Assembly: GCF_031598375.1 (NCBI RefSeq)
Contig: NZ_CP123872.1
Location: forward strand, 248,001 to 312,000
Source: Temperatibacter marinus
GTDB taxonomy: Bacteria; Pseudomonadota; Alphaproteobacteria; Sphingomonadales; Kordiimonadaceae
Reading direction: 5' to 3'
Length of the DNA: 64,000 bases
Part shown: positions 1 to 64,000 of the stretch, piece by piece
Numbering within the stretch: the first letter of the stretch is position 1
Layout: each line of letters begins with the position of its first letter
The notes under the pieces: generated by a model
Databases searched by the model: none
The model's input: the letters and a program-made list of their open reading frames with translations, nothing else
Told to the model about the DNA's origin: nothing
Position numbers and translations under genes: made by a program

Positions 1-924
1 CAGAGCCCCGCCAAAAGCAGCCCCCAAGGCCGCACAGACTGCCGCAATCTCATCCTCCGCCTGGAACGTCAGAATGCCAAGGTCTTTCAACGACGAAAGC
101 GTATGTAAAACGGGAGAGGCCGGCGTAATCGGGTAAGACCCAAGAACAATATCCAATCCAGACAATTCTCCGCCCGCTGCCAAGCCCCAAGACAAAGCCT
201 CAGAACCCGTCACCGTCTTATAAAGACCCGGCTCTTGCTTCACTGCACCAATGTGATACCGCTTTATACTGGTGGATAACTCAGCCGTTTCTCCATAAGC
301 ATGCCCCGCATTCAATGCCGCAATATTCGCTGCCGCAATCTCAGGCTTTTTAGCGAACTTCTTCTCAAGCCAATCCGTAACCGGCGCTCTGCTGCGGTCA
401 AACATCCAAAGCATCAACCCCAGCATATACATATTCTTTGAACGCAGCGCATCCTTGTTCCCAAGGCCAAACTCTTTCACTGATTCAACCGTCTGCTTAG
501 ACGCATCCAACGTGATCAGCTGATAATCTTCAAGACAACCATCCTCAAGGGGATTCGTCTCATAACCCGCTTTTTGAAGATTCCTCTTGGTGAAACTGCC
601 CGCATCAACAACCAACAAACCACCCCGCCGAAGATTATCCAAAGAGACCTTCAACGCCGCAGGGTTCATCGCAACCAAAACATCAGGCTCATCACCTATC
701 GTCTTAATCGATTTAGCACCAAAATTAATTTGAAACGCAGACACCCCAAACGTCGTCCCAACAGGGGCGCGGATTTCCGCAGGGAAATCTGGAAATGTCG
801 CTAAGTCTGAGCCCGAAAGCGCAGTAGAGTTCGTAAATTGGCTGCCGGTCAGCTGCATTCCGTCACCAGAATCACCTGCAAACCGAACCACCGCAGATTC
901 TAAAATCTGGACGTCCGTTGTCAT
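1..924 (-). CDS. korA: 2-oxoglutarate:ferredoxin oxidoreductase alpha subunit (gamma-alpha fusion), 3' end outside window
   Basis: The frame stays open for 308 codons from ATG at 924 to the left edge, so only the N-terminal half is present. Residues 13-190 match the gamma domain of 2-oxoacid:acceptor oxidoreductases (RFAGDSGDGMQLTG at 14-27). From about 240 the pyrimidine-binding alpha domain starts, with YPITPAS at 264-270 and QAEDEIAA at 288-295. This gamma-alpha order is typical of KorA, which oxidises 2-oxoglutarate to succinyl-CoA with KorB and ferredoxin in the cytoplasm. A Shine-Dalgarno AAGGAAA precedes the ATG. The partner korB should lie beyond position 1. A related 2-oxoacid oxidoreductase cannot be excluded without the C-terminus. 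Confidence 0.88.
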   Translation of the reverse strand, partial: MTTDVQILESAVVRFAGDSGDGMQLTGSQFTNSTALSGSDLATFPDFPAEIRAPVGTTFGVSAFQINFGAKSIKTIGDEPDVLVAMNPAALKVSLDNLRRGGLLVVDAGSFTKRNLQKAGYETNPLEDGCLEDYQLITLDASKQTVESVKEFGLGNKDALRSKNMYMLGLMLWMFDRSRAPVTDWLEKKFAKKPEIAAANIAALNAGHAYGETAELSTSIKRYHIGAVKQEPGLYKTVTGSEALSWGLAAGGELSGLDIVLGSYPITPASPVLHTLSSLKDLGILTFQAEDEIAAVCAALGAAFGGAL

Positions 925-1329
925 AGTATTTTCCTTGTCATACCTTTTTGGGTCATGTGAATAAACACAATGCCCGAGAGGCCTTTACAGAACCAGGCAA
1001 CCTGTCCCGATCCCTTATTAAAGTTAAATTGACTGTGACCTGTGCTTGAATATAATTCTGTCAACTAGTTTACACCTCATATCCCCTCTTACCGTCACTG
1101 CTCAAGTGAGGCCATCAACAATGAAGGCGTCAAGAGGCCGAACATCTTTCACAGCAAAAACATCATCGAATATAGCCATAGAAGGACAGTATCCATCCTA
1201 AAAAATAAACATTCTTGAATTTAAAATAGACGATGCTTAGAAATATATGCATATATAATTCAAGCAGTTATTGAGAGTATTTTGTACATTTACGGGCTAT
1301 CCACTTGGGATTAATTTTAGAAAGATTGT
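925..1329. other. Intergenic region between korA and GT2 gene
   Basis: This 405-bp gap separates the divergent korA and glycosyltransferase genes. I see no credible coding frame in it. Its one clear signal is a sigma70-like promoter at 1029-1056 on the plus strand, listed separately. The last 100 bp before the glycosyltransferase are very AT-rich. Confidence 0.5.
1029..1056 (+). promoter_or_regulatory. Putative sigma70 promoter
   Basis: TTGACT at 1029-1034 and a perfect TATAAT at 1051-1056 are separated by 16 bp. It points toward the glycosyltransferase at 1330 but lies about 270 bp upstream, leaving a long leader or room for a small RNA. Confidence 0.45.
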
Positions 1330-2289
1330 ATGTTTACTGTTGTCATTAATGTCTACAATAGAGCCTCTCTCATTGAAGAAACCCTCCATTCAATTTTTAA
1401 TCAAACACAGCCCGCGCAAGAAATTGTCGTTGTTAACGATGGATCAACTGACAATTCATTAGAGATCCTTGAAAAATATTCGGACAGAATAAAACTGTTT
1501 ACAATTGAGAATGTGGGGTGTGGGACTTCGCGGAAAAAAGCCATTGAATATAGTGACCCTTCAATTCCCTGGATCACTTTTTGTGATAGTGATGATTTAT
1601 GGAAACCAAATCACCTAGAGACCATAGCAGCCTTGATCACCGATACACCTGAAGCCAGCGTCGTCGCAACAGATTTTGATACATTTGGTAAGGACGAGAA
1701 TAGAGGATATTTCCACCTACGATCCATCCCCAAAAAATGGTGGGCAGGCTATGCCTCGATGATTAAAGAAGATGTTTATCTTTTACCAGCGCCTTTTCTA
1801 CCTCTTTTAGAGCATAATCCGCTTGTGATCACCACGATGGCTATAAAAAGGGACATCTATGAGAAATGCGGTGGCATTAATGAAAGCTTTTCGAGGTATC
1901 AAGCAGAAGATTCAGACCTAACGCGGCGCCTAGCCCTCGCCAATCACCCCTTTGTCCTTTCCCTAGCTCATACGGTTCGCCTCAGAAGAGACGGCAGCAA
2001 TATGTCACAGAGCGCGGCGGGGAATTTTTTAGACAGAGCTCGAATTTCCATCTCTCATATGAATGAGGAGCTTATTCCTGATAAATATAGTCAAAAAACA
2101 CACCTGTTTATTCAATCTTCCTTAGAAGAAGCAATACGCAGATTATATATCCAAGATGAACCGCAGAAATTCGAATTGGCTTATGAGGCCATAACCCCCT
2201 ATCAAATAAAACGCTCAACTCGTTTTCGTATGAAAACGCGCGCTTTACCTGTCTGTCTCAGGAGGATGATCACGGCAGTCCTAAGTTAA
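1330..2289 (+). CDS. Family 2 glycosyltransferase
   Basis: A 319-residue protein with an N-terminal GT-A fold of glycosyltransferase family 2. It opens with the beta strand FTVVINVYN, followed by NDGSTD at 36-41 (nucleotide binding) and DSDD at 86-89, the DxD-type metal and nucleotide-sugar motif. The C-terminal third (after about 200) is helical and less typical. GT2 enzymes move a sugar from a nucleotide donor to surface glycan, lipid or protein. Acceptor and sugar cannot be told from sequence. No other glycan genes are nearby, so it stands alone. I chose ATG 1330 because it begins exactly at the first beta strand; an ATG at 1271 is in another frame. Confidence 0.85.
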   Translation: MFTVVINVYNRASLIEETLHSIFNQTQPAQEIVVVNDGSTDNSLEILEKYSDRIKLFTIENVGCGTSRKKAIEYSDPSIPWITFCDSDDLWKPNHLETIAALITDTPEASVVATDFDTFGKDENRGYFHLRSIPKKWWAGYASMIKEDVYLLPAPFLPLLEHNPLVITTMAIKRDIYEKCGGINESFSRYQAEDSDLTRRLALANHPFVLSLAHTVRLRRDGSNMSQSAAGNFLDRARISISHMNEELIPDKYSQKTHLFIQSSLEEAIRRLYIQDEPQKFELAYEAITPYQIKRSTRFRMKTRALPVCLRRMITAVLS

Positions 2290-2306
2290 GTGCTCAATAG
2301 CCTTTC

Positions 2307-2489
2307 TTATGAATTGCAGGATAGGGCATAGACTTTTTGGTCGAAAGCCTTCAGGCCAATTTCTGCTCGAATCTCATTTATGCGCTTCTCATTCTCGAGG
2401 TTGTTAAAAGTCGCTTTCTTTATCTCGCATGTGATATGAGTAGCATATCGTTGTGGCTTGCCGCTGTTCAGCTGTGCCCGGTCATACAT
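2307..2489 (-). pseudogene. DUF6624-like C-terminal remnant
   Basis: A 60-residue frame whose sequence resembles the end of DUF6624 proteins: DRAQLNSGKPQRYATH near the start, then NEIRAEIGLKAF close to the C-terminus (the family usually reads GKPQRYGTQ and RRAxxGL). The family is normally much longer, and a stop lies six codons upstream of the ATG in the same frame. I read this as the surviving tail of a broken gene. No function is claimed. The family match is from memory of its motif and could be wrong. Confidence 0.4.
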
Positions 2490-2542
2490 TGAAGCATAAT
2501 GCCCTCATTATCTGAAACTCCCTCTAAAATTACTTGAGCATA

Positions 2543-3436
2543 TCAAAAAACGTTTTCAAGAAACTCTAAAAATTTATCAAGCTTAGGAGATGTCATTCTC
2601 TTTTGTTGATATAGTGCATAAAGCGTTCTTTCAGACTGCTCCCACTCGGGCAATACATGGCATAGTCTGCCGTCACCAATGGCATCATCAACTAAATAAT
2701 CATACAAATTAGCGATGCCCATGCCGTCGAGAGCAGATTGTAATAATAGATTATAATTATTACTAGAATAGAGAGGTTTCGGATAGACTACCCTATGGCT
2801 GTTTGATCTTTGAAACTCCCATGACGAATTTTTAGATTCGTCGTTATAGCTTAACAAGTTTAAACCACTTAGGTCTAAAGGATCATTCAGTAGATCTATT
2901 GATTCCATATAAGACGGAGATGCCACAAGCTTGCGACCGTGAGACGCTACAACCATAGAAAACAGGGGAGAGGTCTCTGCCGCCTTTATAGAACGAATAG
3001 CAACATCATAGCCCTCAGCAGAAATATTACTCACATTGTCAGCGAGATTTAAGGACAGATTTATATCAGGGAACTGACTATGAAAAACGTGTAATCGAGG
3101 GGCGAGGAGACATTGCCCCACCGAAATTGGCGCAGTAACTTTAAGCAACCCGGAAGGGTTGGTCCCTCGCTGGTATAGGCGCGCTTCTAACTCTGACAGA
3201 TCATTCAACATAACCTCAGAAGCATTTAGATATTCATTACCGCTATCAGTCAAACTCAATGTCCGAGTTGTACGGTGCATTAGCTTTACATTCAACACAG
3301 CCTCTAGCTGTTGCACAGCCTTACTCACTGAGGAGACAGTCATCCCCATTTTAGCGGCACCCTTCGTGAAAGAGCCTTGCGTTGCAACAGCATGAAACAC
3401 TTTCATTAAGTGAAATTTATCGAGATCTCGTTTCAT
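2543..3436 (-). CDS. LysR-family transcriptional regulator
   Basis: A 297-residue LysR regulator. Residues 1-62 form the winged helix-turn-helix (VFHAVATQGSFTKGAAKMG, then SSVSKAVQQLEAVLNVKLMHRTTRTLSLTDSG). The remainder is the periplasmic-binding-protein-like effector domain. The HRTTRTLSLT wording is typical of the CrgA/AaeR-like subgroup. It is divergent from the secreted NHL-repeat gene at 3545, with about 110 bp of AT-rich DNA between them, so that gene is the most likely target. The effector is unknown. Confidence 0.9.
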   Translation of the reverse strand: MKRDLDKFHLMKVFHAVATQGSFTKGAAKMGMTVSSVSKAVQQLEAVLNVKLMHRTTRTLSLTDSGNEYLNASEVMLNDLSELEARLYQRGTNPSGLLKVTAPISVGQCLLAPRLHVFHSQFPDINLSLNLADNVSNISAEGYDVAIRSIKAAETSPLFSMVVASHGRKLVASPSYMESIDLLNDPLDLSGLNLLSYNDESKNSSWEFQRSNSHRVVYPKPLYSSNNYNLLLQSALDGMGIANLYDYLVDDAIGDGRLCHVLPEWEQSERTLYALYQQKRMTSPKLDKFLEFLENVF

Positions 3437-3544
3437 TATTATTTCTTTAATGGAAATTGTAATTGTCGATATATCTACATTATCACCTTATCAATAATAG
3501 TATACATAAATCCAATACATAACAATAAGCAGCAAGGATATCCT

Positions 3545-4474
3545 ATGATGATTAGAGCCATACTTCAGTTTTTACTTTTTGCCACAGTTGTTTCAGGGAT
3601 AACTGCGGCACATTCGACCCAGCTGAAATTCGAAGATATCGCCATAAATTTCTCCTTACCAGAGGGGTGGTCGCTCGGTGAGGTTACTGGCATTCAAAGG
3701 CGTGAGAACGGGAATTTCATTATATTTCATCGCGGTCAACACCAATTGCTAGAGTTCGATGAGAATTTCCAGTTTGTCCGAGAGATTGGGCATGGTCTAT
3801 TTAAAAACCCTCACGGTCTAAGAATAGATAAGATGGGAAATGTTTGGACAACCGATACTGAAACACATGTGGTACTGAAGTTTTCCGAGACAGGCAAGGT
3901 AACAATGGTCCTAGGGAAAAATGGATTATCAGGCACAGGTTGGTTTGATCGCGATTACAATCTCACCTTATTCAACCAGCCCATGGATGTCGCTTTTGAT
4001 CGAAAAGGCTATATCTATGTAGTCGACAAAGGGAATGATAGGATCGTCAAGTTAGATCAGAATGGCTTTATAGAAACGTCATGGGGTCAAAAGGGCACAG
4101 GCCGCAGTCAATTTAATTTCGCGCACTCTATTGTGATTGATTCTGAGGACAGGGTATATGTCGCTGACAGAGAGAATCAACGTATCCAAATTTTCGACTT
4201 AGAGGGCACTTATTTAAAGCAGTGGAAGAACGTTGGATATCCATACATGATCACTCTTTCAAAGGACAGTTTATGGATGACAGACGCAAGAGCCGAGCAG
4301 GTCAAGCAATTTGATATGAAAGGAAACTTGATTAGGCATCATCGCGGTATTCCTGGGCGAAACACAGGACAATATAGCGCAGTACACGGTATTTTTGTCG
4401 ACAAGAAAAATCAAGTATGGGTTACTCAAATATTCAATTGGGCTGGCGTGAATCTCTTAAAATTCACACCCTGA
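3545..4474 (+). CDS. Secreted NHL-repeat protein, peptidyl-amidoglycolate-lyase-like
   Basis: A 309-residue protein with a signal peptide (about residues 1-23, cut near TAAHS). Several NHL blades follow: NPHGLRIDKMGNVWTTD, QPMDVAFDRKGYIYVVD and AHSIVIDSEDRVYVAD, each with the D-x-G/D-x-[IV]-[YW]-V pattern. They should form a six-bladed propeller in the periplasm or outside the cell. Overall it resembles the lyase domain of peptide-amidating enzymes, but many bacterial members have no known reaction. The frame is open upstream to 3410, but I place the start at ATG 3545 because AAGGA lies just before it and the signal peptide begins there. LysR at 2543 is divergent and probably controls it. Confidence 0.75.
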   Translation: MMIRAILQFLLFATVVSGITAAHSTQLKFEDIAINFSLPEGWSLGEVTGIQRRENGNFIIFHRGQHQLLEFDENFQFVREIGHGLFKNPHGLRIDKMGNVWTTDTETHVVLKFSETGKVTMVLGKNGLSGTGWFDRDYNLTLFNQPMDVAFDRKGYIYVVDKGNDRIVKLDQNGFIETSWGQKGTGRSQFNFAHSIVIDSEDRVYVADRENQRIQIFDLEGTYLKQWKNVGYPYMITLSKDSLWMTDARAEQVKQFDMKGNLIRHHRGIPGRNTGQYSAVHGIFVDKKNQVWVTQIFNWAGVNLLKFTP

Positions 4475-4682
4475 TAATCGAGGCAAATCAGGCTATAAAG
4501 ATCATGGCCCATAGACGTAAAAAGTGTCTAAAAGATTTCAGTGGATGCTCACCCTTTTCCAGCCGGCACCACCTGCCCACGACGAGATGATGCGACAGGG
4601 TTATTCGCAAAAGGCGATATTTATTCTCGGATGCTACTCACATGTTCATGCCATATAAATTTTTCTAAAGTATGTCTCGTCG

Positions 4683-4705
4683 AAAGGCCTGATTAACAGG
4701 CCTTT
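4683..4705 (-). terminator. Putative terminator after gabT
   Basis: Perfect 8-bp inverted repeat AAAGGCCT / AGGCCTTT with a 7-nt loop overlapping the gabT stop codon. On the minus strand the 3' arm ends in CCTTT, but no longer U-run follows, so termination strength is uncertain. Confidence 0.45.
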
Positions 4706-5970
4706 AAAGCTTCTTCTAAAAGATCCAACCCTTCATGCAAGTGATGATCAGGAATGGTTAAAGGTGCAAGCAATCGGATTGTATTCCCAAAATAGCCACA
4801 TGACAACAAGATCAAGCCTTTTTCGTGGGCCTTGGTTACCAGCTTGGTCGTGACTTCTGAGTCTGGCTCATGGCCACCTTTTTCTTTTACCATCTCAAAA
4901 GCGACCATTGCTCCAATACCGCGTACATCACCGATAGCTGGCAGGCACTTGTTTGCTTTAAAAGCATTTAATCGATCCACCATCACGTCGCCAATTGCCT
5001 GACTTCGCTTAATCAATCCTTCTTCTTCTATAGCCTCAATCGTCGCAAGGGATGCAGCGCAAGCAACTGGATTTCCGCCATAAGTGCCACCAAGACCACC
5101 TGGTAAAGTACTATCTAATACATATGACTTTGCAATAACACCCGAAATTGGGAAGCCGCCGCCCATGGCTTTTGCCACTGTCATAATGTCAGGCTCTGTT
5201 TCATAATGCTCTGTGGCAAACATCTTCCCTGTCCGCCCAAAACCAGTTTGAACTTCATCACAGATTAAGAGGATTCCATGTTCATCACAAATCTCTCTCA
5301 AAGCCTGCATGAACTCTTTAGGGGCCTGATAAAATCCACCTTCCCCTTGCACAGGCTCTAGAATAATCGCGGCCACGTCGTGGGCTTCAATATCGGATTT
5401 AAAGAGAGCCTTCACTCCATTCAAAGCATCTTTAACTGATATCCCGTGATGCGGAATTGGGAAAGGAGCATGAAACACATTCGATGCGCCTGTACCAGCA
5501 CTTGCTCTATAGGGAACGATCTTTCCTGTTAGGGTACTCGTAAGAGCTGTCCGGCCGTGAAATGCCCCGCGAAATGCTATGACACCAGGGCGTTTTGTAT
5601 GGACCCGAGCAATTTTAATCGCATTCTCAACCGCCTCAGCTCCCGTTGAAAAGAGAACTGATTTTGCTTCACGAATTGGAGCAAGAGCATTTAAGCGCTC
5701 ACATAACTTTACATAAGGCTCGTAAGGAGAAACCTGAAAAGCTGTATGAGTGTAAAGATCGCATTGGTCTTTAGCCGCCTGAATAATTTTAGGATGACAG
5801 TGACCTGTATTGCATACGGCTATCCCCATAGCAAAATCAAGATATCGTTGACCATCAGCATCCCAGACTTCTGCATTTAAGGCTTTGCTCGCAAAAACAC
5901 TCGTTGCTGAGGCCACACCTGGCGCAACTGCTGCTAATCTTCTCAAGCGTAAATCATTATTTTTGGTCAT
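4693..5970 (-). CDS. gabT: 4-aminobutyrate aminotransferase (class III)
   Basis: A 425-residue PLP enzyme that converts GABA plus 2-oxoglutarate to succinate semialdehyde plus glutamate. The fold-type I class III signature is complete: STGAEAVENAIKIAR around 108-122, D238 in LLICDEVQTGFGRTG (binds the pyridine nitrogen), and K267 in VAKAMGGGFP (Schiff base). Numbering is within one residue of E. coli GabT. Start ATG 5970 has a strong AGGAGG upstream and overlaps the gabD stop as ATGA, so the two are translationally coupled. A frame extension to 5991 has no such signal. It is the last gene of a six-gene operon. A related omega-amino-acid transaminase is possible, but the adjacent SSADH favours GABA. 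Confidence 0.88.
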   Translation of the reverse strand: MTKNNDLRLRRLAAVAPGVASATSVFASKALNAEVWDADGQRYLDFAMGIAVCNTGHCHPKIIQAAKDQCDLYTHTAFQVSPYEPYVKLCERLNALAPIREAKSVLFSTGAEAVENAIKIARVHTKRPGVIAFRGAFHGRTALTSTLTGKIVPYRASAGTGASNVFHAPFPIPHHGISVKDALNGVKALFKSDIEAHDVAAIILEPVQGEGGFYQAPKEFMQALREICDEHGILLICDEVQTGFGRTGKMFATEHYETEPDIMTVAKAMGGGFPISGVIAKSYVLDSTLPGGLGGTYGGNPVACAASLATIEAIEEEGLIKRSQAIGDVMVDRLNAFKANKCLPAIGDVRGIGAMVAFEMVKEKGGHEPDSEVTTKLVTKAHEKGLILLSCGYFGNTIRLLAPLTIPDHHLHEGLDLLEEALKAC

Positions 5971-7397
5971 GATAGACCTCCTAATAAGCAATATTTAATT
6001 TCTGTATATTCATCTAATCCGTACCGGCTCCCTTCACGACCAACACCGCTTTCTTTGACACCGCCAAAAGGGGCAACCTCTGTTGAAATGATACCTTCAT
6101 TGACGCCGACCATGCCGTATTCAAGAGCTTGCATGATACGAAAGGAACGACCCAAATCCTGAGTATAAAAATATGCCGCAAGTCCGTACGGCGTATCATT
6201 AGCCATCTGCACAGCTTCCTCTTCGGCATCAAATTTAAACACAGGGGCCACAGGGCCAAAAATTTCAGCTTGAGCTATGGCATTACTGTGATGGATATCC
6301 GTTAAGATTGTGGGAGAATAAAAATTACCGCACGCATTATGGCGTGCTCCCCCAAGGGCTACGTTTGCTCCTTGTTCCTTCGCGAGAGATACCAGTCCTT
6401 CAACTTTTTCGACAGCAGCTTCATCTATCAGAGGGCCAACTATTGTACCTTCTTCAGCCCCGTTCCCTACTGTAAATCCTGAAACGGCTTTGGTGAATTT
6501 AGAGATAAATTCATCGTAAACATCAGCCTGAACATAAAATCGATTTGCACAGACACACGTTTGTCCTGCATTTCTATATTTACTGATCAGAGCCCCTTCA
6601 ACAGCCTTATCAATATTTGCATCGTTAAACACAATAAAAGGGGCATTGCCGCCGAGTTCTAAAGAAACCTTCTTCACAGTTCCAGCGCATTGTTTCATCA
6701 AAAGTTTGCCAACGGGTGTTGACCCTGTGAAGGAGAACTTCTTAATAACAGGATGCTCTGTTAAGACCTTCCCAACTGAGACAGGGTCAGTTGTTGGAAT
6801 AATTTTCATTACACCCTTCGGAATTCCAGCTTCCAAAGCAAGTGCTTCTAATGCTAATGCAGATAAAGGAGTTGTCTCAGCAGGCTTGACAACGGCTGTA
6901 CATCCAGCAGCCAGAGCCGGTGCTACTTTTCTGGTAATCATTGCGATCGGAAAATTCCAAGGCGTAATGGCACTGATAACGCCGATAGGTTGCTTTTGTA
7001 CAATAATTTTCTTACCAGCAAGAGGAGATGGAATCACATCACCGTACATGCGTTTACCTTCTTCCGCGAACCACTCAATAAAGGAAGCGCCATACGCTAC
7101 TTCGCCGCGAGCTTCTGCAAGAGGTTTACCACATTCAGCAGTAATGATCTGAGCCAGGCCTTCCGCATTTTCAAGAATGAGCCCATACCATTTTTGGAGT
7201 AGCTCTGCTCGGCCCTTAGCTGTCAAGTGCGACCATTGTTTAAAGGCACGTTCTGAATCAATAACTGCACTCTCAACAGAAGCCGCGTCATATTCTTTTA
7301 CAGTCGTTATAACTCTATTTGTCGCTGGATTTAAAACAACGAGGCCTGTCCCGTGACTGATATAGTCAGTCACAAGCGAAAGATCGAGTGTCATCAT
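5967..7397 (-). CDS. gabD: Succinate-semialdehyde dehydrogenase
   Basis: A 476-residue aldehyde dehydrogenase of the succinate-semialdehyde type, oxidising succinate semialdehyde to succinate with NAD(P)+ in the cytoplasm. Visible catalytic residues are N148 in TPWNFP, E247 in LELGGNAPF and nucleophile C281 in NAGQTCVCANR. A second cysteine two residues later (C283) is a feature of redox-regulated SSADHs. Two tandem ATGs at 7397 and 7394 follow AAGGAG; the second has the better spacing, so the true start may be 7394. It sits between the nitrilase gene (12 bp upstream) and gabT (4-bp overlap), giving a two-step GABA route into the TCA cycle. Confidence 0.9.
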   Translation of the reverse strand: MMTLDLSLVTDYISHGTGLVVLNPATNRVITTVKEYDAASVESAVIDSERAFKQWSHLTAKGRAELLQKWYGLILENAEGLAQIITAECGKPLAEARGEVAYGASFIEWFAEEGKRMYGDVIPSPLAGKKIIVQKQPIGVISAITPWNFPIAMITRKVAPALAAGCTAVVKPAETTPLSALALEALALEAGIPKGVMKIIPTTDPVSVGKVLTEHPVIKKFSFTGSTPVGKLLMKQCAGTVKKVSLELGGNAPFIVFNDANIDKAVEGALISKYRNAGQTCVCANRFYVQADVYDEFISKFTKAVSGFTVGNGAEEGTIVGPLIDEAAVEKVEGLVSLAKEQGANVALGGARHNACGNFYSPTILTDIHHSNAIAQAEIFGPVAPVFKFDAEEEAVQMANDTPYGLAAYFYTQDLGRSFRIMQALEYGMVGVNEGIISTEVAPFGGVKESGVGREGSRYGLDEYTEIKYCLLGGLS

Positions 7398-7409
7398 ATG
7401 CTCCTTAAA

Positions 7410-8258
7410 TCAAGTTCTCGCTGGAACTTTTAATTTCCCAAGATTATCCAAAAATTTACTTCTATTCGCCATGCCTTCATGCGGGTAGCTATGAGAGGCA
7501 TCACGAAAACTCTTTAAGGGTTGTCCGAGCCCCATCAGCCCTCTCTCGCGGCATCTTCGAACGCGATCAAAATCAACTTCAATAAGCATCACTTCTTCGG
7601 ATCCTGCCGATTGATATAATATATCGCCATCAGGTCCAGCCATCATAGACCGCCCAAGCCCCTGCTCTCCTGTGCCATTCACATCAATAAAATAACATTG
7701 TTGCTGTGCTGCAGTTGCACGCACCATAGCCAACTCTACGTCCCTGTCACAACTATCCGTCAATGTTGGATGTAAGAGTACTTCGGCGCCTTCTGTTATC
7801 ATGGCTCTTGATAATTCGGGGAACCACATATCATAGCAAATATATACACCAAATTTCCCATACCCTGGCACATCAAACACACAAATGTCTTGGCCTTCAG
7901 AGACGCCCTTTTCATAGGGATAGAAAGGATACATTTTCCGGTACCGATCAACAACCTCACCTGCAGGATTAATCACAGGCGTTGTATTGAAAATTTTTCC
8001 GTCCAGGTCTTCCATCAAGGAGCCACCTACAAGCCAAATATCAAGCTCCTTTGCAAGACGGCATAGCCTTTCTTCACAATCAGCCAGCCGCGGGGACGCC
8101 GTCGTTGCACCGGCGCCGCAAATGGCAAGTTCACTCAGAACAATCATCTGAATAAACGGATATCTCAACATGGTTTTTCTAATTTTGGAAACAACAGTAT
8201 CCAAATTATTACCTGCGGCTAAATCGAGCTGCAAACCCGCAATTGTCATTTGTGTCAT
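7410..8258 (-). CDS. Carbon-nitrogen hydrolase (nitrilase superfamily amidase)
   Basis: A 282-residue nitrilase-superfamily enzyme with the full Glu-Lys-Cys triad: E43 in VLSELAICG, K108 in YRKMYPFYPYEKG and C141 in GVYICYDMWFPE. Such enzymes cleave amides, carbamoyl groups or nitriles. Length and the aliphatic-amidase-like wording favour an amidase. Its place directly before gabD and gabT suggests it releases a GABA-type amino acid from an amide, but the substrate is inferred from context only. The start overlaps the MFS stop as ATGA, so it is translationally coupled to the transporter upstream. Confidence 0.82.
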   Translation of the reverse strand: MTQMTIAGLQLDLAAGNNLDTVVSKIRKTMLRYPFIQMIVLSELAICGAGATTASPRLADCEERLCRLAKELDIWLVGGSLMEDLDGKIFNTTPVINPAGEVVDRYRKMYPFYPYEKGVSEGQDICVFDVPGYGKFGVYICYDMWFPELSRAMITEGAEVLLHPTLTDSCDRDVELAMVRATAAQQQCYFIDVNGTGEQGLGRSMMAGPDGDILYQSAGSEEVMLIEVDFDRVRRCRERGLMGLGQPLKSFRDASHSYPHEGMANRSKFLDNLGKLKVPART

Positions 8259-9457
8259 GCGGTTTTCTCCCCATCTAATTCTTTCGAATTTGAGTTATTT
8301 ACTTTTGTTGTATGATCCACTTTTAAAGCGGGAATAAAGACGGCTACTGCACAAATTGCTAAACCTACTGATGCCGTATTTATTATAGCTGAAAAATCAT
8401 TCTCACCGACAAGGTAAGCAGCAACCATCGGCCCTGATGCTAACCCCAGTTTTGAAATAAACCCTGCAAGGGCTCCCATTTGGCCGTGACCGTCAAAACT
8501 CGCTAAAAGCCCAAGCAGGTAAGGAATAACGAAAGCCCAGCCAATGCCTGTCACCGTATTCGCAATAAAATAGATTTTAGGATCCTCTGACCAATGGAAC
8601 GCATAGGTAAAAATTGCTTGTAAAGTGAGTCCAATTAGGAGGGGCTTGAAGCGTCCATATTTAGAGCCAATGACAAAAACGAGCACAGCCCCAGATACAC
8701 TTATAATATTGGCTAAAGAAAGCCAGTCAGAGATAGCACTCACCTCATAGCCATTCTCTTTTCCAAGCTCAATTGCATAATCTGCAATTCCCATATTTGA
8801 TGCTTGAAACATAAAAATAGATAGCATTGCCAGCACTAAAGGAAAAATGATCAACCCCTTGTTCGTTCCACTCCCCGCAATTGCCTCTTGCTCAGATTTA
8901 ACTTTGTAATCAGGAATGAAAGGGACCATCATCAGTGTGATAAGGCTGAAACATATTAGTGCTCCAAAAGCAGCGCCATGGCCAAAAGAAGAAACTAGTT
9001 TAGGAACAAAGTAAATACCCAAGCTACCGAAAGTATATTGCACGACAAGTAACATGCCATAGCCTTTGTCTGGGTCGTTGGTTCTTGCGATGACTCCAAG
9101 ACCAATTCCCACTAAAAAGCCACCAATTGTACCATGGCCAAATCGGATATATTTCAACAAATTCGCGTCAGTGATTTGAAAGGATAATACATCAACAGCA
9201 ATCATCAAAGGAAGGATGATGTAAGCCGTTTTTTTCCACTGAAAATATCGTATACCAAATGTTGCGATCAAAGCACCAAATGCTGCTCCGTATTTATTGG
9301 CGGCCGTAATGTAGCCCGCATCTTGGCGGCTAATACCTAAACCGTCCACAAAAGCTGATAAGAAAGCCCCTCCTAAGTTCACATAGAAAAGACCCGCAGT
9401 TGCTAAAAATGCTAGCATTATGGCTGCGAGTAAACTCTCCGAATTGACAGATTTCAT
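8255..9457 (-). CDS. MFS transporter
   Basis: A 400-residue integral membrane protein with about twelve hydrophobic segments and a polar central linker near residues 188-200 (DYKVKSEQEAIAGSG), as in the major facilitator superfamily. It probably carries the substrate or its hydrolysis product across the inner membrane for this operon. Subfamily and substrate are not recognisable by eye. Its start overlaps the stop of the serine hydrolase gene as TAATG, and its stop overlaps the nitrilase start. Confidence 0.82.
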   Translation of the reverse strand: MKSVNSESLLAAIMLAFLATAGLFYVNLGGAFLSAFVDGLGISRQDAGYITAANKYGAAFGALIATFGIRYFQWKKTAYIILPLMIAVDVLSFQITDANLLKYIRFGHGTIGGFLVGIGLGVIARTNDPDKGYGMLLVVQYTFGSLGIYFVPKLVSSFGHGAAFGALICFSLITLMMVPFIPDYKVKSEQEAIAGSGTNKGLIIFPLVLAMLSIFMFQASNMGIADYAIELGKENGYEVSAISDWLSLANIISVSGAVLVFVIGSKYGRFKPLLIGLTLQAIFTYAFHWSEDPKIYFIANTVTGIGWAFVIPYLLGLLASFDGHGQMGALAGFISKLGLASGPMVAAYLVGENDFSAIINTASVGLAICAVAVFIPALKVDHTTKVNNSNSKELDGEKTA

Positions 9458-10536
9458 TATGCATCCCCTTTACAAATTGGTCTGTGTCTATGAAATTCTG
9501 CAATCACATCTGCAAACCGGTAAACACCGCCGTCGCTAAAATAATAATAGATGTCCCCACTTGGTAGCAGCACAACTGTTTTGCCGCCATATCCCGACAT
9601 AAAGGGCACCCATAGATCTGTGGAACACTTTAAATAGGCCCCAGCATTAAAGCCCCAAAAGCCATGTTTATATGTTTGAGACCTCGTGTCCGCACTCAGG
9701 CCCACCTTTCGGGGGGATCCCTGCATCGCAGCGATCAACATGTTCTGATCTAAATGATCATATAAAATCGAAGATTTAGAGTTCAAAGCTTTGGCAACTT
9801 TCATGATATCGCTACGCGTAAAAAACAATCCTGTTCCAGCAAAAGGGATTCGCCCTTCCATGCGTTCTACAGTCATCTTCTTCAGACCTAAGTCATCCCA
9901 TATTGGTTGAAGCAAGTCTGTGTAATAATCAGCAGACGGGTTACCTGTCTTTTCTTGCCAAAAAGCTTGCATAGCGACACTCAATAACCCTGTATCCACT
10001 GTGCGATAAACAAATTTTTCACCAGGCGCCAGTTGCTTTACATAGCGGTTACAAGTGTCCTCAGTCTTTTCCTTAATTGTTGGCAGAAGTAACCAATCTG
10101 TAATCTTGTCTTCATCCCCATAAGTCGTTCCCTTCTTATAGTGGCCACTTTCCATATTAAGAAGATGTGAAAAGGTCACGCCGTGCCATCCCGATTGAGC
10201 ACAAGAGGAAATATAGTCACTTACTAATGATTCTTTTGCTCCAGGAAAGAGCTTTTCTAAGCGCATTAAGGTAAGACCGGCCAAAATAGATTTTGCAATC
10301 GAATAAGACGGCAGGATCACATCTTCACAAGGCCGATTGACTTTGCATTCAGATACATAATGTGTGCCTTCAATGACGGCACCATATAGGATCATATCTT
10401 GCTTTTTAATGATCCCATCTTGTCTTAGAATTGCTTGATCATAGCCTTTGAGCTTAGAGATTGGCTTTACAGGTAAATCTTCGGCATAAACAGAAAAGGC
10501 CAAGAAGCAAAACAATAAAACAGTGAAAATCTTCAT
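9457..10536 (-). CDS. Secreted serine hydrolase (class C beta-lactamase fold)
   Basis: A 359-residue protein with a clear signal peptide (about 1-18, ending VYA), so it should act in the periplasm. It has the S-x-x-K nucleophile motif as S79-I-A-K82 and a loop around YRTVDTGLLS in the place of the usual Y-x-N. This fold includes esterases, D-amino-acid amidases and 6-aminohexanoate-oligomer hydrolases. With GABA genes downstream, cleavage of an amide or ester of an omega-amino acid is a reasonable guess. I place the start at ATG 10536, which overlaps the sulfotransferase stop as ATGA and starts the signal peptide. A start at 10551 would put charged residues before it. Confidence 0.78.
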   Translation of the reverse strand: MKIFTVLLFCFLAFSVYAEDLPVKPISKLKGYDQAILRQDGIIKKQDMILYGAVIEGTHYVSECKVNRPCEDVILPSYSIAKSILAGLTLMRLEKLFPGAKESLVSDYISSCAQSGWHGVTFSHLLNMESGHYKKGTTYGDEDKITDWLLLPTIKEKTEDTCNRYVKQLAPGEKFVYRTVDTGLLSVAMQAFWQEKTGNPSADYYTDLLQPIWDDLGLKKMTVERMEGRIPFAGTGLFFTRSDIMKVAKALNSKSSILYDHLDQNMLIAAMQGSPRKVGLSADTRSQTYKHGFWGFNAGAYLKCSTDLWVPFMSGYGGKTVVLLPSGDIYYYFSDGGVYRFADVIAEFHRHRPICKGDA

Positions 10537-12098
10537 GATATCTCTCCGCAATCTATACCCAAAGCATTTAACTTGGTTTTTAAAGGGGATAATGCGGCTT
10601 CATATCGCTTCCATAAGTTGACAGAAGATTGATACATGGGCATGCGAACTTGCGCTGCACTGGCTGTTGCTGATGCAGATCGATTTTCATGAAAATTAAT
10701 GCAGTTCTCTTCCCACTCGAGATCACAGTAAGCTAACAGCTTCTCAGTTTCTGCTCTCTGATCAGTCACCAAACTCTCATAAGAAATCTCATGAATTCGG
10801 CTCGGCAGCACAGAAGACCAATGGTCCATTAATTTTACGTAAGAGGCATAGTAAATTGCCAGATCCTCCATATCGTAACTAAAGGGGTATCCCATTCGAA
10901 ACAGCGTTTTATAGATTGCGTAACAGCTGTCCATAGGGGCACGTTTTATATGGATGATTTTTGCGGTTGGCAGCGCTTTTGCAATCAAACCAATATAGAG
11001 GAAATTTGCAGGAGTTTTATCAATTAGGTTTGGTGATTTTTTCCGTCGGGAAGCTGTCAATTCATTGTAAAGCTGCGCCAATTTTGGGAAGTCAGCCTCC
11101 GTGGACCTCTTAACCAACTCATCTTTACTACTCACCTGCCCCGTTACCTGCATCATCGCAACAGCAAAATCATTAATCTCACCGATACTCTCAACCTTAG
11201 AATGGGAGGCTAGAATACGATCAACTAATGTCGACCCAGTTCTTGGCATACCAAGAATAAAAATTGGGCCGGCCCCCTCTTTCCTTTTAATGTCAGTACA
11301 AAAGTCTAAATTCATATGTTTTTTGAGACTATCCATAGTCTCAACATCAGACTGCACAGTATATTGCAACATTCCTTTACGCGCTTTTGTGCCTACCATC
11401 AGATGAGAGATAGACTGTGCATAATCTCCGACATCTTCATACTCTTTTGCCAAGGCAAAATGAACAGGAACCATTGCTTGTTGCTGGCTCGAGACTTTCA
11501 ACGCAAGATCATTTAACTCTTCGAGATGGTTATTGTCTTTGGTTTGCTTTCGCAATGTAGCCCGATTGTAATAGGCATCATAATCATGAGGGTTCAAACT
11601 AATAACTTGATCTAGGCAAGCCTCAGCCTTCACCATATCCCCAGTAAAACTATAGGCTGTCGACAGATTATAATGCGCTTGTGGATCTTTAGGATTTAAT
11701 TCAACGCTTTTGTTATACACTCTAAAAGCGGAATCATACTCGGCCAATTGCGTATAAAATTGTCCAACATACTGTAAAATTACTGCATTAGAGGCGGCTA
11801 AAGCCTCTATACTTTCTAACCGAATGAAGGCGTCACCTGGCCTTGAGAGATGAATAAGGGCTTCTATCTCTTGTAGACGCCCTACAGTATGGTTTTCATC
11901 CAAATGCAGAACTTCTTGCGCACATGAGAGAAGACCCGAGTAGTCTCCTTTCATCTGAGCAATACGGCCCCTTTGAACCCATCCATCTAAATGAGCAGGA
12001 TAAGACGCTGTAAGGCTTACTGCCAATTTTTCAGCATCGCTGATCCGGCGCTCTTTTATGAGTCCGTTTATTTGTTGCATGATCGTCATGATTTTCAT
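10533..12098 (-). CDS. TPR-repeat sulfotransferase
   Basis: A 521-residue two-part protein. Residues 1-240 are TPR helices (for example PQAHYNLSTAYSFTGDMVKAEAC at 139-161). From about 278 a sulfotransferase domain begins with FILGMPRTGSTLVDRILASH, the 5'-phosphosulfate loop that binds PAPS. Family members move sulfate from PAPS to alcohols, sugars or peptides. Such fusions are frequent beside TonB receptors in marine proteobacteria, but their substrate is mostly unknown. It is the first gene of the operon and a GGGGAAG precedes ATG 12098. Its role beside a GABA-forming pathway is unclear. Confidence 0.85.
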   Translation of the reverse strand: MKIMTIMQQINGLIKERRISDAEKLAVSLTASYPAHLDGWVQRGRIAQMKGDYSGLLSCAQEVLHLDENHTVGRLQEIEALIHLSRPGDAFIRLESIEALAASNAVILQYVGQFYTQLAEYDSAFRVYNKSVELNPKDPQAHYNLSTAYSFTGDMVKAEACLDQVISLNPHDYDAYYNRATLRKQTKDNNHLEELNDLALKVSSQQQAMVPVHFALAKEYEDVGDYAQSISHLMVGTKARKGMLQYTVQSDVETMDSLKKHMNLDFCTDIKRKEGAGPIFILGMPRTGSTLVDRILASHSKVESIGEINDFAVAMMQVTGQVSSKDELVKRSTEADFPKLAQLYNELTASRRKKSPNLIDKTPANFLYIGLIAKALPTAKIIHIKRAPMDSCYAIYKTLFRMGYPFSYDMEDLAIYYASYVKLMDHWSSVLPSRIHEISYESLVTDQRAETEKLLAYCDLEWEENCINFHENRSASATASAAQVRMPMYQSSVNLWKRYEAALSPLKTKLNALGIDCGEIS

Positions 12099-12150
12099 TT
12101 TCTTCCCCGCAAAGTATATCGGATTAAATTTGTTGATATAGTTTGCGATA

Positions 12151-12184
12151 AAAAAAGGTGAGAAGGAAGAATTACCTTCCCACC
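12151..12184 (-). terminator. Rho-independent terminator of the TonB receptor gene
   Basis: On the minus strand a 10-bp stem (GGTGGGAAGG with CCTTCTCACC, one G-U pair) and an 8-nt loop are followed by six T. It lies 13 bp after the receptor stop codon, separating the receptor transcript from the sulfotransferase-to-gabT operon. Confidence 0.85.
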
Positions 12185-12196
12185 CTTCCTCACTTA

Positions 12197-14599
12197 TTAG
12201 AAGCTATAGCGGACAGCCACACCAACAGTGCGCGGCAATGTGATTTCGCGTTTAGCACCATTACCGTAATAATTTTGCTGCGCTGAATGTCCCATATACG
12301 TCGCACTGAAATTTGCTGTAACGCCTTCTTCATTTGTGATGTTTTTCACAAATAGACTGACATCAAAAGGCTCTAGATCAAATGTAACATTACCATTCCA
12401 GACACCAAACCCTGCATGATAACGGCCATAGGTGGCGTGATCATTATTGATATAATTGTGAGACTTAGACTGAATATATCCGTCTAATCGGAATAGCGTT
12501 TCAACACCGCTAATCTCAGTCGTATAATTTGCTACAATATTAAACACGTGTTTTGGGGTTCCTGGCGTCCGGTCCCCAGCATGCGCAATTGAATAGGCCC
12601 CAGTAGGCGCAACAAAATCTTCTGTTAATGACGCATCAACAAACGCATAGCCTGCTGTCAGATTTAAATTTTCAGATAGCTGAGCTTCAACTTCAAGTTC
12701 GAGACCTTTGGTACTGGCTTTATCACCGTTTGCAACTGTAAAGAAACCCCAGTTTGCTGTTGCGGTATTTATTTGAGGATTGCTCCAATCCACATAAAAT
12801 ACACTCGCAGTATAGCGCAGAGTATCAGTCTGACCTTTAACACCAAACTCATAGTTCACAACACTGTCGCTCTCATAAGAAAGCCAAGCTGGGTCTTCGG
12901 CAAAGTTACCCGTTGTTGGTACTGATGCAGCACCGCCGCGGCGATAGCCCTCAGAAATCGTTCCGTAAACCATCATTTCATCAGAAACATCGTAAGATAC
13001 ATTCAGTTTAAAGAGAGCATCTTTTTTCCCAGATGATGTTTGCGTTCTTGCTGCTTGCCATGATGCTAGAGAGTCCCAAAATGGCAATTGTACAATTGCA
13101 TCTGATTCAACATCGCTGTCAAAATAACGAATGCCAGCTGTCACATGCAAGTCTTCTGAAACATCATAGGTAAGCTCACCAAAAACGGCCTTTTCACTAA
13201 CCTTTTGAACATCATCAAAAATAAAGTCATTATCGTTGGCATCATATCCAAACCCTTCAGACATCCATCCGAAATTTTCCATAGCCCAAGCGCTATAGCC
13301 CGCCAGAGTTGACGTTTGTCCTATGGACTTATCTTGATCTTGATAATAAGCACCAACAACATAATTAAGTGGCCCTTCATTATTTGACACTAGGCGCAAT
13401 TCTTGAACAAAAGCCTTATCGCCAAAGCGACGATCCGCGCGCGCTAGAGGGCGGGGATGGTTATAATAAAGATTCGCGATCCAGCCTTTTTGAGCGTAAA
13501 ATCCAGTATTTTCGCTGATGGCACTGCCGTCCACTTCATAGTATGAAGTAGAAGATGTCAATGTCGCAAACCCAAGGTCTACATTCACTTCTGCAGAAAT
13601 GAGGTCGGTGGTCGCTTGGCTTGGCTCAAGTTGTACGGATCCAGCCTCATACTCACCGTATTGTTGCAGAGATCCGTATGCAGTATTATAGTAGCCCTCA
13701 GCCGTTGCACGACGCGCTGCTGCACTATCTTCTTGGTGAGAGTACATCAAGCTAATATCAACAGTTTCACTTAACTCAGCCAGAGCTGTAATCCTTAAGA
13801 AATCCACTTCAGAGCTATCGGCATCTTTGACTGATGTAAAGACCGCGTCTGTGCTTGAAAGACCGCCAGATGGTAAAACAGGCGCCATGTTCGAATCTAA
13901 AGCATAGACATTTGTATAATCAATAATACCTGCGTTATCGATATGACTTGCTACAGCACGAATAGCAAAACTGTCACTGAATGGAATATTAAGAACTAGA
14001 TCACTCGACCAGTTCGCACCGCCGGAGCCATCAGATTTACTGATTTTACCTTGGACATACCCTGAGAATTCATCAAACTGAGGCTTTTTGGTAATATACC
14101 GCACGGCACCGCCCAAAGCTCCAGATCCGTATAAAGTACCCTGAGGCCCTCTAAGGACTTCAACGCGATCAAGGTCTACGAGCATCAAGTTTGTAAATAT
14201 TGGAGTATCATTAATGTAAGTCGCTACAGTCGGTGCTGAAGAGGCAGCATAATCACCTCGCGCTGCCCCATCAACATTCAGACCTCGAATTCGAATGGAG
14301 TTTAAGGTCGCGGCATTGCGCGTTCCTCTATCAGGAGAAACGATACCGGGAATAGACCTTAGTAATTCCGTACTGTCTGTCATAATCGCTTTATCAATTG
14401 CATCGCCGCCGACTGCTGAGATATTGTATGGAATATCCTGAACACTCTGGCTTCTTCTTGTCGCGGTAACAACAATTTCTTCCAATGTAAATTCTTCATC
14501 TTGCGCGACCACCGCTGATCCGGCTGATAAAGTCATTGCCGTTGTTGACAAGAGCGCAACGCACATTCTTCTACTCTTTATTTGATTGCTAACAGACAT
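12197..14599 (-). CDS. TonB-dependent outer-membrane receptor
   Basis: An 800-residue receptor with a signal peptide (about 1-32, ending VVAQ), a TonB box (LEEIVVTATRR) and a plug domain with VEVLRGPQGTLYG. The beta barrel ends in the usual terminal phenylalanine (AVRYSF). It imports a large or scarce compound across the outer membrane using TonB energy. Start ATG 14599 follows GGGAG at good spacing; the frame is open to 14623 but lacks this signal. Its promoter carries the same operator as the neighbouring tetR gene, so it is probably repressed by that regulator. The downstream hydrolase/transporter/gab operon would process the imported substrate. Confidence 0.92.
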   Translation of the reverse strand: MSVSNQIKSRRMCVALLSTTAMTLSAGSAVVAQDEEFTLEEIVVTATRRSQSVQDIPYNISAVGGDAIDKAIMTDSTELLRSIPGIVSPDRGTRNAATLNSIRIRGLNVDGAARGDYAASSAPTVATYINDTPIFTNLMLVDLDRVEVLRGPQGTLYGSGALGGAVRYITKKPQFDEFSGYVQGKISKSDGSGGANWSSDLVLNIPFSDSFAIRAVASHIDNAGIIDYTNVYALDSNMAPVLPSGGLSSTDAVFTSVKDADSSEVDFLRITALAELSETVDISLMYSHQEDSAAARRATAEGYYNTAYGSLQQYGEYEAGSVQLEPSQATTDLISAEVNVDLGFATLTSSTSYYEVDGSAISENTGFYAQKGWIANLYYNHPRPLARADRRFGDKAFVQELRLVSNNEGPLNYVVGAYYQDQDKSIGQTSTLAGYSAWAMENFGWMSEGFGYDANDNDFIFDDVQKVSEKAVFGELTYDVSEDLHVTAGIRYFDSDVESDAIVQLPFWDSLASWQAARTQTSSGKKDALFKLNVSYDVSDEMMVYGTISEGYRRGGAASVPTTGNFAEDPAWLSYESDSVVNYEFGVKGQTDTLRYTASVFYVDWSNPQINTATANWGFFTVANGDKASTKGLELEVEAQLSENLNLTAGYAFVDASLTEDFVAPTGAYSIAHAGDRTPGTPKHVFNIVANYTTEISGVETLFRLDGYIQSKSHNYINNDHATYGRYHAGFGVWNGNVTFDLEPFDVSLFVKNITNEEGVTANFSATYMGHSAQQNYYGNGAKREITLPRTVGVAVRYSF

Positions 14600-14630
14600 A
14601 TCTTTCTCCCAATTTATATTCATTGATAAA

Positions 14631-14667
14631 AATATGCTTCAATATATTTTTATAGTCAACTATAAAA
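14631..14667 (-). promoter_or_regulatory. Promoter and TetR operator of the TonB receptor
   Basis: On the minus strand TTGACT (14659-14654) and CATATT (14636-14631) are spaced by 17 bp. A perfect palindrome TTTTATAGT-CA-ACTATAAAA at 14648-14667 covers the -35 box, as expected for a repressor site. The same half-sites recur before tetR at 15397. Confidence 0.7.
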
Positions 14668-14753
14668 TTCTTCTTCACTGTTATATTTAAAAAACAAAAG
14701 GCATCATTTAGATGCCTAAATTTTACTAAATAATTGAAGTATATGCATTTATC

Positions 14754-15368
14754 TCACTCTAAAGTTTCCACCAAAAGAATAACATCGCGCCTCACGCCCT
14801 CCAACATTTCTTCCTGAGTTAAGGATTTCAAGTAAATGAATCCCAAAAAGTGATTCCGCTCCAACCGAGAGAGAACAGTGGAGAAATGTGCTGCATCCAC
14901 CTTTTTCAATCTTCCATTTTCCATATATTTTATAAGTGTTTGTTGAAGAGCTTCAACGAGGTAATCAGCAATTGTATCAATGTAACGAGGACCAACTTCA
15001 GGGTCATTCGTTGTAGCAACATAGGCTACAACGTGCCCCCATAACTCACGGGATAAATAGTTAAGAGTATCTTGCATGTTACCGCAGATAATATCCCCTA
15101 TCAAATCCGCAGGAGCATCTTGGTCAGCTCTTTGTACAAATTCAGCCAACCGACTCTGGGTCCCTTCCTCGCCACGTGCGACAAGAGCGAGCAAGAGCTC
15201 CCCTTTGGTCCCATAGTAATTGTAGACCGTTGCCGGTGATACCAAAGCCTCTTCAGCAATTTCATCAATCGTCGTCAGCTCAAATCCTTTATCTTCAAAG
15301 AGTTTGATAGCTGCTGCTTCTATGAGGGCACGACGTTGCTTTTTTTGTTTTTCTCTTAGACCTGACAT
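14754..15368 (-). CDS. TetR-family transcriptional regulator
   Basis: A 204-residue TetR repressor. The N-terminal helix-turn-helix reads ALIEAAAIKLFEDKGFELTTIDEIAEEALVSPATVYNYYGTKGELLLAL. The C-terminal ligand domain is unlike any I can name. Start ATG 15368 follows GGAG at 6 nt; a GTG at 15380 is in frame but has no ribosome site. It lies about 150 bp upstream of the TonB receptor on the same strand. Both promoters share an 18-bp operator, so it probably represses itself and the receptor until a ligand appears. Confidence 0.9.
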   Translation of the reverse strand: MSGLREKQKKQRRALIEAAAIKLFEDKGFELTTIDEIAEEALVSPATVYNYYGTKGELLLALVARGEEGTQSRLAEFVQRADQDAPADLIGDIICGNMQDTLNYLSRELWGHVVAYVATTNDPEVGPRYIDTIADYLVEALQQTLIKYMENGRLKKVDAAHFSTVLSRLERNHFLGFIYLKSLTQEEMLEGVRRDVILLVETLE

Positions 15369-15396
15369 AATAGACTCCACACTTGGTTTCTATAAA

Positions 15397-15414
15397 TTTA
15401 TACCCGACTATAAA
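15397..15414. promoter_or_regulatory. Operator in front of tetR
   Basis: TTTATA-CCCG-ACTATAAA has the same half-sites and spacing as the site over the receptor promoter (TTTATA-GTCA-ACTATAAA at 14649-14666). It lies inside a direct repeat of TATAAATTTATA (15391-15402 and 15409-15420). It is probably the autoregulatory TetR site. Confidence 0.6.
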
Positions 15415-15617
15415 TTTATATCAAGCTTTATGTAATTGAAATCTATATGACCCTGAAAGATCATGGGCATGTCAGGTGTGATTAGTGAACATTCTACCAG
15501 CGTAAGGGATGAATAAAGCTTACCTATGGCCAGTTGTTATTTTTTCTTTCAACTTGTTATATCGCCCAAACTAAAAAAGATGCAGCCCTGAAATTTAATA
15601 GTAATTTATAGAGAAAT

Positions 15618-15640
15618 AGGGCGGTCGGTACTGGTCTACA
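15618..15640 (-). repeat. Short tRNA-3'-end-like fragment, copy 1
   Basis: The run CGGTCGGTACTGG (plus-strand reading) matches the acceptor/T-stem end of the tRNA-Val-like repeats at 19098 and 45250, preceded by a similar AAATA-GG flank. The CCA end is degenerate and the match then continues as TCTACACT, which is shared with copy 2 but not with the longer copies. Confidence 0.4.
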
Positions 15641-15657
15641 CTCATTTTTTAAACTCA

Positions 15658-15840
15658 ATGTCAATGAGTGGCAATATCCCACTGGATCTTGTGGATTCAA
15701 TGTTTAATCCCAGCAAGAAACCATTAGAGCGCGTATACAGAAAATATTCGCCTCAACATATGGAAGCTCCGCTCAATTCTTTAGCCAAAAGTATGGATTT
15801 AGCAAATTCCTTTGCAAAACATGCAGGGGGAAATTCATGA
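15658..15840 (+). pseudogene. Possible tyrosine-recombinase C-terminal remnant
   Basis: A 60-residue frame lying exactly between two tRNA-end fragments. Its middle, LERVYRKYSPQHMEAPLNSL, resembles the end of tyrosine integrases, where the nucleophilic Tyr sits in a phrase like TERVYxKYxPxHL followed by a short helix. The box I, His and Arg motifs of an active integrase are absent and a stop lies about 22 codons upstream in frame. If the reading is right, this is what remains of the integrase that used the tRNA site. It may instead be a chance frame. Confidence 0.35.
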
Positions 15841-15866
15841 AAAACGATCTAAACTATTGGAAAATA

Positions 15867-15890
15867 TGGTAGTCGGTACTGGGCTACACT
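15867..15890 (-). repeat. Short tRNA-3'-end-like fragment, copy 2
   Basis: The minus strand reads CCCAGTACCGACTACCA, the last part of the same tRNA type as the copies at 19098 and 45250, including an intact CCA. It is followed (plus-strand reading) by GCTACACT, close to copy 1. It has no T-loop and no 5' half. Confidence 0.5.
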
Positions 15891-15920
15891 AATTCAATAA
15901 AATCAATATGTTACAAAATA

Positions 15921-15975
15921 GTGGGACACTTTTTCTTTCCATAGTGTTCTTATAGTTTCTTTTTAAGTGTCCCAC
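15921..15975. repeat. Inverted repeat GTGGGACACTT / AAGTGTCCCAC
   Basis: Perfect 11-bp arms (15921-15931 and 15965-15975) with a 33-nt loop, just after the SDR stop codon. It could be a terminator of low efficiency, or integrase arm sites. A shorter version of the same words occurs at 19018-19053 beside another tRNA fragment, which favours a link to recombination. Confidence 0.55.
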
Positions 15976-15990
15976 AAAAAGATATAAAAC

Positions 15991-16800
15991 TTAAACATCA
16001 AATTTAGAAATTAATGTATCAATAGCATGAACAAGAGCATTGTTCTTATTGGTATCCATGGCATCCCCATGAGGGCTAGAAAAGTCCCCTAAATCATTAT
16101 CAAAATATCTGCCCGTTGCTTCAGAAAACTTATCACTGATCGCAGCCTCGACCAAAATTTCAGAACCAATAGACAACTCTTTACCTTGCATGCCGTATGC
16201 CTCTTTCACCATTTTACTGCCTAACAAAGACCCAGGATTTACAGATATGATAGCAGGGCCTCCCTTGCCTGTTTCTTCCGCCATACGGGCAGACCACATT
16301 GTAAGCGCAAGCTTGCTTTGGCCATAAGCCTGATTGTCAGATAAATCAGTCAACCCTTTTAAGGCATCTATATCGACAACCCACTGAGCTGCAGAAGATA
16401 AATTTATCACGCGCCCGCTATTAGGCATCATTGAAATAAGCTCTTTTGTCAGCATATAGGGTGCGATGGTATTCACCATAAACCTAACATCCAAGCCGCA
16501 CTCTATTTTCGGTTTTGGTGTGCTAAATATGCCGGCATTATTGATAATCACGTCTAGCTTTTGATGATTAGCTTGAATTGCCGCAATCAGTTTATGAATA
16601 TCAGCAACTATGGAAAGGTCTGCCTTGTAGGTCTCCAGTTTACCAACACCTTCCACCTTTGATAATTGAGTTAATGTGCTTTCAAGCTTTGATTGATTGC
16701 GCCCATGAATAAGAAGCGTATGTCCTCCAGCCGCTAATGATTTTGCTGTTTCAAACCCAATTCCATCTGTTGCACCTGTAAGTAAAATAATCTTTTTCAT
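15991..16800 (-). CDS. Short-chain dehydrogenase/reductase
   Basis: A 269-residue SDR with the NAD(P) motif TGATDGIG at 8-15, NNAG at 87-90, and catalytic Y159/K163 in AYGQSK with a serine pair at 135-136. The wording (LLTGATDGIGFETAKSL, INLSSAAQW) is like retinol-dehydrogenase/WW-domain oxidoreductase-type SDRs. Substrate unknown. ATG 16800 follows CGGAG at good spacing; an upstream extension to 16815 lacks this. It is divergent from the LysR gene at 16906, which probably controls it. Confidence 0.85.
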   Translation of the reverse strand: MKKIILLTGATDGIGFETAKSLAAGGHTLLIHGRNQSKLESTLTQLSKVEGVGKLETYKADLSIVADIHKLIAAIQANHQKLDVIINNAGIFSTPKPKIECGLDVRFMVNTIAPYMLTKELISMMPNSGRVINLSSAAQWVVDIDALKGLTDLSDNQAYGQSKLALTMWSARMAEETGKGGPAIISVNPGSLLGSKMVKEAYGMQGKELSIGSEILVEAAISDKFSEATGRYFDNDLGDFSSPHGDAMDTNKNNALVHAIDTLISKFDV

Positions 16801-16905
16801 TGCTATTCTCCGCATTAAACTAATTTAAAGACACTTTATTCTATTTAATTTTAATATATAATAGACTATATTTCATTTCAGAATTCGGAAAATGGATATA
16901 ATTAT

Positions 16906-17817
16906 ATGGATACTAAAGGCCTTAAACTATTTGTGTTAGCAGCTGAAAAGTTGAATATCAGCGCAGCTGGGAAGCAGTTAGGCATAGCCCCTGCTGTTGC
17001 AAGCGCTCGCCTGGCTAAATTAGAGCATCAAGTTGGTGCTGATCTATTACATCGATCAACACGTAAAGTTTCCTTATCCCTTGAAGGATCAGAATTCTTG
17101 CCGTTCGCAAAAGAAATATTAGCGCAAGAAGATGCAGCAAAAGCTGCTCTTGGTCATGGTAGCGCAGTGATCTCAGGTACACTAAAGTTTGCAGCTACAA
17201 GCACCTTTGCCCAGCTATACATCATGCCTATATTGCCAGAGTTCCTAGAGCTTTACCCAAGCATTAAGATGGATATGAAATTATCCGATACCAAAATGGA
17301 TTTAATCGAAGGGGCGTACGATTTAGCGCTGAGAAATTATGCTATAGAGGACAGCACTCTCAAAGCTAGAAAGCTAGCAGGTGATAAGCGAATTTTATGT
17401 GCATCACCTAGCTATTTAAAAAAGCATGGAACACCTCAAGTTCCTAGCGATCTAGATAAACACCAACTCGTTTTACTGAATAGTAGTTCAAATAGAAAAC
17501 TACTAACATCAAGCCCTAAAAGCGAAACATTCTACTTTCCGCCTAGCAGCCATCAAGCGCGCATTACATGTGACGATGGTGCCAGTATTAGAATTGCCAC
17601 TAAATCAGGAGCTGGCATATCAATGAATTCACTTTGGAGTATACATCAAGACCTTAAAGATGGTTCTTTAATCAGAGTTCTGCCTGACTATGAAATATCC
17701 GACCAGTCTGCACTTTGGCTTGTATATCCTAAATCAAACGTACTAACAGCAAAAGTACGTGTGTTTATCGATTTCTTAGTCGAAAAAATCGGACGGTGCC
17801 CCTCATGGGAAGAATAA
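16906..17817 (+). CDS. LysR-family transcriptional regulator
   Basis: A 303-residue LysR regulator. The winged helix is at residues 1-60 (LFVLAAEKLNISAAGKQLG, then ASARLAKLEHQVGADLLHRSTRKVSLSLEG). The effector-binding domain resembles that of oxidoreductase-linked LysR proteins. It is flanked by an SDR (divergent, 105 bp away) and a quinone-oxidoreductase-type gene (same strand, 115 bp after it). This is a common arrangement in which LysR responds to an electrophile and switches on detoxifying reductases; that role is inferred. Confidence 0.9.
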   Translation: MDTKGLKLFVLAAEKLNISAAGKQLGIAPAVASARLAKLEHQVGADLLHRSTRKVSLSLEGSEFLPFAKEILAQEDAAKAALGHGSAVISGTLKFAATSTFAQLYIMPILPEFLELYPSIKMDMKLSDTKMDLIEGAYDLALRNYAIEDSTLKARKLAGDKRILCASPSYLKKHGTPQVPSDLDKHQLVLLNSSSNRKLLTSSPKSETFYFPPSSHQARITCDDGASIRIATKSGAGISMNSLWSIHQDLKDGSLIRVLPDYEISDQSALWLVYPKSNVLTAKVRVFIDFLVEKIGRCPSWEE

Positions 17818-17932
17818 TCTCCACCCTTCCATTATCTGTAATATACGAATACTGATTTAATAATTTAAGCATTTATATTGATTTTCAAAAATATATCATA
17901 ATCGCAAATCAGATTAGATATGGAGAAATTCG

Positions 17933-18919
17933 ATGAAAACAATGGCATTAAATGAATATGGGGCAGAAGCAAAATTCCAAAAGCTGGAAATTGAGACACC
18001 TACTGTGAAAGAAGGGCATGTGCAGGTAAGGATTGCGGCGAGCAGTGTGAATACTGTGGATACCATGATACGCCAAATGGGTACTGATTTACCACTATCA
18101 CCTCAATTACCCGCGATTTTAGGAATGGATTTTGCTGGCATAGTTACAGCTATTAGCGATGATGTGAGTGGTTTTTCTATAGGTGACGAAGTGTATGGCT
18201 GCGCAGGCGGTCTAGCTGATTTACAAGGTTCATTAGCGGAATATATGGTCGTAGATGCTGACCTGATTGCTCATAAACCTAAAAGCCTAACAATGAAACA
18301 GGCAGCAGCCCTTCCACTCGTCGGCATTACTGCTTTTGAAGGCCTACAACGAGCAAATATCTCTCAACATCAAAAAGCATTGATTCATGGCGGTGCTGGT
18401 GGTGTTGGTCATGTTGCAGTTCAACTGGCAAAACACTGGGGCGCAGACGTTTATTCAACAATATCGGATGAGAAACAAGCCGACATCATTCAATCATATG
18501 GAGCAACACCAATCAACTATATAACCGAAGAAGTAGCCGATTATGTAGACCAGCATACTGGCGGTCATGGTTTTGATCTGATATTTGATAGTGTTGGCGG
18601 TGCAAATATGACGAATTCATTTGAAGCGGCCAGCCTTAATGCAAATATAGCGACAACCGTTGCTATGCTAGATATTGACCTCACGCCTGCCCATTTTAAA
18701 GGTCTGTCTATTCACGTGGTCTTTATGCTAATCCCCATGTTACATAACTATAAAAGGAAAGATCACGCTAACACCCTTCAGGAATTATCTACAATTATTG
18801 ATGCAGGCGGCTTAATTCCTCTACTTGATGAAGAAAGCTTCCATTTTGATGCTGTAGACAAAGCATATGAACGCTTATCTAGCGGAAAAGCCATAGGTAA
18901 AGTTGTCATAGAAATTTAA
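17933..18919 (+). CDS. Zinc-independent MDR-family oxidoreductase (quinone-oxidoreductase type)
   Basis: A 328-residue medium-chain reductase with the NADPH motif GGAGGVGHVAVQLA at 153-166. It has a GroES-like N-terminal domain (PAILGMDFAGIV at 60-71) and none of the cysteine/histidine zinc ligands of alcohol dehydrogenases. It likely reduces quinones or alpha,beta-unsaturated carbonyls with NADPH. GGAG precedes ATG 17933. It forms a small cassette with the LysR gene before it and the divergent SDR, all between tRNA-like fragments at 15867 and 19098. Confidence 0.82.
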   Translation: MKTMALNEYGAEAKFQKLEIETPTVKEGHVQVRIAASSVNTVDTMIRQMGTDLPLSPQLPAILGMDFAGIVTAISDDVSGFSIGDEVYGCAGGLADLQGSLAEYMVVDADLIAHKPKSLTMKQAAALPLVGITAFEGLQRANISQHQKALIHGGAGGVGHVAVQLAKHWGADVYSTISDEKQADIIQSYGATPINYITEEVADYVDQHTGGHGFDLIFDSVGGANMTNSFEAASLNANIATTVAMLDIDLTPAHFKGLSIHVVFMLIPMLHNYKRKDHANTLQELSTIIDAGGLIPLLDEESFHFDAVDKAYERLSSGKAIGKVVIEI

Positions 18920-19017
18920 TCACGTACAAATCTTAACACTCAAAAACATGGGAACAAATGTGAACCCGAATTAGACTCACACATCTATGTAATATCAACG
19001 CTTTACAAGACTAAAAA

Positions 19018-19053
19018 TGTCCCACCATTATAAAATCATGCGAAATTGGGACA
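19018..19053. repeat. Inverted repeat TGTCCCA / TGGGACA near tRNA fragment
   Basis: Arms at 19018-19024 and 19047-19053 with a 22-nt loop, followed by CTTTTTA. The words TGTCCCAC and GGGACACTTTTT are shared with the repeat at 15921-15975. It sits 45 bp before the tRNA half at 19098. Confidence 0.5.
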
Positions 19054-19097
19054 CTTTTTACTGCTAAGTCATTGAAATATATAGATGTAGAAAATTA

Positions 19098-19142
19098 TGG
19101 TGGTCGGTACTGGATTCGAACCAGCGGCCTCTTCGATGTCAA
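19098..19142 (-). repeat. tRNA-Val(GAC) 3' half, left repeat of 26-kb segment
   Basis: Read on the minus strand it runs from the anticodon loop (TTGACAT), through AGGCC, the T-arm GCTGG-TTCGAAT-CCAGT and acceptor strand ACCGACC, to ACCA. The matching 5' half (expected GGTCGGT...) is absent, so it is not a gene. It agrees with the copy at 45250 at all but two positions. Such 3' halves are what tyrosine integrases leave at attachment sites. Confidence 0.8.
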
Positions 19143-19448
19143 AAAATGATATAGCTCAAAAAGTCCCTTTTTCTGAAAATAAGCCCTTGAGATCGCTCAT
19201 ATAAAAACAATCACTTACGGTTTCTGCAAAGGGGTTTTACAAACTGGCTTGCAAAACTGATAAAAGCCTTGGCAGCATCTCTGCCACTTTACCCTTAATG
19301 AAGTCAGCCAGATTTTCAGTCCCATCAATCCCAGACACTACTTCATCAGCCATAGCCCCGCAGCACACTCAAGCTACTAAAAGTTTTGTTTTCTTTAACT
19401 TACTGCATCTGAGTGACCAATTCGTAAAATTAAAAAGCTCAATAGGTT

Positions 19449-20132
19449 TTATGTTGCAACTGTCGTTCTGGCATTTTTTACAAACTCATCAGCGGCTTCT
19501 TTATTATCCAGTAAGCTATCCAGCGGAATAGGCACCTCTAGACCTTTTTGCAAACTAGGCTTTTCTTTCATGGCCTTTAACCAACGATCCAGATTATCCA
19601 AGCCCTCTCTGGACACGCCTGACCATTTATAGGTTCTCACCCAGCACCAATTTGCTATATCAGCAATCGAATAGTCATCCGCTAACCACTCACTTTCACC
19701 CAGCCTTGCGTCCAGCACTTCAAACAAGCGCCTACTTTCATTTTGATATCTATCGATGACAGGCTGAATTTTTTCGGGAAAATATCGATAAAATACATTT
19801 GCTTGTCCCATCATGGGGCCAATCCCTGACATTTGAAACATCAGCCACTGCGTCACCAACGATCTTCCCTTCGCATCAGCGGGCAGTAACTTTCCGCTTT
19901 TTTCAGCTAGATACAGCATTATCGCCCCAGATTCAAAGATTGGAAAATTCCCCGCTTCTGTATCTACAATCGCAGGGATTCGACCATTTGGGCAAATTTT
20001 TAAATAGTCAGGATTCTTCTGATCACCCGCCATAATATTAACGAGATGGGTGTTATACTCCAGCCCCAATTCTTCCAATGTACAGGATACTTTGTGGCCG
20101 TTTGGAGTTGGTGCTGTATAAAATTCAATCAT
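19449..20132 (-). CDS. Glutathione S-transferase, Nu/YfcG type
   Basis: A 227-residue two-domain GST. The thioredoxin-like N-terminal part begins [15 protein letters not shown], the wording of YfcG/YghU-like and Ure2p-like enzymes, with NGRIPAIVD as the cis-proline segment and ES ([13 protein letters not shown]) for the glutathione gamma-glutamyl group. The helical C-terminal domain contains [10 protein letters not shown]. These proteins often act as glutathione-dependent disulfide reductases or peroxidases. The start overlaps the preceding serine hydrolase gene by 8 bp, so the two are one transcript. Confidence 0.88.
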
Positions 20133-21552
20133 GTTTGTAATCCCTGTTTGCAGTGCCTGAAACGGCTTCGGTTACATCTTTGACAAGTGAATGAAGGTCA
20201 AACCTTTCAGGCGGAAAGGTCACACCCAATCTAACAATGACCATATCCAATGACGGAATAATGATTACATATTGACCGTAATGGCCTTGCGCCCCATAGG
20301 CATCTTCTGGAACACCGTCCATCCAGTGCTGTTCTGATTTGGCATTCAGCCAGAACTGCGCCCCGTAAGCCCGCCGCTGCAAAGACGCTTTGGTAGGGGT
20401 TTTAGTATACTCTACCCAGCCTTTTGGTAAAACACGGATACCTTTATAAACCCCATCATTCAGATACAACAGGCCAAATCGCATCCAGTCACGCGGGGAG
20501 GCATACATCAATGCCCCCCCTGCGAAAGTTCCATCTGCGTCTGCCTGAAAGAAAGTGTTCGTCATACCTGCTTTTTCAAAAAGGTCTTGATGGGCCATTT
20601 TATAATAGGCCTGATCATCCCCCACTTGTTCACGCACATATTTTTGCAGCAAAACTGAATTAACGGTTTGATAATCCCAATAAGAACCAGGCTCCTTGTC
20701 GATATCCTGCTGAACAGCAAAGCCCGTCATATCCTGCACGCCAAACAACATTTTATTAAGCACATTACGAGGATCGCTTTCCATTTGCTCTTTATAGGCA
20801 TGACCACTGGTCATTGATAAAAGATGATGCAACGTTAAAGCAGCCCTTGGGTCTGTATCTTGTGACCATTCTTTGAATATTTTAGGGGCATGAATATCAA
20901 TATCTTGTTGCAGTGCCAATACGCCCACCAACGCACTGCTGGCACTTTTGGCCATAGACATACTGCGCAAAGGTGTCTCGCCAGTGAAACCCTTGGTGTA
21001 TCGTTCAGCGATCAAATCCTCGCCCTGCCAAACAAGAACAGCGCGGGTGTTTTTTTGCTGATCATAACCCAAAGCAGTTTCCTGATATGCCTGATCGATT
21101 GCCTTATTCAACAGACTGTAATTAATGCCCTGCTTATCACGTGTGACAGTTGGCCAATCAACAGTTTTTCCAGTTATCTCTTGACTGCCTTCGCCATTAT
21201 AGATTTTGTTAAAAAACTGCTGATCATTTGCTGAATGCAGAACAGAACACCCCAGCCCTTTTCTATAGGCCGATCGATTTTTATGCGAAAAAGGCCCGAT
21301 TTGCAAATGGGTAGTCACCATTTTCTTCTCATGATCAATATAGGAACGGGTTAATTTCCGCTGAATTGCGCTTAGATCATGGTCAATAACATCTTGCTGG
21401 TCACGCTCCAACATTAATACATTCGTACATAATGTCTGCGATGACATACCACTGGCAATAGGCGCAATATCTAGAAAGAATTTATAGGCATAAGACCCAG
21501 CGCAAATTACTAAAATTACAAATACAAGCAGTAATTTCTTCCAAATGCCCAT
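20125..21552 (-). CDS. Membrane-anchored serine hydrolase (NylB/class C beta-lactamase type)
   Basis: A 475-residue protein with an N-terminal hydrophobic anchor (about residues 6-26). Its beta-lactamase-fold domain carries SMAK as the S-x-x-K nucleophile motif in [16 protein letters not shown] and a [11 protein letters not shown] segment at the Y-x-N position. The overall wording ([32 protein letters not shown]) is like 6-aminohexanoate-dimer hydrolases and related esterases. It probably cleaves an ester or amide in the periplasm. It is divergent from the TonB receptor at 21677 and precedes the GST gene. Confidence 0.82.
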
Positions 21553-21597
21553 TTATTTCGCCCTTTTCCCGTCGTTATGAAAATTATGTTTGATGTA

Positions 21598-21644
21598 TTG
21601 GCACATCTTATGCTAATACATATGTTGTGGCATAATTTATGTCA
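21598..21644 (+). promoter_or_regulatory. TonB receptor promoter with two operators
   Basis: TTGGCA at 21598-21603 and TATGTT at 21621-21626 are spaced by 17 bp. Operator 1 (TGGCACA-TCT-TATGCTA, 21599-21615) overlaps the -35 box. Operator 2 (TGGCATA-ATT-TATGTCA, 21628-21644) lies just after the -10 box. Operator 2 matches the 7-3-7 sites at 31392, 42020 and 43367. Confidence 0.65.
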
Positions 21645-21676
21645 ATATGGGAAAGGGAAATTCGAAAGGGAGATAG

Positions 21677-24301
21677 ATGGGAAAACCATTTTTAACTCGG
21701 ATGCTGGCGACAACAAGTGCGCTGGCAACTGGTTTGGTGCTTAATGCACCCGGTTCACTGGCACAAGATTCAGATCAATTGTTAGAAGAAATTGTTGTGA
21801 CCGCAACAAAAAGAAAAACCACACTTCAAGACACACCTGTTGCGGTTTCAGTAACAAGTGCAAAAACAATTGAACAATCAAGAATTTTAGATTTGAAAGA
21901 CCTTCAATCTGTTGTTCCTAGTTTGCGTGTTGCACAGCTGCAAACCTCAGGCAATACGAATTTCATTATTCGTGGATTTGGTAATGGGGCGAACAACCCT
22001 GGCATTGAGTCGTCTGTCGGTATGTTCATTGATGGTGTCTACAGATCTAGAACAATGGCACGTATTGGTGATTTACCAAAAATAGAACGGGTAGAAGTAT
22101 TGCGCGGTCCTCAAAGTACCTTATTTGGCAAAAACGCCTCTGCTGGTGTCATTAATGTTGTGAGCGCAGCCCCGTCATTTGAGCCTGAAGGTTATGTGGA
22201 AGCGGGATATGGAAACTATAATAATTTCACCGCCAAAGCCTATTATACCAATGGTCTCTCAGATAATGTTGCCTTTAGTCTAAGCGCAAACCTTAACGTT
22301 CGTGATGGCTATACTGAGGCTGTTATTGACGGTGTTGAAGATATCAACAATCGGAACCGCAAGGGAATTAGAGGCCAACTATTATTCACACCTTCCGATA
22401 ATACACAAATCCGCTTAATTGCCGATTACTCTGAGCTGGATGAAGTATGTTGCTCCATTGTCAATCTGCAAAATGAAGGGGCTGCAAATGTTCTTTATGC
22501 ACTGGGCGCTCAGCTTGCCGATGATCAAGATCTTTTTGCTAATAAAGCCTACATGAATGTTACGCCGAGTAACAAGATTGATGATTATGGATTTTCTGCA
22601 AATGTCAGTCATGATTACGAGACTTTCAATCTAACATCTATTACTTCATATAGGAAAAATGAATCTGCCAATGATTATGATGCTGACTTCACCAGTTTAC
22701 CTATCATTCAAAGACAAGAATTAGTCAACGTAGAGACATTCACGCAAGAAATTAGACTGACATCTACAGGGGATAATACCATTGACTGGATGATTGGTGG
22801 TTTCTTATTTAAAGATGAAGTATATTCTGAGGACGGCTTAGATTGGGGCGCGGCAACACGCAATTATGTTAATGCTCTCGCGGGTGGGCCTGCATTACTA
22901 GGCGTAGTAGAAGCCGCGAACGGCTTTGCTCCGAATACATTTTTCAGTCCTGGCGTCGCCGCGAGTGAATCATATACACAAGATAATACATCGATCTCAT
23001 TTTTCGGGACCCTTGATTATCATGTCACTGAAAATTTCACAATTACAGGGGGGCTAAATTATACTCGCGATAAAAAAACGATCTCTGCGATCAATAACTT
23101 TATGGACCCATGGTTCTTCCTTGATATGACCACTGCGAATGGAACTGACATCCTTGCGAATGGTCAGATTATGGCTGCTTGGAATGATCCATCGAGCGCA
23201 TTATATCAGGCCTTCCAAGGTGCCTTTGGTATTCCCCTTACTCAACAAACCCAAACATTGATTGCAAGTGGTGGCGCTGGGCCACTCGCGCAAGCTGGCT
23301 ACTTACAAGGGTTTTTCCCTCAAGTTCAGCAAGGGGTTATTGGCTCGCTTCAAGGACTGCAATTTGTACCGCCGATGATTGATATTCCAAATAGTGTGGA
23401 AAGCGGCAAATCTGATGATGACGATCTAACATGGAATATCCGTGGTACCTATGAAATCAATGATAACATGACTGTTTATGTCGGTGCATCAACTGGTTTC
23501 AAATCTTCCTCATGGAACCTTTCTCGTGCCAGTGCCCCCTTCTACGCCGATGGTGCGGCCATGCAGGCTGCGGGCCTATTGAACCCTGGTATCAATGTTC
23601 TGGGTAATTCAATTGCTACATCCAGAAATTTTGGGACACGGTTCGCTAGTCCAGAGAAAGCTAAAGTCTATGAAATAGGCTTTAAATCACGGTTCGAACG
23701 CGGTGCCTTTAATTTAGCTATATTTGATCAAACGATTGAAGGCTTCCAGTCTAACCTTTTCCAAGGCAATGGTTTTGTTCTGGCTAATGCTGGTGAACAA
23801 TCGACCAAAGGCTTTGAAGTTGATGCCACATGGTTGCCTGTTGATGCACTAACATTAACATTCGCGGCGACTTATCTGGATGCAAAATACGATTCATTCG
23901 AAAATGCACCGGGCCCAGACAACAGTGTTGTTGACCTTTCAAATGAAAGACCAGCTGGCATTCCTAAATGGGCATTATCAACCTCTGCAACTTATAACTT
24001 TGAATTAGGAGAAGCGGCGGGATTTGTTCGTGCCGATTGGCAATATGAAAGTAATGTCCTAATGGTTGATAATATCCTGGCGACCACAGGCGCGGAGCAA
24101 CCCTTCCGCGAAATCAGCACATTCAACGCCAGCGCAGGACTATCATGGGAAAATGGCCTTTCTGTTCAGATATGGGCTCGCAATCTGTTTAATGACAAAT
24201 ATCTCATGTCAGCATTCCCGGGCGTCTTACAACCTGGTGTTATCAATGGATATAGAAACCCAACGAGAACCTTTGGATTCAATGTTCGCAAAGAATTCTA
24301 A
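21677..24301 (+). CDS. TonB-dependent outer-membrane receptor
   Basis: An 874-residue receptor. The signal peptide ends near SLAQ (residue 30), the TonB box is LLEEIVVTATKRK, the plug carries VEVLRGPQSTLFG, and the barrel ends in VRKEF. AGGGAGATAG precedes ATG 21677. It is the only outer-membrane transporter in the 26-kb segment and has two copies of the shared operator at its promoter. It is therefore the likely entry point for the compound degraded by the sulfatase and dehydrogenase genes that follow. The ligand cannot be told from sequence. Confidence 0.93.
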   Translation: MGKPFLTRMLATTSALATGLVLNAPGSLAQDSDQLLEEIVVTATKRKTTLQDTPVAVSVTSAKTIEQSRILDLKDLQSVVPSLRVAQLQTSGNTNFIIRGFGNGANNPGIESSVGMFIDGVYRSRTMARIGDLPKIERVEVLRGPQSTLFGKNASAGVINVVSAAPSFEPEGYVEAGYGNYNNFTAKAYYTNGLSDNVAFSLSANLNVRDGYTEAVIDGVEDINNRNRKGIRGQLLFTPSDNTQIRLIADYSELDEVCCSIVNLQNEGAANVLYALGAQLADDQDLFANKAYMNVTPSNKIDDYGFSANVSHDYETFNLTSITSYRKNESANDYDADFTSLPIIQRQELVNVETFTQEIRLTSTGDNTIDWMIGGFLFKDEVYSEDGLDWGAATRNYVNALAGGPALLGVVEAANGFAPNTFFSPGVAASESYTQDNTSISFFGTLDYHVTENFTITGGLNYTRDKKTISAINNFMDPWFFLDMTTANGTDILANGQIMAAWNDPSSALYQAFQGAFGIPLTQQTQTLIASGGAGPLAQAGYLQGFFPQVQQGVIGSLQGLQFVPPMIDIPNSVESGKSDDDDLTWNIRGTYEINDNMTVYVGASTGFKSSSWNLSRASAPFYADGAAMQAAGLLNPGINVLGNSIATSRNFGTRFASPEKAKVYEIGFKSRFERGAFNLAIFDQTIEGFQSNLFQGNGFVLANAGEQSTKGFEVDATWLPVDALTLTFAATYLDAKYDSFENAPGPDNSVVDLSNERPAGIPKWALSTSATYNFELGEAAGFVRADWQYESNVLMVDNILATTGAEQPFREISTFNASAGLSWENGLSVQIWARNLFNDKYLMSAFPGVLQPGVINGYRNPTRTFGFNVRKEF

Positions 24302-24383
24302 AGACACATCTCTCAGGAGCCTTTTATCAGATGTTCCCTTCTAATTGTTTCGAGTATATCTGATAAGCTTCCACTCCTGAATC

Positions 24384-24411
24384 ATGCGGATCTTCGGATC
24401 CGCATTTTTTT
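24384..24411 (+). terminator. Rho-independent terminator with UUCG loop
   Basis: Perfect 9-bp stem ATGCGGATC / GATCCGCAT closed by a TTCG tetraloop and followed by seven T, 82 bp after the TonB receptor stop codon. The minus-strand operon that ends at 24543 converges on it. Confidence 0.92.
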
Positions 24412-24542
24412 CTTACCAAAAAAAGAGACCCTATAATTTAGTGTCCCTTTTCCATAACAATCAATCCTACCATGAAAAATAAAACCTAAACCTCTGGAGA
24501 TATTATGACTTTAGAGGTGTCTTAATCCACTGCAGATGAATC

Positions 24543-25310
24543 TCACCCAAATGGCCAAGAATTGGTTATAAAGGTCTCGTCGACACACCAAGGGTTTTGG
24601 GGAAGATGTTCGCTGACTCTCTTGAGCCATGGCCCAACAGTCGGATGGGCAAGCACAGGTAGATCCTTTACTAAACCGACTTGATAAAAAAACATCATCT
24701 GAGCATAGATTGCAAAATCAGCGAGCGATGGTTTATCTAATTTTCCTAAATAAGGGCCTGTGTCCAAATACTGAGTCAATTCCATAAACAAGCGCATTTG
24801 CATCGCTTCCAAGGGTTCACTGAGATCAAGCTGATTAACAATATGATGGATAAAAGGCGCCTGCCGCAGCAAATCCGGCCAAGACTTTTGGACTGTTTCT
24901 GATAACTCAGCGCCACTCGATACAATACTTGCCAGACGCCACGCACGCTTCTTAAAGCCCTCGTTCATTTCCCCGTCCAATGCTGGGCGAAAGACAATTC
25001 CAGGAATAAACTGCTCACTGATCCACTGATCAATTGCAAGAGCAATTTCACGGTCTTCGGCGTTGTCACTGACCAGCCGTCTTTCAGGATAAACCTCATC
25101 AAGCCATAAACCAATAGAAGACGAATCTAGGCGCCACTCATCTCCTATTTTCAATACAGGAACTTGTGATCCCTTTGTAAAGCCAATGGTTTTCTCGGGC
25201 TCAACAGGACTAACACCGACAAATTCAAATGATAACTTTTTATAATGTAAATAACAGGCAACTTTTCTGACAAAAGGACTCGTCGCATACCCATATAAAG
25301 TAATCGTCAT
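24543..25310 (-). CDS. Glutathione S-transferase family protein
   Basis: A 255-residue GST-fold protein. It starts with ITLYGYATSPFVRKV and has SQVPVLKIGDEWRLDSSSIGLWLDE as the cis-proline and gamma-glutamyl-binding segment. The C-terminal helical domain contains the N-capping motif PSLADFAIYAQM. It is the last gene of the minus-strand operon running from 31347. ATG overlaps the SRPBCC stop as ATGA, so translation is coupled. Possible roles are glutathione-dependent ether cleavage, isomerisation or dehalogenation; none can be chosen from sequence. Confidence 0.82.
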   Translation of the reverse strand: MTITLYGYATSPFVRKVACYLHYKKLSFEFVGVSPVEPEKTIGFTKGSQVPVLKIGDEWRLDSSSIGLWLDEVYPERRLVSDNAEDREIALAIDQWISEQFIPGIVFRPALDGEMNEGFKKRAWRLASIVSSGAELSETVQKSWPDLLRQAPFIHHIVNQLDLSEPLEAMQMRLFMELTQYLDTGPYLGKLDKPSLADFAIYAQMMFFYQVGLVKDLPVLAHPTVGPWLKRVSEHLPQNPWCVDETFITNSWPFG

Positions 25311-25759
25311 TGTACTTCCATTTCTGCAGTTTCAATCTGTTTCAGCACAGAGCGAAACCCTCGCGCCGCTTGAGTTTCAAACTTTCGGTCAAGAAATAAG
25401 CGCCCGAGTAAAGGAACGGATACTCGTCCGATGGACGTCCAAGTAACTTTAGTACCCTCTGCACATTCGCTTAGGCAAATAGACCCAAGATCATGCTCGA
25501 ATGGCAAAGGGCTCGTTTTTTCAATGAGATAATCTATTCTAAAGGGTCTTTCAAACTTTACAATCCGCTCTTCAAAACGAACCATACCCAAATCAATATA
25601 TCTTAAGGCGCCCTCCCCATTCTTCTCCGAAACGCCTTCTTCAAGTAACTGAGCATCCTTTACACCACGGAAATTGCCGTAATTTCCATGAGCAGCCAGC
25701 ATATTAAATACTGCATCAATATCTTTTTTAAGAATTTCTTCAATTTTAATATGAAACAT
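25307..25759 (-). CDS. SRPBCC-fold protein (polyketide cyclase/START-like)
   Basis: A 150-residue protein with the pattern of the SRPBCC/Bet v1 superfamily: an N-terminal strand (FHIKIEEILKKDIDAVFNMLAAHGNYGNF), a central beta sheet, TKVTWTSIGRVSVP, and a long C-terminal helix. The fold holds hydrophobic ligands in a deep pocket. It may bind or cyclise an intermediate of the island's pathway. It lies between the haloalkane-dehalogenase-like gene (13 bp) and the GST (4-bp overlap). Confidence 0.65.
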   Translation of the reverse strand: MFHIKIEEILKKDIDAVFNMLAAHGNYGNFRGVKDAQLLEEGVSEKNGEGALRYIDLGMVRFEERIVKFERPFRIDYLIEKTSPLPFEHDLGSICLSECAEGTKVTWTSIGRVSVPLLGRLFLDRKFETQAARGFRSVLKQIETAEMEVQ

Positions 25760-25772
25760 CAGGCTCTTTCTT

Positions 25773-26678
25773 TTAGGTGTCTATAAACGGGATCAAATAC
25801 TCTAACAATTCTTCTGGGGCTTCTTCAGGTGAAAAATGACCTACGCCTTCTAAAATTGCATGATTTTGATTAGTACTGCCTGGAATCTGTCTCATCAATA
25901 CTTTATGCCCTCCCCGGGTTATGGGGTCTTTATTTCCAAATACAGTCAGTAAAGGTTTATGATAGTTAGCTAGTTTCGCCCAAGCATCCCTATTGGCTGA
26001 TACACCAGGGTTGTCAGGGAATATTGCGATGAGTTGTGGAAATTTTAAAATGCCAGCTTGGTATTTTTTCTCTGGAAATGGGGCTTTATATGCTGCCAGA
26101 ACATCTGACGTGGGGAAATTTCTTCGAAATCCTTTTTCAAAAGCCATTTTCCATGGGAATACAAGAGAAAATTTCATAAGGCGCAACCACCAACGCATCC
26201 AACTATTGCCTCCGTTACCAATTGGCAAGCCAGTATTCGTCGCAAAAATACGATCGAACCTATCTGGATAATCTGCAACCAGTTTTAGCCCTAAGGTGCC
26301 TCCCCAGTCCTGACATACTAGCGTAATGTTATTTAGGTCATTCGCCTCTAACCATTTTGAATACCATTCATGATGACGGGCCAAGGTGTAATATTTTCTT
26401 TTTGCAGGCTTATCAGACCGACCACAGCCGACTAAATCCAATGCAATAATTCTCCGCCCTGTAGGGATTAATCCTTTGATGACATGGCGATAAAGAAACG
26501 ACCATGTTGGATTACCATGCATTAGCAAAATAGGATCGGCATCCTTTGGGCCTATATCTATACTGTGAATTCGAATATCTGTGCCGTCTTCATCTTTAAT
26601 TGTCGTGTAAGTCGGTTCAAAATCATAATCAGGTAAATTTTCAAAATATTGATCCGGCGTTCTTTCAATTTTCATCAT
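25773..26678 (-). CDS. Haloalkane-dehalogenase-like alpha/beta hydrolase (HLD-I type)
   Basis: A 301-residue alpha/beta hydrolase with all marks of haloalkane dehalogenases of subfamily I. These are HGNPTWSFLYR at 54-64, nucleophile D124 followed by halide-binding W125 in CQDWGG, acid D251 in FGNKDPIT, and base H281 in GVGHFSPEEAP. A second tryptophan in FPW (176) sits where DhlA has its other halide ligand. Such enzymes turn R-X into R-OH plus halide through an aspartyl ester. Some related hydrolases act on epoxides or fluoroacetate instead, so the reaction is probable, not proven. The start overlaps the preceding membrane-protein stop. No signal peptide, so cytoplasmic. Confidence 0.75.
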   Translation of the reverse strand: MMKIERTPDQYFENLPDYDFEPTYTTIKDEDGTDIRIHSIDIGPKDADPILLMHGNPTWSFLYRHVIKGLIPTGRRIIALDLVGCGRSDKPAKRKYYTLARHHEWYSKWLEANDLNNITLVCQDWGGTLGLKLVADYPDRFDRIFATNTGLPIGNGGNSWMRWWLRLMKFSLVFPWKMAFEKGFRRNFPTSDVLAAYKAPFPEKKYQAGILKFPQLIAIFPDNPGVSANRDAWAKLANYHKPLLTVFGNKDPITRGGHKVLMRQIPGSTNQNHAILEGVGHFSPEEAPEELLEYLIPFIDT

Positions 26679-27139
26679 GATGCCTTATCTCCCCGGGGGA
26701 TCATCGCCAAAATGAACATCAAAACTGTGATAACCATGAGCGGAAGTAAACCTGCCGTGGCAGGTGCTGTACCTGCCGTAACGATTGTTTTCATACTGGC
26801 CACTAAAACGCGCCCTGCCTGCTCTAAAATTAAAATGAAACACATAAGAGGCACTAAGGCTTTATAGCGAATAACGACAAGGAGTTGCAGCAAAGCAAGT
26901 AAGAGCTGAGACAAGCCCCAGAAAGCGAATATTCCAATAACAGTTTGACTAGCTGGTTCAGACCACTGATCTAGTGGAATTGTCGCAATTGATTGTGCAC
27001 CGCCATCATCAGCAAACATATGGTGCTGACTACGCCAAATTAGTATAAGAGTTAAAGGCCAATATAACCAAAGAGCTGCTTTATGCCCCCTATATGTATT
27101 ATCGACGATTTCAGGTAAAAGATGATTTAATAATGCCAT
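26675..27139 (-). CDS. Small integral membrane protein, unknown function
   Basis: A 154-residue protein with about four hydrophobic helices (roughly 23-37, 66-88, 90-108 and 126-147) and a polar loop with ADDGGAQSIATIPLDQWSE between the first and second. I do not recognise a family. It is translationally coupled to the haloalkane-dehalogenase-like gene downstream and 9 bp from the DUF2855 gene upstream, so it belongs to the operon. It may be a membrane partner or small carrier. Confidence 0.65.
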   Translation of the reverse strand: MALLNHLLPEIVDNTYRGHKAALWLYWPLTLILIWRSQHHMFADDGGAQSIATIPLDQWSEPASQTVIGIFAFWGLSQLLLALLQLLVVIRYKALVPLMCFILILEQAGRVLVASMKTIVTAGTAPATAGLLPLMVITVLMFILAMIPRGDKAS

Positions 27140-27148
27140 AGTTTCCCC

Positions 27149-28225
27149 CTAGAGCGACACAAGAATTCCGCGTTTTCCTGATATTTTATTATCGAGCATA
27201 TCTAACCAGATTTGAGCACAAGCTTCAGCACCCTGATGTCGCTCAACACTTAACTGGCCCTTCAGGCATACTGCTAATCCTGCACTAGCGACAGTAGCTT
27301 TTTCCATTAGAACGCCAGGTCCCCATTCTTTATTGCGTTTATCAATTTGGCCGGGTGTAAAGAAAAAGGCAGGACGTACACCAGGAACCTCTTGCTTCAT
27401 GGATGCATCCTCCCAGTGTGTTGCGCCAACAATTTGACTCGATTGCAGATCACTTTCTAAATGCGTATGTAAGGCTAATCGAGTAGCTGCATCCCCTGAC
27501 ATATCTATATAGACGGATGATGTTTGTGCTAGGGATTTAATAGCATCATAAGTCACGACTTGATCACAAATATCTAATCCTTTGACAAAGTCTTTATTAC
27601 CAGCAGAAGTTAAGCCAATCAGTTGACCTTTATAGCCATTCTTTTTGATAAAAGAAGCCGTGCCGATGCCTGTTTTTGAAGAAACAGATCCCACAATGAT
27701 TTGACCTGCGTTAAACCAATCATGATCTAGCATAAAATCAGCGATCACAAATCCTGTCATAAATAATGGAAATAAAATGCACCGTTCATTTTCTAATGCT
27801 CTCATGCCTTCTGGCTCTCCCTGAGTCCGAGAATATTGATTATAGAGCGCAGGCAAACTTGCGCGATGAGAAGACTCATCAAAAAAATACCCTTCTTTAA
27901 TTCTTCCTGGTATCATATCAAGATAACGGCTCATCGGGAAAAAGCCGTACAGCCGCTCACCAACCGAAATTTCAGCACAGTTGCTTTCAATGACATCCGC
28001 CATGCCCCATACAGTCACTTTACCCCAATCGTCTTCACCCGTCGGAAAATAGTGCCAATAGCCTATCATCTCGCCACTCATGGCATAGCCAACATTGTTT
28101 GATGTAAGAGCAAATTTATCGACCGATACACGAATTCCACCCTCTTGAAGAGGCATCAGGTCAGACTCAACAGTTCTCGTTTTTCGTAAGTTACTCTTTT
28201 TGGTCCATAATTCAGTATTTTTCAT
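27149..28225 (-). CDS. DUF2855 family protein (MDR-like)
   Basis: A 358-residue protein of the DUF2855 family, which resembles a medium-chain reductase. It has an N-terminal GroES-like part (GGIRVSVDKFALTSNNVGYAMSGE) and a Rossmann-like part with VGSVSSKTGIGTASFIKKNG in place of the usual glycine-rich loop. The segment YWHYFPTGEDDWGKVTVWGMADV is typical of the family. Its reaction is not known to me; related proteins occur in lipid and terpenoid degradation clusters. It follows an unrecognised membrane protein by 12 bp in the same operon. Confidence 0.72.
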   Translation of the reverse strand: MKNTELWTKKSNLRKTRTVESDLMPLQEGGIRVSVDKFALTSNNVGYAMSGEMIGYWHYFPTGEDDWGKVTVWGMADVIESNCAEISVGERLYGFFPMSRYLDMIPGRIKEGYFFDESSHRASLPALYNQYSRTQGEPEGMRALENERCILFPLFMTGFVIADFMLDHDWFNAGQIIVGSVSSKTGIGTASFIKKNGYKGQLIGLTSAGNKDFVKGLDICDQVVTYDAIKSLAQTSSVYIDMSGDAATRLALHTHLESDLQSSQIVGATHWEDASMKQEVPGVRPAFFFTPGQIDKRNKEWGPGVLMEKATVASAGLAVCLKGQLSVERHQGAEACAQIWLDMLDNKISGKRGILVSL

Positions 28226-28237
28226 GATTTGATCGCC

Positions 28238-28852
28238 TTACAAAAATGTATTGATCCCAAAGGACAGTACAAAGCAGATGAGTAATATTAAGCACGGAAC
28301 CCAGTAAAAAGGATTCATGAAGCTCATAAACCTGAATTGTATTGGGAAAGAAATGGTACGCTCTATTGCCATAAGTTTAAATTTATGCACATCCGGTAAT
28401 TTATCATCTGATAATATTTCAGCAAAGTCACGGCGACTTCGATAGCGCATCATGCTCATCACAGGATAGTCTAAATCCTCCCTGATATTCCATGTATCGA
28501 TATTATTCCCTACTCGCTTAACCATATAAACAGGATGGCCTGCACGTCGGAGCAGAGCTTTTGCAAATGGCTTATAATATCTATGCAAATTTTCTTGAGC
28601 CTCTTTTGTACTCATATCTTCGCTACTTTTCTTAAGCTCAATATAATTGGCTATAAAAAATTCTTTGCCGTCATCTTCTTCAAGAAATTTTCTAAAATCT
28701 TCTGGCTTGGTGGTCTCACTCGCTTTAGACCGCGAGAAATCATCCATAGTTTTTTCTATTTCAGCGGGCTTCATCGGCCCTCGAAAATTCCGATACCAGA
28801 AGACAAAAGTCATATGAATAATGGTGCCTATAACAAAAACTTCAAAAATCAT
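28238..28852 (-). CDS. Unrecognised protein with hydrophobic ends
   Basis: A 204-residue protein with a hydrophobic helix at the N-terminus (about 1-18) and another at the C-terminus (about 180-202), and a soluble middle. The middle contains FLEEDDGKEFFIANYIEL, KALLRRAGHPVYMVKRVGNNIDTWN and MSMMRYRSRRDFAEIL, which looks like a ferredoxin-like dimeric barrel of the kind found in DUF1330-type proteins. I cannot name the family. Its stop lies 12 bp before DUF2855 and its start overlaps the reductase stop as ATGA. Confidence 0.55.
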   Translation of the reverse strand: MIFEVFVIGTIIHMTFVFWYRNFRGPMKPAEIEKTMDDFSRSKASETTKPEDFRKFLEEDDGKEFFIANYIELKKSSEDMSTKEAQENLHRYYKPFAKALLRRAGHPVYMVKRVGNNIDTWNIREDLDYPVMSMMRYRSRRDFAEILSDDKLPDVHKFKLMAIERTISFPIQFRFMSFMNPFYWVPCLILLICFVLSFGINTFL

Positions 28853-29847
28853 TTTGCCACCTTTAATAAGAGTTTACCGTGATTTTTCCCTGCGTAGACC
28901 ATCTTCATGGCCTCTCCAAAGTTCTCAATACCTTCTAGCATATGTTCTCGAAAAACAATTTTCCCTTCTTGCTTGGCTGCAATGAGATACTTAAGGGCCT
29001 CAGGAATGAGATGAAAATAATCTTTCATAGTAAACCCCTGAATTTTTAAGCTGCTGGAGATGACTTTTAGGAAGTTCGCTGGACCTTGAATAGCACTAAA
29101 ATCTCCATACTGAGAGATAGCCCCACATATAACAATTTGTGATTGATAATTTGCCAAAGAAATTGCTGCTTCTAGTGTTTGACCACCAACATTATCAAAG
29201 TAAACATCAATCCCTTTAGGGCACTCGCGTTTCAACGCTTCATAAATATCTTCATTTTTATAGTCGATCACCCCATCCAATTTTAGTGTGCCTTTCAAAA
29301 AGGCACATTTTTCAGGGCCGCCCGCGATCCCTACAACGTATGCGCCTGCCAGTTTAGCAATCTGCGAAGCAACACTACCGACTGCGCCGCTGGCTGCTGA
29401 GACAACGACAGTATCGCCTTTTTTAGGCTTACCGATATCTGTCATCCCGAAATAGGCGGTATATCCCGTCATACCGAGCCCACTTAAAAAGTCTTTTGGC
29501 TCGCCATATGTCAGATCAATTTTCCGTAATTCGCGCTGATTTAAGATACCGTGCGTCTGTACACCTAAAAACCCAGTCACCCAGTCGCCAGCTTGAAAAT
29601 ACTTAGAATTACTCTCGAGAACTTCTGCGACACCAAAACAACGCATGATGTCCCCAGGTTGAACGGGGGGCATATAACTTTTTACATTCGTCGTCCAACC
29701 CCGCATAGCAGGGTCAAGAGAGATGGTATCCATGCGAATCCTAACATCACCCTCCTGCATGTCAGGTAATGGATCATGAGTAAGAGCAAAAATATCATCT
29801 GTTGATCCATCATGAAACTGAGTCGTTCTGACCTGTGTAATATCCAA
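28849..29847 (-). CDS. NADP-dependent oxidoreductase (MDR, prostaglandin-reductase/CurA type)
   Basis: A 332-residue reductase of the leukotriene B4 dehydrogenase group. The cofactor loop reads VSAASGAVGSVASQIAKLAG, and the hallmark segments LDPAMRGW and GMTGYTAYFGM are both present. Such enzymes reduce enone double bonds with NADPH. It is likely to reduce an unsaturated intermediate in the island's pathway. 132 bp separate its start from the small gene at 29980, so a local promoter is possible, though the operon probably continues from 31347. Confidence 0.87.
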   Translation of the reverse strand: MDITQVRTTQFHDGSTDDIFALTHDPLPDMQEGDVRIRMDTISLDPAMRGWTTNVKSYMPPVQPGDIMRCFGVAEVLESNSKYFQAGDWVTGFLGVQTHGILNQRELRKIDLTYGEPKDFLSGLGMTGYTAYFGMTDIGKPKKGDTVVVSAASGAVGSVASQIAKLAGAYVVGIAGGPEKCAFLKGTLKLDGVIDYKNEDIYEALKRECPKGIDVYFDNVGGQTLEAAISLANYQSQIVICGAISQYGDFSAIQGPANFLKVISSSLKIQGFTMKDYFHLIPEALKYLIAAKQEGKIVFREHMLEGIENFGEAMKMVYAGKNHGKLLLKVAK

Positions 29848-29979
29848 AGTTCTCTCCTACTAAAATTACCACACTTCCTAAGCGTTGAAGATAAGCATTT
29901 AAGGTCGAGATCTAATGACCTCTACTAAAATGATCTGAGTAAGAAACGCTTACTTTTTAGCCACCCCTAAAGTAGCGCA

Positions 29980-30180
29980 TTATATACATACAGGCCCTTG
30001 AAAACTGCGGACCTCTTGTCCCTTATGAAACCAGAAATATGTTGTGGCAACAGGCGCGGGCAATGCAATTATCAAGGGTTCATAAAGGGTGACTTTTCTT
30101 AGCACTGCTCCTTCTGGCAAAACAAGAGCACCATCATCTTTGGCTATTTCTTGTATTATTTCTGCTGCAGAGTTCAACAC
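29980..30180 (-). CDS. Small hypothetical protein
   Basis: A 66-residue frame starting at GTG 30180 with AGAGG six bases upstream, 12 bp after the long GST-like gene. It contains VLPEGAVLRKVTLYEPLIIALPAPVATTYFWF. I do not recognise a family. Position and ribosome site support translation, but size leaves doubt. Confidence 0.45.
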   Translation of the reverse strand: MLNSAAEIIQEIAKDDGALVLPEGAVLRKVTLYEPLIIALPAPVATTYFWFHKGQEVRSFQGPVCI

Positions 30181-30192
30181 AATAAGCCTCTC

Positions 30193-31347
30193 TTATTTCC
30201 AAACTTCCAGACACTCTTTACGAATTATGCGACGCTGTGTTTTAAGTGTTAAAATCGATGTCAAATTTGATTTACTGAAAATATCACATACAGGCCTTTG
30301 ACCTTCTGCACTCAAATCACCAAAATAATCTGTTAAGCGCTGTAAAAGGTAGAAACGATAAAGCATGACAGCACTGCTGTTTGTCTTACCGCGCCAATCA
30401 AAGGACGCATATCCAATACTTCGTTTAGATGGATTATCTAATCCGCTCGTTCCTGATTCAATGTGAGTATTTTTTTCAAGCCAGTCATTTGCAAATCCAA
30501 CATGTGAAGTTATTTCAGGTAAATATTCTTCCGCCACATAAGCCATAAGTTTGATCAAGGTATCTGGAATTGCATCATCAGAAAATAAGTCACCCTTTGA
30601 TGAGATATACAGATGGTTCTCATTACCAGCTGGCGCATTCATTCTTTCAACCCACTGGAATAAATGCGGTGCTTTTTTTTGCATAATCGACAATGGCTTT
30701 GGATCACGGCCTAAATGTGCAAAAAGAGGTCCAAAAAGACCGTAATCAGCGATCGTCGGCCGCCCGCCTAATAAGAAAGGATGATTAGTAAGATGGGCTT
30801 CAATATAAGTTAAAAACTCATCATACGAGTCTTCTACATCTTTTTGGTTCTCATCTTTAACACCAAATTGAATGGTTGCCTTTCTCATACGTCCACTGGC
30901 ATGTAGAAAAAAGCCTTCTTGCTCTTCTGTCGAGAGATTTGGGGGTAAAACATCTCGGAACGCTAACTTAAGAAAGTCTAAATTAGCCTCATCAAAATTC
31001 CATCTGTAATGCATCGCTGGACGCAGCAGTCCCTCCCCTCCAAACAGTTCAAAGAGGTGAGCAATAGACTGCAAAACGGGCGTATCTGGATGAATAGACC
31101 CTTTATTGGGTTCCTCTTGATTCAGATAATCAAGAATCACTGTACCATCTTGAATAATATGATCTTCAGGGGTGACAACAGTTGGGATAATCCATCGCTG
31201 AACCTTTGGAACAATATTCTGAGTAAACTCTGGTAACCCTGCAGCCCGTTCAACAAAATTAACCCCATGAAAGCGCATATAGGCTCTGACTTTTGCCGTA
31301 TAGAGCGAAGCCATCATGCCATATAAAATGTATGGTTTGTCCGTCAT
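30193..31347 (-). CDS. Long GST-like protein, paralogue of the gene at 32574
   Basis: A 384-residue GST-fold protein, much longer than a normal GST (about 210). The N-terminal thioredoxin-like part starts YILYGMMASLYTAKVRAYMRF and has QRWIIPTVVTPEDHIIQDGTVILDYL. The C-terminal part has the helical GST core NHPFLLGGRPTIADYGLFGPL and an extra 130 residues. The gene at 32574 shares this build, including the MHYRWNF and PFLLGxRPxxAD segments. Start ATG 31347 lies directly after AGGGTGAG. An in-frame extension to 31449 would run through the operator at 31392 and is rejected. First gene of the operon to 24543. Confidence 0.75.
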   Translation of the reverse strand: MTDKPYILYGMMASLYTAKVRAYMRFHGVNFVERAAGLPEFTQNIVPKVQRWIIPTVVTPEDHIIQDGTVILDYLNQEEPNKGSIHPDTPVLQSIAHLFELFGGEGLLRPAMHYRWNFDEANLDFLKLAFRDVLPPNLSTEEQEGFFLHASGRMRKATIQFGVKDENQKDVEDSYDEFLTYIEAHLTNHPFLLGGRPTIADYGLFGPLFAHLGRDPKPLSIMQKKAPHLFQWVERMNAPAGNENHLYISSKGDLFSDDAIPDTLIKLMAYVAEEYLPEITSHVGFANDWLEKNTHIESGTSGLDNPSKRSIGYASFDWRGKTNSSAVMLYRFYLLQRLTDYFGDLSAEGQRPVCDIFSKSNLTSILTLKTQRRIIRKECLEVWK

Positions 31348-31391
31348 CTCACCCTGCCATTTGAATATTGATCCACATCTTCTAAATATAT

Positions 31392-31408
31392 TGACATATT
31401 TTGTGTCA
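31392..31408. promoter_or_regulatory. Shared operator between GST-like gene and MBL hydrolase gene
   Basis: TGACATA-TTT-TGTGTCA, a 7-3-7 inverted repeat with one mismatch, in the 160-bp divergent gap. It matches sites at 21628, 42020 and 43367. Confidence 0.65.
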
Positions 31409-31507
31409 TAATATTTAATGTTTGGCAAGAGGGGATTGAAAATAATCAAAACTCCACAACAAAATTTAGCCTATTTTTAATAGGAAAAATGAATAAGGAG
31501 GATATGA

Positions 31508-32563
31508 ATGAAGAAAGTAAGCACCTTAGTTTTTCTATTAGTTACCATGATACTATACGCTAATCGTGATACCATAAGCATGAGAGTATTCGGAAAGATT
31601 ATGGAATCTCGGCTTACAGTTTCATTATCCATAGACCTTGTTGACGGTTTACATGTTGGACTTTGTGGCGCGGGTTCTCCCTTACCTGATCCTGCAAGAA
31701 GCGCCCCGTGCACACTTGTCATTGCGGGCTCTCATCATTTTCTATTTGATGCTGGCCATACTGGCAACATTGGCTTAATGGGGTTTACCCCAGGAAAACT
31801 TGATGCTGTCTTTTTGACCCACTTTCATTCAGATCATATTGGAGATCTCGGTGAAATTGCCATGCAACGCTGGGTTTCTGCCAATCATACAAGTCCACTG
31901 CCTGTCTACGGGCCAGTTGGTGTGCAGACGATCGTCAACGGATTTAACCAAGCCTATTCATCTGATAGCTTTTATCGTACAGCACATCACGGGGAAGCAA
32001 TAGCCCCCACGGCAGGCAAAGGATTGATTGCAAAGCCTTTTTTAGCAAGAGGCGAAGAAAAATTCATCATTTACCAAGATGGAGACACTACTATTTCTGC
32101 TTTTAAAGTTGGTCATGCACCGGTAGAGCCATCTGTAGGCTATCGCATTGACTATAAAGGACGTTCTGTTCTTATAAGCGGCGATACAGTCAAAACAAAT
32201 TCAGTGATGACCTCCGCCAAAAATGTGGACCTTTTAATTCACGAAGGATTATCTAAAAGGTTAGTTAAAATCGCAGAAAACAGTGCCAAGGCCGTTGGTC
32301 AGAAGACAATGGCTAAGATATTCTATGATATTCAAGACTACCATACTGACCCTGAAGAAGCGGCAGAACTAGCCCAAAAGGCAGGTGTCAGGCATCTTGT
32401 ATTTACTCATATTGTTCCAATGCTCCCTTTACCGGGGATGAAAAAGGCCTTCCTTGGCAAGTCAGATGAAATCTTTGATGGACCAATCACCATTGGGCAA
32501 GACGGTGATTTCTTTAGCCTTCCTGCCGGATCTGACCAAATAGTTATCGACAATAGATTATAG
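31508..32563 (+). CDS. Secreted metallo-beta-lactamase-fold hydrolase
   Basis: A 351-residue protein with an N-terminal hydrophobic segment (about 4-18, signal or anchor). Its MBL domain carries the zinc motif HFHSDH at 105-110, SGDT as a later metal ligand, and FTHIVP near the C-terminus. The general wording (GAGSPLPDPARSAPCTLVIAG, FLFDAGHTGNIGLMG) is that of the RNase Z/arylsulfatase-like group. Extracytoplasmic members hydrolyse small esters. It could take part in first-step cleavage with the sulfatases. AAGGAGG stands six bases before ATG 31508. First gene of a three-gene operon. Confidence 0.83.
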   Translation: MKKVSTLVFLLVTMILYANRDTISMRVFGKIMESRLTVSLSIDLVDGLHVGLCGAGSPLPDPARSAPCTLVIAGSHHFLFDAGHTGNIGLMGFTPGKLDAVFLTHFHSDHIGDLGEIAMQRWVSANHTSPLPVYGPVGVQTIVNGFNQAYSSDSFYRTAHHGEAIAPTAGKGLIAKPFLARGEEKFIIYQDGDTTISAFKVGHAPVEPSVGYRIDYKGRSVLISGDTVKTNSVMTSAKNVDLLIHEGLSKRLVKIAENSAKAVGQKTMAKIFYDIQDYHTDPEEAAELAQKAGVRHLVFTHIVPMLPLPGMKKAFLGKSDEIFDGPITIGQDGDFFSLPAGSDQIVIDNRL

Positions 32564-32573
32564 AGGTACGAGT

Positions 32574-33623
32574 ATGACATCGCGCTTACGTCTTATTGGT
32601 GGAACCATGTCCCCCTATTCTAGGAAAATGGTTGCCCTTCTCAGATACAGACATATTCCCTATCAAGTCATATGGGGCGATATAAATCAAAAACTGCCTG
32701 AGATGGGCATTGAAAAGCCTAAGCCAGTTTTATATCCCGTTTTTCTTATGCCCGACAAAAACGGACAGGAAGTTGCGACTGTTGATTCAACTCCGATCAT
32801 CAGAACGCTAGAGAGCCAATACACAGGACGCTCTGTTCTTCCTGACCACCCAGTCATGGATTTTATAAACTCACTTCTTGAAGACTTTGGTGATGAATGG
32901 TGCGTAAAATATATGTTCCACTATCGCTGGAATTTTAAAGAAGACATTCGTGTCTCTGGCCCAAAATTAATTTATTCGAGCGTTAATACGCTCCCAAAAG
33001 AGCCTGCAAAACAAATGGCTGATATGTTTAGTCAAAGACAAATAAGCAGGCTTTTTTGGGTTGGCTCTAATGAGACAACAGCCCCTTTGATAGAAGCATC
33101 TTACGAACGATTTCTTATCCTTATGGATAAACATCTAGAAGCACAACCTTTCCTTCTTGGCAGCCGCCCTTCCTCAGCGGATTTCGCTGTCCATGGTCAA
33201 TTAACACAGCTCATCGCTGAAGATCCCACACCGCGTCGTATTGCCCATGATGTCTCTCTCAGAACAGTGAGTTGGACAGATATCATGGAAGACCAAAGCG
33301 GTCTTGATGAGAAATCAGCACGCTGGAATGCCCCTAGCAACCTGCCTGAAACACTAATGGATATCCTTAGAGAAGTTGGACGCACTTATGTTCCCACAAT
33401 GATAGCTAATGCCAAAGCAGTCATTGCTGGAGAGGAAAGCTGGACCTGTCATGTAGATGGTCATACATGGGAACAGCCTGTCAATCTATACCAGGCTAAA
33501 TGTCTCAAATGGATACGAGAAGAATTTAAAACTCTCTCGACTGATCACCAACATCAAGCATTAGAGATCCTCTCTGAAGCAGGGTGCAAGCCCTTAATTG
33601 ATGCCTCTATTGAAAAAAAGTAA
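32574..33623 (+). CDS. Long GST-like protein
   Basis: A 349-residue GST-fold protein. The thioredoxin-like N-terminus begins RLRLIGGTMSPYSRKMVALLRYR and has PVLYPVFLMPD, then DSTPIIRTLE for the glutathione site. The C-terminal domain contains MFHYRWNFKED and PFLLGSRPSSADFAVHG, echoing the paralogue at 30193. It sits between the MBL hydrolase (10 bp) and the acyl-CoA synthetase (6 bp), and the two paralogues flank one shared operator. Reaction unknown. Possible glutathione-dependent ether or thioether chemistry is inference. Confidence 0.75.
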   Translation: MTSRLRLIGGTMSPYSRKMVALLRYRHIPYQVIWGDINQKLPEMGIEKPKPVLYPVFLMPDKNGQEVATVDSTPIIRTLESQYTGRSVLPDHPVMDFINSLLEDFGDEWCVKYMFHYRWNFKEDIRVSGPKLIYSSVNTLPKEPAKQMADMFSQRQISRLFWVGSNETTAPLIEASYERFLILMDKHLEAQPFLLGSRPSSADFAVHGQLTQLIAEDPTPRRIAHDVSLRTVSWTDIMEDQSGLDEKSARWNAPSNLPETLMDILREVGRTYVPTMIANAKAVIAGEESWTCHVDGHTWEQPVNLYQAKCLKWIREEFKTLSTDHQHQALEILSEAGCKPLIDASIEKK

Positions 33624-33629
33624 TTTATT

Positions 33630-35408
33630 ATGTTCAAGAAACTATACAGCCAACTGAAATTCATTCGAGGCATGTCTCATATTCTCAAGATCATGAAGGG
33701 ACAAGAGCCGGAAGCGACAAGAACTTTGATAGATGATATTGAAGCCTCCATCGACAGAAGCAGAGACAAGCTTGCTATTATTGATGAACAGGGATCTTAC
33801 ACTTTTGCAGAGTTTGAGGCGCGTGCCAATCGTTATGCTCACTGGGCCAAACAGCAAGGATGGTCTGCTGGCGACACCGTCGCCTTGATGATGGAAAACT
33901 CTATAGATTATCCCGCTGTATGGTTTGGGCTCGGTAAGGTTGGGATCATTACTGCTCTCATAAACTCAAATCTTGAAGGCAAAGGTCTTATACATTCTAT
34001 ATCTATAGCGAATAGCAAAGCAGTCATTACCAGAGGCCGGCAAGCGATATCAGTCGCAAATATTCAAAATTCCTTAGACAGTGATCTCACAGTATGGGAT
34101 TTAGATGGAAAGGTTGGAAATTATTTAGAAGTAGCTCTGTCAGAAGTAAATGATGTACGCCCTGATCGAATCCATAGAGCCCATTTATGCGGGCGTGATA
34201 CTGCCCTCTATATATACACGTCTGGGACTACCGGACTGCCAAAAGCGGCACGTATACCCCACATGCGTCTGAGTCGCTCGGCCCGCATTCCTGTTGCAAT
34301 GTGTGGTCTCAGAAACACGGATATCGTCTATATAGTTTTACCGCTTTATCATATCACAGGCGGGGCATTAGGCATGGGCGGTGCTTTATTAAAAGGAGCC
34401 ACTACAGTTATCAGAAAACAATTCTCTGCATCAAACTTTTGGAATGATTTACATGACCATAAAGTAACAGTCTTTTTCTATGTTGGGGAATTATGCCGAT
34501 ATCTCGTAAACTCAGATCCTCATGAATTAGAGAGGTCCCATAGCCTAAGAGCTGGAGTTGGCAATGGGATGCGAGGCGATGTCTGGCGGAAATTTGTCGA
34601 CCGTTTCAAAGTCACTCATATGCATGAATTATATGGATCGACAGAGGGCAATGTTGCTTTCATAAATATGGATGGAACAATTGGTGCTGTTGGTCAAATG
34701 CCTGCTTGGGCAGGCAAGAAATTAGGTATGGATTTTGTTAAGTTTGATATTGAAAAGGAACTGCCTGTTCGCGACCCACAAGGACGGTGTATCAGAGCTG
34801 AGATAGATGAGATAGGTGAAGTCATTGGTCGTATTGAAGATACCGGCATGAATAAATTTGATGGCTATCACGAGAAAAAAGCGACGGAAGCGAAAATTCT
34901 TCATGATGTCTTCACACCAGGAGACAAATGGTTCAGAACCGGAGACCTTATGAAGCGAGATAACTATGGTTATATCTATTTTATCGATCGTATTGGAGAC
35001 ACATATCGCTGGAAAGGTGAAAATGTAGCCACCAATGAAGTTGCTGATGTGCTCTCAGACTTTGAAGCTATTGAAACAGCCAATGTTTACGGCGTTTCTG
35101 TGCCAGGAAATGATGGGCGTGCCGGTATGGCGGCACTTACCTTATCAGGTTCCATAGATTATGAAGATCTGCTTGCCTACCTTCAATCAAATTTACCCAG
35201 CTATGCACTCCCTATATTCTTGAGAATTCAAGATCATGCGAGCATGACTGGGAATTTCAAGTTTCAAAAAGTGACGGTCCAAAAAGAAGGGTTTGATATC
35301 TCTAATATAAAGGAAAATGTCATGTTTTTATGTCCTGAAGAAAAAGCATATGGACCCCTGACAGTCGATAAATACCGCCGTTTAATAACTGAGGATTATC
35401 GATTGTAA
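33630..35408 (+). CDS. FATP-type long/very-long-chain acyl-CoA synthetase
   Basis: A 592-residue adenylate-forming enzyme of the SLC27/FATP-like group. The ATP motif YTSGTTGLPKAAR, the HELYGSTEGN segment, and GDLMKRDNYGYIYFIDRIGDTYRWKGENV, which is typical of FATP-type synthetases, are all present. The catalytic lysine region near the end (GNFKFQKVTV) is present as well. It activates long or polycyclic carboxylic acids to CoA thioesters, an entry step for oxidation. Last gene of the operon starting with the MBL hydrolase; it ends convergently with tetR at 35419. Confidence 0.9.
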   Translation: MFKKLYSQLKFIRGMSHILKIMKGQEPEATRTLIDDIEASIDRSRDKLAIIDEQGSYTFAEFEARANRYAHWAKQQGWSAGDTVALMMENSIDYPAVWFGLGKVGIITALINSNLEGKGLIHSISIANSKAVITRGRQAISVANIQNSLDSDLTVWDLDGKVGNYLEVALSEVNDVRPDRIHRAHLCGRDTALYIYTSGTTGLPKAARIPHMRLSRSARIPVAMCGLRNTDIVYIVLPLYHITGGALGMGGALLKGATTVIRKQFSASNFWNDLHDHKVTVFFYVGELCRYLVNSDPHELERSHSLRAGVGNGMRGDVWRKFVDRFKVTHMHELYGSTEGNVAFINMDGTIGAVGQMPAWAGKKLGMDFVKFDIEKELPVRDPQGRCIRAEIDEIGEVIGRIEDTGMNKFDGYHEKKATEAKILHDVFTPGDKWFRTGDLMKRDNYGYIYFIDRIGDTYRWKGENVATNEVADVLSDFEAIETANVYGVSVPGNDGRAGMAALTLSGSIDYEDLLAYLQSNLPSYALPIFLRIQDHASMTGNFKFQKVTVQKEGFDISNIKENVMFLCPEEKAYGPLTVDKYRRLITEDYRL

Positions 35409-35418
35409 GTCCCTCGGG

Positions 35419-36003
35419 TTATTTCAATAAACTCTCTAGTTGCCCTTGTAAAAGATCTTTAGCGTCGTCTCGGCTCATTCCTTGGTGTCTTGTAAGACGG
35501 TTCCAAGCTTCAAAAGAAACAAGAGCTTCAACAAATTGTTGAGTAGGAACATCTTTACCCTTAAGTTCTGGCAAACAAAGAAATAAATGCTGTTTGAAAA
35601 TACTGTTTAAATCCTCATAGGTGTTCTTGAGAGCTTGGTATTTCCATAACTGACTGAGTGTACTTAAAATCATTTCTCTATATTTAATATATAAGACATG
35701 ACGCGCTCTCAAAAAAGCATCAACTCTCTCTTCAAGCGGCCCTTCAATAATGGATTGCCTAAGAAACCCATATTCTGATTCTTTAATATCTTCATGAAGT
35801 GAATAAAACAGACTTTCCATATCATCAAAGTGACGGAAAACAGTCCGAATACCAACCTTTGCTCTATCAGAAACTTGTTGCGCTGTAGGAATACGAACGC
35901 CCTCACTCATCAAATCACCCAAGGCCTTTTTTATGGCCTCTCTGCTCTTTAGGCTTCTGGCTTTACGGCCATCATTATGTGATTTTTTTTTCACAACTGT
36001 CAT
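35419..36003 (-). CDS. TetR-family transcriptional regulator of the sulfatase operon
   Basis: A 194-residue TetR-like regulator. A basic N-terminal tail (VVKKKSHNDGRKARSLKSR) precedes the helix-turn-helix (PTAQQVSDRAKVGIRTVFRHFDDMESLF). It is the last gene of the six-gene operon that begins with the sulfatase at 41985, and its start overlaps the preceding gene as ATGA. As the only TetR in the 26-kb segment it is the best candidate to bind the repeated TGACATA-N3-TATGTCA sites, including the one that would control its own operon. That assignment is inference. Confidence 0.87.
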   Translation of the reverse strand: MTVVKKKSHNDGRKARSLKSREAIKKALGDLMSEGVRIPTAQQVSDRAKVGIRTVFRHFDDMESLFYSLHEDIKESEYGFLRQSIIEGPLEERVDAFLRARHVLYIKYREMILSTLSQLWKYQALKNTYEDLNSIFKQHLFLCLPELKGKDVPTQQFVEALVSFEAWNRLTRHQGMSRDDAKDLLQGQLESLLK

Positions 36004-37256
36004 AAATATCCTATTTTACTTATAAACTTTGCGATCAACCAAAGTCTATCTTGCCCCCAAGCTTTAATCACTTCATTACCTGCTTCATCAAGCAGTCTGT
36101 AACTTGGAACTCCCCATAATCCAAACTCATACATATCAAGCCTATTAGATTCTAATACCTCTGTCCATTCTATTTCATCAAGGTGACTTATCGCATCTGA
36201 CCAATCGAGACCAACATTCTTGCAAACAGTCTTCAGTCCATTGTTCGTGTTAGTATTGATACCCTCCACAAAAGCCGCATTTAAAAAGGCACTCAGAAAC
36301 TGCTCCCCTTTGTCATGGGTTTTCGCCCAATGATAAAGACTATATCCTTTCTTCACAGGTTCCCCAATTGGATCATAGAACTTTCCATAAGGGATATCTT
36401 GAGCACGAGCTTCACGCGCAGCATCTTTAAAGATATACATCCCCTTCTGTCGTGTTGCAGGTACACCGCGCATGACCATAGGGAGGACAGGTTTAATAAT
36501 AAGATTTACGCCTGTCTTGCGAGCAAATTTAACAGTTTGATCATAGGCAAGCGCTGTATAAGGACTTCTCAAGGAGGCATAAAACTCCAGCGTTAAACTA
36601 GGTCCCTTTGCAGCCTGATCCTGAATAATTTCAGGTCGTGGATAGAGAAAACCTTGCTCTGGATATTTATCTGCTCCAAACAGTCTTAGGCGATTTTCTA
36701 GATGATAGAGCCTGTCGATCCCCCAATACCATTCACCCTCATAATAAAACATTGCCCCACTATAATGCCCAAGCCTAGCGCGCAATTGATTCCCAACGTC
36801 TTGCCTTTCACTAAGAGAGCCCTGAGCTGCTGATCCATATGAGTCCTGGATCGCCATCACCGCTTCATCAGACATACTCTGAGGACTTTGGAGACCAAAA
36901 CAAGGGGCAATGAGAGATGCATCTGTATAAGAATATTTTTCTAATAAGTCAGGTTCAGGGGCATTATAACCGCACTCAGCAGTTACAAGATGCATGATGA
37001 GTTCTATGTCATAACGCTCTAGCAGCGGTTTAAGGGTTTGAACTGCCAAATCGGAATAGCCATCTTGACTTTGATGAAAGTAATAAACAACATGACCACG
37101 ATTATCTTTTAGGCGTTTCTTTTCAGAGTTTGCCCATAATTTTTTTTGTGCTTTTTCGCTCCCAATAGAGGTCAATATTTTTGACTGAAGCCAACGAGTA
37201 AATCTATCCGGATTACTCTTTGAAGCGCCTGATTGTTGGGTCGTATAATCTGTCAT
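36000..37256 (-). CDS. DsbA-like thioredoxin protein (2-hydroxychromene-2-carboxylate isomerase/GST-kappa type)
   Basis: A 418-residue protein with two DsbA/GST-kappa-like halves. The first (about 53-170) starts HVVYYFHQSQDGYSDLAVQTLKPLL. The second (about 217-410) starts LTLEFYASLRSPYTALAYDQTVKFA, has KPVLPMVMRGVP, and ends with GLWGVPSYRLLDEAG, the cis-proline segment of this family. No CxxC is present, so it is not a disulfide oxidase. Relatives are glutathione-dependent isomerases. It is separated by one base from the sulfatase stop and overlaps tetR. Confidence 0.75.
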   Translation of the reverse strand: MTDYTTQQSGASKSNPDRFTRWLQSKILTSIGSEKAQKKLWANSEKKRLKDNRGHVVYYFHQSQDGYSDLAVQTLKPLLERYDIELIMHLVTAECGYNAPEPDLLEKYSYTDASLIAPCFGLQSPQSMSDEAVMAIQDSYGSAAQGSLSERQDVGNQLRARLGHYSGAMFYYEGEWYWGIDRLYHLENRLRLFGADKYPEQGFLYPRPEIIQDQAAKGPSLTLEFYASLRSPYTALAYDQTVKFARKTGVNLIIKPVLPMVMRGVPATRQKGMYIFKDAAREARAQDIPYGKFYDPIGEPVKKGYSLYHWAKTHDKGEQFLSAFLNAAFVEGINTNTNNGLKTVCKNVGLDWSDAISHLDEIEWTEVLESNRLDMYEFGLWGVPSYRLLDEAGNEVIKAWGQDRLWLIAKFISKIGYL

Positions 37257-37257
37257 T

Positions 37258-39063
37258 CTAATCCTTCGATTTCATGCGCCAATAAACACCAAAAGGCAAT
37301 AATATCAGCATCAACAAAATAAGAGAGATGATTGAATTTCTATTCATCACAAGCGTGTTCAGTAAAAGTTGTCTTATATGGTTACCATAGCTTTCAGGGA
37401 CTTCGTAAACACCCGCCTCTTTAGCCCATAATTCATATGCTGACAGCATCCGCTGAAACTGAAGCGGCTGGATAGTTTTAAGATCTTCTGTCTCGCCAGG
37501 ATCTTTAAGGATATTAAATAGCTGCCACTCATTATTGCCAATGGGGCTGCGCAAGTGTCGGATTTTATAATCACCCATAAAGAGAGCACTATTTCCTGCG
37601 AGTTCATAAGCAACAGGTTGTTCTTCTGGATATACTTTAACCATCTTATTTTGTAGCACTGGCACAAGACTATTCCCTGATATTTTTTCAATCCGACGTC
37701 CTGCATAAATGTCACTTGGTCTTGGAGCTCCTACTATATCTAGAATTGTTGGTGTAATATCAGTCGCAAAACTAAAGGCATCAGATATACGACCTTTGTC
37801 TTTTACAAGGTCACCAGAAATGATAAGAGGGACGCGCATCCCGCCTTCAGAAGTATAAAATTTATAGTAAGAGAGAGGTGAAGCTGATGCGCTGGCAAAA
37901 CTCAATGAAATAGCATTATAACTGCCCTGTAGACCCAAGGTATTATACTCACTTGTATAACCTGTGCGACGATTGCTTAGACGTGTTAATAGACCAGATT
38001 GCTGATTATCTCTACCCGAAGAATGTGTGCCATTGTCTGAGGTGAAAATAAAGATGGTATTATCATATTCACCTCTGTCCTTTAGATATTGAATCAGCCG
38101 CCCTAAATGATGATCCATGGCTTCCACCATGGCGCCGTATACAGCCATCCTTTTGGCTTCATATCGCCTCTCACCTTCTGATAAACTTTCCCAATTAAGC
38201 GTCGTTGACATTTCGTTCATTTTTGTATTCGCCGGAACAATACCTTGATCAATTGCGCCTTTTAATCTGGATTGACGTAGCGCATGCCACCCAGCATCAT
38301 ATTTTCCCATATATTTATCGATAAAATTCTGAGGGGCCTGAATGGGAATATGCACTGCTTGAAAAGGTAAATAGCCAAAGAAAGGTTTTCCGCCTTCAAG
38401 ATCGCTATCAATAAATTCGATAAGCTTATCCACTAAAAATTCTGAAGAATAAAAATCATCTGGCAAATCGGCAGGCTTGCCGTCCGCATACCAATTCGCT
38501 TCTTTATAAAGAGGGATATAAGGACGATCTTCCCAATTATCAGCCCCACTATCCCCTAGAGAAAAAGTCCTATGAAACCCTCGATTAAAGGGCAATTTAT
38601 CGGGTGTTTGGCCCAGATGCCACTTCCCCGCCATATAGGTGTTATATCCATTATCCTGCAAAAGTGTGGCGATAGTCACAGTGCGATGCGATAGAACACC
38701 ATCATAAGCTGGCATCTTTCTTGTTGCATCGGGCCGCGTTTCACGAATATTGCCCACACCTGCACTATGGTTATTAACCCCAGTCATAAGCATCGCGCGA
38801 GCAGGAGAACAATTTGCTGCAGTATGATAATTCGTAAACCTGATGCCTTTAGACGCCAGAGCGTCGATAACGGGCGTTGAAATTTCACTGCCATAGGACC
38901 CTAAATCTGTATATCCAAGGTCATCCGCCAGAAGTAAAATAATATTGGGTTTTTTAGTCTTTGAAGCATTATTATCCTCAGAAGCATATAAAGCCTTTGA
39001 AGTATGAATAGGCAGGGGTAAAAAAACACAAAGACTGATTAGGGCACCAATAATATATTTCAT
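37258..39063 (-). CDS. Arylsulfatase (Cys-type, exported)
   Basis: A 601-residue sulfatase with a signal peptide (about 1-25). It has LLLADDLGYTDLG (calcium ligands D47/D48) and the formylglycine motif C85-S-P-A-R89 in NCSPARAMLMTG. Later come KWHLG and FTSDNGTHSSG, both conserved active-site segments. A C-terminal hydrophobic helix (about 575-595) followed by basic residues should anchor it to the inner membrane with the domain in the periplasm. It hydrolyses sulfate esters after Cys is matured to formylglycine. It is fourth in the operon from 41985. The organic part of its substrate is unknown. Confidence 0.9.
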   Translation of the reverse strand: MKYIIGALISLCVFLPLPIHTSKALYASEDNNASKTKKPNIILLLADDLGYTDLGSYGSEISTPVIDALASKGIRFTNYHTAANCSPARAMLMTGVNNHSAGVGNIRETRPDATRKMPAYDGVLSHRTVTIATLLQDNGYNTYMAGKWHLGQTPDKLPFNRGFHRTFSLGDSGADNWEDRPYIPLYKEANWYADGKPADLPDDFYSSEFLVDKLIEFIDSDLEGGKPFFGYLPFQAVHIPIQAPQNFIDKYMGKYDAGWHALRQSRLKGAIDQGIVPANTKMNEMSTTLNWESLSEGERRYEAKRMAVYGAMVEAMDHHLGRLIQYLKDRGEYDNTIFIFTSDNGTHSSGRDNQQSGLLTRLSNRRTGYTSEYNTLGLQGSYNAISLSFASASASPLSYYKFYTSEGGMRVPLIISGDLVKDKGRISDAFSFATDITPTILDIVGAPRPSDIYAGRRIEKISGNSLVPVLQNKMVKVYPEEQPVAYELAGNSALFMGDYKIRHLRSPIGNNEWQLFNILKDPGETEDLKTIQPLQFQRMLSAYELWAKEAGVYEVPESYGNHIRQLLLNTLVMNRNSIISLILLMLILLPFGVYWRMKSKD

Positions 39064-39065
39064 TT

Positions 39066-39461
39066 TCAGCCCCTCTTAGTTTCGCAAATATATCCACTTC
39101 CATAATACCACAAGAGAGCAATGATGATCTCAGGCATGATCATATCGCCCGCAAAATCAGCGTGATGAATGAGCCAAGCCATAAGTCTACCAAAGGCAGT
39201 CAGACCAAGCATGATCACAGGCATATAAAACCAAAATCTTTTTTTTGTGACGATACCCAGAAAGGCACAGAGTCCAAGGGTTAAAAAATAAGCTGAAAGA
39301 TCACCGATCTGCGAACTCAGTCCCAGTCCAGTCATAAGTTCAAATCCAAATTCAGGAGCCACACCTGCAGGATCAATGATCCACCTTAAGCCAATCAAGA
39401 TAAACAGAAGGGCCGGCAAAGCCATAATAATGCGTACAAAATTCAACAATTTACTATTCAT
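39066..39461 (-). CDS. DUF4345-like small membrane protein
   Basis: A 131-residue protein with about four membrane helices. The N-terminal segment (LPALLFILIGLRWIIDPAGVAPEFGFEL) and middle part (DLSAYFLTLGLCAFLGIV) resemble DUF4345 proteins. Function unknown. It sits between the sulfatase at 37258 (2 bp) and the DJ-1-like gene (10 bp), so it is cotranscribed. Confidence 0.62.
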   Translation of the reverse strand: MNSKLLNFVRIIMALPALLFILIGLRWIIDPAGVAPEFGFELMTGLGLSSQIGDLSAYFLTLGLCAFLGIVTKKRFWFYMPVIMLGLTAFGRLMAWLIHHADFAGDMIMPEIIIALLWYYGSGYICETKRG

Positions 39462-39471
39462 TCATTCCGTC

Positions 39472-40323
39472 CTATTTATCAGCGATCAAACTCAGCATTT
39501 TATGGGAAGTTTCAAGACCAGAATTTTGATTTTGACCCGTCACAAATCGTTTCTCAGCGTCAATGACAACATGCGTTTGAAAGATGTCACGAAACCCAGT
39601 ACTCGCTTCATATAATGCGCCAGCCTTTCGGAGCTCAGTTTCTGGATGCTTGGGTGTCACTTCGATCCCTAACTCTTTCAATTGTTTATCAGTGACACCT
39701 GTCATTTTTCTACCTGCTATTAATAAATTGCCATCTTTATCTTTTGCATTCACCAACCCTAAGACACCATGACATACGCCGCCAATTACTGCTTTTTTCT
39801 CGCTATAATAAGCCTGCGTAATTTTGGTCGCTAATACAGAGGACTGCGCCATATCATAAGCAGCACCCCAACCGCCTGACAAAAAGATTAAATCATAGTC
39901 TTCAAAATTAACATCTTGAATTGCGAGAGAATTCTTGACCTTGGCTTGAAAAATTGTGTCTTTTTGAAATTGTTTATCTTCCACAGTAATCACAGGATGA
40001 CTAAAACTTTGTGGATCAATCGGAATTTCACCGCCCTTAATACTCGCCACATCAATTTCCATTCCAGCGTCTAGAAATGTGTAATAAGGATGCGTTAACT
40101 CTGAACCGAATACACCTGTCGCCGGACCCTCAGTTTGACCGGGCTCAGAAAGAATACTGTGGCTGGTTGTGATAATGAGAGCCCGTTTCCCTTTTGCACT
40201 ATATGTTGGTCCCGTGTAGACTGGATGCAGCCCAGCTTTATGAAGAATTGTTGGCAGTGCAATGGCAATTAATAGGACAACTGCACCTAATCCAGCTGCA
40301 ATTTTCAATAGTTTCTTTTTCAT
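39472..40323 (-). CDS. Membrane-anchored DJ-1/PfpI-family protein
   Basis: A 283-residue protein. An N-terminal membrane helix (about 7-27) is followed by a class I glutamine-amidotransferase-like domain with the nucleophile elbow GGVCHGVLG (C184-H185) and LIFLSGGWGAAYD at 145-157. Such proteins act as glyoxalase III, chaperone-deglycase or amidase-like hydrolases. The anchor implies a periplasmic site. It lies between the two sulfatase genes in one operon. Its link to desulfation is unclear. Confidence 0.8.
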   Translation of the reverse strand: MKKKLLKIAAGLGAVVLLIAIALPTILHKAGLHPVYTGPTYSAKGKRALIITTSHSILSEPGQTEGPATGVFGSELTHPYYTFLDAGMEIDVASIKGGEIPIDPQSFSHPVITVEDKQFQKDTIFQAKVKNSLAIQDVNFEDYDLIFLSGGWGAAYDMAQSSVLATKITQAYYSEKKAVIGGVCHGVLGLVNAKDKDGNLLIAGRKMTGVTDKQLKELGIEVTPKHPETELRKAGALYEASTGFRDIFQTHVVIDAEKRFVTGQNQNSGLETSHKMLSLIADK

Positions 40324-40332
40324 TCTTCACTC

Positions 40333-41985
40333 CTAGTTTGGCCAATAAATATATTCATCACCTTTTTTGTAAGACTGCTCATTGGTCTTATCAATCAAGA
40401 TTGGGGCGAGGATTGAATAGGGATAGCGAGCCCCTTTTCCCGAAGCGATGTGATTTTTTATGAGGTGATGTAACTCACTTACTTTTGTTGGTATCTGCTC
40501 AGCAAGATTATTTTGCTCCGTCGGATCTTCCTTAAGATCATAGAGCCATACTTTCTTGGGGTTTTCAGAAACCTTCAACTTCCAATCGCCAAGTCTGATT
40601 GCCCTGTAGAAACCACTCTGGAAAAACAAGGGTCGTTCTTTTATTGCACCTTTGCCACGGGCATAGGGCAGTAAATTGACACCGTCAATCTTTACATTTT
40701 GCGGCAGAGGCGCGCCGGCTGCTGCAGCCAATGTTGGAAAGATATCAATATGCATAACGGGGGTATCTAATTCTTTAGCTTCAGGAAGGCCATTAGGCCA
40801 TTTTATGAAATGCGGAACTCTCAATCCCCCTTCAAAAAAGGTTAATTTCCAACCTCTAAATGGTTTATTCAACTCTGGAAGCCCCACATATCCAGCACCG
40901 CCATTATCACTTGTGAAGACAATCATAGTATTATCAGCCTGCCCTGTTTCTTCTAAGGCTTGCTGAATTTTACCTACACTGCGATCAATAGCTCGCATCA
41001 TAGCCGCATACACACGGCGATTATGAGGTTTAATATCGCCAACCGCTTCATAGTCTGCACGTGTTGCCTGTAAGGGAGTATGCGTACCCCAATGGGCTAA
41101 ATAAAGAAAGAAAGGACGGTTTTTATTCGCCTTGATAACTTTGACACTTTCATTAGTCCAAAAATCAGTGAGATAGCCTTTAGGCTGAAAAAGATCTTCA
41201 TCCGTCGCATTATTAAATGTTGCTGAATACCGCAATCTTGCCCATAAGATCTTATCGATAGGATCCTGCTCTAATTTTGCATTCACCACATCTGGATGAT
41301 CTTCTGGCAAGTAAAGTCCGCTATGCATATACAAGCTATCATCGAAACCTTGATCATTCGGTGCCATGCCATTATAGCGCCCCATATGCCACTTCCCGAT
41401 ATGGGCTGTATAATACCCTCGCTCTTTCAGCACTTCTGCAATAGTTACTTCCTCTGCAGGTAACCCCTGATTTTCAAAGGGCACATCATTTTCAAAGCCT
41501 GGAAGTGTTTCGGGCATGTTGCGATCAATAGAGTTACTAACAGATATCAATGGACCAGCACCACCAGGAAAAGGTGTGAATTCATAGCCCGTCGTATTTT
41601 GATATCGTCCGGTCATCATCATACCCCGCGAGGGCGCACACGTAGCATTTCCAGCATAGCTTTGTCTGAAAACCACAGATTCTGAGGCTAATTTATCAAT
41701 GTGCGGCGTTTTTAAAAGTCCGCCCGCAATTCCACCTCCAAATGTTGAAATGTCATTGTAACCAACATCATCAAGGACAATAAATATAATATTAGGCTTT
41801 TGATTAAGCGCCTTCGATTCTGTCTCAGGACCTTGCTGCCATACTACCTCTCTGTTTGGCCGGATATCATATTGAGCATCAGTGCGTTTACTAATCATAA
41901 ACAACATCAACTCTATTCGATTAAACCAAGCAACTGATCCACCAACAGCAATCACTAAAGTAAAGAATATCAGAAATTTCTTCAT
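40333..41985 (-). CDS. Arylsulfatase (Cys-type, N-terminally anchored)
   Basis: A 550-residue sulfatase. An N-terminal hydrophobic helix (about 3-20) is followed by LDDVGYNDIS (calcium ligands) and the maturation motif C116-A-P-S-R120 in ATCAPSRGMMMTGRY. KWHMG and FTSDNGGAG follow later. It is distinct in detail from the other sulfatase (37258), so the two may remove sulfate from different positions. Start ATG 41985 follows GGGGAG at good spacing; an extension to 42009 lacks a ribosome site. It is the first gene of a six-gene operon and the shared operator lies 35 bp upstream. Confidence 0.9.
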   Translation of the reverse strand: MKKFLIFFTLVIAVGGSVAWFNRIELMLFMISKRTDAQYDIRPNREVVWQQGPETESKALNQKPNIIFIVLDDVGYNDISTFGGGIAGGLLKTPHIDKLASESVVFRQSYAGNATCAPSRGMMMTGRYQNTTGYEFTPFPGGAGPLISVSNSIDRNMPETLPGFENDVPFENQGLPAEEVTIAEVLKERGYYTAHIGKWHMGRYNGMAPNDQGFDDSLYMHSGLYLPEDHPDVVNAKLEQDPIDKILWARLRYSATFNNATDEDLFQPKGYLTDFWTNESVKVIKANKNRPFFLYLAHWGTHTPLQATRADYEAVGDIKPHNRRVYAAMMRAIDRSVGKIQQALEETGQADNTMIVFTSDNGGAGYVGLPELNKPFRGWKLTFFEGGLRVPHFIKWPNGLPEAKELDTPVMHIDIFPTLAAAAGAPLPQNVKIDGVNLLPYARGKGAIKERPLFFQSGFYRAIRLGDWKLKVSENPKKVWLYDLKEDPTEQNNLAEQIPTKVSELHHLIKNHIASGKGARYPYSILAPILIDKTNEQSYKKGDEYIYWPN

Positions 41986-42019
41986 CTCACTCCCCAGAAA
42001 GAAGGTCACATTTATATAT

Positions 42020-42036
42020 TGACATAAACTATGTCA
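42020..42036. promoter_or_regulatory. Operator in front of the sulfatase operon
   Basis: Perfect 7-3-7 inverted repeat TGACATA-AAC-TATGTCA, 35 bp before the sulfatase start. It is identical in its arms to the site at 43367 and near-identical to those at 21628 and 31392. Confidence 0.72.
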
Positions 42037-42112
42037 TAATAAAAAGGAGATGTCTATACCTTAAGCCGAGGCGTGAGATGAGTTGAGAATACCAACAAGA
42101 AAAGGCAGCCCC

Positions 42113-43333
42113 TTACTCATTCAATATTTCAAAAGTTAAGCCAGCATTTTGCTCTAATCTCTCTATCAGAGTATGCCCAAAAAGAGTGGAAGGTGTCCAA
42201 AAACCGCCCTTCTTCTCTAGTTTATCTAACGCAGCAAGGCAAACTGCGGTTTCAGATATCATTTTAGAGGTACTACCATATCCAGGATCTTTATCTCCGG
42301 TAAGTTTCAGCGTCAATTTATCACCTTGATCTGAACGTCCAACAAACCTTAGATCATACATACCTGTCTCTTGTTCTTTTGGTGAAGGCCCTTCTCCAGG
42401 TTTGGGCAAAATAAATTTTTCCAAGATCCATCGTGTAGGCGCTAATGCCGCGAGTGTCATAAAAATAGTTAAGCCTAAACTCATTTTACGTGCTCGCGAC
42501 TTTCCATTAGAGTCACGACCCATCACCATTGCTTCACTATATTTAAAATCTCTGCCATAGGCCTTATCACGCAGGGCGTTCGAACGATGCACAACCCGCG
42601 AGTTCACAGCTTCCATGACAAAAGGTGCAATCCAAGCATGATACTGTTCGTCAAATTCTGCCTTGCTAACATTATGCTGTCGCACGGTGAACCCATGCCC
42701 TTCAGGACAAATACTATAAGGATTTTTAACAAGTTTACGTACTTTCGGGTCTTTGACAGCTTCTTTTGTCAAATTGACCATACTTGCTATAGTCCCTCCG
42801 CTGGCTCCCCCTTTGATTTTGGCAACGCGCATATCCACCTGCGTCAAATAAGATCCTGTCTTTTGTTTGGCATGCTCCTGCAGATAAAACACGCCCATAT
42901 CAGATGGAATAGAATCAAAACCACTACAATGGACAATGCGTGCACCAGATTTCTTCGCTGCTTCCTCATAGTGATCGAGCATTTTTTTATACCACTGGAT
43001 TTCACCTGTTAAATCACAGTAATCTGTACCTGTTTCAGTACAAATTTTAACAAGAGGTTCTCCGTACAATGCATAAGGGCCAACTGTTGATAATATTACT
43101 TTGGTTTGATCCACTAGGGCCTTCAAGGACTCTTCGTCCCCTGCATCCGCAATAAAATAAGGAATATCTTGCGCTTTATGCTTTTCTCTTAGATCAAGCA
43201 ATTTGGCTTCGCTTCGTCCTGCAATGGCCCAAGAAATACCACGATCAGTACCGTATTTATCCATCATATAGGCGACAATAATATCCCCAACAAAACTTGT
43301 TGCCCCATAAATGATTATATCAAATTTTTCCAT
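42113..43333 (-). CDS. Saccharopine-dehydrogenase-like protein (trans-acting enoyl reductase type)
   Basis: A 406-residue NAD(P)-binding protein. The N-terminus reads DIIIYGATSFVGDIIVAYMM, followed by AGRSEAKLLDL and TKVILSTVGPYALYGEPLVKIC, the hallmark of the saccharopine-dehydrogenase-like group that includes mycobacterial trans-acting enoyl reductases. A hydrophobic stretch (LGLTIFMTLAALAPT) follows. Those enzymes reduce lipid double bonds. A role on a lipid-like substrate fits the FATP ligase and desaturase in the island but is inferred. ATG 43333 follows GGGAGAG; the frame extends to 43408, across the operator, and that longer start is rejected. Confidence 0.75.
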   Translation of the reverse strand: MEKFDIIIYGATSFVGDIIVAYMMDKYGTDRGISWAIAGRSEAKLLDLREKHKAQDIPYFIADAGDEESLKALVDQTKVILSTVGPYALYGEPLVKICTETGTDYCDLTGEIQWYKKMLDHYEEAAKKSGARIVHCSGFDSIPSDMGVFYLQEHAKQKTGSYLTQVDMRVAKIKGGASGGTIASMVNLTKEAVKDPKVRKLVKNPYSICPEGHGFTVRQHNVSKAEFDEQYHAWIAPFVMEAVNSRVVHRSNALRDKAYGRDFKYSEAMVMGRDSNGKSRARKMSLGLTIFMTLAALAPTRWILEKFILPKPGEGPSPKEQETGMYDLRFVGRSDQGDKLTLKLTGDKDPGYGSTSKMISETAVCLAALDKLEKKGGFWTPSTLFGHTLIERLEQNAGLTFEILNE

Positions 43334-43366
43334 TCCAACTCTCCCATAAAAATCCCTCCTAAATAT

Positions 43367-43383
43367 TGACATATTATATGTCA
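43367..43383. promoter_or_regulatory. Operator between enoyl-reductase-like and SDR genes
   Basis: Perfect 7-3-7 repeat TGACATA-TTA-TATGTCA in the 163-bp divergent gap. On the plus strand it overlaps TTGACA (43366-43371), followed by TATAAC after 18 bp. On the minus strand it overlaps TATAAT (43378-43373), with TTGCAG 18 bp upstream. One bound repressor would block both promoters. Confidence 0.72.
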
Positions 43384-43496
43384 TAATATTATAACACTGC
43401 AAGACCATAGCGTATTATACTATCAAATGAGAGTTTAGCATGAACATTAAACAAAGCGCTCGAATTAAAAAAATCAGCCTACAAAGGGATCAATAA

Positions 43497-44258
43497 ATGA
43501 CTAACTTATTTGATTTAAATGGAAAAATTGCGCTTGTTACCGGCGCCAGTCGGGGGATTGGCGAAAGCATTGCGAGAACACTGGCCGATGCTGGTGCCCA
43601 TGTCATTGTTTCCAGTCGCAAGGCGGTCGACTGTATGGCTGTTGTTGATGCCATTAAAACTGACGGTGGTTGTGCCAGCGTTTTTGAATGCAACGTGGGC
43701 AACATGGACGATATTCATGCAATCTTTAATCATATCCAAGATGAATTTGGCAAACTGGATATTCTCGTCAATAACGCCGCTGCTAATCCTTATTTCGGCC
43801 CTATATTAGACACACCCGATTGGGCCTTCGAAAAAACTGTTGAAGTGAATTTACGTGGATATTTTTATATGTCTGTTGAGGCAGGCAAGATTATGCGCGA
43901 GCAAGGAAGTGGTTCGATCATCAATACAGCGTCAGTGAACGCCTTACAACCGGGCATGCACCAAGGTATCTATTCCGTTTCTAAAGCTGCTGTTGTCTCA
44001 ATGACAAAATCTTTTGCTAAAGAATGCGGTCAATTTGGTATTCGCGTGAACGCTTTATTACCCGGCCTGACAAAAACAAAATTTGCAGGGGCATTATTTG
44101 AAAACGGAGACATGTATAATGCATTTCTAAAGCAAATTCCCCTTGGTATACATGCCCTACCAGAGCAAATGGCAGGCACTGTTCTCTATCTTGCTTCTGA
44201 TGCATCTAGTTATACAACAGGGGAGTGCATAGTCGTTGATGGTGGCCTTACAATCTAG
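43497..44258 (+). CDS. Short-chain dehydrogenase/reductase (FabG-like)
   Basis: A 253-residue SDR with TGASRGIG at 15-22, NNAA at 92-95, S146, Y159 and K163 (YSVSK), and the C-terminal phrase TTGECIVVDGGLTI. It oxidises or reduces a hydroxyl/ketone with NAD(P)(H). It is probably controlled by the operator at 43367. The desaturase-family gene follows at 33 bp and is likely cotranscribed. The substrate may be a hydroxyl freed by desulfation or dehalogenation; that is inference. Confidence 0.88.
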   Translation: MTNLFDLNGKIALVTGASRGIGESIARTLADAGAHVIVSSRKAVDCMAVVDAIKTDGGCASVFECNVGNMDDIHAIFNHIQDEFGKLDILVNNAAANPYFGPILDTPDWAFEKTVEVNLRGYFYMSVEAGKIMREQGSGSIINTASVNALQPGMHQGIYSVSKAAVVSMTKSFAKECGQFGIRVNALLPGLTKTKFAGALFENGDMYNAFLKQIPLGIHALPEQMAGTVLYLASDASSYTTGECIVVDGGLTI

Positions 44259-44291
44259 TGAATATTTAGCCTTTATAATTGGAGTCTTCAC

Positions 44292-45176
44292 ATGTCTCTT
44301 CCTTCAAAATCGGATGATCCTAAGCTGTTTAAAATGCTCTTAAAGCGCCCCAGCATTGCTTGGCCGACCCTTCTCTTACTGGTCTCCGCCTATGGGATAT
44401 TCAGCCTCACTCTGTTGGCTTATTCTGACGCAGCCCTGTCCCTTCCCTGGGTCATCTTATGGAATTCAATCGCGTCTTATATGGCTTTCACGGTGGCCCA
44501 TGATGGGACGCATAATGCAATTAGCACAAACCAACACGTAAATGACTGGGCCGGACGCGCTGCTATAGCCCTTTTAGAGCCAGGGCCATTTTTTAAAGTC
44601 TTTCGTTTTATTCATATGCGCCACCATCAATATACCAACGATCCAGAAAAAGATCCTGATACTTACTGTGGTCATGGACCCGCATGGGTTATGCCTCTAA
44701 GGTGGTTAAGTCTTGATGTCATTTATTTCAAAACCTATTTGCAGAAAGAAAACTTCAGCAAGAGTAAAAAAGCTGAAAAAATAGAATTTTTCCTCTGCCT
44801 GATTTTTGCAATTCTAGTTATCAGTACAGTCACCCTTTTGGGATTGTTAGAGGCTTACCTTCTATTATTTTTTATTCCCACACGTATTGCAAAATTATTC
44901 ATTGTATTTGGCTTTGATTTCTTACCGCACTACCCCCATAAAATAACCGTGAAAGAAAATCGCTATCAATGCACCTCTAACCGTGTTGGTCTAGAGTGGC
45001 TTCTAACCCCTCTATTCATCTCGCAAAATTACCATCTCGTGCACCATATTTATCCTTCAGTACCCTTCTATCGCTATCTTAAAATTTGGAATGCTAGACT
45101 AGATTATCATAACGCTAAAAAGCCTGCGATAACCGATACATTCGCGATAACGCCGAAAGTAAAAAATAATACTTAG
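44292..45176 (+). CDS. Fatty-acid-desaturase-family membrane di-iron enzyme
   Basis: A 294-residue membrane protein with the three histidine boxes of this family: H70-DGT-H74, H108-MR-HH112 and HLVHH near residue 266. Membrane helices lie between them (about 24-44, 52-68, 165-195). They bind two iron ions and activate oxygen to desaturate or hydroxylate lipids; short members of this group often act as hydroxylases of carotenoid or sterol-like substrates. GGAG precedes ATG 44292. It is the last gene before the right tRNA repeat at 45250. Confidence 0.85.
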   Translation: MSLPSKSDDPKLFKMLLKRPSIAWPTLLLLVSAYGIFSLTLLAYSDAALSLPWVILWNSIASYMAFTVAHDGTHNAISTNQHVNDWAGRAAIALLEPGPFFKVFRFIHMRHHQYTNDPEKDPDTYCGHGPAWVMPLRWLSLDVIYFKTYLQKENFSKSKKAEKIEFFLCLIFAILVISTVTLLGLLEAYLLLFFIPTRIAKLFIVFGFDFLPHYPHKITVKENRYQCTSNRVGLEWLLTPLFISQNYHLVHHIYPSVPFYRYLKIWNARLDYHNAKKPAITDTFAITPKVKNNT

Positions 45177-45249
45177 GCACAGATTTGGGCACAAGTGGAA
45201 TTTGACATTCCCTTTAAAAGTATAACCAATTGAAATGTAAAGAGAAATA

Positions 45250-45294
45250 TGGTGGTCGGTACTGGGTTCGAACCAGCGACCTCTTCGATGTCAA
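45250..45294 (-). repeat. tRNA-Val(GAC) 3' half, right repeat of 26-kb segment
   Basis: Minus-strand reading: anticodon loop TTGACAT, stem CGAAG, variable AGGTC, T-arm GCTGG-TTCGAAC-CCAGT, acceptor ACCGACC, then ACCA. It matches the copy at 19098 at 43 of 45 positions in the same orientation, and both share an AAATATGG-like flank after the CCA end. The 5' half is missing, so it does not encode a tRNA by itself. Confidence 0.82.
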
Positions 45295-45330
45295 CGATAA
45301 GAGAGATGAATTACAGAGAATTATTTCAAG

Positions 45331-45350
45331 TGATCTAAAATGATCTAAAA
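45331..45350. repeat. Two-unit tandem repeat TGATCTAAAA
   Basis: Two perfect 10-bp copies in tandem followed by a third partial TGA, 36 bp from the tRNA half. It may be an integrase arm site or simple slippage. Too few units for a CRISPR. Confidence 0.45.
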
Positions 45351-45602
45351 TGACATCGTCAGAATAACCTATTGAAATTACTATAGTAATCACGACATCA
45401 ATAAAGATACTATAAGATTATATGAAATAGTCACAAATTAATCCAGCCACATTAGTAAGTTTAACCTGTATAGAAATGGACACCGATATTTCAAATATCG
45501 CTCTTCCAATACCTCGATGAATTCAAATATATTAAGGCAAATTATTTTGAATTAAAATCAAAACATAAAGTATATATGCATTTGAATAAGCAGCTAATTC
45601 AG

Positions 45603-46544
45603 TCAACTTTTTTTAAGCCAGTTTCTATATCCAATATCAGCAATACCTAAAATTAACCTACTGAGTTTCTGAGCTGCGGGCGCTAAGGGTATATTATCCT
45701 TCGTAGCGATCACGCCAGTAATGTCCATAGGAAATAAATGACGCGCCCCAGGTACAATCTGAGCACGACCCTCTCTCAGAGCCGCTTGTAGTGTGCTCTC
45801 TGCAATAAAACCGACCGCGTCTGTTGCAGGAATTAACTTTCGCAGTAAACCAATTTCATGAGAAATGAGGAACATCTCACGTAAAGAGTCTATTGTGGGG
45901 AAGTGATTAGGATATTGGTCCGTAATCTGTTTTAAAAACCAATCAGGGACATCTCCTCCAATAAAAGGGTAATCAAAAAGGTCCTCAACTTTAAGGTCTT
46001 TAAGATCAAGCAAGGGATGCCCGGAGCGGCATATTAGCGGAGACTGGGCAATCTTAAATTCACGGTAATCAATGTGTGGCACTTCTCTATCCGGAGCGAG
46101 CCCAATATACATATCGATAACACCGTCCATCAGATCTTTATCCATGGTGCGCCAGTTACGAGGCAAGACTGTAAATTGTAATTTTGGATGGTCAGTCAGC
46201 AGTTGAACGAGCGCTGGTGCAAGAAGCCCCTCACTCAAGTTTGGATCGATTCCGACGATCAATCGCCCAATTTCAAGGGCTTGCATCATGGATAGTTCGC
46301 GTTCAGCTCTATCCATTTGCTCAACAGAACTTCTCGCGGCATCTAAGATACGCCTCCCATAAACTGTAGGCACTGTTCCAAGCTTGTTTCTGGTAAACAG
46401 CATGACGCCGTAGCGTTCTTCCATTTTATTCACTGTTTGACTGAGCGCACTATGTGAAATGCCAAGATTAGCCGCTGCTTTACGGTAGTTTCCTGTATCT
46501 TCTAGTTCAATTAACTGTCTGAGCTTCGATAAGTCATCCATCAT
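45603..46544 (-). CDS. LysR-family transcriptional regulator
   Basis: A 313-residue LysR regulator with the winged helix at 1-62 (IELEDTGNYRKAAANLGISHSALSQTVNKMEERYGVMLFTRNKLG) and a substrate-binding domain. Tandem ATGs at 46544 and 46541 make the exact start uncertain. It is divergent from the GPH carrier gene; the gap holds an inverted repeat of GGTAAG. It probably activates the catabolic run 46674-59431 in response to a pathway intermediate. Confidence 0.9.
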   Translation of the reverse strand: MMDDLSKLRQLIELEDTGNYRKAAANLGISHSALSQTVNKMEERYGVMLFTRNKLGTVPTVYGRRILDAARSSVEQMDRAERELSMMQALEIGRLIVGIDPNLSEGLLAPALVQLLTDHPKLQFTVLPRNWRTMDKDLMDGVIDMYIGLAPDREVPHIDYREFKIAQSPLICRSGHPLLDLKDLKVEDLFDYPFIGGDVPDWFLKQITDQYPNHFPTIDSLREMFLISHEIGLLRKLIPATDAVGFIAESTLQAALREGRAQIVPGARHLFPMDITGVIATKDNIPLAPAAQKLSRLILGIADIGYRNWLKKS

Positions 46545-46556
46545 TTTTACCCCATT

Positions 46557-46593
46557 GGTAAGTGTAGCTTACCTTATTGACTTAAAAGGTAAG
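46557..46593. promoter_or_regulatory. Putative LysR binding region
   Basis: GGTAAG-TGTAG-CTTACC (46557-46573) forms a 6-5-6 inverted repeat, and a third GGTAAG stands at 46588-46593. It lies in the 129-bp gap between the divergent LysR and carrier genes, where such regulators bind. Confidence 0.55.
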
Positions 46594-46673
46594 TGGTGTC
46601 AAGACTCGAGCTGAGGGACAAAAAAGGTATATTAAATACCAGAGAAAATGACATAACTCATGGGAGAGAAACA

Positions 46674-48101
46674 ATGGCAGACAAGGGAAAACCATCCGTA
46701 TTTACTAAGATATCATATGGCATAGGCGCTGTAGCCTTTGGTGTTAAAAATAATGGTTTCGATTATTTCTTGCTCATCTTCTACTCACAAGTTTTAGGTG
46801 TAGACGCGCCTCTTGTCGGCCTTGCTCTCCTGATTGCCTTAATCTTTGATGCGATATCAGATCCTATTGTTGGCTATCTGAGCGATAATACAAAAAGTCG
46901 TTGGGGGCGCCGTCATCCATGGATGTTTGCCGCTGCACTTCCTGCAGCTGTTGCCTATTATTTTCTCTGGTCACCACCAGAAAGTATGACTGGTAATGAT
47001 TTATTTCCGTATTTGGTGACACTGTCTGTTGCAATTCGTCTACTCATTACTTTTTATGAAATTCCAAGTTCAGCTTTAGCTGCTGAGCTTACAAAAGATT
47101 ATGACGAACGCACGAGCTTAATGAGCTACCGCATGTCGTTTGGATGGATCAGCGGCACAGTCATGGCTATCTTTGTCCTCACAGTATTGCTCGCCTCAAC
47201 TGAAGCCTATCCAGTTGGCATATTAAACAAAGAAGCCTATAGTACATACGGCCTTGTAGCTGCCTGCGTCATTGGGGGTGCGATCCTCTTAACAACATTT
47301 GGCACGGCTCATCTCATACCCGATTTACCAAAAGGGAAAGTAAAAGAAAGCAAAGGCCTCTCTATTATCTTTAATGATTTCAAGAAGGCCTTAGCAAATA
47401 AGTCATTCGCGGCGCTTCTTGTGGCTTCTATTGTCTCCTCTGTAATCATCGGAATGGCCTTCAGTCTAAATCTCTACATGAATACTTTTTTCTGGGGATT
47501 TAACACAGATCAGATTGGTGCCTTAAATCTATCCTTTATTATTGCTGCTATGATTTCATTCTTCATGGCCCCTTATATGTCTAGAAAATTTGGTAAGAAA
47601 AAAGCTGTCTTTATATACGGTGTTTTGACGCTGCTCATAACCCCTGTCATGATTGGCCTGAGAGTCATGGGTGTTTTACCTGAAAATGGAGATCCTTCTC
47701 TCTTCCCGATTTTATTTATTGTCGCAATTCTTGATGTGACAATGTTCATCGGCGTTCAAACTTTAATGTATTCTATGGTAGCAGAGCTTGTTGAGCATAA
47801 CGAGGTCAAAAATAATGATCGGACAGAAGGGATCTATTTTTCTGCCATTTCCTTCTCAAGAAAAGCTTCTCATGGCCTTGGTGTCATGGCGGCCTCTATT
47901 GTCATTGCAGTTGCAAACTTTCCCAAAGGTGCAAAAGCTGAAGATATAGATAAGCAAGCTATTCTAGACTTAGGCATTTCCTATGCAGTCGCTGTGGTGC
48001 TCCTTTGGCTTGCCGTTTTCTACTTCTTGAAATTCTTTAAAATTGACCGTGAAAGCCACTTGGAAAATCTATCCAAGCTTGCAGAGCGTGAAAAATCATA
48101 A
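46674..48101 (+). CDS. GPH-family (MFS) cation symporter
   Basis: A 475-residue membrane protein with about twelve helices. It carries the GPH/MelB signature: ISYGIGAVAFGVKNNGFDYFLLIFY, FDAISDPIVGYLSDNTKSRWGRRHPWM, and later SMVAELVEHNEVKNNDRTEGIYFS. Family members co-transport sugars or, in catabolic clusters of this kind, other organic compounds with H+ or Na+. ATG 46674 follows GGGAGAG; the frame is open to 46593 but through the regulatory repeat. First gene of the run leading to the acetoacetate-decarboxylase-like gene. Confidence 0.87.
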   Translation: MADKGKPSVFTKISYGIGAVAFGVKNNGFDYFLLIFYSQVLGVDAPLVGLALLIALIFDAISDPIVGYLSDNTKSRWGRRHPWMFAAALPAAVAYYFLWSPPESMTGNDLFPYLVTLSVAIRLLITFYEIPSSALAAELTKDYDERTSLMSYRMSFGWISGTVMAIFVLTVLLASTEAYPVGILNKEAYSTYGLVAACVIGGAILLTTFGTAHLIPDLPKGKVKESKGLSIIFNDFKKALANKSFAALLVASIVSSVIIGMAFSLNLYMNTFFWGFNTDQIGALNLSFIIAAMISFFMAPYMSRKFGKKKAVFIYGVLTLLITPVMIGLRVMGVLPENGDPSLFPILFIVAILDVTMFIGVQTLMYSMVAELVEHNEVKNNDRTEGIYFSAISFSRKASHGLGVMAASIVIAVANFPKGAKAEDIDKQAILDLGISYAVAVVLLWLAVFYFLKFFKIDRESHLENLSKLAEREKS

Positions 48102-48110
48102 AGGGTGCTT

Positions 48111-48914
48111 ATGTTTAAATTTCAATCCTTAATGTCTTATATGATGCCCGCACATTTTGGTCCCCGCTATGCAGGGCCTGGCACAAGTGGTTGGTATAGA
48201 GATGTGACGACTATGGTAATTCCTTACGTGACAGACAGAGAAAAGTTAGCTGCTTACCTGCCTGAGCATTTTGAAGTAGCTGAAGAAGCTGTCATTACAG
48301 TCTACTTTGCTTGCAACAAGCAGATCGACTGGCTGGCTGGGCGTGGTTACAATATGATAGGCGTGAATGCCAATGTTATCTATAAAGGCAAAGAAGAAAC
48401 ATTAGAAGGGACCTATAGTCTTGTCATTTGGGAAAATCTTACGGATCCTATTTTAACGGGTCGCGAAATGCAGGGTATTCCTAAGATATATGCGGACATA
48501 CCAGATCATGCCATATCGCAGAATAGATGGACTACAAATGCCAGTCATTTTGGGAATAAAATTATTGATTTGTCTCTTTCTAATTTAAGAGCGCCCTCCC
48601 TTGATGAAATTGCCTTCATGCACCAAAAAAGCCAAGGTAAAGATACCCCAATGGGCTGGCGTTTCCTACAAAACGCAGGCAAAGAGGGCGTTAGCGAATA
48701 TACTACCTTCCCATCTGAAAATCATTTTAAACAAGTGATGCTTGGTGAAGGAAGTGTGAAATGGAACCAGTTAAGCTGGGAAGAAAATCCCACGCAATAC
48801 CAGATCGTGAATGCTCTCGCTGATCTGCCAATTCTAGAATACCGACCTGCTTTAATGACCAAAGGGGCTACAAATCTCTTGGTCCCTGAAAATATGCCTA
48901 GGGCGCTCAAATAA
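48111..48914 (+). CDS. Acetoacetate-decarboxylase-like protein
   Basis: A 267-residue protein of the acetoacetate decarboxylase family. The catalytic lysine is likely K125 in GREMQGIPKIYADI, the family pattern GRE-x-x-G-x-P-K. Classic members decarboxylate beta-keto acids through a Schiff base; related enzymes catalyse aldol or dehydration steps. In a degradation operon it may decarboxylate a beta-keto intermediate. ATG 48111 follows AAGGG at good spacing. The stop overlaps the next gene as TAATG. Confidence 0.83.
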   Translation: MFKFQSLMSYMMPAHFGPRYAGPGTSGWYRDVTTMVIPYVTDREKLAAYLPEHFEVAEEAVITVYFACNKQIDWLAGRGYNMIGVNANVIYKGKEETLEGTYSLVIWENLTDPILTGREMQGIPKIYADIPDHAISQNRWTTNASHFGNKIIDLSLSNLRAPSLDEIAFMHQKSQGKDTPMGWRFLQNAGKEGVSEYTTFPSENHFKQVMLGEGSVKWNQLSWEENPTQYQIVNALADLPILEYRPALMTKGATNLLVPENMPRALK

Positions 48915-50131
48915 TGCCTATGAGCGGAAAACATATTGCTTTTATAGGCGGCGGAACGATGGGGTGTTATAATGCCTTACTTGCAGCGCTAGGGGGGCAT
49001 CAAGCAGTCATTCAAGATGTCTCAGATGAGACGCTCGAAAGCATCCCAAATATCGTCCAAACAATTGCTACTGAATTAGTGCAAGCAGGTCTCCTGCCTT
49101 CAAATAAAATCCCTGATGCACTCACCAAAATAACCTGTGAAAAAGACTTAGAAAAAGCCTTGAGAGGCGCTTGGTTGGTGAGTGAATCCATTCCAGAAAT
49201 TCTTGGTATCAAGCAAAATCTCTTCAAAGAATTAGAATCGATTGCAGACCCGCAGGCAATTCTCACGACAAACACGTCAGCTCTGCTCCCCTCACACATT
49301 GGCTCTTCCCTTAAAACAGGGCACCGTTTTGCAGCCCTTCATTCACATCTAGGGGCAACGTTATTTGATATTGTCAAAGGGCCTGATACTGATGACAAAA
49401 TAATCACTCAACTAGAAGACTACGTGAATTCTATAGGATGTCATTCCATAACATTAACGAAGGAAAATAAAGGCTATCTCTTTAATGCCATGATTGGTCC
49501 TATTCTCACAACAGCCATGGTTATGGTAATTGATGGGGTCGCTTCAATAGAAGAAGTTGATAAAGCTTGGATGGACCGCACGAAAAGCACAATGGGTCCC
49601 TTCGGCATGATGGATCTATTTGGCTTGCGTCTCATTTATGATGGTTGGTTTCATAGACCGGAAGACGAGCTTTCTGACTTGAAGACGAAAGTTCTCTCCT
49701 TCTTAGCACCGCTTGTCGGCATTGGACGTCTGGGCATGAAAACGGGACATGGCTTTTATACATATCCGAACCCTAAATATTCAGATAAAACATTTAATGC
49801 TGTTACTAAAACCAATGAAGCAGCAAATTATGCACTGACATCCGCACTCTCACAGAGTGCTGTGCTCTTGGCCGCCAATAAAATAGCACCCTATTCTGAA
49901 ATAGACCGCGCCTGGTGCATTGCTACGCGACATCCACAAGGTCCATTCGCCATTCTTGACGAAATTGGATTGGATAAGACTCTTATTTTATTTGCTGCGA
50001 CAGGTCCGATGGCCGGGCCAGAAAATGTTGAGAAAATCACAGGATTTATCATGGAATTTATTGCCCAAAACAAACTGGGTAAGTCAAGCGGTAGTGGCTT
50101 CTATAGCTATGCTGCGGGAGAAAATGAATAG
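48914..50131 (+). CDS. 3-hydroxyacyl-CoA dehydrogenase (HCDH/3-hydroxybutyryl-CoA type)
   Basis: A 405-residue NAD-dependent dehydrogenase. The N-terminal Rossmann motif is IAFIGGGTMGCYNALLAALGG. LVSESIPEILGIKQNLFKELE, LTTNTSALLPSHIG and FAALHSHLGATLFDIVKGP follow, where H-x-H lies at the usual catalytic histidine. Two C-terminal HCDH helical domains are seen around 190-280 and 300-400 (GRLGMKTGHGFYTYPNPK; GKSSGSGFYSY). It oxidises a 3-hydroxyacyl-CoA in the cytoplasm. It is coupled to the decarboxylase-like gene before it by TAATG. Confidence 0.87.
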   Translation: MPMSGKHIAFIGGGTMGCYNALLAALGGHQAVIQDVSDETLESIPNIVQTIATELVQAGLLPSNKIPDALTKITCEKDLEKALRGAWLVSESIPEILGIKQNLFKELESIADPQAILTTNTSALLPSHIGSSLKTGHRFAALHSHLGATLFDIVKGPDTDDKIITQLEDYVNSIGCHSITLTKENKGYLFNAMIGPILTTAMVMVIDGVASIEEVDKAWMDRTKSTMGPFGMMDLFGLRLIYDGWFHRPEDELSDLKTKVLSFLAPLVGIGRLGMKTGHGFYTYPNPKYSDKTFNAVTKTNEAANYALTSALSQSAVLLAANKIAPYSEIDRAWCIATRHPQGPFAILDEIGLDKTLILFAATGPMAGPENVEKITGFIMEFIAQNKLGKSSGSGFYSYAAGENE

Positions 50132-50163
50132 AGTAGAAAAATTCTATTCTTGAGGAGAATGCC

Positions 50164-50202
50164 ATGCGTGGCAAAATGACTGGAGGGAAAGATGTCATTT
50201 GA
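50164..50202 (+). CDS. Possible 12-codon leader frame overlapping the TonB receptor start
   Basis: ATG 50164 has a good GGAG six bases upstream and encodes MRGKMTGGKDVI, with its TGA at 50200-50202, inside the first codons of the receptor gene (ATG 50192). Such an overlap could couple receptor translation to this leader. It may equally be chance, since the receptor has its own GGAGGG. Confidence 0.28.
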   Translation: MRGKMTGGKDVI

Positions 50203-52702
50203 AAAAAGGAAACCAATCATGCTGGGGTTGATGCTTTCAACAGCAATGAGCTCATATACAGTATATGCACAAGAGGAAGAAGAGCTTGCTCTTGAAGAAA
50301 TTGTTATTACTGCAACGAAACGATCAACAAATCTAAACGATACTGCTGTCGCTGTGACTGCAATCACTTCTGGATTTGCAGATAGAACTGGCCTTCTGGG
50401 CGTTCAAGATGTCGCAGATTTTACGCCTGGGATGTCAGCGTCTGATACACCAAATCAAATTGCTATTCGCGGGGTTGGGCGAAACACAAATGCACTTGGC
50501 TCTGATCCAGGCGTGGCCCTCTATCTCGATGGCGTTTACGAATCTGAATCAGCGATTTTCGGACTAAACTCATTAGTTGTAGAGCGAGTAGAAGTATTAA
50601 GAGGCCCTCAAGGCACACTATACGGACGTAACTCTGTTGGGGGTGCCGTGAATATCATCTCAAAACGCCCTGCTGACAACTGGGAAGGTGAAGCTCGTTT
50701 TTCATATGGAAGTTATGAAGCGAGAAAACTTGAAGCGCGGATCACTGGACCTCTAACTGATTCAATTCGTTTTTCTCTGGCAGGGTCGGTCTCTAAAAGG
50801 GACGGCTACCAAGAGAATGTTGGCATTGGGAATGACAAGTGGGGTGAAGACTCAACCTTTTGGGAAGCGCAGCTGGAAGTCGACATTACTGATAATCTCT
50901 CTCTATGGGCAAAATACGGCCAGTCAGACTCAGATACTGATCCTCGGCACGTTGTAAAAATTAACGATTATAATCGGACAACTTTAAGGGGTTCTTTGGT
51001 CCATAATGTTCGCTTAGGGTATACAGAAGCAAATCCATCTGTTGAAGACCCTTTTAAAATTCGAAGTGATTATGATGGATATGTAAGGATTTCTAATCAA
51101 CATCGTGCAGCGATAGAACTCACATATGCGGGTGTCTCGTTTGATATGAAATATCTATATGGATCTCAAGCCTATGATTATGAAGAAAGTATAGATAACG
51201 ATTATACAGATCGCACAGATAGCCTAGTATACCCTGATCCAAGCGGTGATCCGGCTGCCGGTTTTGTTAGCCTACCAAATTCTAACATCAACAATACCGC
51301 AGAATATAAAAGCTGGCATAGCCATGAGTTTCAAATTTCCTCAAAAGGCGATTCTGATTTCAATTGGATTGTAGGAGCTTATGCATATAAAGAAGATGTG
51401 CGGCAGCCTTTTTCACTTTCCAATCCAAATAATATCTATCTGCAAAATCCACGCGTTTTTGTACCTCAAACTCCAGCTCCAGAAAATGCGTTTTTCGGAT
51501 TTGCATGGGCTGAAATTCTTCCAAATCCAGAAGGTCATTATTATTTCCAAGAAGGGGAACTCGAGAGTAAAGCTTCAGCTTTATTTGGAGAAATCAGCTA
51601 CGCGATTAATGAAAACTTTACCATCAAAGCAGGCTTGCGTTATTCCAAAGATGAGAAAATAGGCTCAGAAAGACAGCGTATCGTTTTTGATCAAATGGCT
51701 AATAGTTTTGATCCAGTTGCTCTTGCTACACTTTTAGGCGGCGCACTACCAGTTGGTCCAACAGCACTAAATGCAGCCCCATATTATATGGCCTACAGTG
51801 TAGATTTTACAGGCGGTTTTCTCTCAGACACCCATGAGGATGAGTGGGATGATGTTACAGGCAATCTATCTGTGGAATATAGACCAGATGTTGACACTCT
51901 CGTTTATGGTACATTTTCAAAAGGCTATAAATCTGGAGGGTTTCGTTTAGGGGCCATCTCTGATGATCCTGCCACACCAAGGAATGAAGCGGCTGTCGAT
52001 AAAGAAACTATCAATGCTTTTGAACTGGGCCTTAAAAAAACATTTGGAGACACCGTTCAACTGAATGCTGCCGCCTATTATTACGATTATAAAGGCCTAC
52101 AGGCTGAAGTGCCAGTTTTCAGAAATGGCATTCCTTTTGTAGAGCTCTATAATGCAGATAGCGCACGCAGCATGGGCCTAGAAGCTGAGTTAATTTGGCA
52201 AGCGGGTGAAAACACCACTGTGGTAGGGAATTACTCCTTCATGGATACAGAGTATAATGACTTCTGCGGTGATAGAGCAGCAACGGCCCCTGATGGCAGT
52301 AGTGGCTGTCTCGTCGATTCAACAGGCCAAGGACTTCTCTATGATCCAACTGGTAATGAGCTCAACAAAGCACCGAAGCATAAATTTGCTCTCAATGTTA
52401 CACATGTAGTGCCATTCGATGCTGGGGATTTAAGTGTGAGCGCGACCTATGCCTATGTTGACAGTCAATCGCACTCAATCTTCACATCACCGCTCACAAC
52501 AGCGCCGAGCTATGACCGTGCTGATGTGCGTCTGTCATGGATCCCAACAGATAGCTTTTGGGAAGTACATGCAACAGCCAAGAATGTTTTTGATATACTG
52601 GCAACCTCTAGTCTATCTTTTGGCTCCTCACCATATTTCCATCAGCTCGCATCCTACAATGCGCCGAGAACACTTAATCTAGAATTACGCATGAAATTCT
52701 AA
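50192..52702 (+). CDS. TonB-dependent outer-membrane receptor
   Basis: An 836-residue receptor. The signal peptide ends near VYAQ (residue 27), the TonB box is ALEEIVITATKRS, the plug contains VERVEVLRGPQGTLYGRNSVGGAVNII, and the barrel ends in ELRMKF. GGAGGGAAAG precedes ATG 50192. It lies within the plus-strand run, between the hydroxyacyl-CoA dehydrogenase and the acyl-CoA ligase, so it probably brings in the substrate of that pathway. The ligand is unknown. Confidence 0.93.
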   Translation: MSFEKRKPIMLGLMLSTAMSSYTVYAQEEEELALEEIVITATKRSTNLNDTAVAVTAITSGFADRTGLLGVQDVADFTPGMSASDTPNQIAIRGVGRNTNALGSDPGVALYLDGVYESESAIFGLNSLVVERVEVLRGPQGTLYGRNSVGGAVNIISKRPADNWEGEARFSYGSYEARKLEARITGPLTDSIRFSLAGSVSKRDGYQENVGIGNDKWGEDSTFWEAQLEVDITDNLSLWAKYGQSDSDTDPRHVVKINDYNRTTLRGSLVHNVRLGYTEANPSVEDPFKIRSDYDGYVRISNQHRAAIELTYAGVSFDMKYLYGSQAYDYEESIDNDYTDRTDSLVYPDPSGDPAAGFVSLPNSNINNTAEYKSWHSHEFQISSKGDSDFNWIVGAYAYKEDVRQPFSLSNPNNIYLQNPRVFVPQTPAPENAFFGFAWAEILPNPEGHYYFQEGELESKASALFGEISYAINENFTIKAGLRYSKDEKIGSERQRIVFDQMANSFDPVALATLLGGALPVGPTALNAAPYYMAYSVDFTGGFLSDTHEDEWDDVTGNLSVEYRPDVDTLVYGTFSKGYKSGGFRLGAISDDPATPRNEAAVDKETINAFELGLKKTFGDTVQLNAAAYYYDYKGLQAEVPVFRNGIPFVELYNADSARSMGLEAELIWQAGENTTVVGNYSFMDTEYNDFCGDRAATAPDGSSGCLVDSTGQGLLYDPTGNELNKAPKHKFALNVTHVVPFDAGDLSVSATYAYVDSQSHSIFTSPLTTAPSYDRADVRLSWIPTDSFWEVHATAKNVFDILATSSLSFGSSPYFHQLASYNAPRTLNLELRMKF

Positions 52703-52723
52703 GTTTTGAGTACCAATCGAATT

Positions 52724-52746
52724 GCTGTGGCTTTCTGAGCCACGGC
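52724..52746 (+). terminator. Stem-loop after TonB receptor (terminator or attenuator)
   Basis: Stem GCTGTGGCT / AGCCACGGC (9 bp, one G-U) with loop TTCTG, followed by a pyrimidine-rich tract (CTCTCTGTCTC) and a T-run 15 bp on. It may partly stop transcription between the receptor and the ligase gene. Confidence 0.55.
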
Positions 52747-52786
52747 CTCTCTGTCTCGTCATTTTTTATAAGTAAAGGTTTCAGTT

Positions 52787-54508
52787 ATGTCGGCTGAACA
52801 GATCTATAACGCTCAGTTCCTAAAAACCATCCAGACCTTAACTTCAGAAGGTCAACCACTGGAAATTGAAGAAATGGAAATCAAGGGTATTTCCTATCCT
52901 GTCTTTCGTCAAATGCCGAGTTTTTTACGGGACATATATGAAGCAGCTTACGAACATAACGACCGGGACTTTATGGTATACGGCCAAGAACGTTTGTCTT
53001 ACCGTCAGGCTTTAGACAAAGCAAAGCAACTGGCTTGGGCCTTAAGACAAGACTATAAAATTAAAACTGGAGACCGCATTGCTATTGCTTGCCGCAATTA
53101 TCCAGAATGGTGCATTACCTATCTTGCTGTCACCAGCATCGGGGCCATCATCGTTCCTTTAAACAGTTGGTGGAAAACGGAAGAACTAGAATATGCAGTA
53201 CGAGATAGTGATCCTTCTCTTATTTTCCTAGATAGTGAAAGAGCAGAGTATTTATCTCCATACATGGATAGTAGTGGTCTCTCAGGCGTTATTATTCGCG
53301 GGAAGGCTGATGATTTTCCCGGCGCAGTAGAATGGGATGATTTGCTTAAATATAGACCTGCAGATACTTGGCCTTCATGCAATAGCTCTATAGATGATCC
53401 GGCTACACTTTTTTACACGTCTGGCAGTACTGGCTCTCCTAAAGGTGTCCTCTCTTCTGCCCGTGCGGTTATGACCTGTTTGATGACATGGGCAATGATG
53501 GGGGTTGCCAATAAATTAGTTGATGGAAAAAGCTTAGAAGACAAAGATACACATTTAGGGACATTAGTTAGTTTACCGCTTTTTCATATTACAGGGTGTA
53601 ATAGTTTATTTTTACTTTCTCTTTTGCAGGGGCGTAAAATTGTCTTCATTGATAAATGGGACGTAACACACGCCATGCAGCTCATTGAGGAAGAAAAGTT
53701 AACTCATTTTGTTGGGGTCCCAACTATGACCTACGAGCTCTTAAACACCCCCAACCGTGATGAATTTAATCTATCTTCACTGGAAGACATAGGCGGCGGC
53801 GGTGCCGCAAGGCCTGCTGATCATGTACAACGCTTAAAAGATAGTTTCGGTGTGGATAATGTAGGGATTGGCTACGGTATGACGGAGACAAATGCACTGG
53901 GCACCTTAATTGGCAAAGACAATTATCTCCGCCGCCCAGCAAGCGTTGGACAAGCAAATACCCCCATTGTAGAGATCAAAATAGTTGACGATCATGATAT
54001 GTCTTTATCAGTCAATCAGCCTGGTGAAATCTGCATCAAATCCGCATCTAACATGCAGGCTTACTGGAACAATCAGAAGGCAACAGATGCAACACTCAAA
54101 GACGGCTGGCTCTACACTGGGGATATTGGTTATCTTGATGAGGATGGGTTTTTATTTATCAGTGACCGCAAAAAAGAACTCATCATTTCAGGGGGTGAGA
54201 ATATCAGCCCTTTTGAAATTGAAACTGCGATCCTCAAAGTAGACGGCGTTTTAGACGTTTGTGTCTTTAGCTTACCAGATGAGCGTATGGGGGAAGTGGT
54301 CGGCGCTCTTGTTCGCGTGTCAAAATTAATCCACTCGGCTGACGCTATTCTTTCTGCACTTGACCTTAAAATTGCTCATTTTAAACTGCCAAAATCGATC
54401 TATATACAAACTGATCCCTTGCCTGTTCTGGGAACAGGTAAAGCCGATAAAAAGACAATCCAACACAATTGTCGTTCTCTCTATTTAAAGGAGAAAATCT
54501 CATGCTAG
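52787..54508 (+). CDS. Acyl-CoA ligase (class I adenylate-forming)
   Basis: A 573-residue AMP-forming ligase. It has the P-loop-like YTSGSTGSPKGV, the GYGMTETNALG segment, and YTGDIGYLDEDGFLFISDRKKELIISGGENISPFEIE, then the catalytic lysine region GTGKADKKTI near the end. It activates a carboxylic acid with ATP and CoA. Chain type cannot be told. It precedes SDR, hydratase, SDR and acyl-CoA dehydrogenase genes, so it is the entry enzyme of the run. Its last codons overlap the SDR start by 7 bp. Confidence 0.9.
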   Translation: MSAEQIYNAQFLKTIQTLTSEGQPLEIEEMEIKGISYPVFRQMPSFLRDIYEAAYEHNDRDFMVYGQERLSYRQALDKAKQLAWALRQDYKIKTGDRIAIACRNYPEWCITYLAVTSIGAIIVPLNSWWKTEELEYAVRDSDPSLIFLDSERAEYLSPYMDSSGLSGVIIRGKADDFPGAVEWDDLLKYRPADTWPSCNSSIDDPATLFYTSGSTGSPKGVLSSARAVMTCLMTWAMMGVANKLVDGKSLEDKDTHLGTLVSLPLFHITGCNSLFLLSLLQGRKIVFIDKWDVTHAMQLIEEEKLTHFVGVPTMTYELLNTPNRDEFNLSSLEDIGGGGAARPADHVQRLKDSFGVDNVGIGYGMTETNALGTLIGKDNYLRRPASVGQANTPIVEIKIVDDHDMSLSVNQPGEICIKSASNMQAYWNNQKATDATLKDGWLYTGDIGYLDEDGFLFISDRKKELIISGGENISPFEIETAILKVDGVLDVCVFSLPDERMGEVVGALVRVSKLIHSADAILSALDLKIAHFKLPKSIYIQTDPLPVLGTGKADKKTIQHNCRSLYLKEKISC

Positions 54509-55308
54509 CCTCAGAAAACCTCTTTAACGTTTCAGGAAAAACCGCCTTGGTTACTGGCGGCGCCTCAGGTTTAGGTGCGATGATTACTCAAGCTTTAGTG
54601 ATGGCTGGCTGTCAGGTCTTTATTTCATCTAGAAAACTTGCTGATCTTCAAGCTTATGCTGCGGAAATGGACAAGATTAAACCCGGTAAGGTCATCCCTA
54701 TAGCTGCAGATCTCTCTTCTGGAGAAGGAACCATCAACCTCGTGGAAGCCTTGAAGGTTCAGACAGACAGACTCGATATCCTGATCAATAATTCAGGGTG
54801 CACTTGGGGAGAAGAACTGGAAAAATTTCCCCGTCATGCTTGGGATAAGGTCTTGAATTTAAACGTAACAGCCATGGCTGATCTAACTCGTTTATGTCTC
54901 CCGCTCTTGAAATCAAAGGCGGCATTCAATGCACCGTCTCGGGTGATCAATATTGGGTCAATTATGGGAACAAAAGCGACGCCAAGCGTGACTGGCAGTG
55001 TCGGCGCTTATAGCTATACAGTAAGCAAAGGAGCGGTTCATCATTTAACTAAATTATACAGCAATGAACTCGCCCCAGAAAATATAACGGTGAATGCCAT
55101 TGCGCCCGGCCCTTTCCCTAGCCGCATTATGGCTTTTGCAACAGATACAGAAGATAAGAAAGATCAACTTGCTCAGCAAATCCCTTTAGGTCGTATCGGA
55201 GAAGAAAATGATATGGCTGGCACGATCTTATGGTTATGCTCTCGAGCAGGAGCTTATATTACAGGTGCAATTATCCCGCTTGATGGGGGTATGTCTGCAA
55301 CACCGTAA
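54502..55308 (+). CDS. Short-chain dehydrogenase/reductase
   Basis: A 268-residue SDR with TGGASGLG near residue 16, NNSG, and a Y-x-x-x-K in AYSYTVSKGAV. The end reads YITGAIIPLDGGMSATP. The wording is like gluconate-5-dehydrogenase/RhlG-type SDRs. ATG 54502 follows AAAGGAG; a longer frame to 54469 has no ribosome site. It overlaps the ligase gene and probably acts on an acyl-CoA or alcohol intermediate. Confidence 0.87.
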   Translation: MLASENLFNVSGKTALVTGGASGLGAMITQALVMAGCQVFISSRKLADLQAYAAEMDKIKPGKVIPIAADLSSGEGTINLVEALKVQTDRLDILINNSGCTWGEELEKFPRHAWDKVLNLNVTAMADLTRLCLPLLKSKAAFNAPSRVINIGSIMGTKATPSVTGSVGAYSYTVSKGAVHHLTKLYSNELAPENITVNAIAPGPFPSRIMAFATDTEDKKDQLAQQIPLGRIGEENDMAGTILWLCSRAGAYITGAIIPLDGGMSATP

Positions 55309-55325
55309 ATACATAGGAAATGAAA

Positions 55326-55781
55326 ATGGCAACAGTATCTATGACAGAGTTAAAAGCGAACATCGGCAAGGAGATTGGAATAAGCGATTGGGTGAAAATT
55401 GATCAAGACATGATCAATAAGTTTGCAAACCTAACGCGTGACCATCAGTTCATTCACACAGATCCAGTTCGAGCAAAGGAAACACCCTTCGGCGGGACAA
55501 TCGCTCATGGCTTTCTCTCTCTATCCTTCTTAAGTCATTTTGCTGAATCAATCGATTTGACTTTAGAAGGTGTAAAGATGGGCATCAATTACGGCTTTGA
55601 CCGCGTCCGCTTTATGACACCTGTTAGCGTGGACGGAGATATTAGAGCTCGTATTAAACTTCTTGATGTCCAAGAAAAAGGCGTAGGCCGTTTGCTCATG
55701 AAACATGAGTATACCATAGAAATAAAAGGAAATGAGCGCCCAGCACTCAAAGCTGAATGGCTCAGTATGTTAATGATTTAA
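55326..55781 (+). CDS. MaoC-family (R)-enoyl-CoA hydratase
   Basis: A 151-residue hot-dog-fold protein. It has the MaoC/hydratase-2 motif DHQFIHTDPVRAKETPFGGTIAHGFL, in which Asp and His, spaced as D-x4-H, form the catalytic pair. It hydrates 2-enoyl-CoA to (R)-3-hydroxyacyl-CoA. An AGGA lies seven bases before ATG 55326, which is preferred over ATG 55320. The SDR genes on both sides could oxidise its product. Confidence 0.87.
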   Translation: MATVSMTELKANIGKEIGISDWVKIDQDMINKFANLTRDHQFIHTDPVRAKETPFGGTIAHGFLSLSFLSHFAESIDLTLEGVKMGINYGFDRVRFMTPVSVDGDIRARIKLLDVQEKGVGRLLMKHEYTIEIKGNERPALKAEWLSMLMI

Positions 55782-55791
55782 GGAGTATAAA

Positions 55792-56694
55792 ATGTCTGAT
55801 ATACGATTTGACAATCAAGTAGCTATTATTACTGGAGCAGGCCAAGGCCTTGGCCGCACACACGCCCTAGGCCTTGCCTCAAGAGGCGCTAAAGTTATCG
55901 TGAATGACATGAACGCTGACAATGCACAAGCTGTGTCAAAAGAAATTGAAGACGCTGGCGGCCTGGCCATTGCAAATAGCGCGAATGTCGCTGAAATAGA
56001 TCAAGTTCAAGCAATGGTTCAAAGTGCAATGGATGCTTGGGGGCGCGTTGACATTCTCGTAAACAATGCGGGTATTTTACGCGATAAGTCTTTTGCTAAA
56101 ATGGATATGGCTGATTTCGAATTAGTGGTTAAAGTTCACCTTCTCGGCAGTGCTCTCTGTGCAAAAGCAGTATGGGATATTATGCGTGATCAAGGCTATG
56201 GCCGGATCGTTATGACGACCAGTTCTAGCGGCATGTACGGTAATTTTGGCCAAGCCAATTACGGCGCAGCGAAATGCGGCGTTACAGGCCTCATGAATAC
56301 TCTTTGTCTAGAAGGGGAGCGCAGTGGTATTAAAGTGAATACACTATCACCAACTGCCTTCACTCAAATGACAGACGGACTACTCCCCCAAGAAATGCTC
56401 GATTTAATGACCCCTGAAAGTGTCACAGCTGGATTGTTAACTCTTTGTGATAAAGACGCCCCGAACCGCACAATTCTATGTGCTGGGGCTGGAGCTTACG
56501 CTCGGACAGTTATTCATGAAACAGACGGCGTTTACCTAAAACCTGAAGACCAGACACCAGAAGCAATCAGAGCTCAGATGGATAGCATCTCAGATCTAAA
56601 TGGCATGGAAATGTTAACAAATGGATGGGGTCAAACTGGTAAATTTGTAAAGAAAGCCGCAGACAATTTAGGCATCGACTTACCAAAGGGATAA
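55792..56694 (+). CDS. SDR, multifunctional-enzyme-like hydroxyacyl-CoA dehydrogenase
   Basis: A 300-residue SDR. It begins RFDNQVAIITGAGQGLGRTHALGLASRGAKVIVND, then has NNAGILRDKSFAKM and NYGAAK as catalytic Y/K. This is the wording of the (3R)-hydroxyacyl-CoA dehydrogenase unit of peroxisomal-type multifunctional enzymes. It likely oxidises the (R)-3-hydroxyacyl-CoA made by the MaoC hydratase 10 bp upstream. An extra C-terminal part (about 235-300) is longer than in FabG. Confidence 0.87.
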   Translation: MSDIRFDNQVAIITGAGQGLGRTHALGLASRGAKVIVNDMNADNAQAVSKEIEDAGGLAIANSANVAEIDQVQAMVQSAMDAWGRVDILVNNAGILRDKSFAKMDMADFELVVKVHLLGSALCAKAVWDIMRDQGYGRIVMTTSSSGMYGNFGQANYGAAKCGVTGLMNTLCLEGERSGIKVNTLSPTAFTQMTDGLLPQEMLDLMTPESVTAGLLTLCDKDAPNRTILCAGAGAYARTVIHETDGVYLKPEDQTPEAIRAQMDSISDLNGMEMLTNGWGQTGKFVKKAADNLGIDLPKG

Positions 56695-56696
56695 CC

Positions 56697-57620
56697 ATGA
56701 ACTTTCTTGATAAGTTAGATCCAGAGTTGCGCCAATGGATTGAAGCGCAGCCGCAATATAATCTGGAAACTTTGCCTCTTTCTTACATTGCAGAACTGGC
56801 TCGAAAACGGCCAATTCTCTTTCCTCTTGAACAAGCAGAAGGCATTGATATTAACGATCACACCCTGCCAACAAGCGGTGTAAAAATTCGGGTTTACAAG
56901 CCCAAGGGTAGAACTGAAAAGCTACCTCTCTATGTCTACTATTACGGCGGAGGATTTTTTAGTGGCTCTATTGCTCATAACGATATGCTTTGCCAGCGCT
57001 GGGCTATGGAGGCCCAGTGTGCTGTTGCTACTGTGGAATATAGGAAGGTCCCTGAGCATCCCTATCCGGCTGCTTTTGATGATTGCTATGACACCCTTCT
57101 CTGGGCAGCAGAGAACGGTGCCTTTAACTCGCAAAAAATTGTTGTAGGAGGCGTCAGTGCTGGAGGATCCCTGGCAGCTGGTGTTGCGCTAAAAGCACGC
57201 GATACCAATGGCCCAACGCTTCAAGGTCAGCTTTTAATCATACCTGGGCTTGATCATCGTTTTGTGACACCCTCTAGTTATCTGCCTGTTGATACACGCA
57301 TTTGGAACCGATCTTTAGCCCTAAAGGCATGGGAGGCTTGGCTCAAGAACTGTACGAAAGATATTCCCGTTTATGCCTCCCCTGCAACCTGCACAGATTT
57401 CAGCGATCTTCCGCCCGCTTTTGTCAGTGCAGAAAGCGAGGATATCCTTTTTGATGAAGCCCAAATATATGCCAAAAACCTTATAGAAGCTGGCGTAAAA
57501 ACAAAGCTACATATAGCAAAGAGGGCATTCCATGCTTCCTTTGCTTATTTGCCTGACGCAGAACCATCTCGCAATCATCATCAAGCCATCATTCAGGCCC
57601 TTAAGAATTTCATACAATAA
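56697..57620 (+). CDS. Alpha/beta hydrolase (HSL-like esterase) with altered oxyanion motif
   Basis: A 307-residue esterase of the hormone-sensitive-lipase group. Nucleophile S154 lies in GGVSAGG, acid D249 in SAESEDILFDEA, and base H279 in AFHASF. The oxyanion motif usually reads HGGG, but here residues 83-86 are YGGG. That change may alter the oxyanion hole or substrate. It is 2 bp after the SDR and 14 bp before the acyl-CoA dehydrogenase. No signal peptide, so cytoplasmic. Confidence 0.85.
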   Translation: MNFLDKLDPELRQWIEAQPQYNLETLPLSYIAELARKRPILFPLEQAEGIDINDHTLPTSGVKIRVYKPKGRTEKLPLYVYYYGGGFFSGSIAHNDMLCQRWAMEAQCAVATVEYRKVPEHPYPAAFDDCYDTLLWAAENGAFNSQKIVVGGVSAGGSLAAGVALKARDTNGPTLQGQLLIIPGLDHRFVTPSSYLPVDTRIWNRSLALKAWEAWLKNCTKDIPVYASPATCTDFSDLPPAFVSAESEDILFDEAQIYAKNLIEAGVKTKLHIAKRAFHASFAYLPDAEPSRNHHQAIIQALKNFIQ

Positions 57621-57634
57621 AGAAAGTCCTCCTT

Positions 57635-59431
57635 ATGTCTCATGTAATTGATCGAAGAGAATTAGAATTTCAACTCTTCAATGCCCTTGATGCAGAAGCT
57701 TTATGTGAAAGTGAGCGCTATAATGATCATGACTTAACCCTGTTTAAGTCCATTCTTGATACTGCAGAAAAAATAGCGATTGATCATTTTGAACCGCATG
57801 CTGCTAAGGCTGATGAAGAGGAACCAAAATATAAAGACGGAAAGGCCATTGTAATTCCTGAGGTGAAAGCCGCTTTGGATAAATATATTGAGGCAGGATT
57901 TATGACCGCGGGTTTTGATTATGAGCACGGCGGCATGCAACTCCCAGCGCTAGTGACTTCTGCCATAGCCGCTCTTTTTACCTCTGCAAATACGGGGACA
58001 ATTGGCTATCCCTTCTTAACCATTGCAAATGCAAATTTACTTTCCGTCTTTGGCTGTGATGAACAAAAACAGAAATATATGGAGCCAATGATAGACGGGC
58101 GCTATTTTGGGACAATGTGCCTCAGCGAACCTCATGCTGGTTCCTCTCTAGCTGATATTCGCACTCTGGCTAAACCTCTTAAGGATGGGACTTATGCCCT
58201 GACTGGTACCAAGATGTGGATCTCAGGCGGTGATCATGAACTCAGTGAAAATATCATTCATCTTGTATTAGCAAAAACACCTGGCTCACCAGCAGGAACG
58301 AAAGGGATCTCGCTGTTTGCCGTTCCTAAATATCTGGTGAATTATGATGGTTCATTAGGTGAGAGAAACAATGTAGATCTCGCTGGACTTAATCATAAAA
58401 TGGGTTACCGGGGCACCACCAATACGCTTTTGAATTTCGGTGAGAAAGGCGACTGTATCGGGACAATCGTTGGTCAGGAAGGCGAAGGCCTAAAGGGTAT
58501 GTTCCACATGATGAATGAAGCCCGTATTGGTGTTGGTATTGGGGCGGCTGCCATCGGATATGCTGGCTTTAAAATCGCCCGTGAATATGCAGCTGAGCGT
58601 CCTCAGGGCCGGGCGCCTTCCAATAAAGACGCCTCAACAGAGCAGCTTAATATTATTGAACATACAGATGTTAAAAGAATGTTGCTGGCGCAAAAGGCCT
58701 ACACGGAAGGAGGCTTAAATTTAACATTTTACGGGGCCTGGCTTGTTGATAAAATTGCAACATCAAAAACAGAAGAAAAAGCATATTTTGATCGTTTACT
58801 CGGCATCTTGACACCCATTATTAAGGCCTGGCCTTCTGAGTTCTGCTTAAAAGCTAATGATCTAGCGATCCAATGTTTGGGCGGGTACGGTTATACAAGG
58901 GATTATCCTGTTGAGCGACTTTACCGCGACAATCGCTTAAACCCCATCCATGAAGGGACTAACGGCATACAAAGTATGGACTTACTAGGCCGTAAAGTCG
59001 CCGGTGACCAAGGCAAAGGATTGCAGATCTTAATGGGTGAGATGAAGAAAACAATTCAGACTGCCCATGCGAGCAAAAATGAAAAACTAAAAATTCACGC
59101 CACTACTCTTGCAGAAAAGATGACCTTGATGGGGGATGTGACAACCACACTTCTGACCACCGCGACTTCACCAGAATACCTCTTTATGAATTCTCATGAT
59201 TATCTAATCGCAATGGGGCATTTAGTGGTCGCATGGCGCTGGTTAGAACAAGCTCTTGTTGCAGATAGATTGCTAGTGGAAGAAAAAGCTGATGTTGCCT
59301 ATTTGAAAGGCAAACTACAGGCCTGTACTTTCTTTTTTACACGTGAACTGCCTCATATCACTGTTTATGCGACAACTCTTACAGCACAAGATTCAACTTG
59401 CTTAGATACAGACCCTGACTGGCTGTTATAG
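57635..59431 (+). CDS. Acyl-CoA dehydrogenase (long form with C-terminal extension)
   Basis: A 598-residue FAD enzyme, longer than the usual 380. It has MCLSEPHAGSSLADIRT and KMWISGGDHE for FAD and substrate binding, then EGTNGIQSMDLLGRKV, which carries the typical catalytic glutamate region. The last 120 residues match the C-terminal domain of large acyl-CoA dehydrogenases. It introduces the 2,3 double bond hydrated by the MaoC enzyme. Last gene of the plus-strand run; the next gene is convergent. Confidence 0.9.
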   Translation: MSHVIDRRELEFQLFNALDAEALCESERYNDHDLTLFKSILDTAEKIAIDHFEPHAAKADEEEPKYKDGKAIVIPEVKAALDKYIEAGFMTAGFDYEHGGMQLPALVTSAIAALFTSANTGTIGYPFLTIANANLLSVFGCDEQKQKYMEPMIDGRYFGTMCLSEPHAGSSLADIRTLAKPLKDGTYALTGTKMWISGGDHELSENIIHLVLAKTPGSPAGTKGISLFAVPKYLVNYDGSLGERNNVDLAGLNHKMGYRGTTNTLLNFGEKGDCIGTIVGQEGEGLKGMFHMMNEARIGVGIGAAAIGYAGFKIAREYAAERPQGRAPSNKDASTEQLNIIEHTDVKRMLLAQKAYTEGGLNLTFYGAWLVDKIATSKTEEKAYFDRLLGILTPIIKAWPSEFCLKANDLAIQCLGGYGYTRDYPVERLYRDNRLNPIHEGTNGIQSMDLLGRKVAGDQGKGLQILMGEMKKTIQTAHASKNEKLKIHATTLAEKMTLMGDVTTTLLTTATSPEYLFMNSHDYLIAMGHLVVAWRWLEQALVADRLLVEEKADVAYLKGKLQACTFFFTRELPHITVYATTLTAQDSTCLDTDPDWLL

Positions 59432-59523
59432 TCAAAGGCGTAACCAAGAAAATTACGCACTCTTAACCCTCTTTGTATGAGATGACGTCTCGAAATGATA
59501 CCGATCGACGGCCTTTAATAATT

Positions 59524-60543
59524 CTATTTACTCCACTCAGGGGCTTTTGGTTTATCATCACGACGGGTGACATAAATAACAGACTCCTGAGAACCATTAT
59601 TTTCAAAAGACCGTATCATATCAACTGGGACCGTCATTGTATCGCCTTGCATGATTGTGACCTGACCAAATTCACCTGTAATGGTAAGCTCTCCTTCGTG
59701 AACAAAAAGCACTTCAGGTTCAAATCTTTTATGAGCAGGAATTGAGCCTCCAGCACTCAGGTTCCAACGACGCACTTGATAATCATGGCTCCAATTCATT
59801 TTACCTGCACGTATCCCTTCATCGGAGTTTTCTACACCGATAACAGCAACTTCTTTTAGCCCTTTTGAGTGCTTAGTAAGCTCTGTTTCAGATTGAGGCA
59901 CCATATCTTTTGCTAACAACACACACTCAAGCATTTCATCCCTACTCATACGACGAAAGTTTTTTAGGTCTTCGACACGTGTTGCTTTTGCTTCTTTTTT
60001 ACCTTCTGGGATCGTTTCACCGAGTGTTGTATCAATTAACGAACTGTCTTCAAGAAGGATCATTCCATAATTTTTAGCTTCCTCAAAAACATAGGGAGCC
60101 CAAGTGACAAAGCCTGGATCGTCTTGACCGAGTACGCAGAACAAATAGCCTTTGCCCTCGCCTACATATTCAAACCCACGAAAAACATTGACTGGAATAG
60201 ATATAGCATCTCCTGGACCAAGAACTGCAGCCCCATCAGAGCTATCATGCCCCCATGTAAACTTCCATTCACCCTCATGAACAATAAACATTTCCGCTGT
60301 TTCATGACTGTGTTGAGAATTAACACAGCCTTTTGGTTGGCGTGCAGCACCCACATTAAAACCATGAGGTTCCGCGATATGTATATGCTGATCAGGGCGC
60401 TCCGCAACACCAGGACCAATAAGACAGAAGTTCTCTTTCTGGTCACTCCCCGGCGTTTTGGTATCAATGAAGGCATTTTTACAAGGTATCTGATCCTTAT
60501 AACGAACTACACGTGCTTCTAATGCTGCATTATCCCATGTCAT
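59524..60543 (-). CDS. Bicupin protein
   Basis: A 339-residue protein with two cupin domains. The first (about 80-160) has HSHETAEMFIVHEGEWKFTWG, then PGDAISIPVNVFRGFEY. The second (about 265-330) has IPAHKRFEPEVLFVHEGELTITG and QGDTMTVPVDMIRSFEN. Histidine and glutamate residues could bind a metal in the first. Relatives include gentisate dioxygenases and regulatory cupins; I cannot choose. ATG 60543 follows GGAGAG. A frame extension to 60600 is rejected. Confidence 0.72.
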   Translation of the reverse strand: MTWDNAALEARVVRYKDQIPCKNAFIDTKTPGSDQKENFCLIGPGVAERPDQHIHIAEPHGFNVGAARQPKGCVNSQHSHETAEMFIVHEGEWKFTWGHDSSDGAAVLGPGDAISIPVNVFRGFEYVGEGKGYLFCVLGQDDPGFVTWAPYVFEEAKNYGMILLEDSSLIDTTLGETIPEGKKEAKATRVEDLKNFRRMSRDEMLECVLLAKDMVPQSETELTKHSKGLKEVAVIGVENSDEGIRAGKMNWSHDYQVRRWNLSAGGSIPAHKRFEPEVLFVHEGELTITGEFGQVTIMQGDTMTVPVDMIRSFENNGSQESVIYVTRRDDKPKAPEWSK

Positions 60544-60573
60544 CAATACTCTCCAATAAACTCTATACTTAAA

Positions 60574-60600
60574 AATGTACTTCGAATGCAAAAATGTCAA
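60574..60600 (-). promoter_or_regulatory. Possible promoter of the cupin gene
   Basis: On the minus strand TTGACA (60600-60595) and TACATT (60579-60574) are spaced by 15 bp, about 30 bp before the cupin start. The spacer is shorter than ideal. Confidence 0.3.
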
Positions 60601-60658
60601 GATGAATATTTTTTAGTCTCAATACATTGTTTTCATTTACCTAAATTACATACAACCT

Positions 60659-61669
60659 CTAGTAACCGTTGAGAATTTTACCGGTTCTATCTAGGATGTC
60701 CACTCCCTGCTGTTTCAACCAATAGGGAATGTCTATAAGAACCCAATTTTCTGCTAGTTTATCGCCATCCCGGCGGTAGACGTCGACAACACGCATATCC
60801 GCCCGTACATCACTTTCTGGCATCCCCAAAAAACCACCCTTTGGAGAATTTGTAAGATTTGGCCATCCAAAGAAACAAGCGTAATTCCCTTCAGCAAAGC
60901 GAGATACATGCCCATTATACACCTTATTTTTTAAGCCTTGTCTAAAGGGGTATTGATGCTGTTCTTGATAGCGGGGAATGGTATAGGTCGCTCCGATACC
61001 TGCAGGGCCATACCAAATCATATCGTCACACCATGCTTTCGCCAGCAATTCTGGCGGACAGTGATCATTTTCCGTTTTATTAAGCATATCAAGGTCAGCA
61101 ATCATCTGATCCAACAGATCCAGTGTTTTTACTGCCTCAGTAGGATCATGATCACCATATTGAAGGCCATCATGAGTGCGCGGCCCGGGATAAACAAACG
61201 ATGCCCCCGTTTGCATCGGCAGGGGGTTAATTCCGTTTTGATGCATGACGCCTATGATATCGATAAAGAAACCAGTTTTAATAATCTTACCGTCTTTGAC
61301 ACAATTAAAATCAGCGTAGCGAAGCATAGAAATTTTGCGACTTGCAGGGATACCAAACCAAGGGGCATCTAAGAGCCCCATAAAGTGCCCCATGCTCATA
61401 ACCCATGTTTCACCGTCAATGACACCGGTCCCCGCGATAAATATATCTTCACGGCGTTGGACTGGCGACCATGATTGCAAGAAAGGCTTCCAAAAGGCTT
61501 CCGCCACAGCTTCAGCAGAATTTTTCTCATTAAAGGGATAAACACCGCGCCAGTCATAATCTTCTGCGACAAACCGACCAATTATTTCGGATACTGTATC
61601 GGGTGTTGCCCCTTCTAAAGCACTATAATATTCACGCACTATAGATTTTTCTTTTTGAAAGCTAGTCAT
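60659..61669 (-). CDS. SnoaL-like (NTF2-fold) protein, tandem paralogue 2
   Basis: A 336-residue protein made of two SnoaL/NTF2-like halves. Repeated phrases include WGIPASRK-like FGIPASRKISMLRYADF in the first half and DDMIWYGPAGIGATYTIPRYQEQHQ in the second, with WVLIDIPYW near the end. Such domains bind hydrophobic rings and catalyse cyclisation, isomerisation or hydration. It shares these motifs with the gene at 61662, and the two overlap by 8 bp. Length (double the usual 150) suggests a fused domain pair. Function unknown. Confidence 0.75.
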   Translation of the reverse strand: MTSFQKEKSIVREYYSALEGATPDTVSEIIGRFVAEDYDWRGVYPFNEKNSAEAVAEAFWKPFLQSWSPVQRREDIFIAGTGVIDGETWVMSMGHFMGLLDAPWFGIPASRKISMLRYADFNCVKDGKIIKTGFFIDIIGVMHQNGINPLPMQTGASFVYPGPRTHDGLQYGDHDPTEAVKTLDLLDQMIADLDMLNKTENDHCPPELLAKAWCDDMIWYGPAGIGATYTIPRYQEQHQYPFRQGLKNKVYNGHVSRFAEGNYACFFGWPNLTNSPKGGFLGMPESDVRADMRVVDVYRRDGDKLAENWVLIDIPYWLKQQGVDILDRTGKILNGY

Positions 61670-62645
61670 CGCAATCCCTTTTTATTTCATCAAAGACATC
61701 TCTACCCAATTGATCAAGAATATGAAGGATATCAATGAAGACCCAATTTTCTTTTAACTTATCCCCTTGCCTCAACCAAAAGTCAAAAACACGCAGTTCA
61801 AAGGCCTTGCCTGTTGGATTTAAGCCAAGCCAATTTGGCCCTGTATGAGTTGCATGCATATGAGGCCACCCTCCAATTGCAGCATAATTACCTTTGCCCA
61901 TAAACGTAAATTTTTCATCCACACTGCGATCTGGGCATCCTAGAAGAAAAGGACCTTGATGATACTCTCTAAAGCCATAAAAATCACGCGTGGTGCCAAT
62001 GCCTGCCGGACCATACCACATAAAACCATTATGCCAGTATTTCTCCATATCCATACTCATCAAACTTTTACCGTCGTATCGACCCAATCCGTGAAGCATA
62101 TCCATCACAAGCTTTTGGGTTTTCCGGCCTTCAGCAATCGCGTGATCAGGTATCGACAATCCATCTTGCGTGGACGGCGGCAGGACACTGTCCATTTTCC
62201 CTAGAGAGTGCCGGATAGGAAAGACACCAACTTGCTGCATGGCATCTAAAAAATCTGGGATAATATAGGCTTCTGTGATTTTACCGTCTTCCACACATAT
62301 AAATTCGCCGTATCGAAGAAATAGAGCCTCTTTGCTCGCTGGAATGCCAAACAAGTCATTCATGAAGGAACCAACTAAATACCCCATGGAACATACCCAT
62401 GTTCGGCCATTATAATCATCTTCAAAAGCAATAAATGGCTGCCGTTCAACATCGGGCAATGCTGACTTTATCGGATTCCAATAATCGCTCATAAAGGGAT
62501 CTTTTCCTTTAAGATCATTCACAGGATGCGCTGCATGCCAACGCACATTATCCGATAAAACATCTAAGGCTGCGGCATTATCATCAACGCTCTTACTGCA
62601 TATCAAACGATAAAACAGATCAACTGTTTCTAAAGCAATACTCAT
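61662..62645 (-). CDS. SnoaL-like (NTF2-fold) protein, tandem paralogue 1
   Basis: A 327-residue double-domain SnoaL-like protein. FGIPASKEALFLRYGEFICVEDGKI and NGFMWYGPAGIGTTRDFYGFREYHQGPF parallel its neighbour at 60659, as does WVFIDILHIL near the end. The pair looks like a tandem duplication with subsequent divergence. It follows the symporter stop by 14 bp. It may be the subunit of a heteromeric enzyme with its paralogue. That is inferred. Confidence 0.75.
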   Translation of the reverse strand: MSIALETVDLFYRLICSKSVDDNAAALDVLSDNVRWHAAHPVNDLKGKDPFMSDYWNPIKSALPDVERQPFIAFEDDYNGRTWVCSMGYLVGSFMNDLFGIPASKEALFLRYGEFICVEDGKITEAYIIPDFLDAMQQVGVFPIRHSLGKMDSVLPPSTQDGLSIPDHAIAEGRKTQKLVMDMLHGLGRYDGKSLMSMDMEKYWHNGFMWYGPAGIGTTRDFYGFREYHQGPFLLGCPDRSVDEKFTFMGKGNYAAIGGWPHMHATHTGPNWLGLNPTGKAFELRVFDFWLRQGDKLKENWVFIDILHILDQLGRDVFDEIKRDCDD

Positions 62646-62659
62646 ACCTTAACTTCCAA

Positions 62660-64000
62660 CTAAATCAACGCATTGAATGCATATAGGAAAATCAATGTTA
62701 CAAAGAAGAAGGCTATCAATATATAGCTGATAGGGTCAACTTTACCCGCTACACGATACCAACCATCCTGCTTATCTTCTTCGTCGTCTGCTTTGAATTT
62801 GGCGATCTGCCCCTTGACAGAATAGTCAGACCATTCGTTTTGACGTCCATCCAGGATGAGCGATGCTGTCCATGAGACGGCAATATTAACAATTGCACCA
62901 ATCGCGCAATACCAAGGCCATGCAACATCCGAACTGGTTGCAACAATCGCCACAGCAACAAATCCCACAAAAACGCCGACAAGAAGACCGCGTTCAGTTG
63001 TATGCTTTGAAAAGAACCCTAAGCCATACATAGAAAGACGCGCCCCAACAAAGTAAGACCCCACTTTGCTGAGAACTTCAAGAATAGAGCCCGTAGAGTC
63101 GATGTACATAAAAGCTGGAACAACAATGATCAGCGCCCAAACAAGCGTAAAAATACGAGAAGCTTTCAGGTAATGTTCGCTCGTTTCATGCTTACGAAAA
63201 TATTTTTGATAAAAGTCTACAACACTAATGGTCGCCATTGAGTTAAACGCGCTATCAAGGCTAGACATAGAAGCCGCCAAAACTGCCGCTGCGATTAATC
63301 CCATTAAGCCCGGCAAGCCATATTCTGATGCAAAGGTAAGAATAATGGTATTCGGATCTTCAAAACTACGGCCGCCATAGTAAGAATAGAAGAGGATACC
63401 CATTAACATAAACATAAAATAGATGAAGAAGGCGGCAAAACCCATCATCAAGAATGACTTCTTCGCATCACCGATTGTCTTAGCAACAAGTGTTCTTTGC
63501 ACCATCATCTGATTGGTGCCGTATACAGTGATATGATAAAGTGTCATAGCGATAATTCCTGTCCAGACCGTTGTTGTTTCTGTCCAGTCAATAGACGTGA
63601 CCAACGCATCCGTTTTGCCTTCAGCTTTTAGCGCAACAAGTGCATCAGATACAGGAATTTGCATTTGATCGATCAGGGCATAAAATATGATACCGGCTCC
63701 AACAAGAAGAATACCCGCTTGAATAACATCTGTCCAAATCACAGCTGCAATGCCGCCCATGACTGTATAAATCAAGGCAATAATAGTGACGACCACAATC
63801 GCAGTTTCAACGCTAATACCCGTGATAAATTCAATTACCAAAGCTGTCGCATATAAGATGGCCGCAGACGATAACGCTTGTGAAACTAAGAAAATGATCG
63901 ACATAATTGTACGAGTCGTCGGTCCAAAGCGCTTCTCTAGATATTCATATATTGACGCCACACCACTGTTCATGAAAAACGGAATAAAAAGCGTAATTAC
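62660..64000 (-). CDS. Sodium:solute symporter, 5' end outside window
   Basis: At least 447 residues on the minus strand; the frame is open to the right edge, so the N-terminus is missing. It has SIYEYLEKRFGPTTR, the typical phrase of the SSS/SGLT family after helix 2, then many hydrophobic helices and the conserved SSLDSAFNSMATISVVDFY. It imports a solute with Na+. It lies directly before the SnoaL pair, so it may carry their substrate or its relative. The annotated start at 63973 would be internal; the real one lies beyond 64000. Confidence 0.88.
   Translation of the reverse strand, partial: VITLFIPFFMNSGVASIYEYLEKRFGPTTRTIMSIIFLVSQALSSAAILYATALVIEFITGISVETAIVVVTIIALIYTVMGGIAAVIWTDVIQAGILLVGAGIIFYALIDQMQIPVSDALVALKAEGKTDALVTSIDWTETTTVWTGIIAMTLYHITVYGTNQMMVQRTLVAKTIGDAKKSFLMMGFAAFFIYFMFMLMGILFYSYYGGRSFEDPNTIILTFASEYGLPGLMGLIAAAVLAASMSSLDSAFNSMATISVVDFYQKYFRKHETSEHYLKASRIFTLVWALIIVVPAFMYIDSTGSILEVLSKVGSYFVGARLSMYGLGFFSKHTTERGLLVGVFVGFVAVAIVATSSDVAWPWYCAIGAIVNIAVSWTASLILDGRQNEWSDYSVKGQIAKFKADDEEDKQDGWYRVAGKVDPISYILIAFFFVTLIFLYAFNALI

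Follow-up and report, generated by a model that had tools for sequence, protein, structure and literature searches.

A palindromic operator shared by the units of a putative TetR-controlled catabolic regulon in Temperatibacter marinus

Introduction

TetR-type one-component repressors that control catabolic and lipid genes combine the TetR fold with palindromes in promoters, are encoded together with their targets and carry a putative ligand-binding C-terminal domain, and each of these features recurs in the system described here. A further parallel is PheR of Sphingobium sp. SHPJ-2, loss of which is reported to raise a catabolic operon and TonB-dependent uptake genes (PMC13273656). Thus, as proposed below for T. 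marinus, one repressor stands over catabolic and TonB-dependent uptake genes, but PheR belongs to the IclR family, has an operator with a GCAACG core and serves a phenanthrene pathway. In the titles and opening lines of abstracts of the literature searched, we found no operator with a target set of sulfatase, GST, dehalogenase-like and TonB genes, and at the same level bacterial breakdown was not the subject of the chlorosulfolipid literature; the search yielded nothing on DUF2855, nor on DUF2855 together with GST and sulfatase.

Here we analyze a 64,000-nucleotide stretch of the Temperatibacter marinus genome (the window, to which positions refer unless they are genomic), in which several transcription units share a palindromic operator. 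Sequence comparisons make it very probable that the TetR-family protein encoded at 35419-36003 acts through this operator, presumably as an autoregulated, ligand-released repressor of a catabolic regulon.

Results

The initial annotation had placed the 17-bp palindrome TGRCATA-N3-TATGTCA (7-3-7), or weaker forms of it, at five positions, and the coordinates proved correct, with exact matches at 21628, 42020 and 43367, one mismatch at 31392 and three at 21599, the weaker site. The operator at 21628-21644 (TGGCATAATTTATGTCA) lies upstream of a TonB-dependent receptor gene (21677-24301, plus strand) and is kept in another genus of the family (G006) and in a related locus, L019. The weaker one, TGGCACATCTTATGCTA (21599-21615), is 29 bp away, between the receptor gene and a divergent minus-strand unit that consists of BLAC, a beta-lactamase-family gene (PF00144; 20125-21552) whose start is 46 bp from the site, and GST19 (19449-20132), which resembles YfcG/Ure2p-type GSTs; both are likely regulon members. 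Between two further divergent units lies TGACATATTTTGTGTCA (31392-31408), also kept in G006 (L131). The leftward unit, on the minus strand, begins with GST30 (30193-31347) and continues with a double-bond reductase-like enzyme (28849-29847; 315 bits, below the cut-off of 440), a conserved protein without family match (28238-28852; model mean pLDDT 70.3) that is present in 17 of 73 TetR loci, a DUF2855 protein (27149-28225), a haloalkane-dehalogenase-like alpha/beta hydrolase (25773-26678; NCBIfam PRK00870, 356 bits, cut-off 265) and, last, GST24 (24543-25310). The rightward unit, on the plus strand, encodes an MBL-fold hydrolase (31508-32563) whose best PDB match is 8gyg, named an arylsulfatase (E 1.2e-22), GST32 (32574-33623) and a long-chain acyl-CoA synthetase (33630-35408; PRK08279, 688 bits, cut-off 625).

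Upstream of the sulfatase-TetR operon, encoded on the minus strand, is TGACATAAACTATGTCA (42020-42036), kept in G006 and L019. The first gene of this operon, with its ATG at 41985, is SULF40, a type I sulfatase (40333-41985), followed by genes for a DJ-1/PfpI family protein (39472-40323; order as in L019), a DUF4345-like protein also found in L019 (39066-39461; 21.2 bits, below the cut-off of 26.5), the type I arylsulfatase SULF37 (37258-39063; best PDB match arylsulfatase 1hdh, E 1.7e-118), a DsbA-domain protein (36000-37256) and, last, the TetR-family regulator. The fourth strong site, TGACATATTATATGTCA (43367-43383), separates SACDH, a saccharopine-dehydrogenase-like NAD(P)-binding protein (42113-43347, minus strand), from a plus-strand unit of an SDR oxidoreductase (43497-44258) and a fatty-acid desaturase family protein (44292-45176). 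For the DsbA-domain and cyclase-like proteins, the PDB gave no useful match.

The C-x-P-x-R signature of type I sulfatases is present as CSPAR in SULF37 and CAPSR in SULF40, and is retained in 16 of 16 SULF37 matches and 40 of 47 SULF40 matches of the loci (five of the latter miss the place and two differ). The hydrolase at 25773 fits the haloalkane dehalogenase profile, with the catalytic Asp-Trp, His and acid in its sequence; its best PDB match is the haloalkane dehalogenase 5esr (E 4e-91), in alignment with which the Asp-Trp, the GHF histidine, the DPIT acid and the cap Trp are all kept, presumably in their catalytic and cap roles. The Asp-Trp is kept in 26 of 27 matches across loci. Since this pair is also present in epoxide hydrolases, the dehalogenase activity is putative.

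Scanning the window with the strict pattern and up to three mismatches gave 32 matches, compared with 13.4 in shuffled sequences. A relaxed 17-bp form, TGRCAYANNNTRTGYCA, with the half-site loosened to TGRCAYA, has exact matches at four places in the 3,184,799-bp genome, all of them the strong sites of this segment, against a composition-based expectation of 0.23 and none for the reversed control. With one mismatch allowed, 15 places were found (3 for the control), comprising the four strong sites, 21599 and ten places outside the window. Nine of these ten fall within ORFs, and the tenth, intergenic at genome position 2,649,632, lies 3' of one gene and more than 400 bp upstream of the next protein gene; the near-matches were therefore rejected as additional targets. 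By eye, the place at 2,649,632 precedes two tRNA-like genes. A looser core, TGRCAYNNNNNRTGYCA, occurs at ten places (control 1; 2.8 expected), namely the four strong sites, five positions within ORFs and one at 1,500,034, outside the segment and about 140 bp upstream of a thiolase gene. Base composition was rejected as a sign of an island, the G+C of the segment (0.39-0.43) lying inside the range of its flanks.

The mechanically called ORF starts of GST30 (31449) and SACDH (43408) overlap operator sites, and inspection points to 31347 and 43347 as the likelier starts. The operator then ends 32, 44, 34 and 19 bp upstream of the start codons of the TonB receptor, GST30, SULF40 and SACDH, respectively (33 bp for SACDH with the alternative start at 43333), a position at which RNA polymerase or the start of transcription would be expected. 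The gaps of the MBL and SDR genes, 99 and 113 bp, are less telling for repression. Some TetR proteins are activators, and the long gaps of these two genes would suit a TetR protein that binds the sites and activates, or acts with an activator, instead of plainly repressing, as would the result that 74 oriented rows revealed no -10 element at a constant distance from the operator; the 19-44 bp spacing of the other four genes speaks against such activation, which we regard as improbable. Nor did these 74 rows point to a fixed promoter geometry, as nothing past the flanks of the operator stood out; the table leaves out near-duplicates (L016, L018, L038 and L042), coding-class sites and sides with overlapping ORF starts, and its symmetry is partly built in because many sites were entered in both orientations. 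A promoter-like TTGGCA-17-TATGTT begins at 21598, by the weak site, and a 10-of-12 match at 30252-30224 precedes the genes from 29847 to 24543, which could have a promoter of their own. Both are weak evidence, since the scan that gave them yielded 34 matches and shuffled sequences 40.1; a further scan was likewise without excess (31 versus 32.3).

The TetR-family regulator is 194 residues long and encoded on the minus strand. At the sequence level it has a weak Pfam TetR_N match (19.3 bits, E 0.00098; cut-off 24 bits), no match in NCBIfam and a best PDB E-value of 0.0016. Its AlphaFold2 model (mean pLDDT 91.5) has ten helices and a predicted all-helical TetR fold, with the putative TetR protein 4ich_B as the best solved-structure match (Z 15.5, rmsd 2.9, 177 aligned residues). 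Most of the structures listed as matches bear the name of a TetR regulator; the list includes EthR2/Rv0078 and, from Bacillus halodurans, FadR (5gpc), and identity across its 50 structures is only 6-18%. The T. marinus genome contains one match only to this protein. Among relatives, FRHFDDME is invariant in the recognition helix, an invariance partly built in because the peptide served as search seed.

To characterize the surroundings of these relatives, 73 loci from Proteobacteria and Myxococcota were fetched, or 75 with L007 and L008. The exact core TGRCAY-N5-RTGYCA occurs 58 times in the 75 loci, with 53 sites upstream of genes, 4 in coding sequence and 1 elsewhere. Nine of the 53 stand directly ahead of the TetR gene itself (L023, L053, L054, L055, L058, L061, L063, L064 and L075), as does a one-mismatch site in the SAR86 loci L028 and L030; some of these loci are near-duplicates. 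Leave-out matrices, built from at least 31 training sites after exclusion of each locus and its kin (TetR identity of at least 50% or at least 300 bp of similar DNA), raised 67 of 73 loci above the level reached by 5% of simulated sequences, 65 to the 99% null level and 60 above all 365 simulations; in six of the 73 the operator was not found. A first version of this test also gave 67 of 73, with hand-picked kin sets that kept some kin in (for instance, L011/L013/L014 and L037/L080), and single-linkage grouping chained 70 of 73 loci into one group, TetR identity alone at 50% chaining them into three. Half-site matrices recovered 27, 14 and 9 of 73 loci at three thresholds, against means of 2.3, 0.9 and 0.1 for 200 permuted matrices, whose maxima were 19, 11 and 2, the first two high. 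Since related repressors in many other bacteria adjoin the same site, the T. marinus repressor very probably docks there, with the proviso that the loci were chosen by this TetR protein, so that a constant companion regulator would show the same pairing. In L054, a second, different TetR gene adjoins one site, and L064 looks alike.

Other regulators, which often control their neighbors, flank the segment closely: TetR 14754, LysR 16906 and LysR 45603. Were one of these the binding protein, the TetR protein at 35419 would be a passenger. However, at E 1e-15 the 75 loci contain no match to 14754 or 16906 and one weak match to 45603 (25%, L063), as opposed to an operator in 67 of 73 loci of the 35419 relatives and sites ahead of the TetR gene itself in eleven; furthermore, the dyad differs from the usual T-N11-A form of LysR operators. 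The comparison makes control by any of these three very unlikely; a further LysR gene lies at 2543.

The assignment to the 35419 TetR protein is accompanied by conservation of the sites in relatives. In G006, they precede homologues (63-74% identity) of the TonB receptor (two sites), SULF40 and GST30/MBL. No TetR was found in G006, where the contig that carries the sulfatase breaks off within the DsbA gene, immediately ahead of the expected TetR position, which excuses the missing gene and is no proof of its presence. L019 has the SULF40-to-TetR gene order and the SULF40 site of the window, a double site at TonB and a site ahead of the GST30 homologue. The partners of the double site are 29 bp apart in G006 and 31 bp apart in L019, and this conserved spacing makes 21599 look like a genuine second operator. 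GST19 homologues (62-72%) adjoin an operator in L007, L008 and L019, and the divergent operon 21552-19449 probably belongs to the regulon. Across 29 genomes of the family, the relaxed pattern occurs at 11 places (5 for the reversed control), the one match in G024, the two in G028 and the fourth in G006 all falling inside ORFs; outside the regulon the pattern is thus at background.

Among 289 genomes of the class, 17 had a TetR match below E 1e-40, and 16 of these carried TGACAYNNNNNRTGTCA, compared with 88 of the remaining 272 (Fisher 4e-7), a split chosen after the scores were seen (gap from 2.5e-50 to 1.2e-35) and applied to related, hence not independent, genomes. When every TetR-matching genome is counted, 17 of 23 have the site, as do 87 of the other 266 (p 1.5e-4). 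It was not found in G291, which has a strong TetR match, and only 6 of 30 class loci with 1.5-kb flanks have an exact core site. Short AT-rich palindromes do occur by chance and these were spotted by eye, but with sites confined to the segment and conserved ahead of homologous genes in other genera, and with six same-letter control palindromes giving 0-2 sites each in the 75 loci and none upstream of genes, chance or structural elements without a shared regulator are scarcely credible.

A regulon with a shared operator, as the initial annotation had proposed, is thus supported by conservation beside TetR relatives, and its choice of the 35419 protein as regulator by the operator accompanying those relatives in 67 of 73 loci. 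As that annotation also proposed, the regulator would be autoregulated, with 42020 heading its own operon. The assignment of each major unit from 21.7 to 45 kb to one site needs amendment, given the apparent second operator at 21599, the probable extra member 21552-19449 and the possible separate promoter of 29847-24543.

Discussion

The switch itself is of an ordinary kind. A TetR-type dyad operator appears to lie in the promoters of the target units and of the regulator's own unit, and we infer that the 35419 protein binds it, presumably as a dimer, recognizing TGRCAY-N5-RTGYCA, a 17-bp core embedded in a longer AT-rich dyad of 29 bp that is less well marked. Bound repressor would silence the units starting at 21552/21677, 31347/31508, 41985 and 43347/43497, including its own operon, which would amount to negative autoregulation. 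The inducer would probably be the compound on which the pathway acts or one of its early products, for example a CoA thioester. By binding the C-terminal domain it would release the repressor, so that the TonB receptor for uptake would be made together with the enzymes.

The sulfatases, dehalogenase-like hydrolase, GSTs and acyl-CoA ligase hint, speculatively, at a sulfated and perhaps halogenated substrate. A more specific extension, of low probability, is that the TetR family, operator and genes constitute a widespread, horizontally moving regulon for the uptake and breakdown of natural products that are both sulfated and halogenated, such as the chlorosulfolipids of algae. Sulfate esters would be stripped by the sulfatases and by the MBL hydrolase, the dehalogenase-like hydrolase and GSTs would cut carbon-halogen bonds, and the acyl-CoA synthetase would feed the chain into beta-oxidation.

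For the proposed TetR-controlled regulon, the analysis identifies a probable DNA site and probable targets of a TetR subfamily present in Myxococcota as well as in Alpha-, Beta- and Gammaproteobacteria, an earlier description of which was not found in the literature searched. The operator could mark catabolic-pathway genes in sea and lake genomes, and the regulator could help to find the inducer and hence the substrate.

Predicted Operator Sites in the Temperatibacter marinus Genome

The palindrome coordinates of the initial annotation were confirmed in the window, and all strong sites lie between or before transcription units. Site 21628 and the weaker site 21599 are located between a β-lactamase-family gene (start 21552) and the TonB receptor gene (21677), site 31392 between the GST gene GST30 (31347) and the MBL-fold hydrolase gene (31508), site 42020 before the sulfatase gene SULF40 (41985), and site 43367 between the genes for a saccharopine dehydrogenase-like protein (43347) and an SDR oxidoreductase (43497). 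When the 3,184,799-bp genome was scanned with the relaxed 17-bp pattern, TGRCAYANNNTRTGYCA, all four matches fell inside the window, versus 0.23 per genome expected from composition; the reversed control yielded none. Allowing one mismatch added site 21599 and ten places outside the window, nine inside ORFs and one behind a gene. The looser core, TGRCAYNNNNNRTGYCA, was found at ten places (2.8 expected), with five of the six outside the window located inside ORFs. The sixth, TGGCACGCACAATGTCA at genome position 1,500,034 (L136:1501), is ∼140 bp before a thiolase gene and is the only core site outside the segment that stands before a gene.

The operon downstream of 42020 encodes, in order, SULF40, PfpI, a DUF4345-like protein, a second sulfatase (SULF37), a DsbA-domain protein, and the TetR-family regulator (35419). 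The 345-bp gap separating GST30 from the reductase gene has no listed terminator-like match on the minus strand, so that transcription from 31392 could extend through the genes down to 24543; alternatively, a promoter-like match at 30252-30224 could serve them. The same gap contains a 66-aa ORF (29980-30180, minus strand), the C-terminal remnant of a longer gene, with a 213-aa, 55% identical counterpart in a genome from another genus of the family (G006; L131:6592-7233), a comparison that points to gene decay within this leftward unit.

Conservation of the Operator with TetR Relatives

The 35419 protein scores under the Pfam cut-off, its structure model is a confident TetR fold, and no second match to it was found in the genome at E 0.001. 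A scan of genome contigs yielded 73 loci with TetR relatives (27-48% identity). Conservation of the operator with these relatives lends good support to the regulon and to the regulator originally proposed: with the tested locus and its kin left out of matrix training, the operator reached at least the 95% null level in 67 of the 73 loci and at least the 99% level in 65, and exceeded all 365 simulations in 60. Across 75 loci (including L007 and L008), 58 exact core sites were identified, 53 before genes, as defined by mechanical ORFs, 4 coding, and 1 other, whereas each of six control palindromes built from the same letters had 0-2 sites, none of them before genes. An exact site in nine loci, and a one-mismatch site in two SAR86 loci, precedes the gene for TetR itself; there are near-duplicates among these eleven. 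An AT-rich extension surrounds the core (majority ATATANTGRCAYNNWNNRTGYCANTATAT, 74 oriented rows, in which the core is fixed by row selection and the flanks are free of it). When the TetR tree is rooted at its midpoint, operator-bearing loci, Myxococcota among them, fall on either side of the root. As is usual for TetR proteins, the mechanism would be autoregulated, ligand-released repression.

A lopsided operator variant (e.g., TGACACTAGTACTGCTA; L010:8846, L012:8815, L015:8779, L018:8779, and L040:2056) characterizes a subgroup of mostly Halieaceae and Porticoccaceae, and the TetR proteins of L010 and L012 carry NIRS or AIRS in place of the consensus GLRT; operator and regulator could be changing together, or this could reflect plain common descent. 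In L054, a second, different TetR gene (5927-6598; Pfam TetR_N, 4.5e-08), divergent from the sulfatase gene, adjoins the operator, and L064:5752-6453 resembles it by its first residues. In two Comamonadaceae loci (L058:379-1515 and L064:8377-9627), the operator lies between the TetR gene and a divergent gene for a Phenol_MetA_deg protein, perhaps an uptake channel replacing TonB. In two Myxococcota loci (L023:8245 and L026:11239), it adjoins luciferase-like monooxygenase genes.

Distribution in the Family and Class

Among 29 family genomes, the exact pattern was found in four: at four places each in T. marinus and G006, at one in G024, and at two in G028. Three of the G006 sites precede homologs of TonB, SULF40, and GST30/MBL, the TonB site with a partner 29 bp off, as in the window; the remaining four places outside T. 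marinus are all inside ORFs. The TetR gene was not found in G006, whose sulfatase contig ends inside the gene for DsbA; in the window, this gene precedes that of TetR. The TetR of G004 and G005 is more distantly related (28%), and a one-mismatch site lies between its gene and a homolog of the GST gene GST19. In L019, the operon order of the window is kept, and TonB, SULF40, and GST30 are each preceded by a site.

In the 289 genomes of the class, TGACAYNNNNNRTGTCA was present in 16 of the 17 whose TetR match was below E 1e-40 vs. 88 of 272 others (Fisher, 4e-7), a split chosen after the fact that counts six genomes with weaker matches (one with TGACAYNNNNNRTGTCA) among the others; without it, the numbers are 17/23 vs. 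87/266 (p 1.5e-4). Exact core sites occur in 6 of 30 class loci with 1.5-kb flanks, in every case next to a TetR match below E 1e-54; the other 24 loci lack one.

Enzymes and Putative Substrate

By best assignment, homologs of SULF40 were found in 44 of the 73 TetR loci, followed by those of the GST gene GST32 (32), the dehalogenase-like hydrolase (24), GST30 (21), DUF2855 (19), MBL (17), and the 28238 protein (17). The latter (28238-28852, minus strand) has no match in Pfam or NCBIfam at E 0.001 and an uncertain structure model, and its RYRSRRD stretch is invariant in 17 aligned rows. CxPxR is kept in both sulfatases, and the nearest solved structure to the MBL protein is named arylsulfatase. 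The 25773 hydrolase scores above the cut-off of the haloalkane dehalogenase profile and retains the catalytic residues; four GSTs, an acyl-CoA synthetase, and a double-bond reductase-like enzyme are also encoded. This enzyme set, as read from sequence, would fit a pathway whose substrate carries sulfate esters and may also have carbon-halogen bonds. New here are the operator, the wide spread of this TetR subfamily, and a pathway as yet unnamed.
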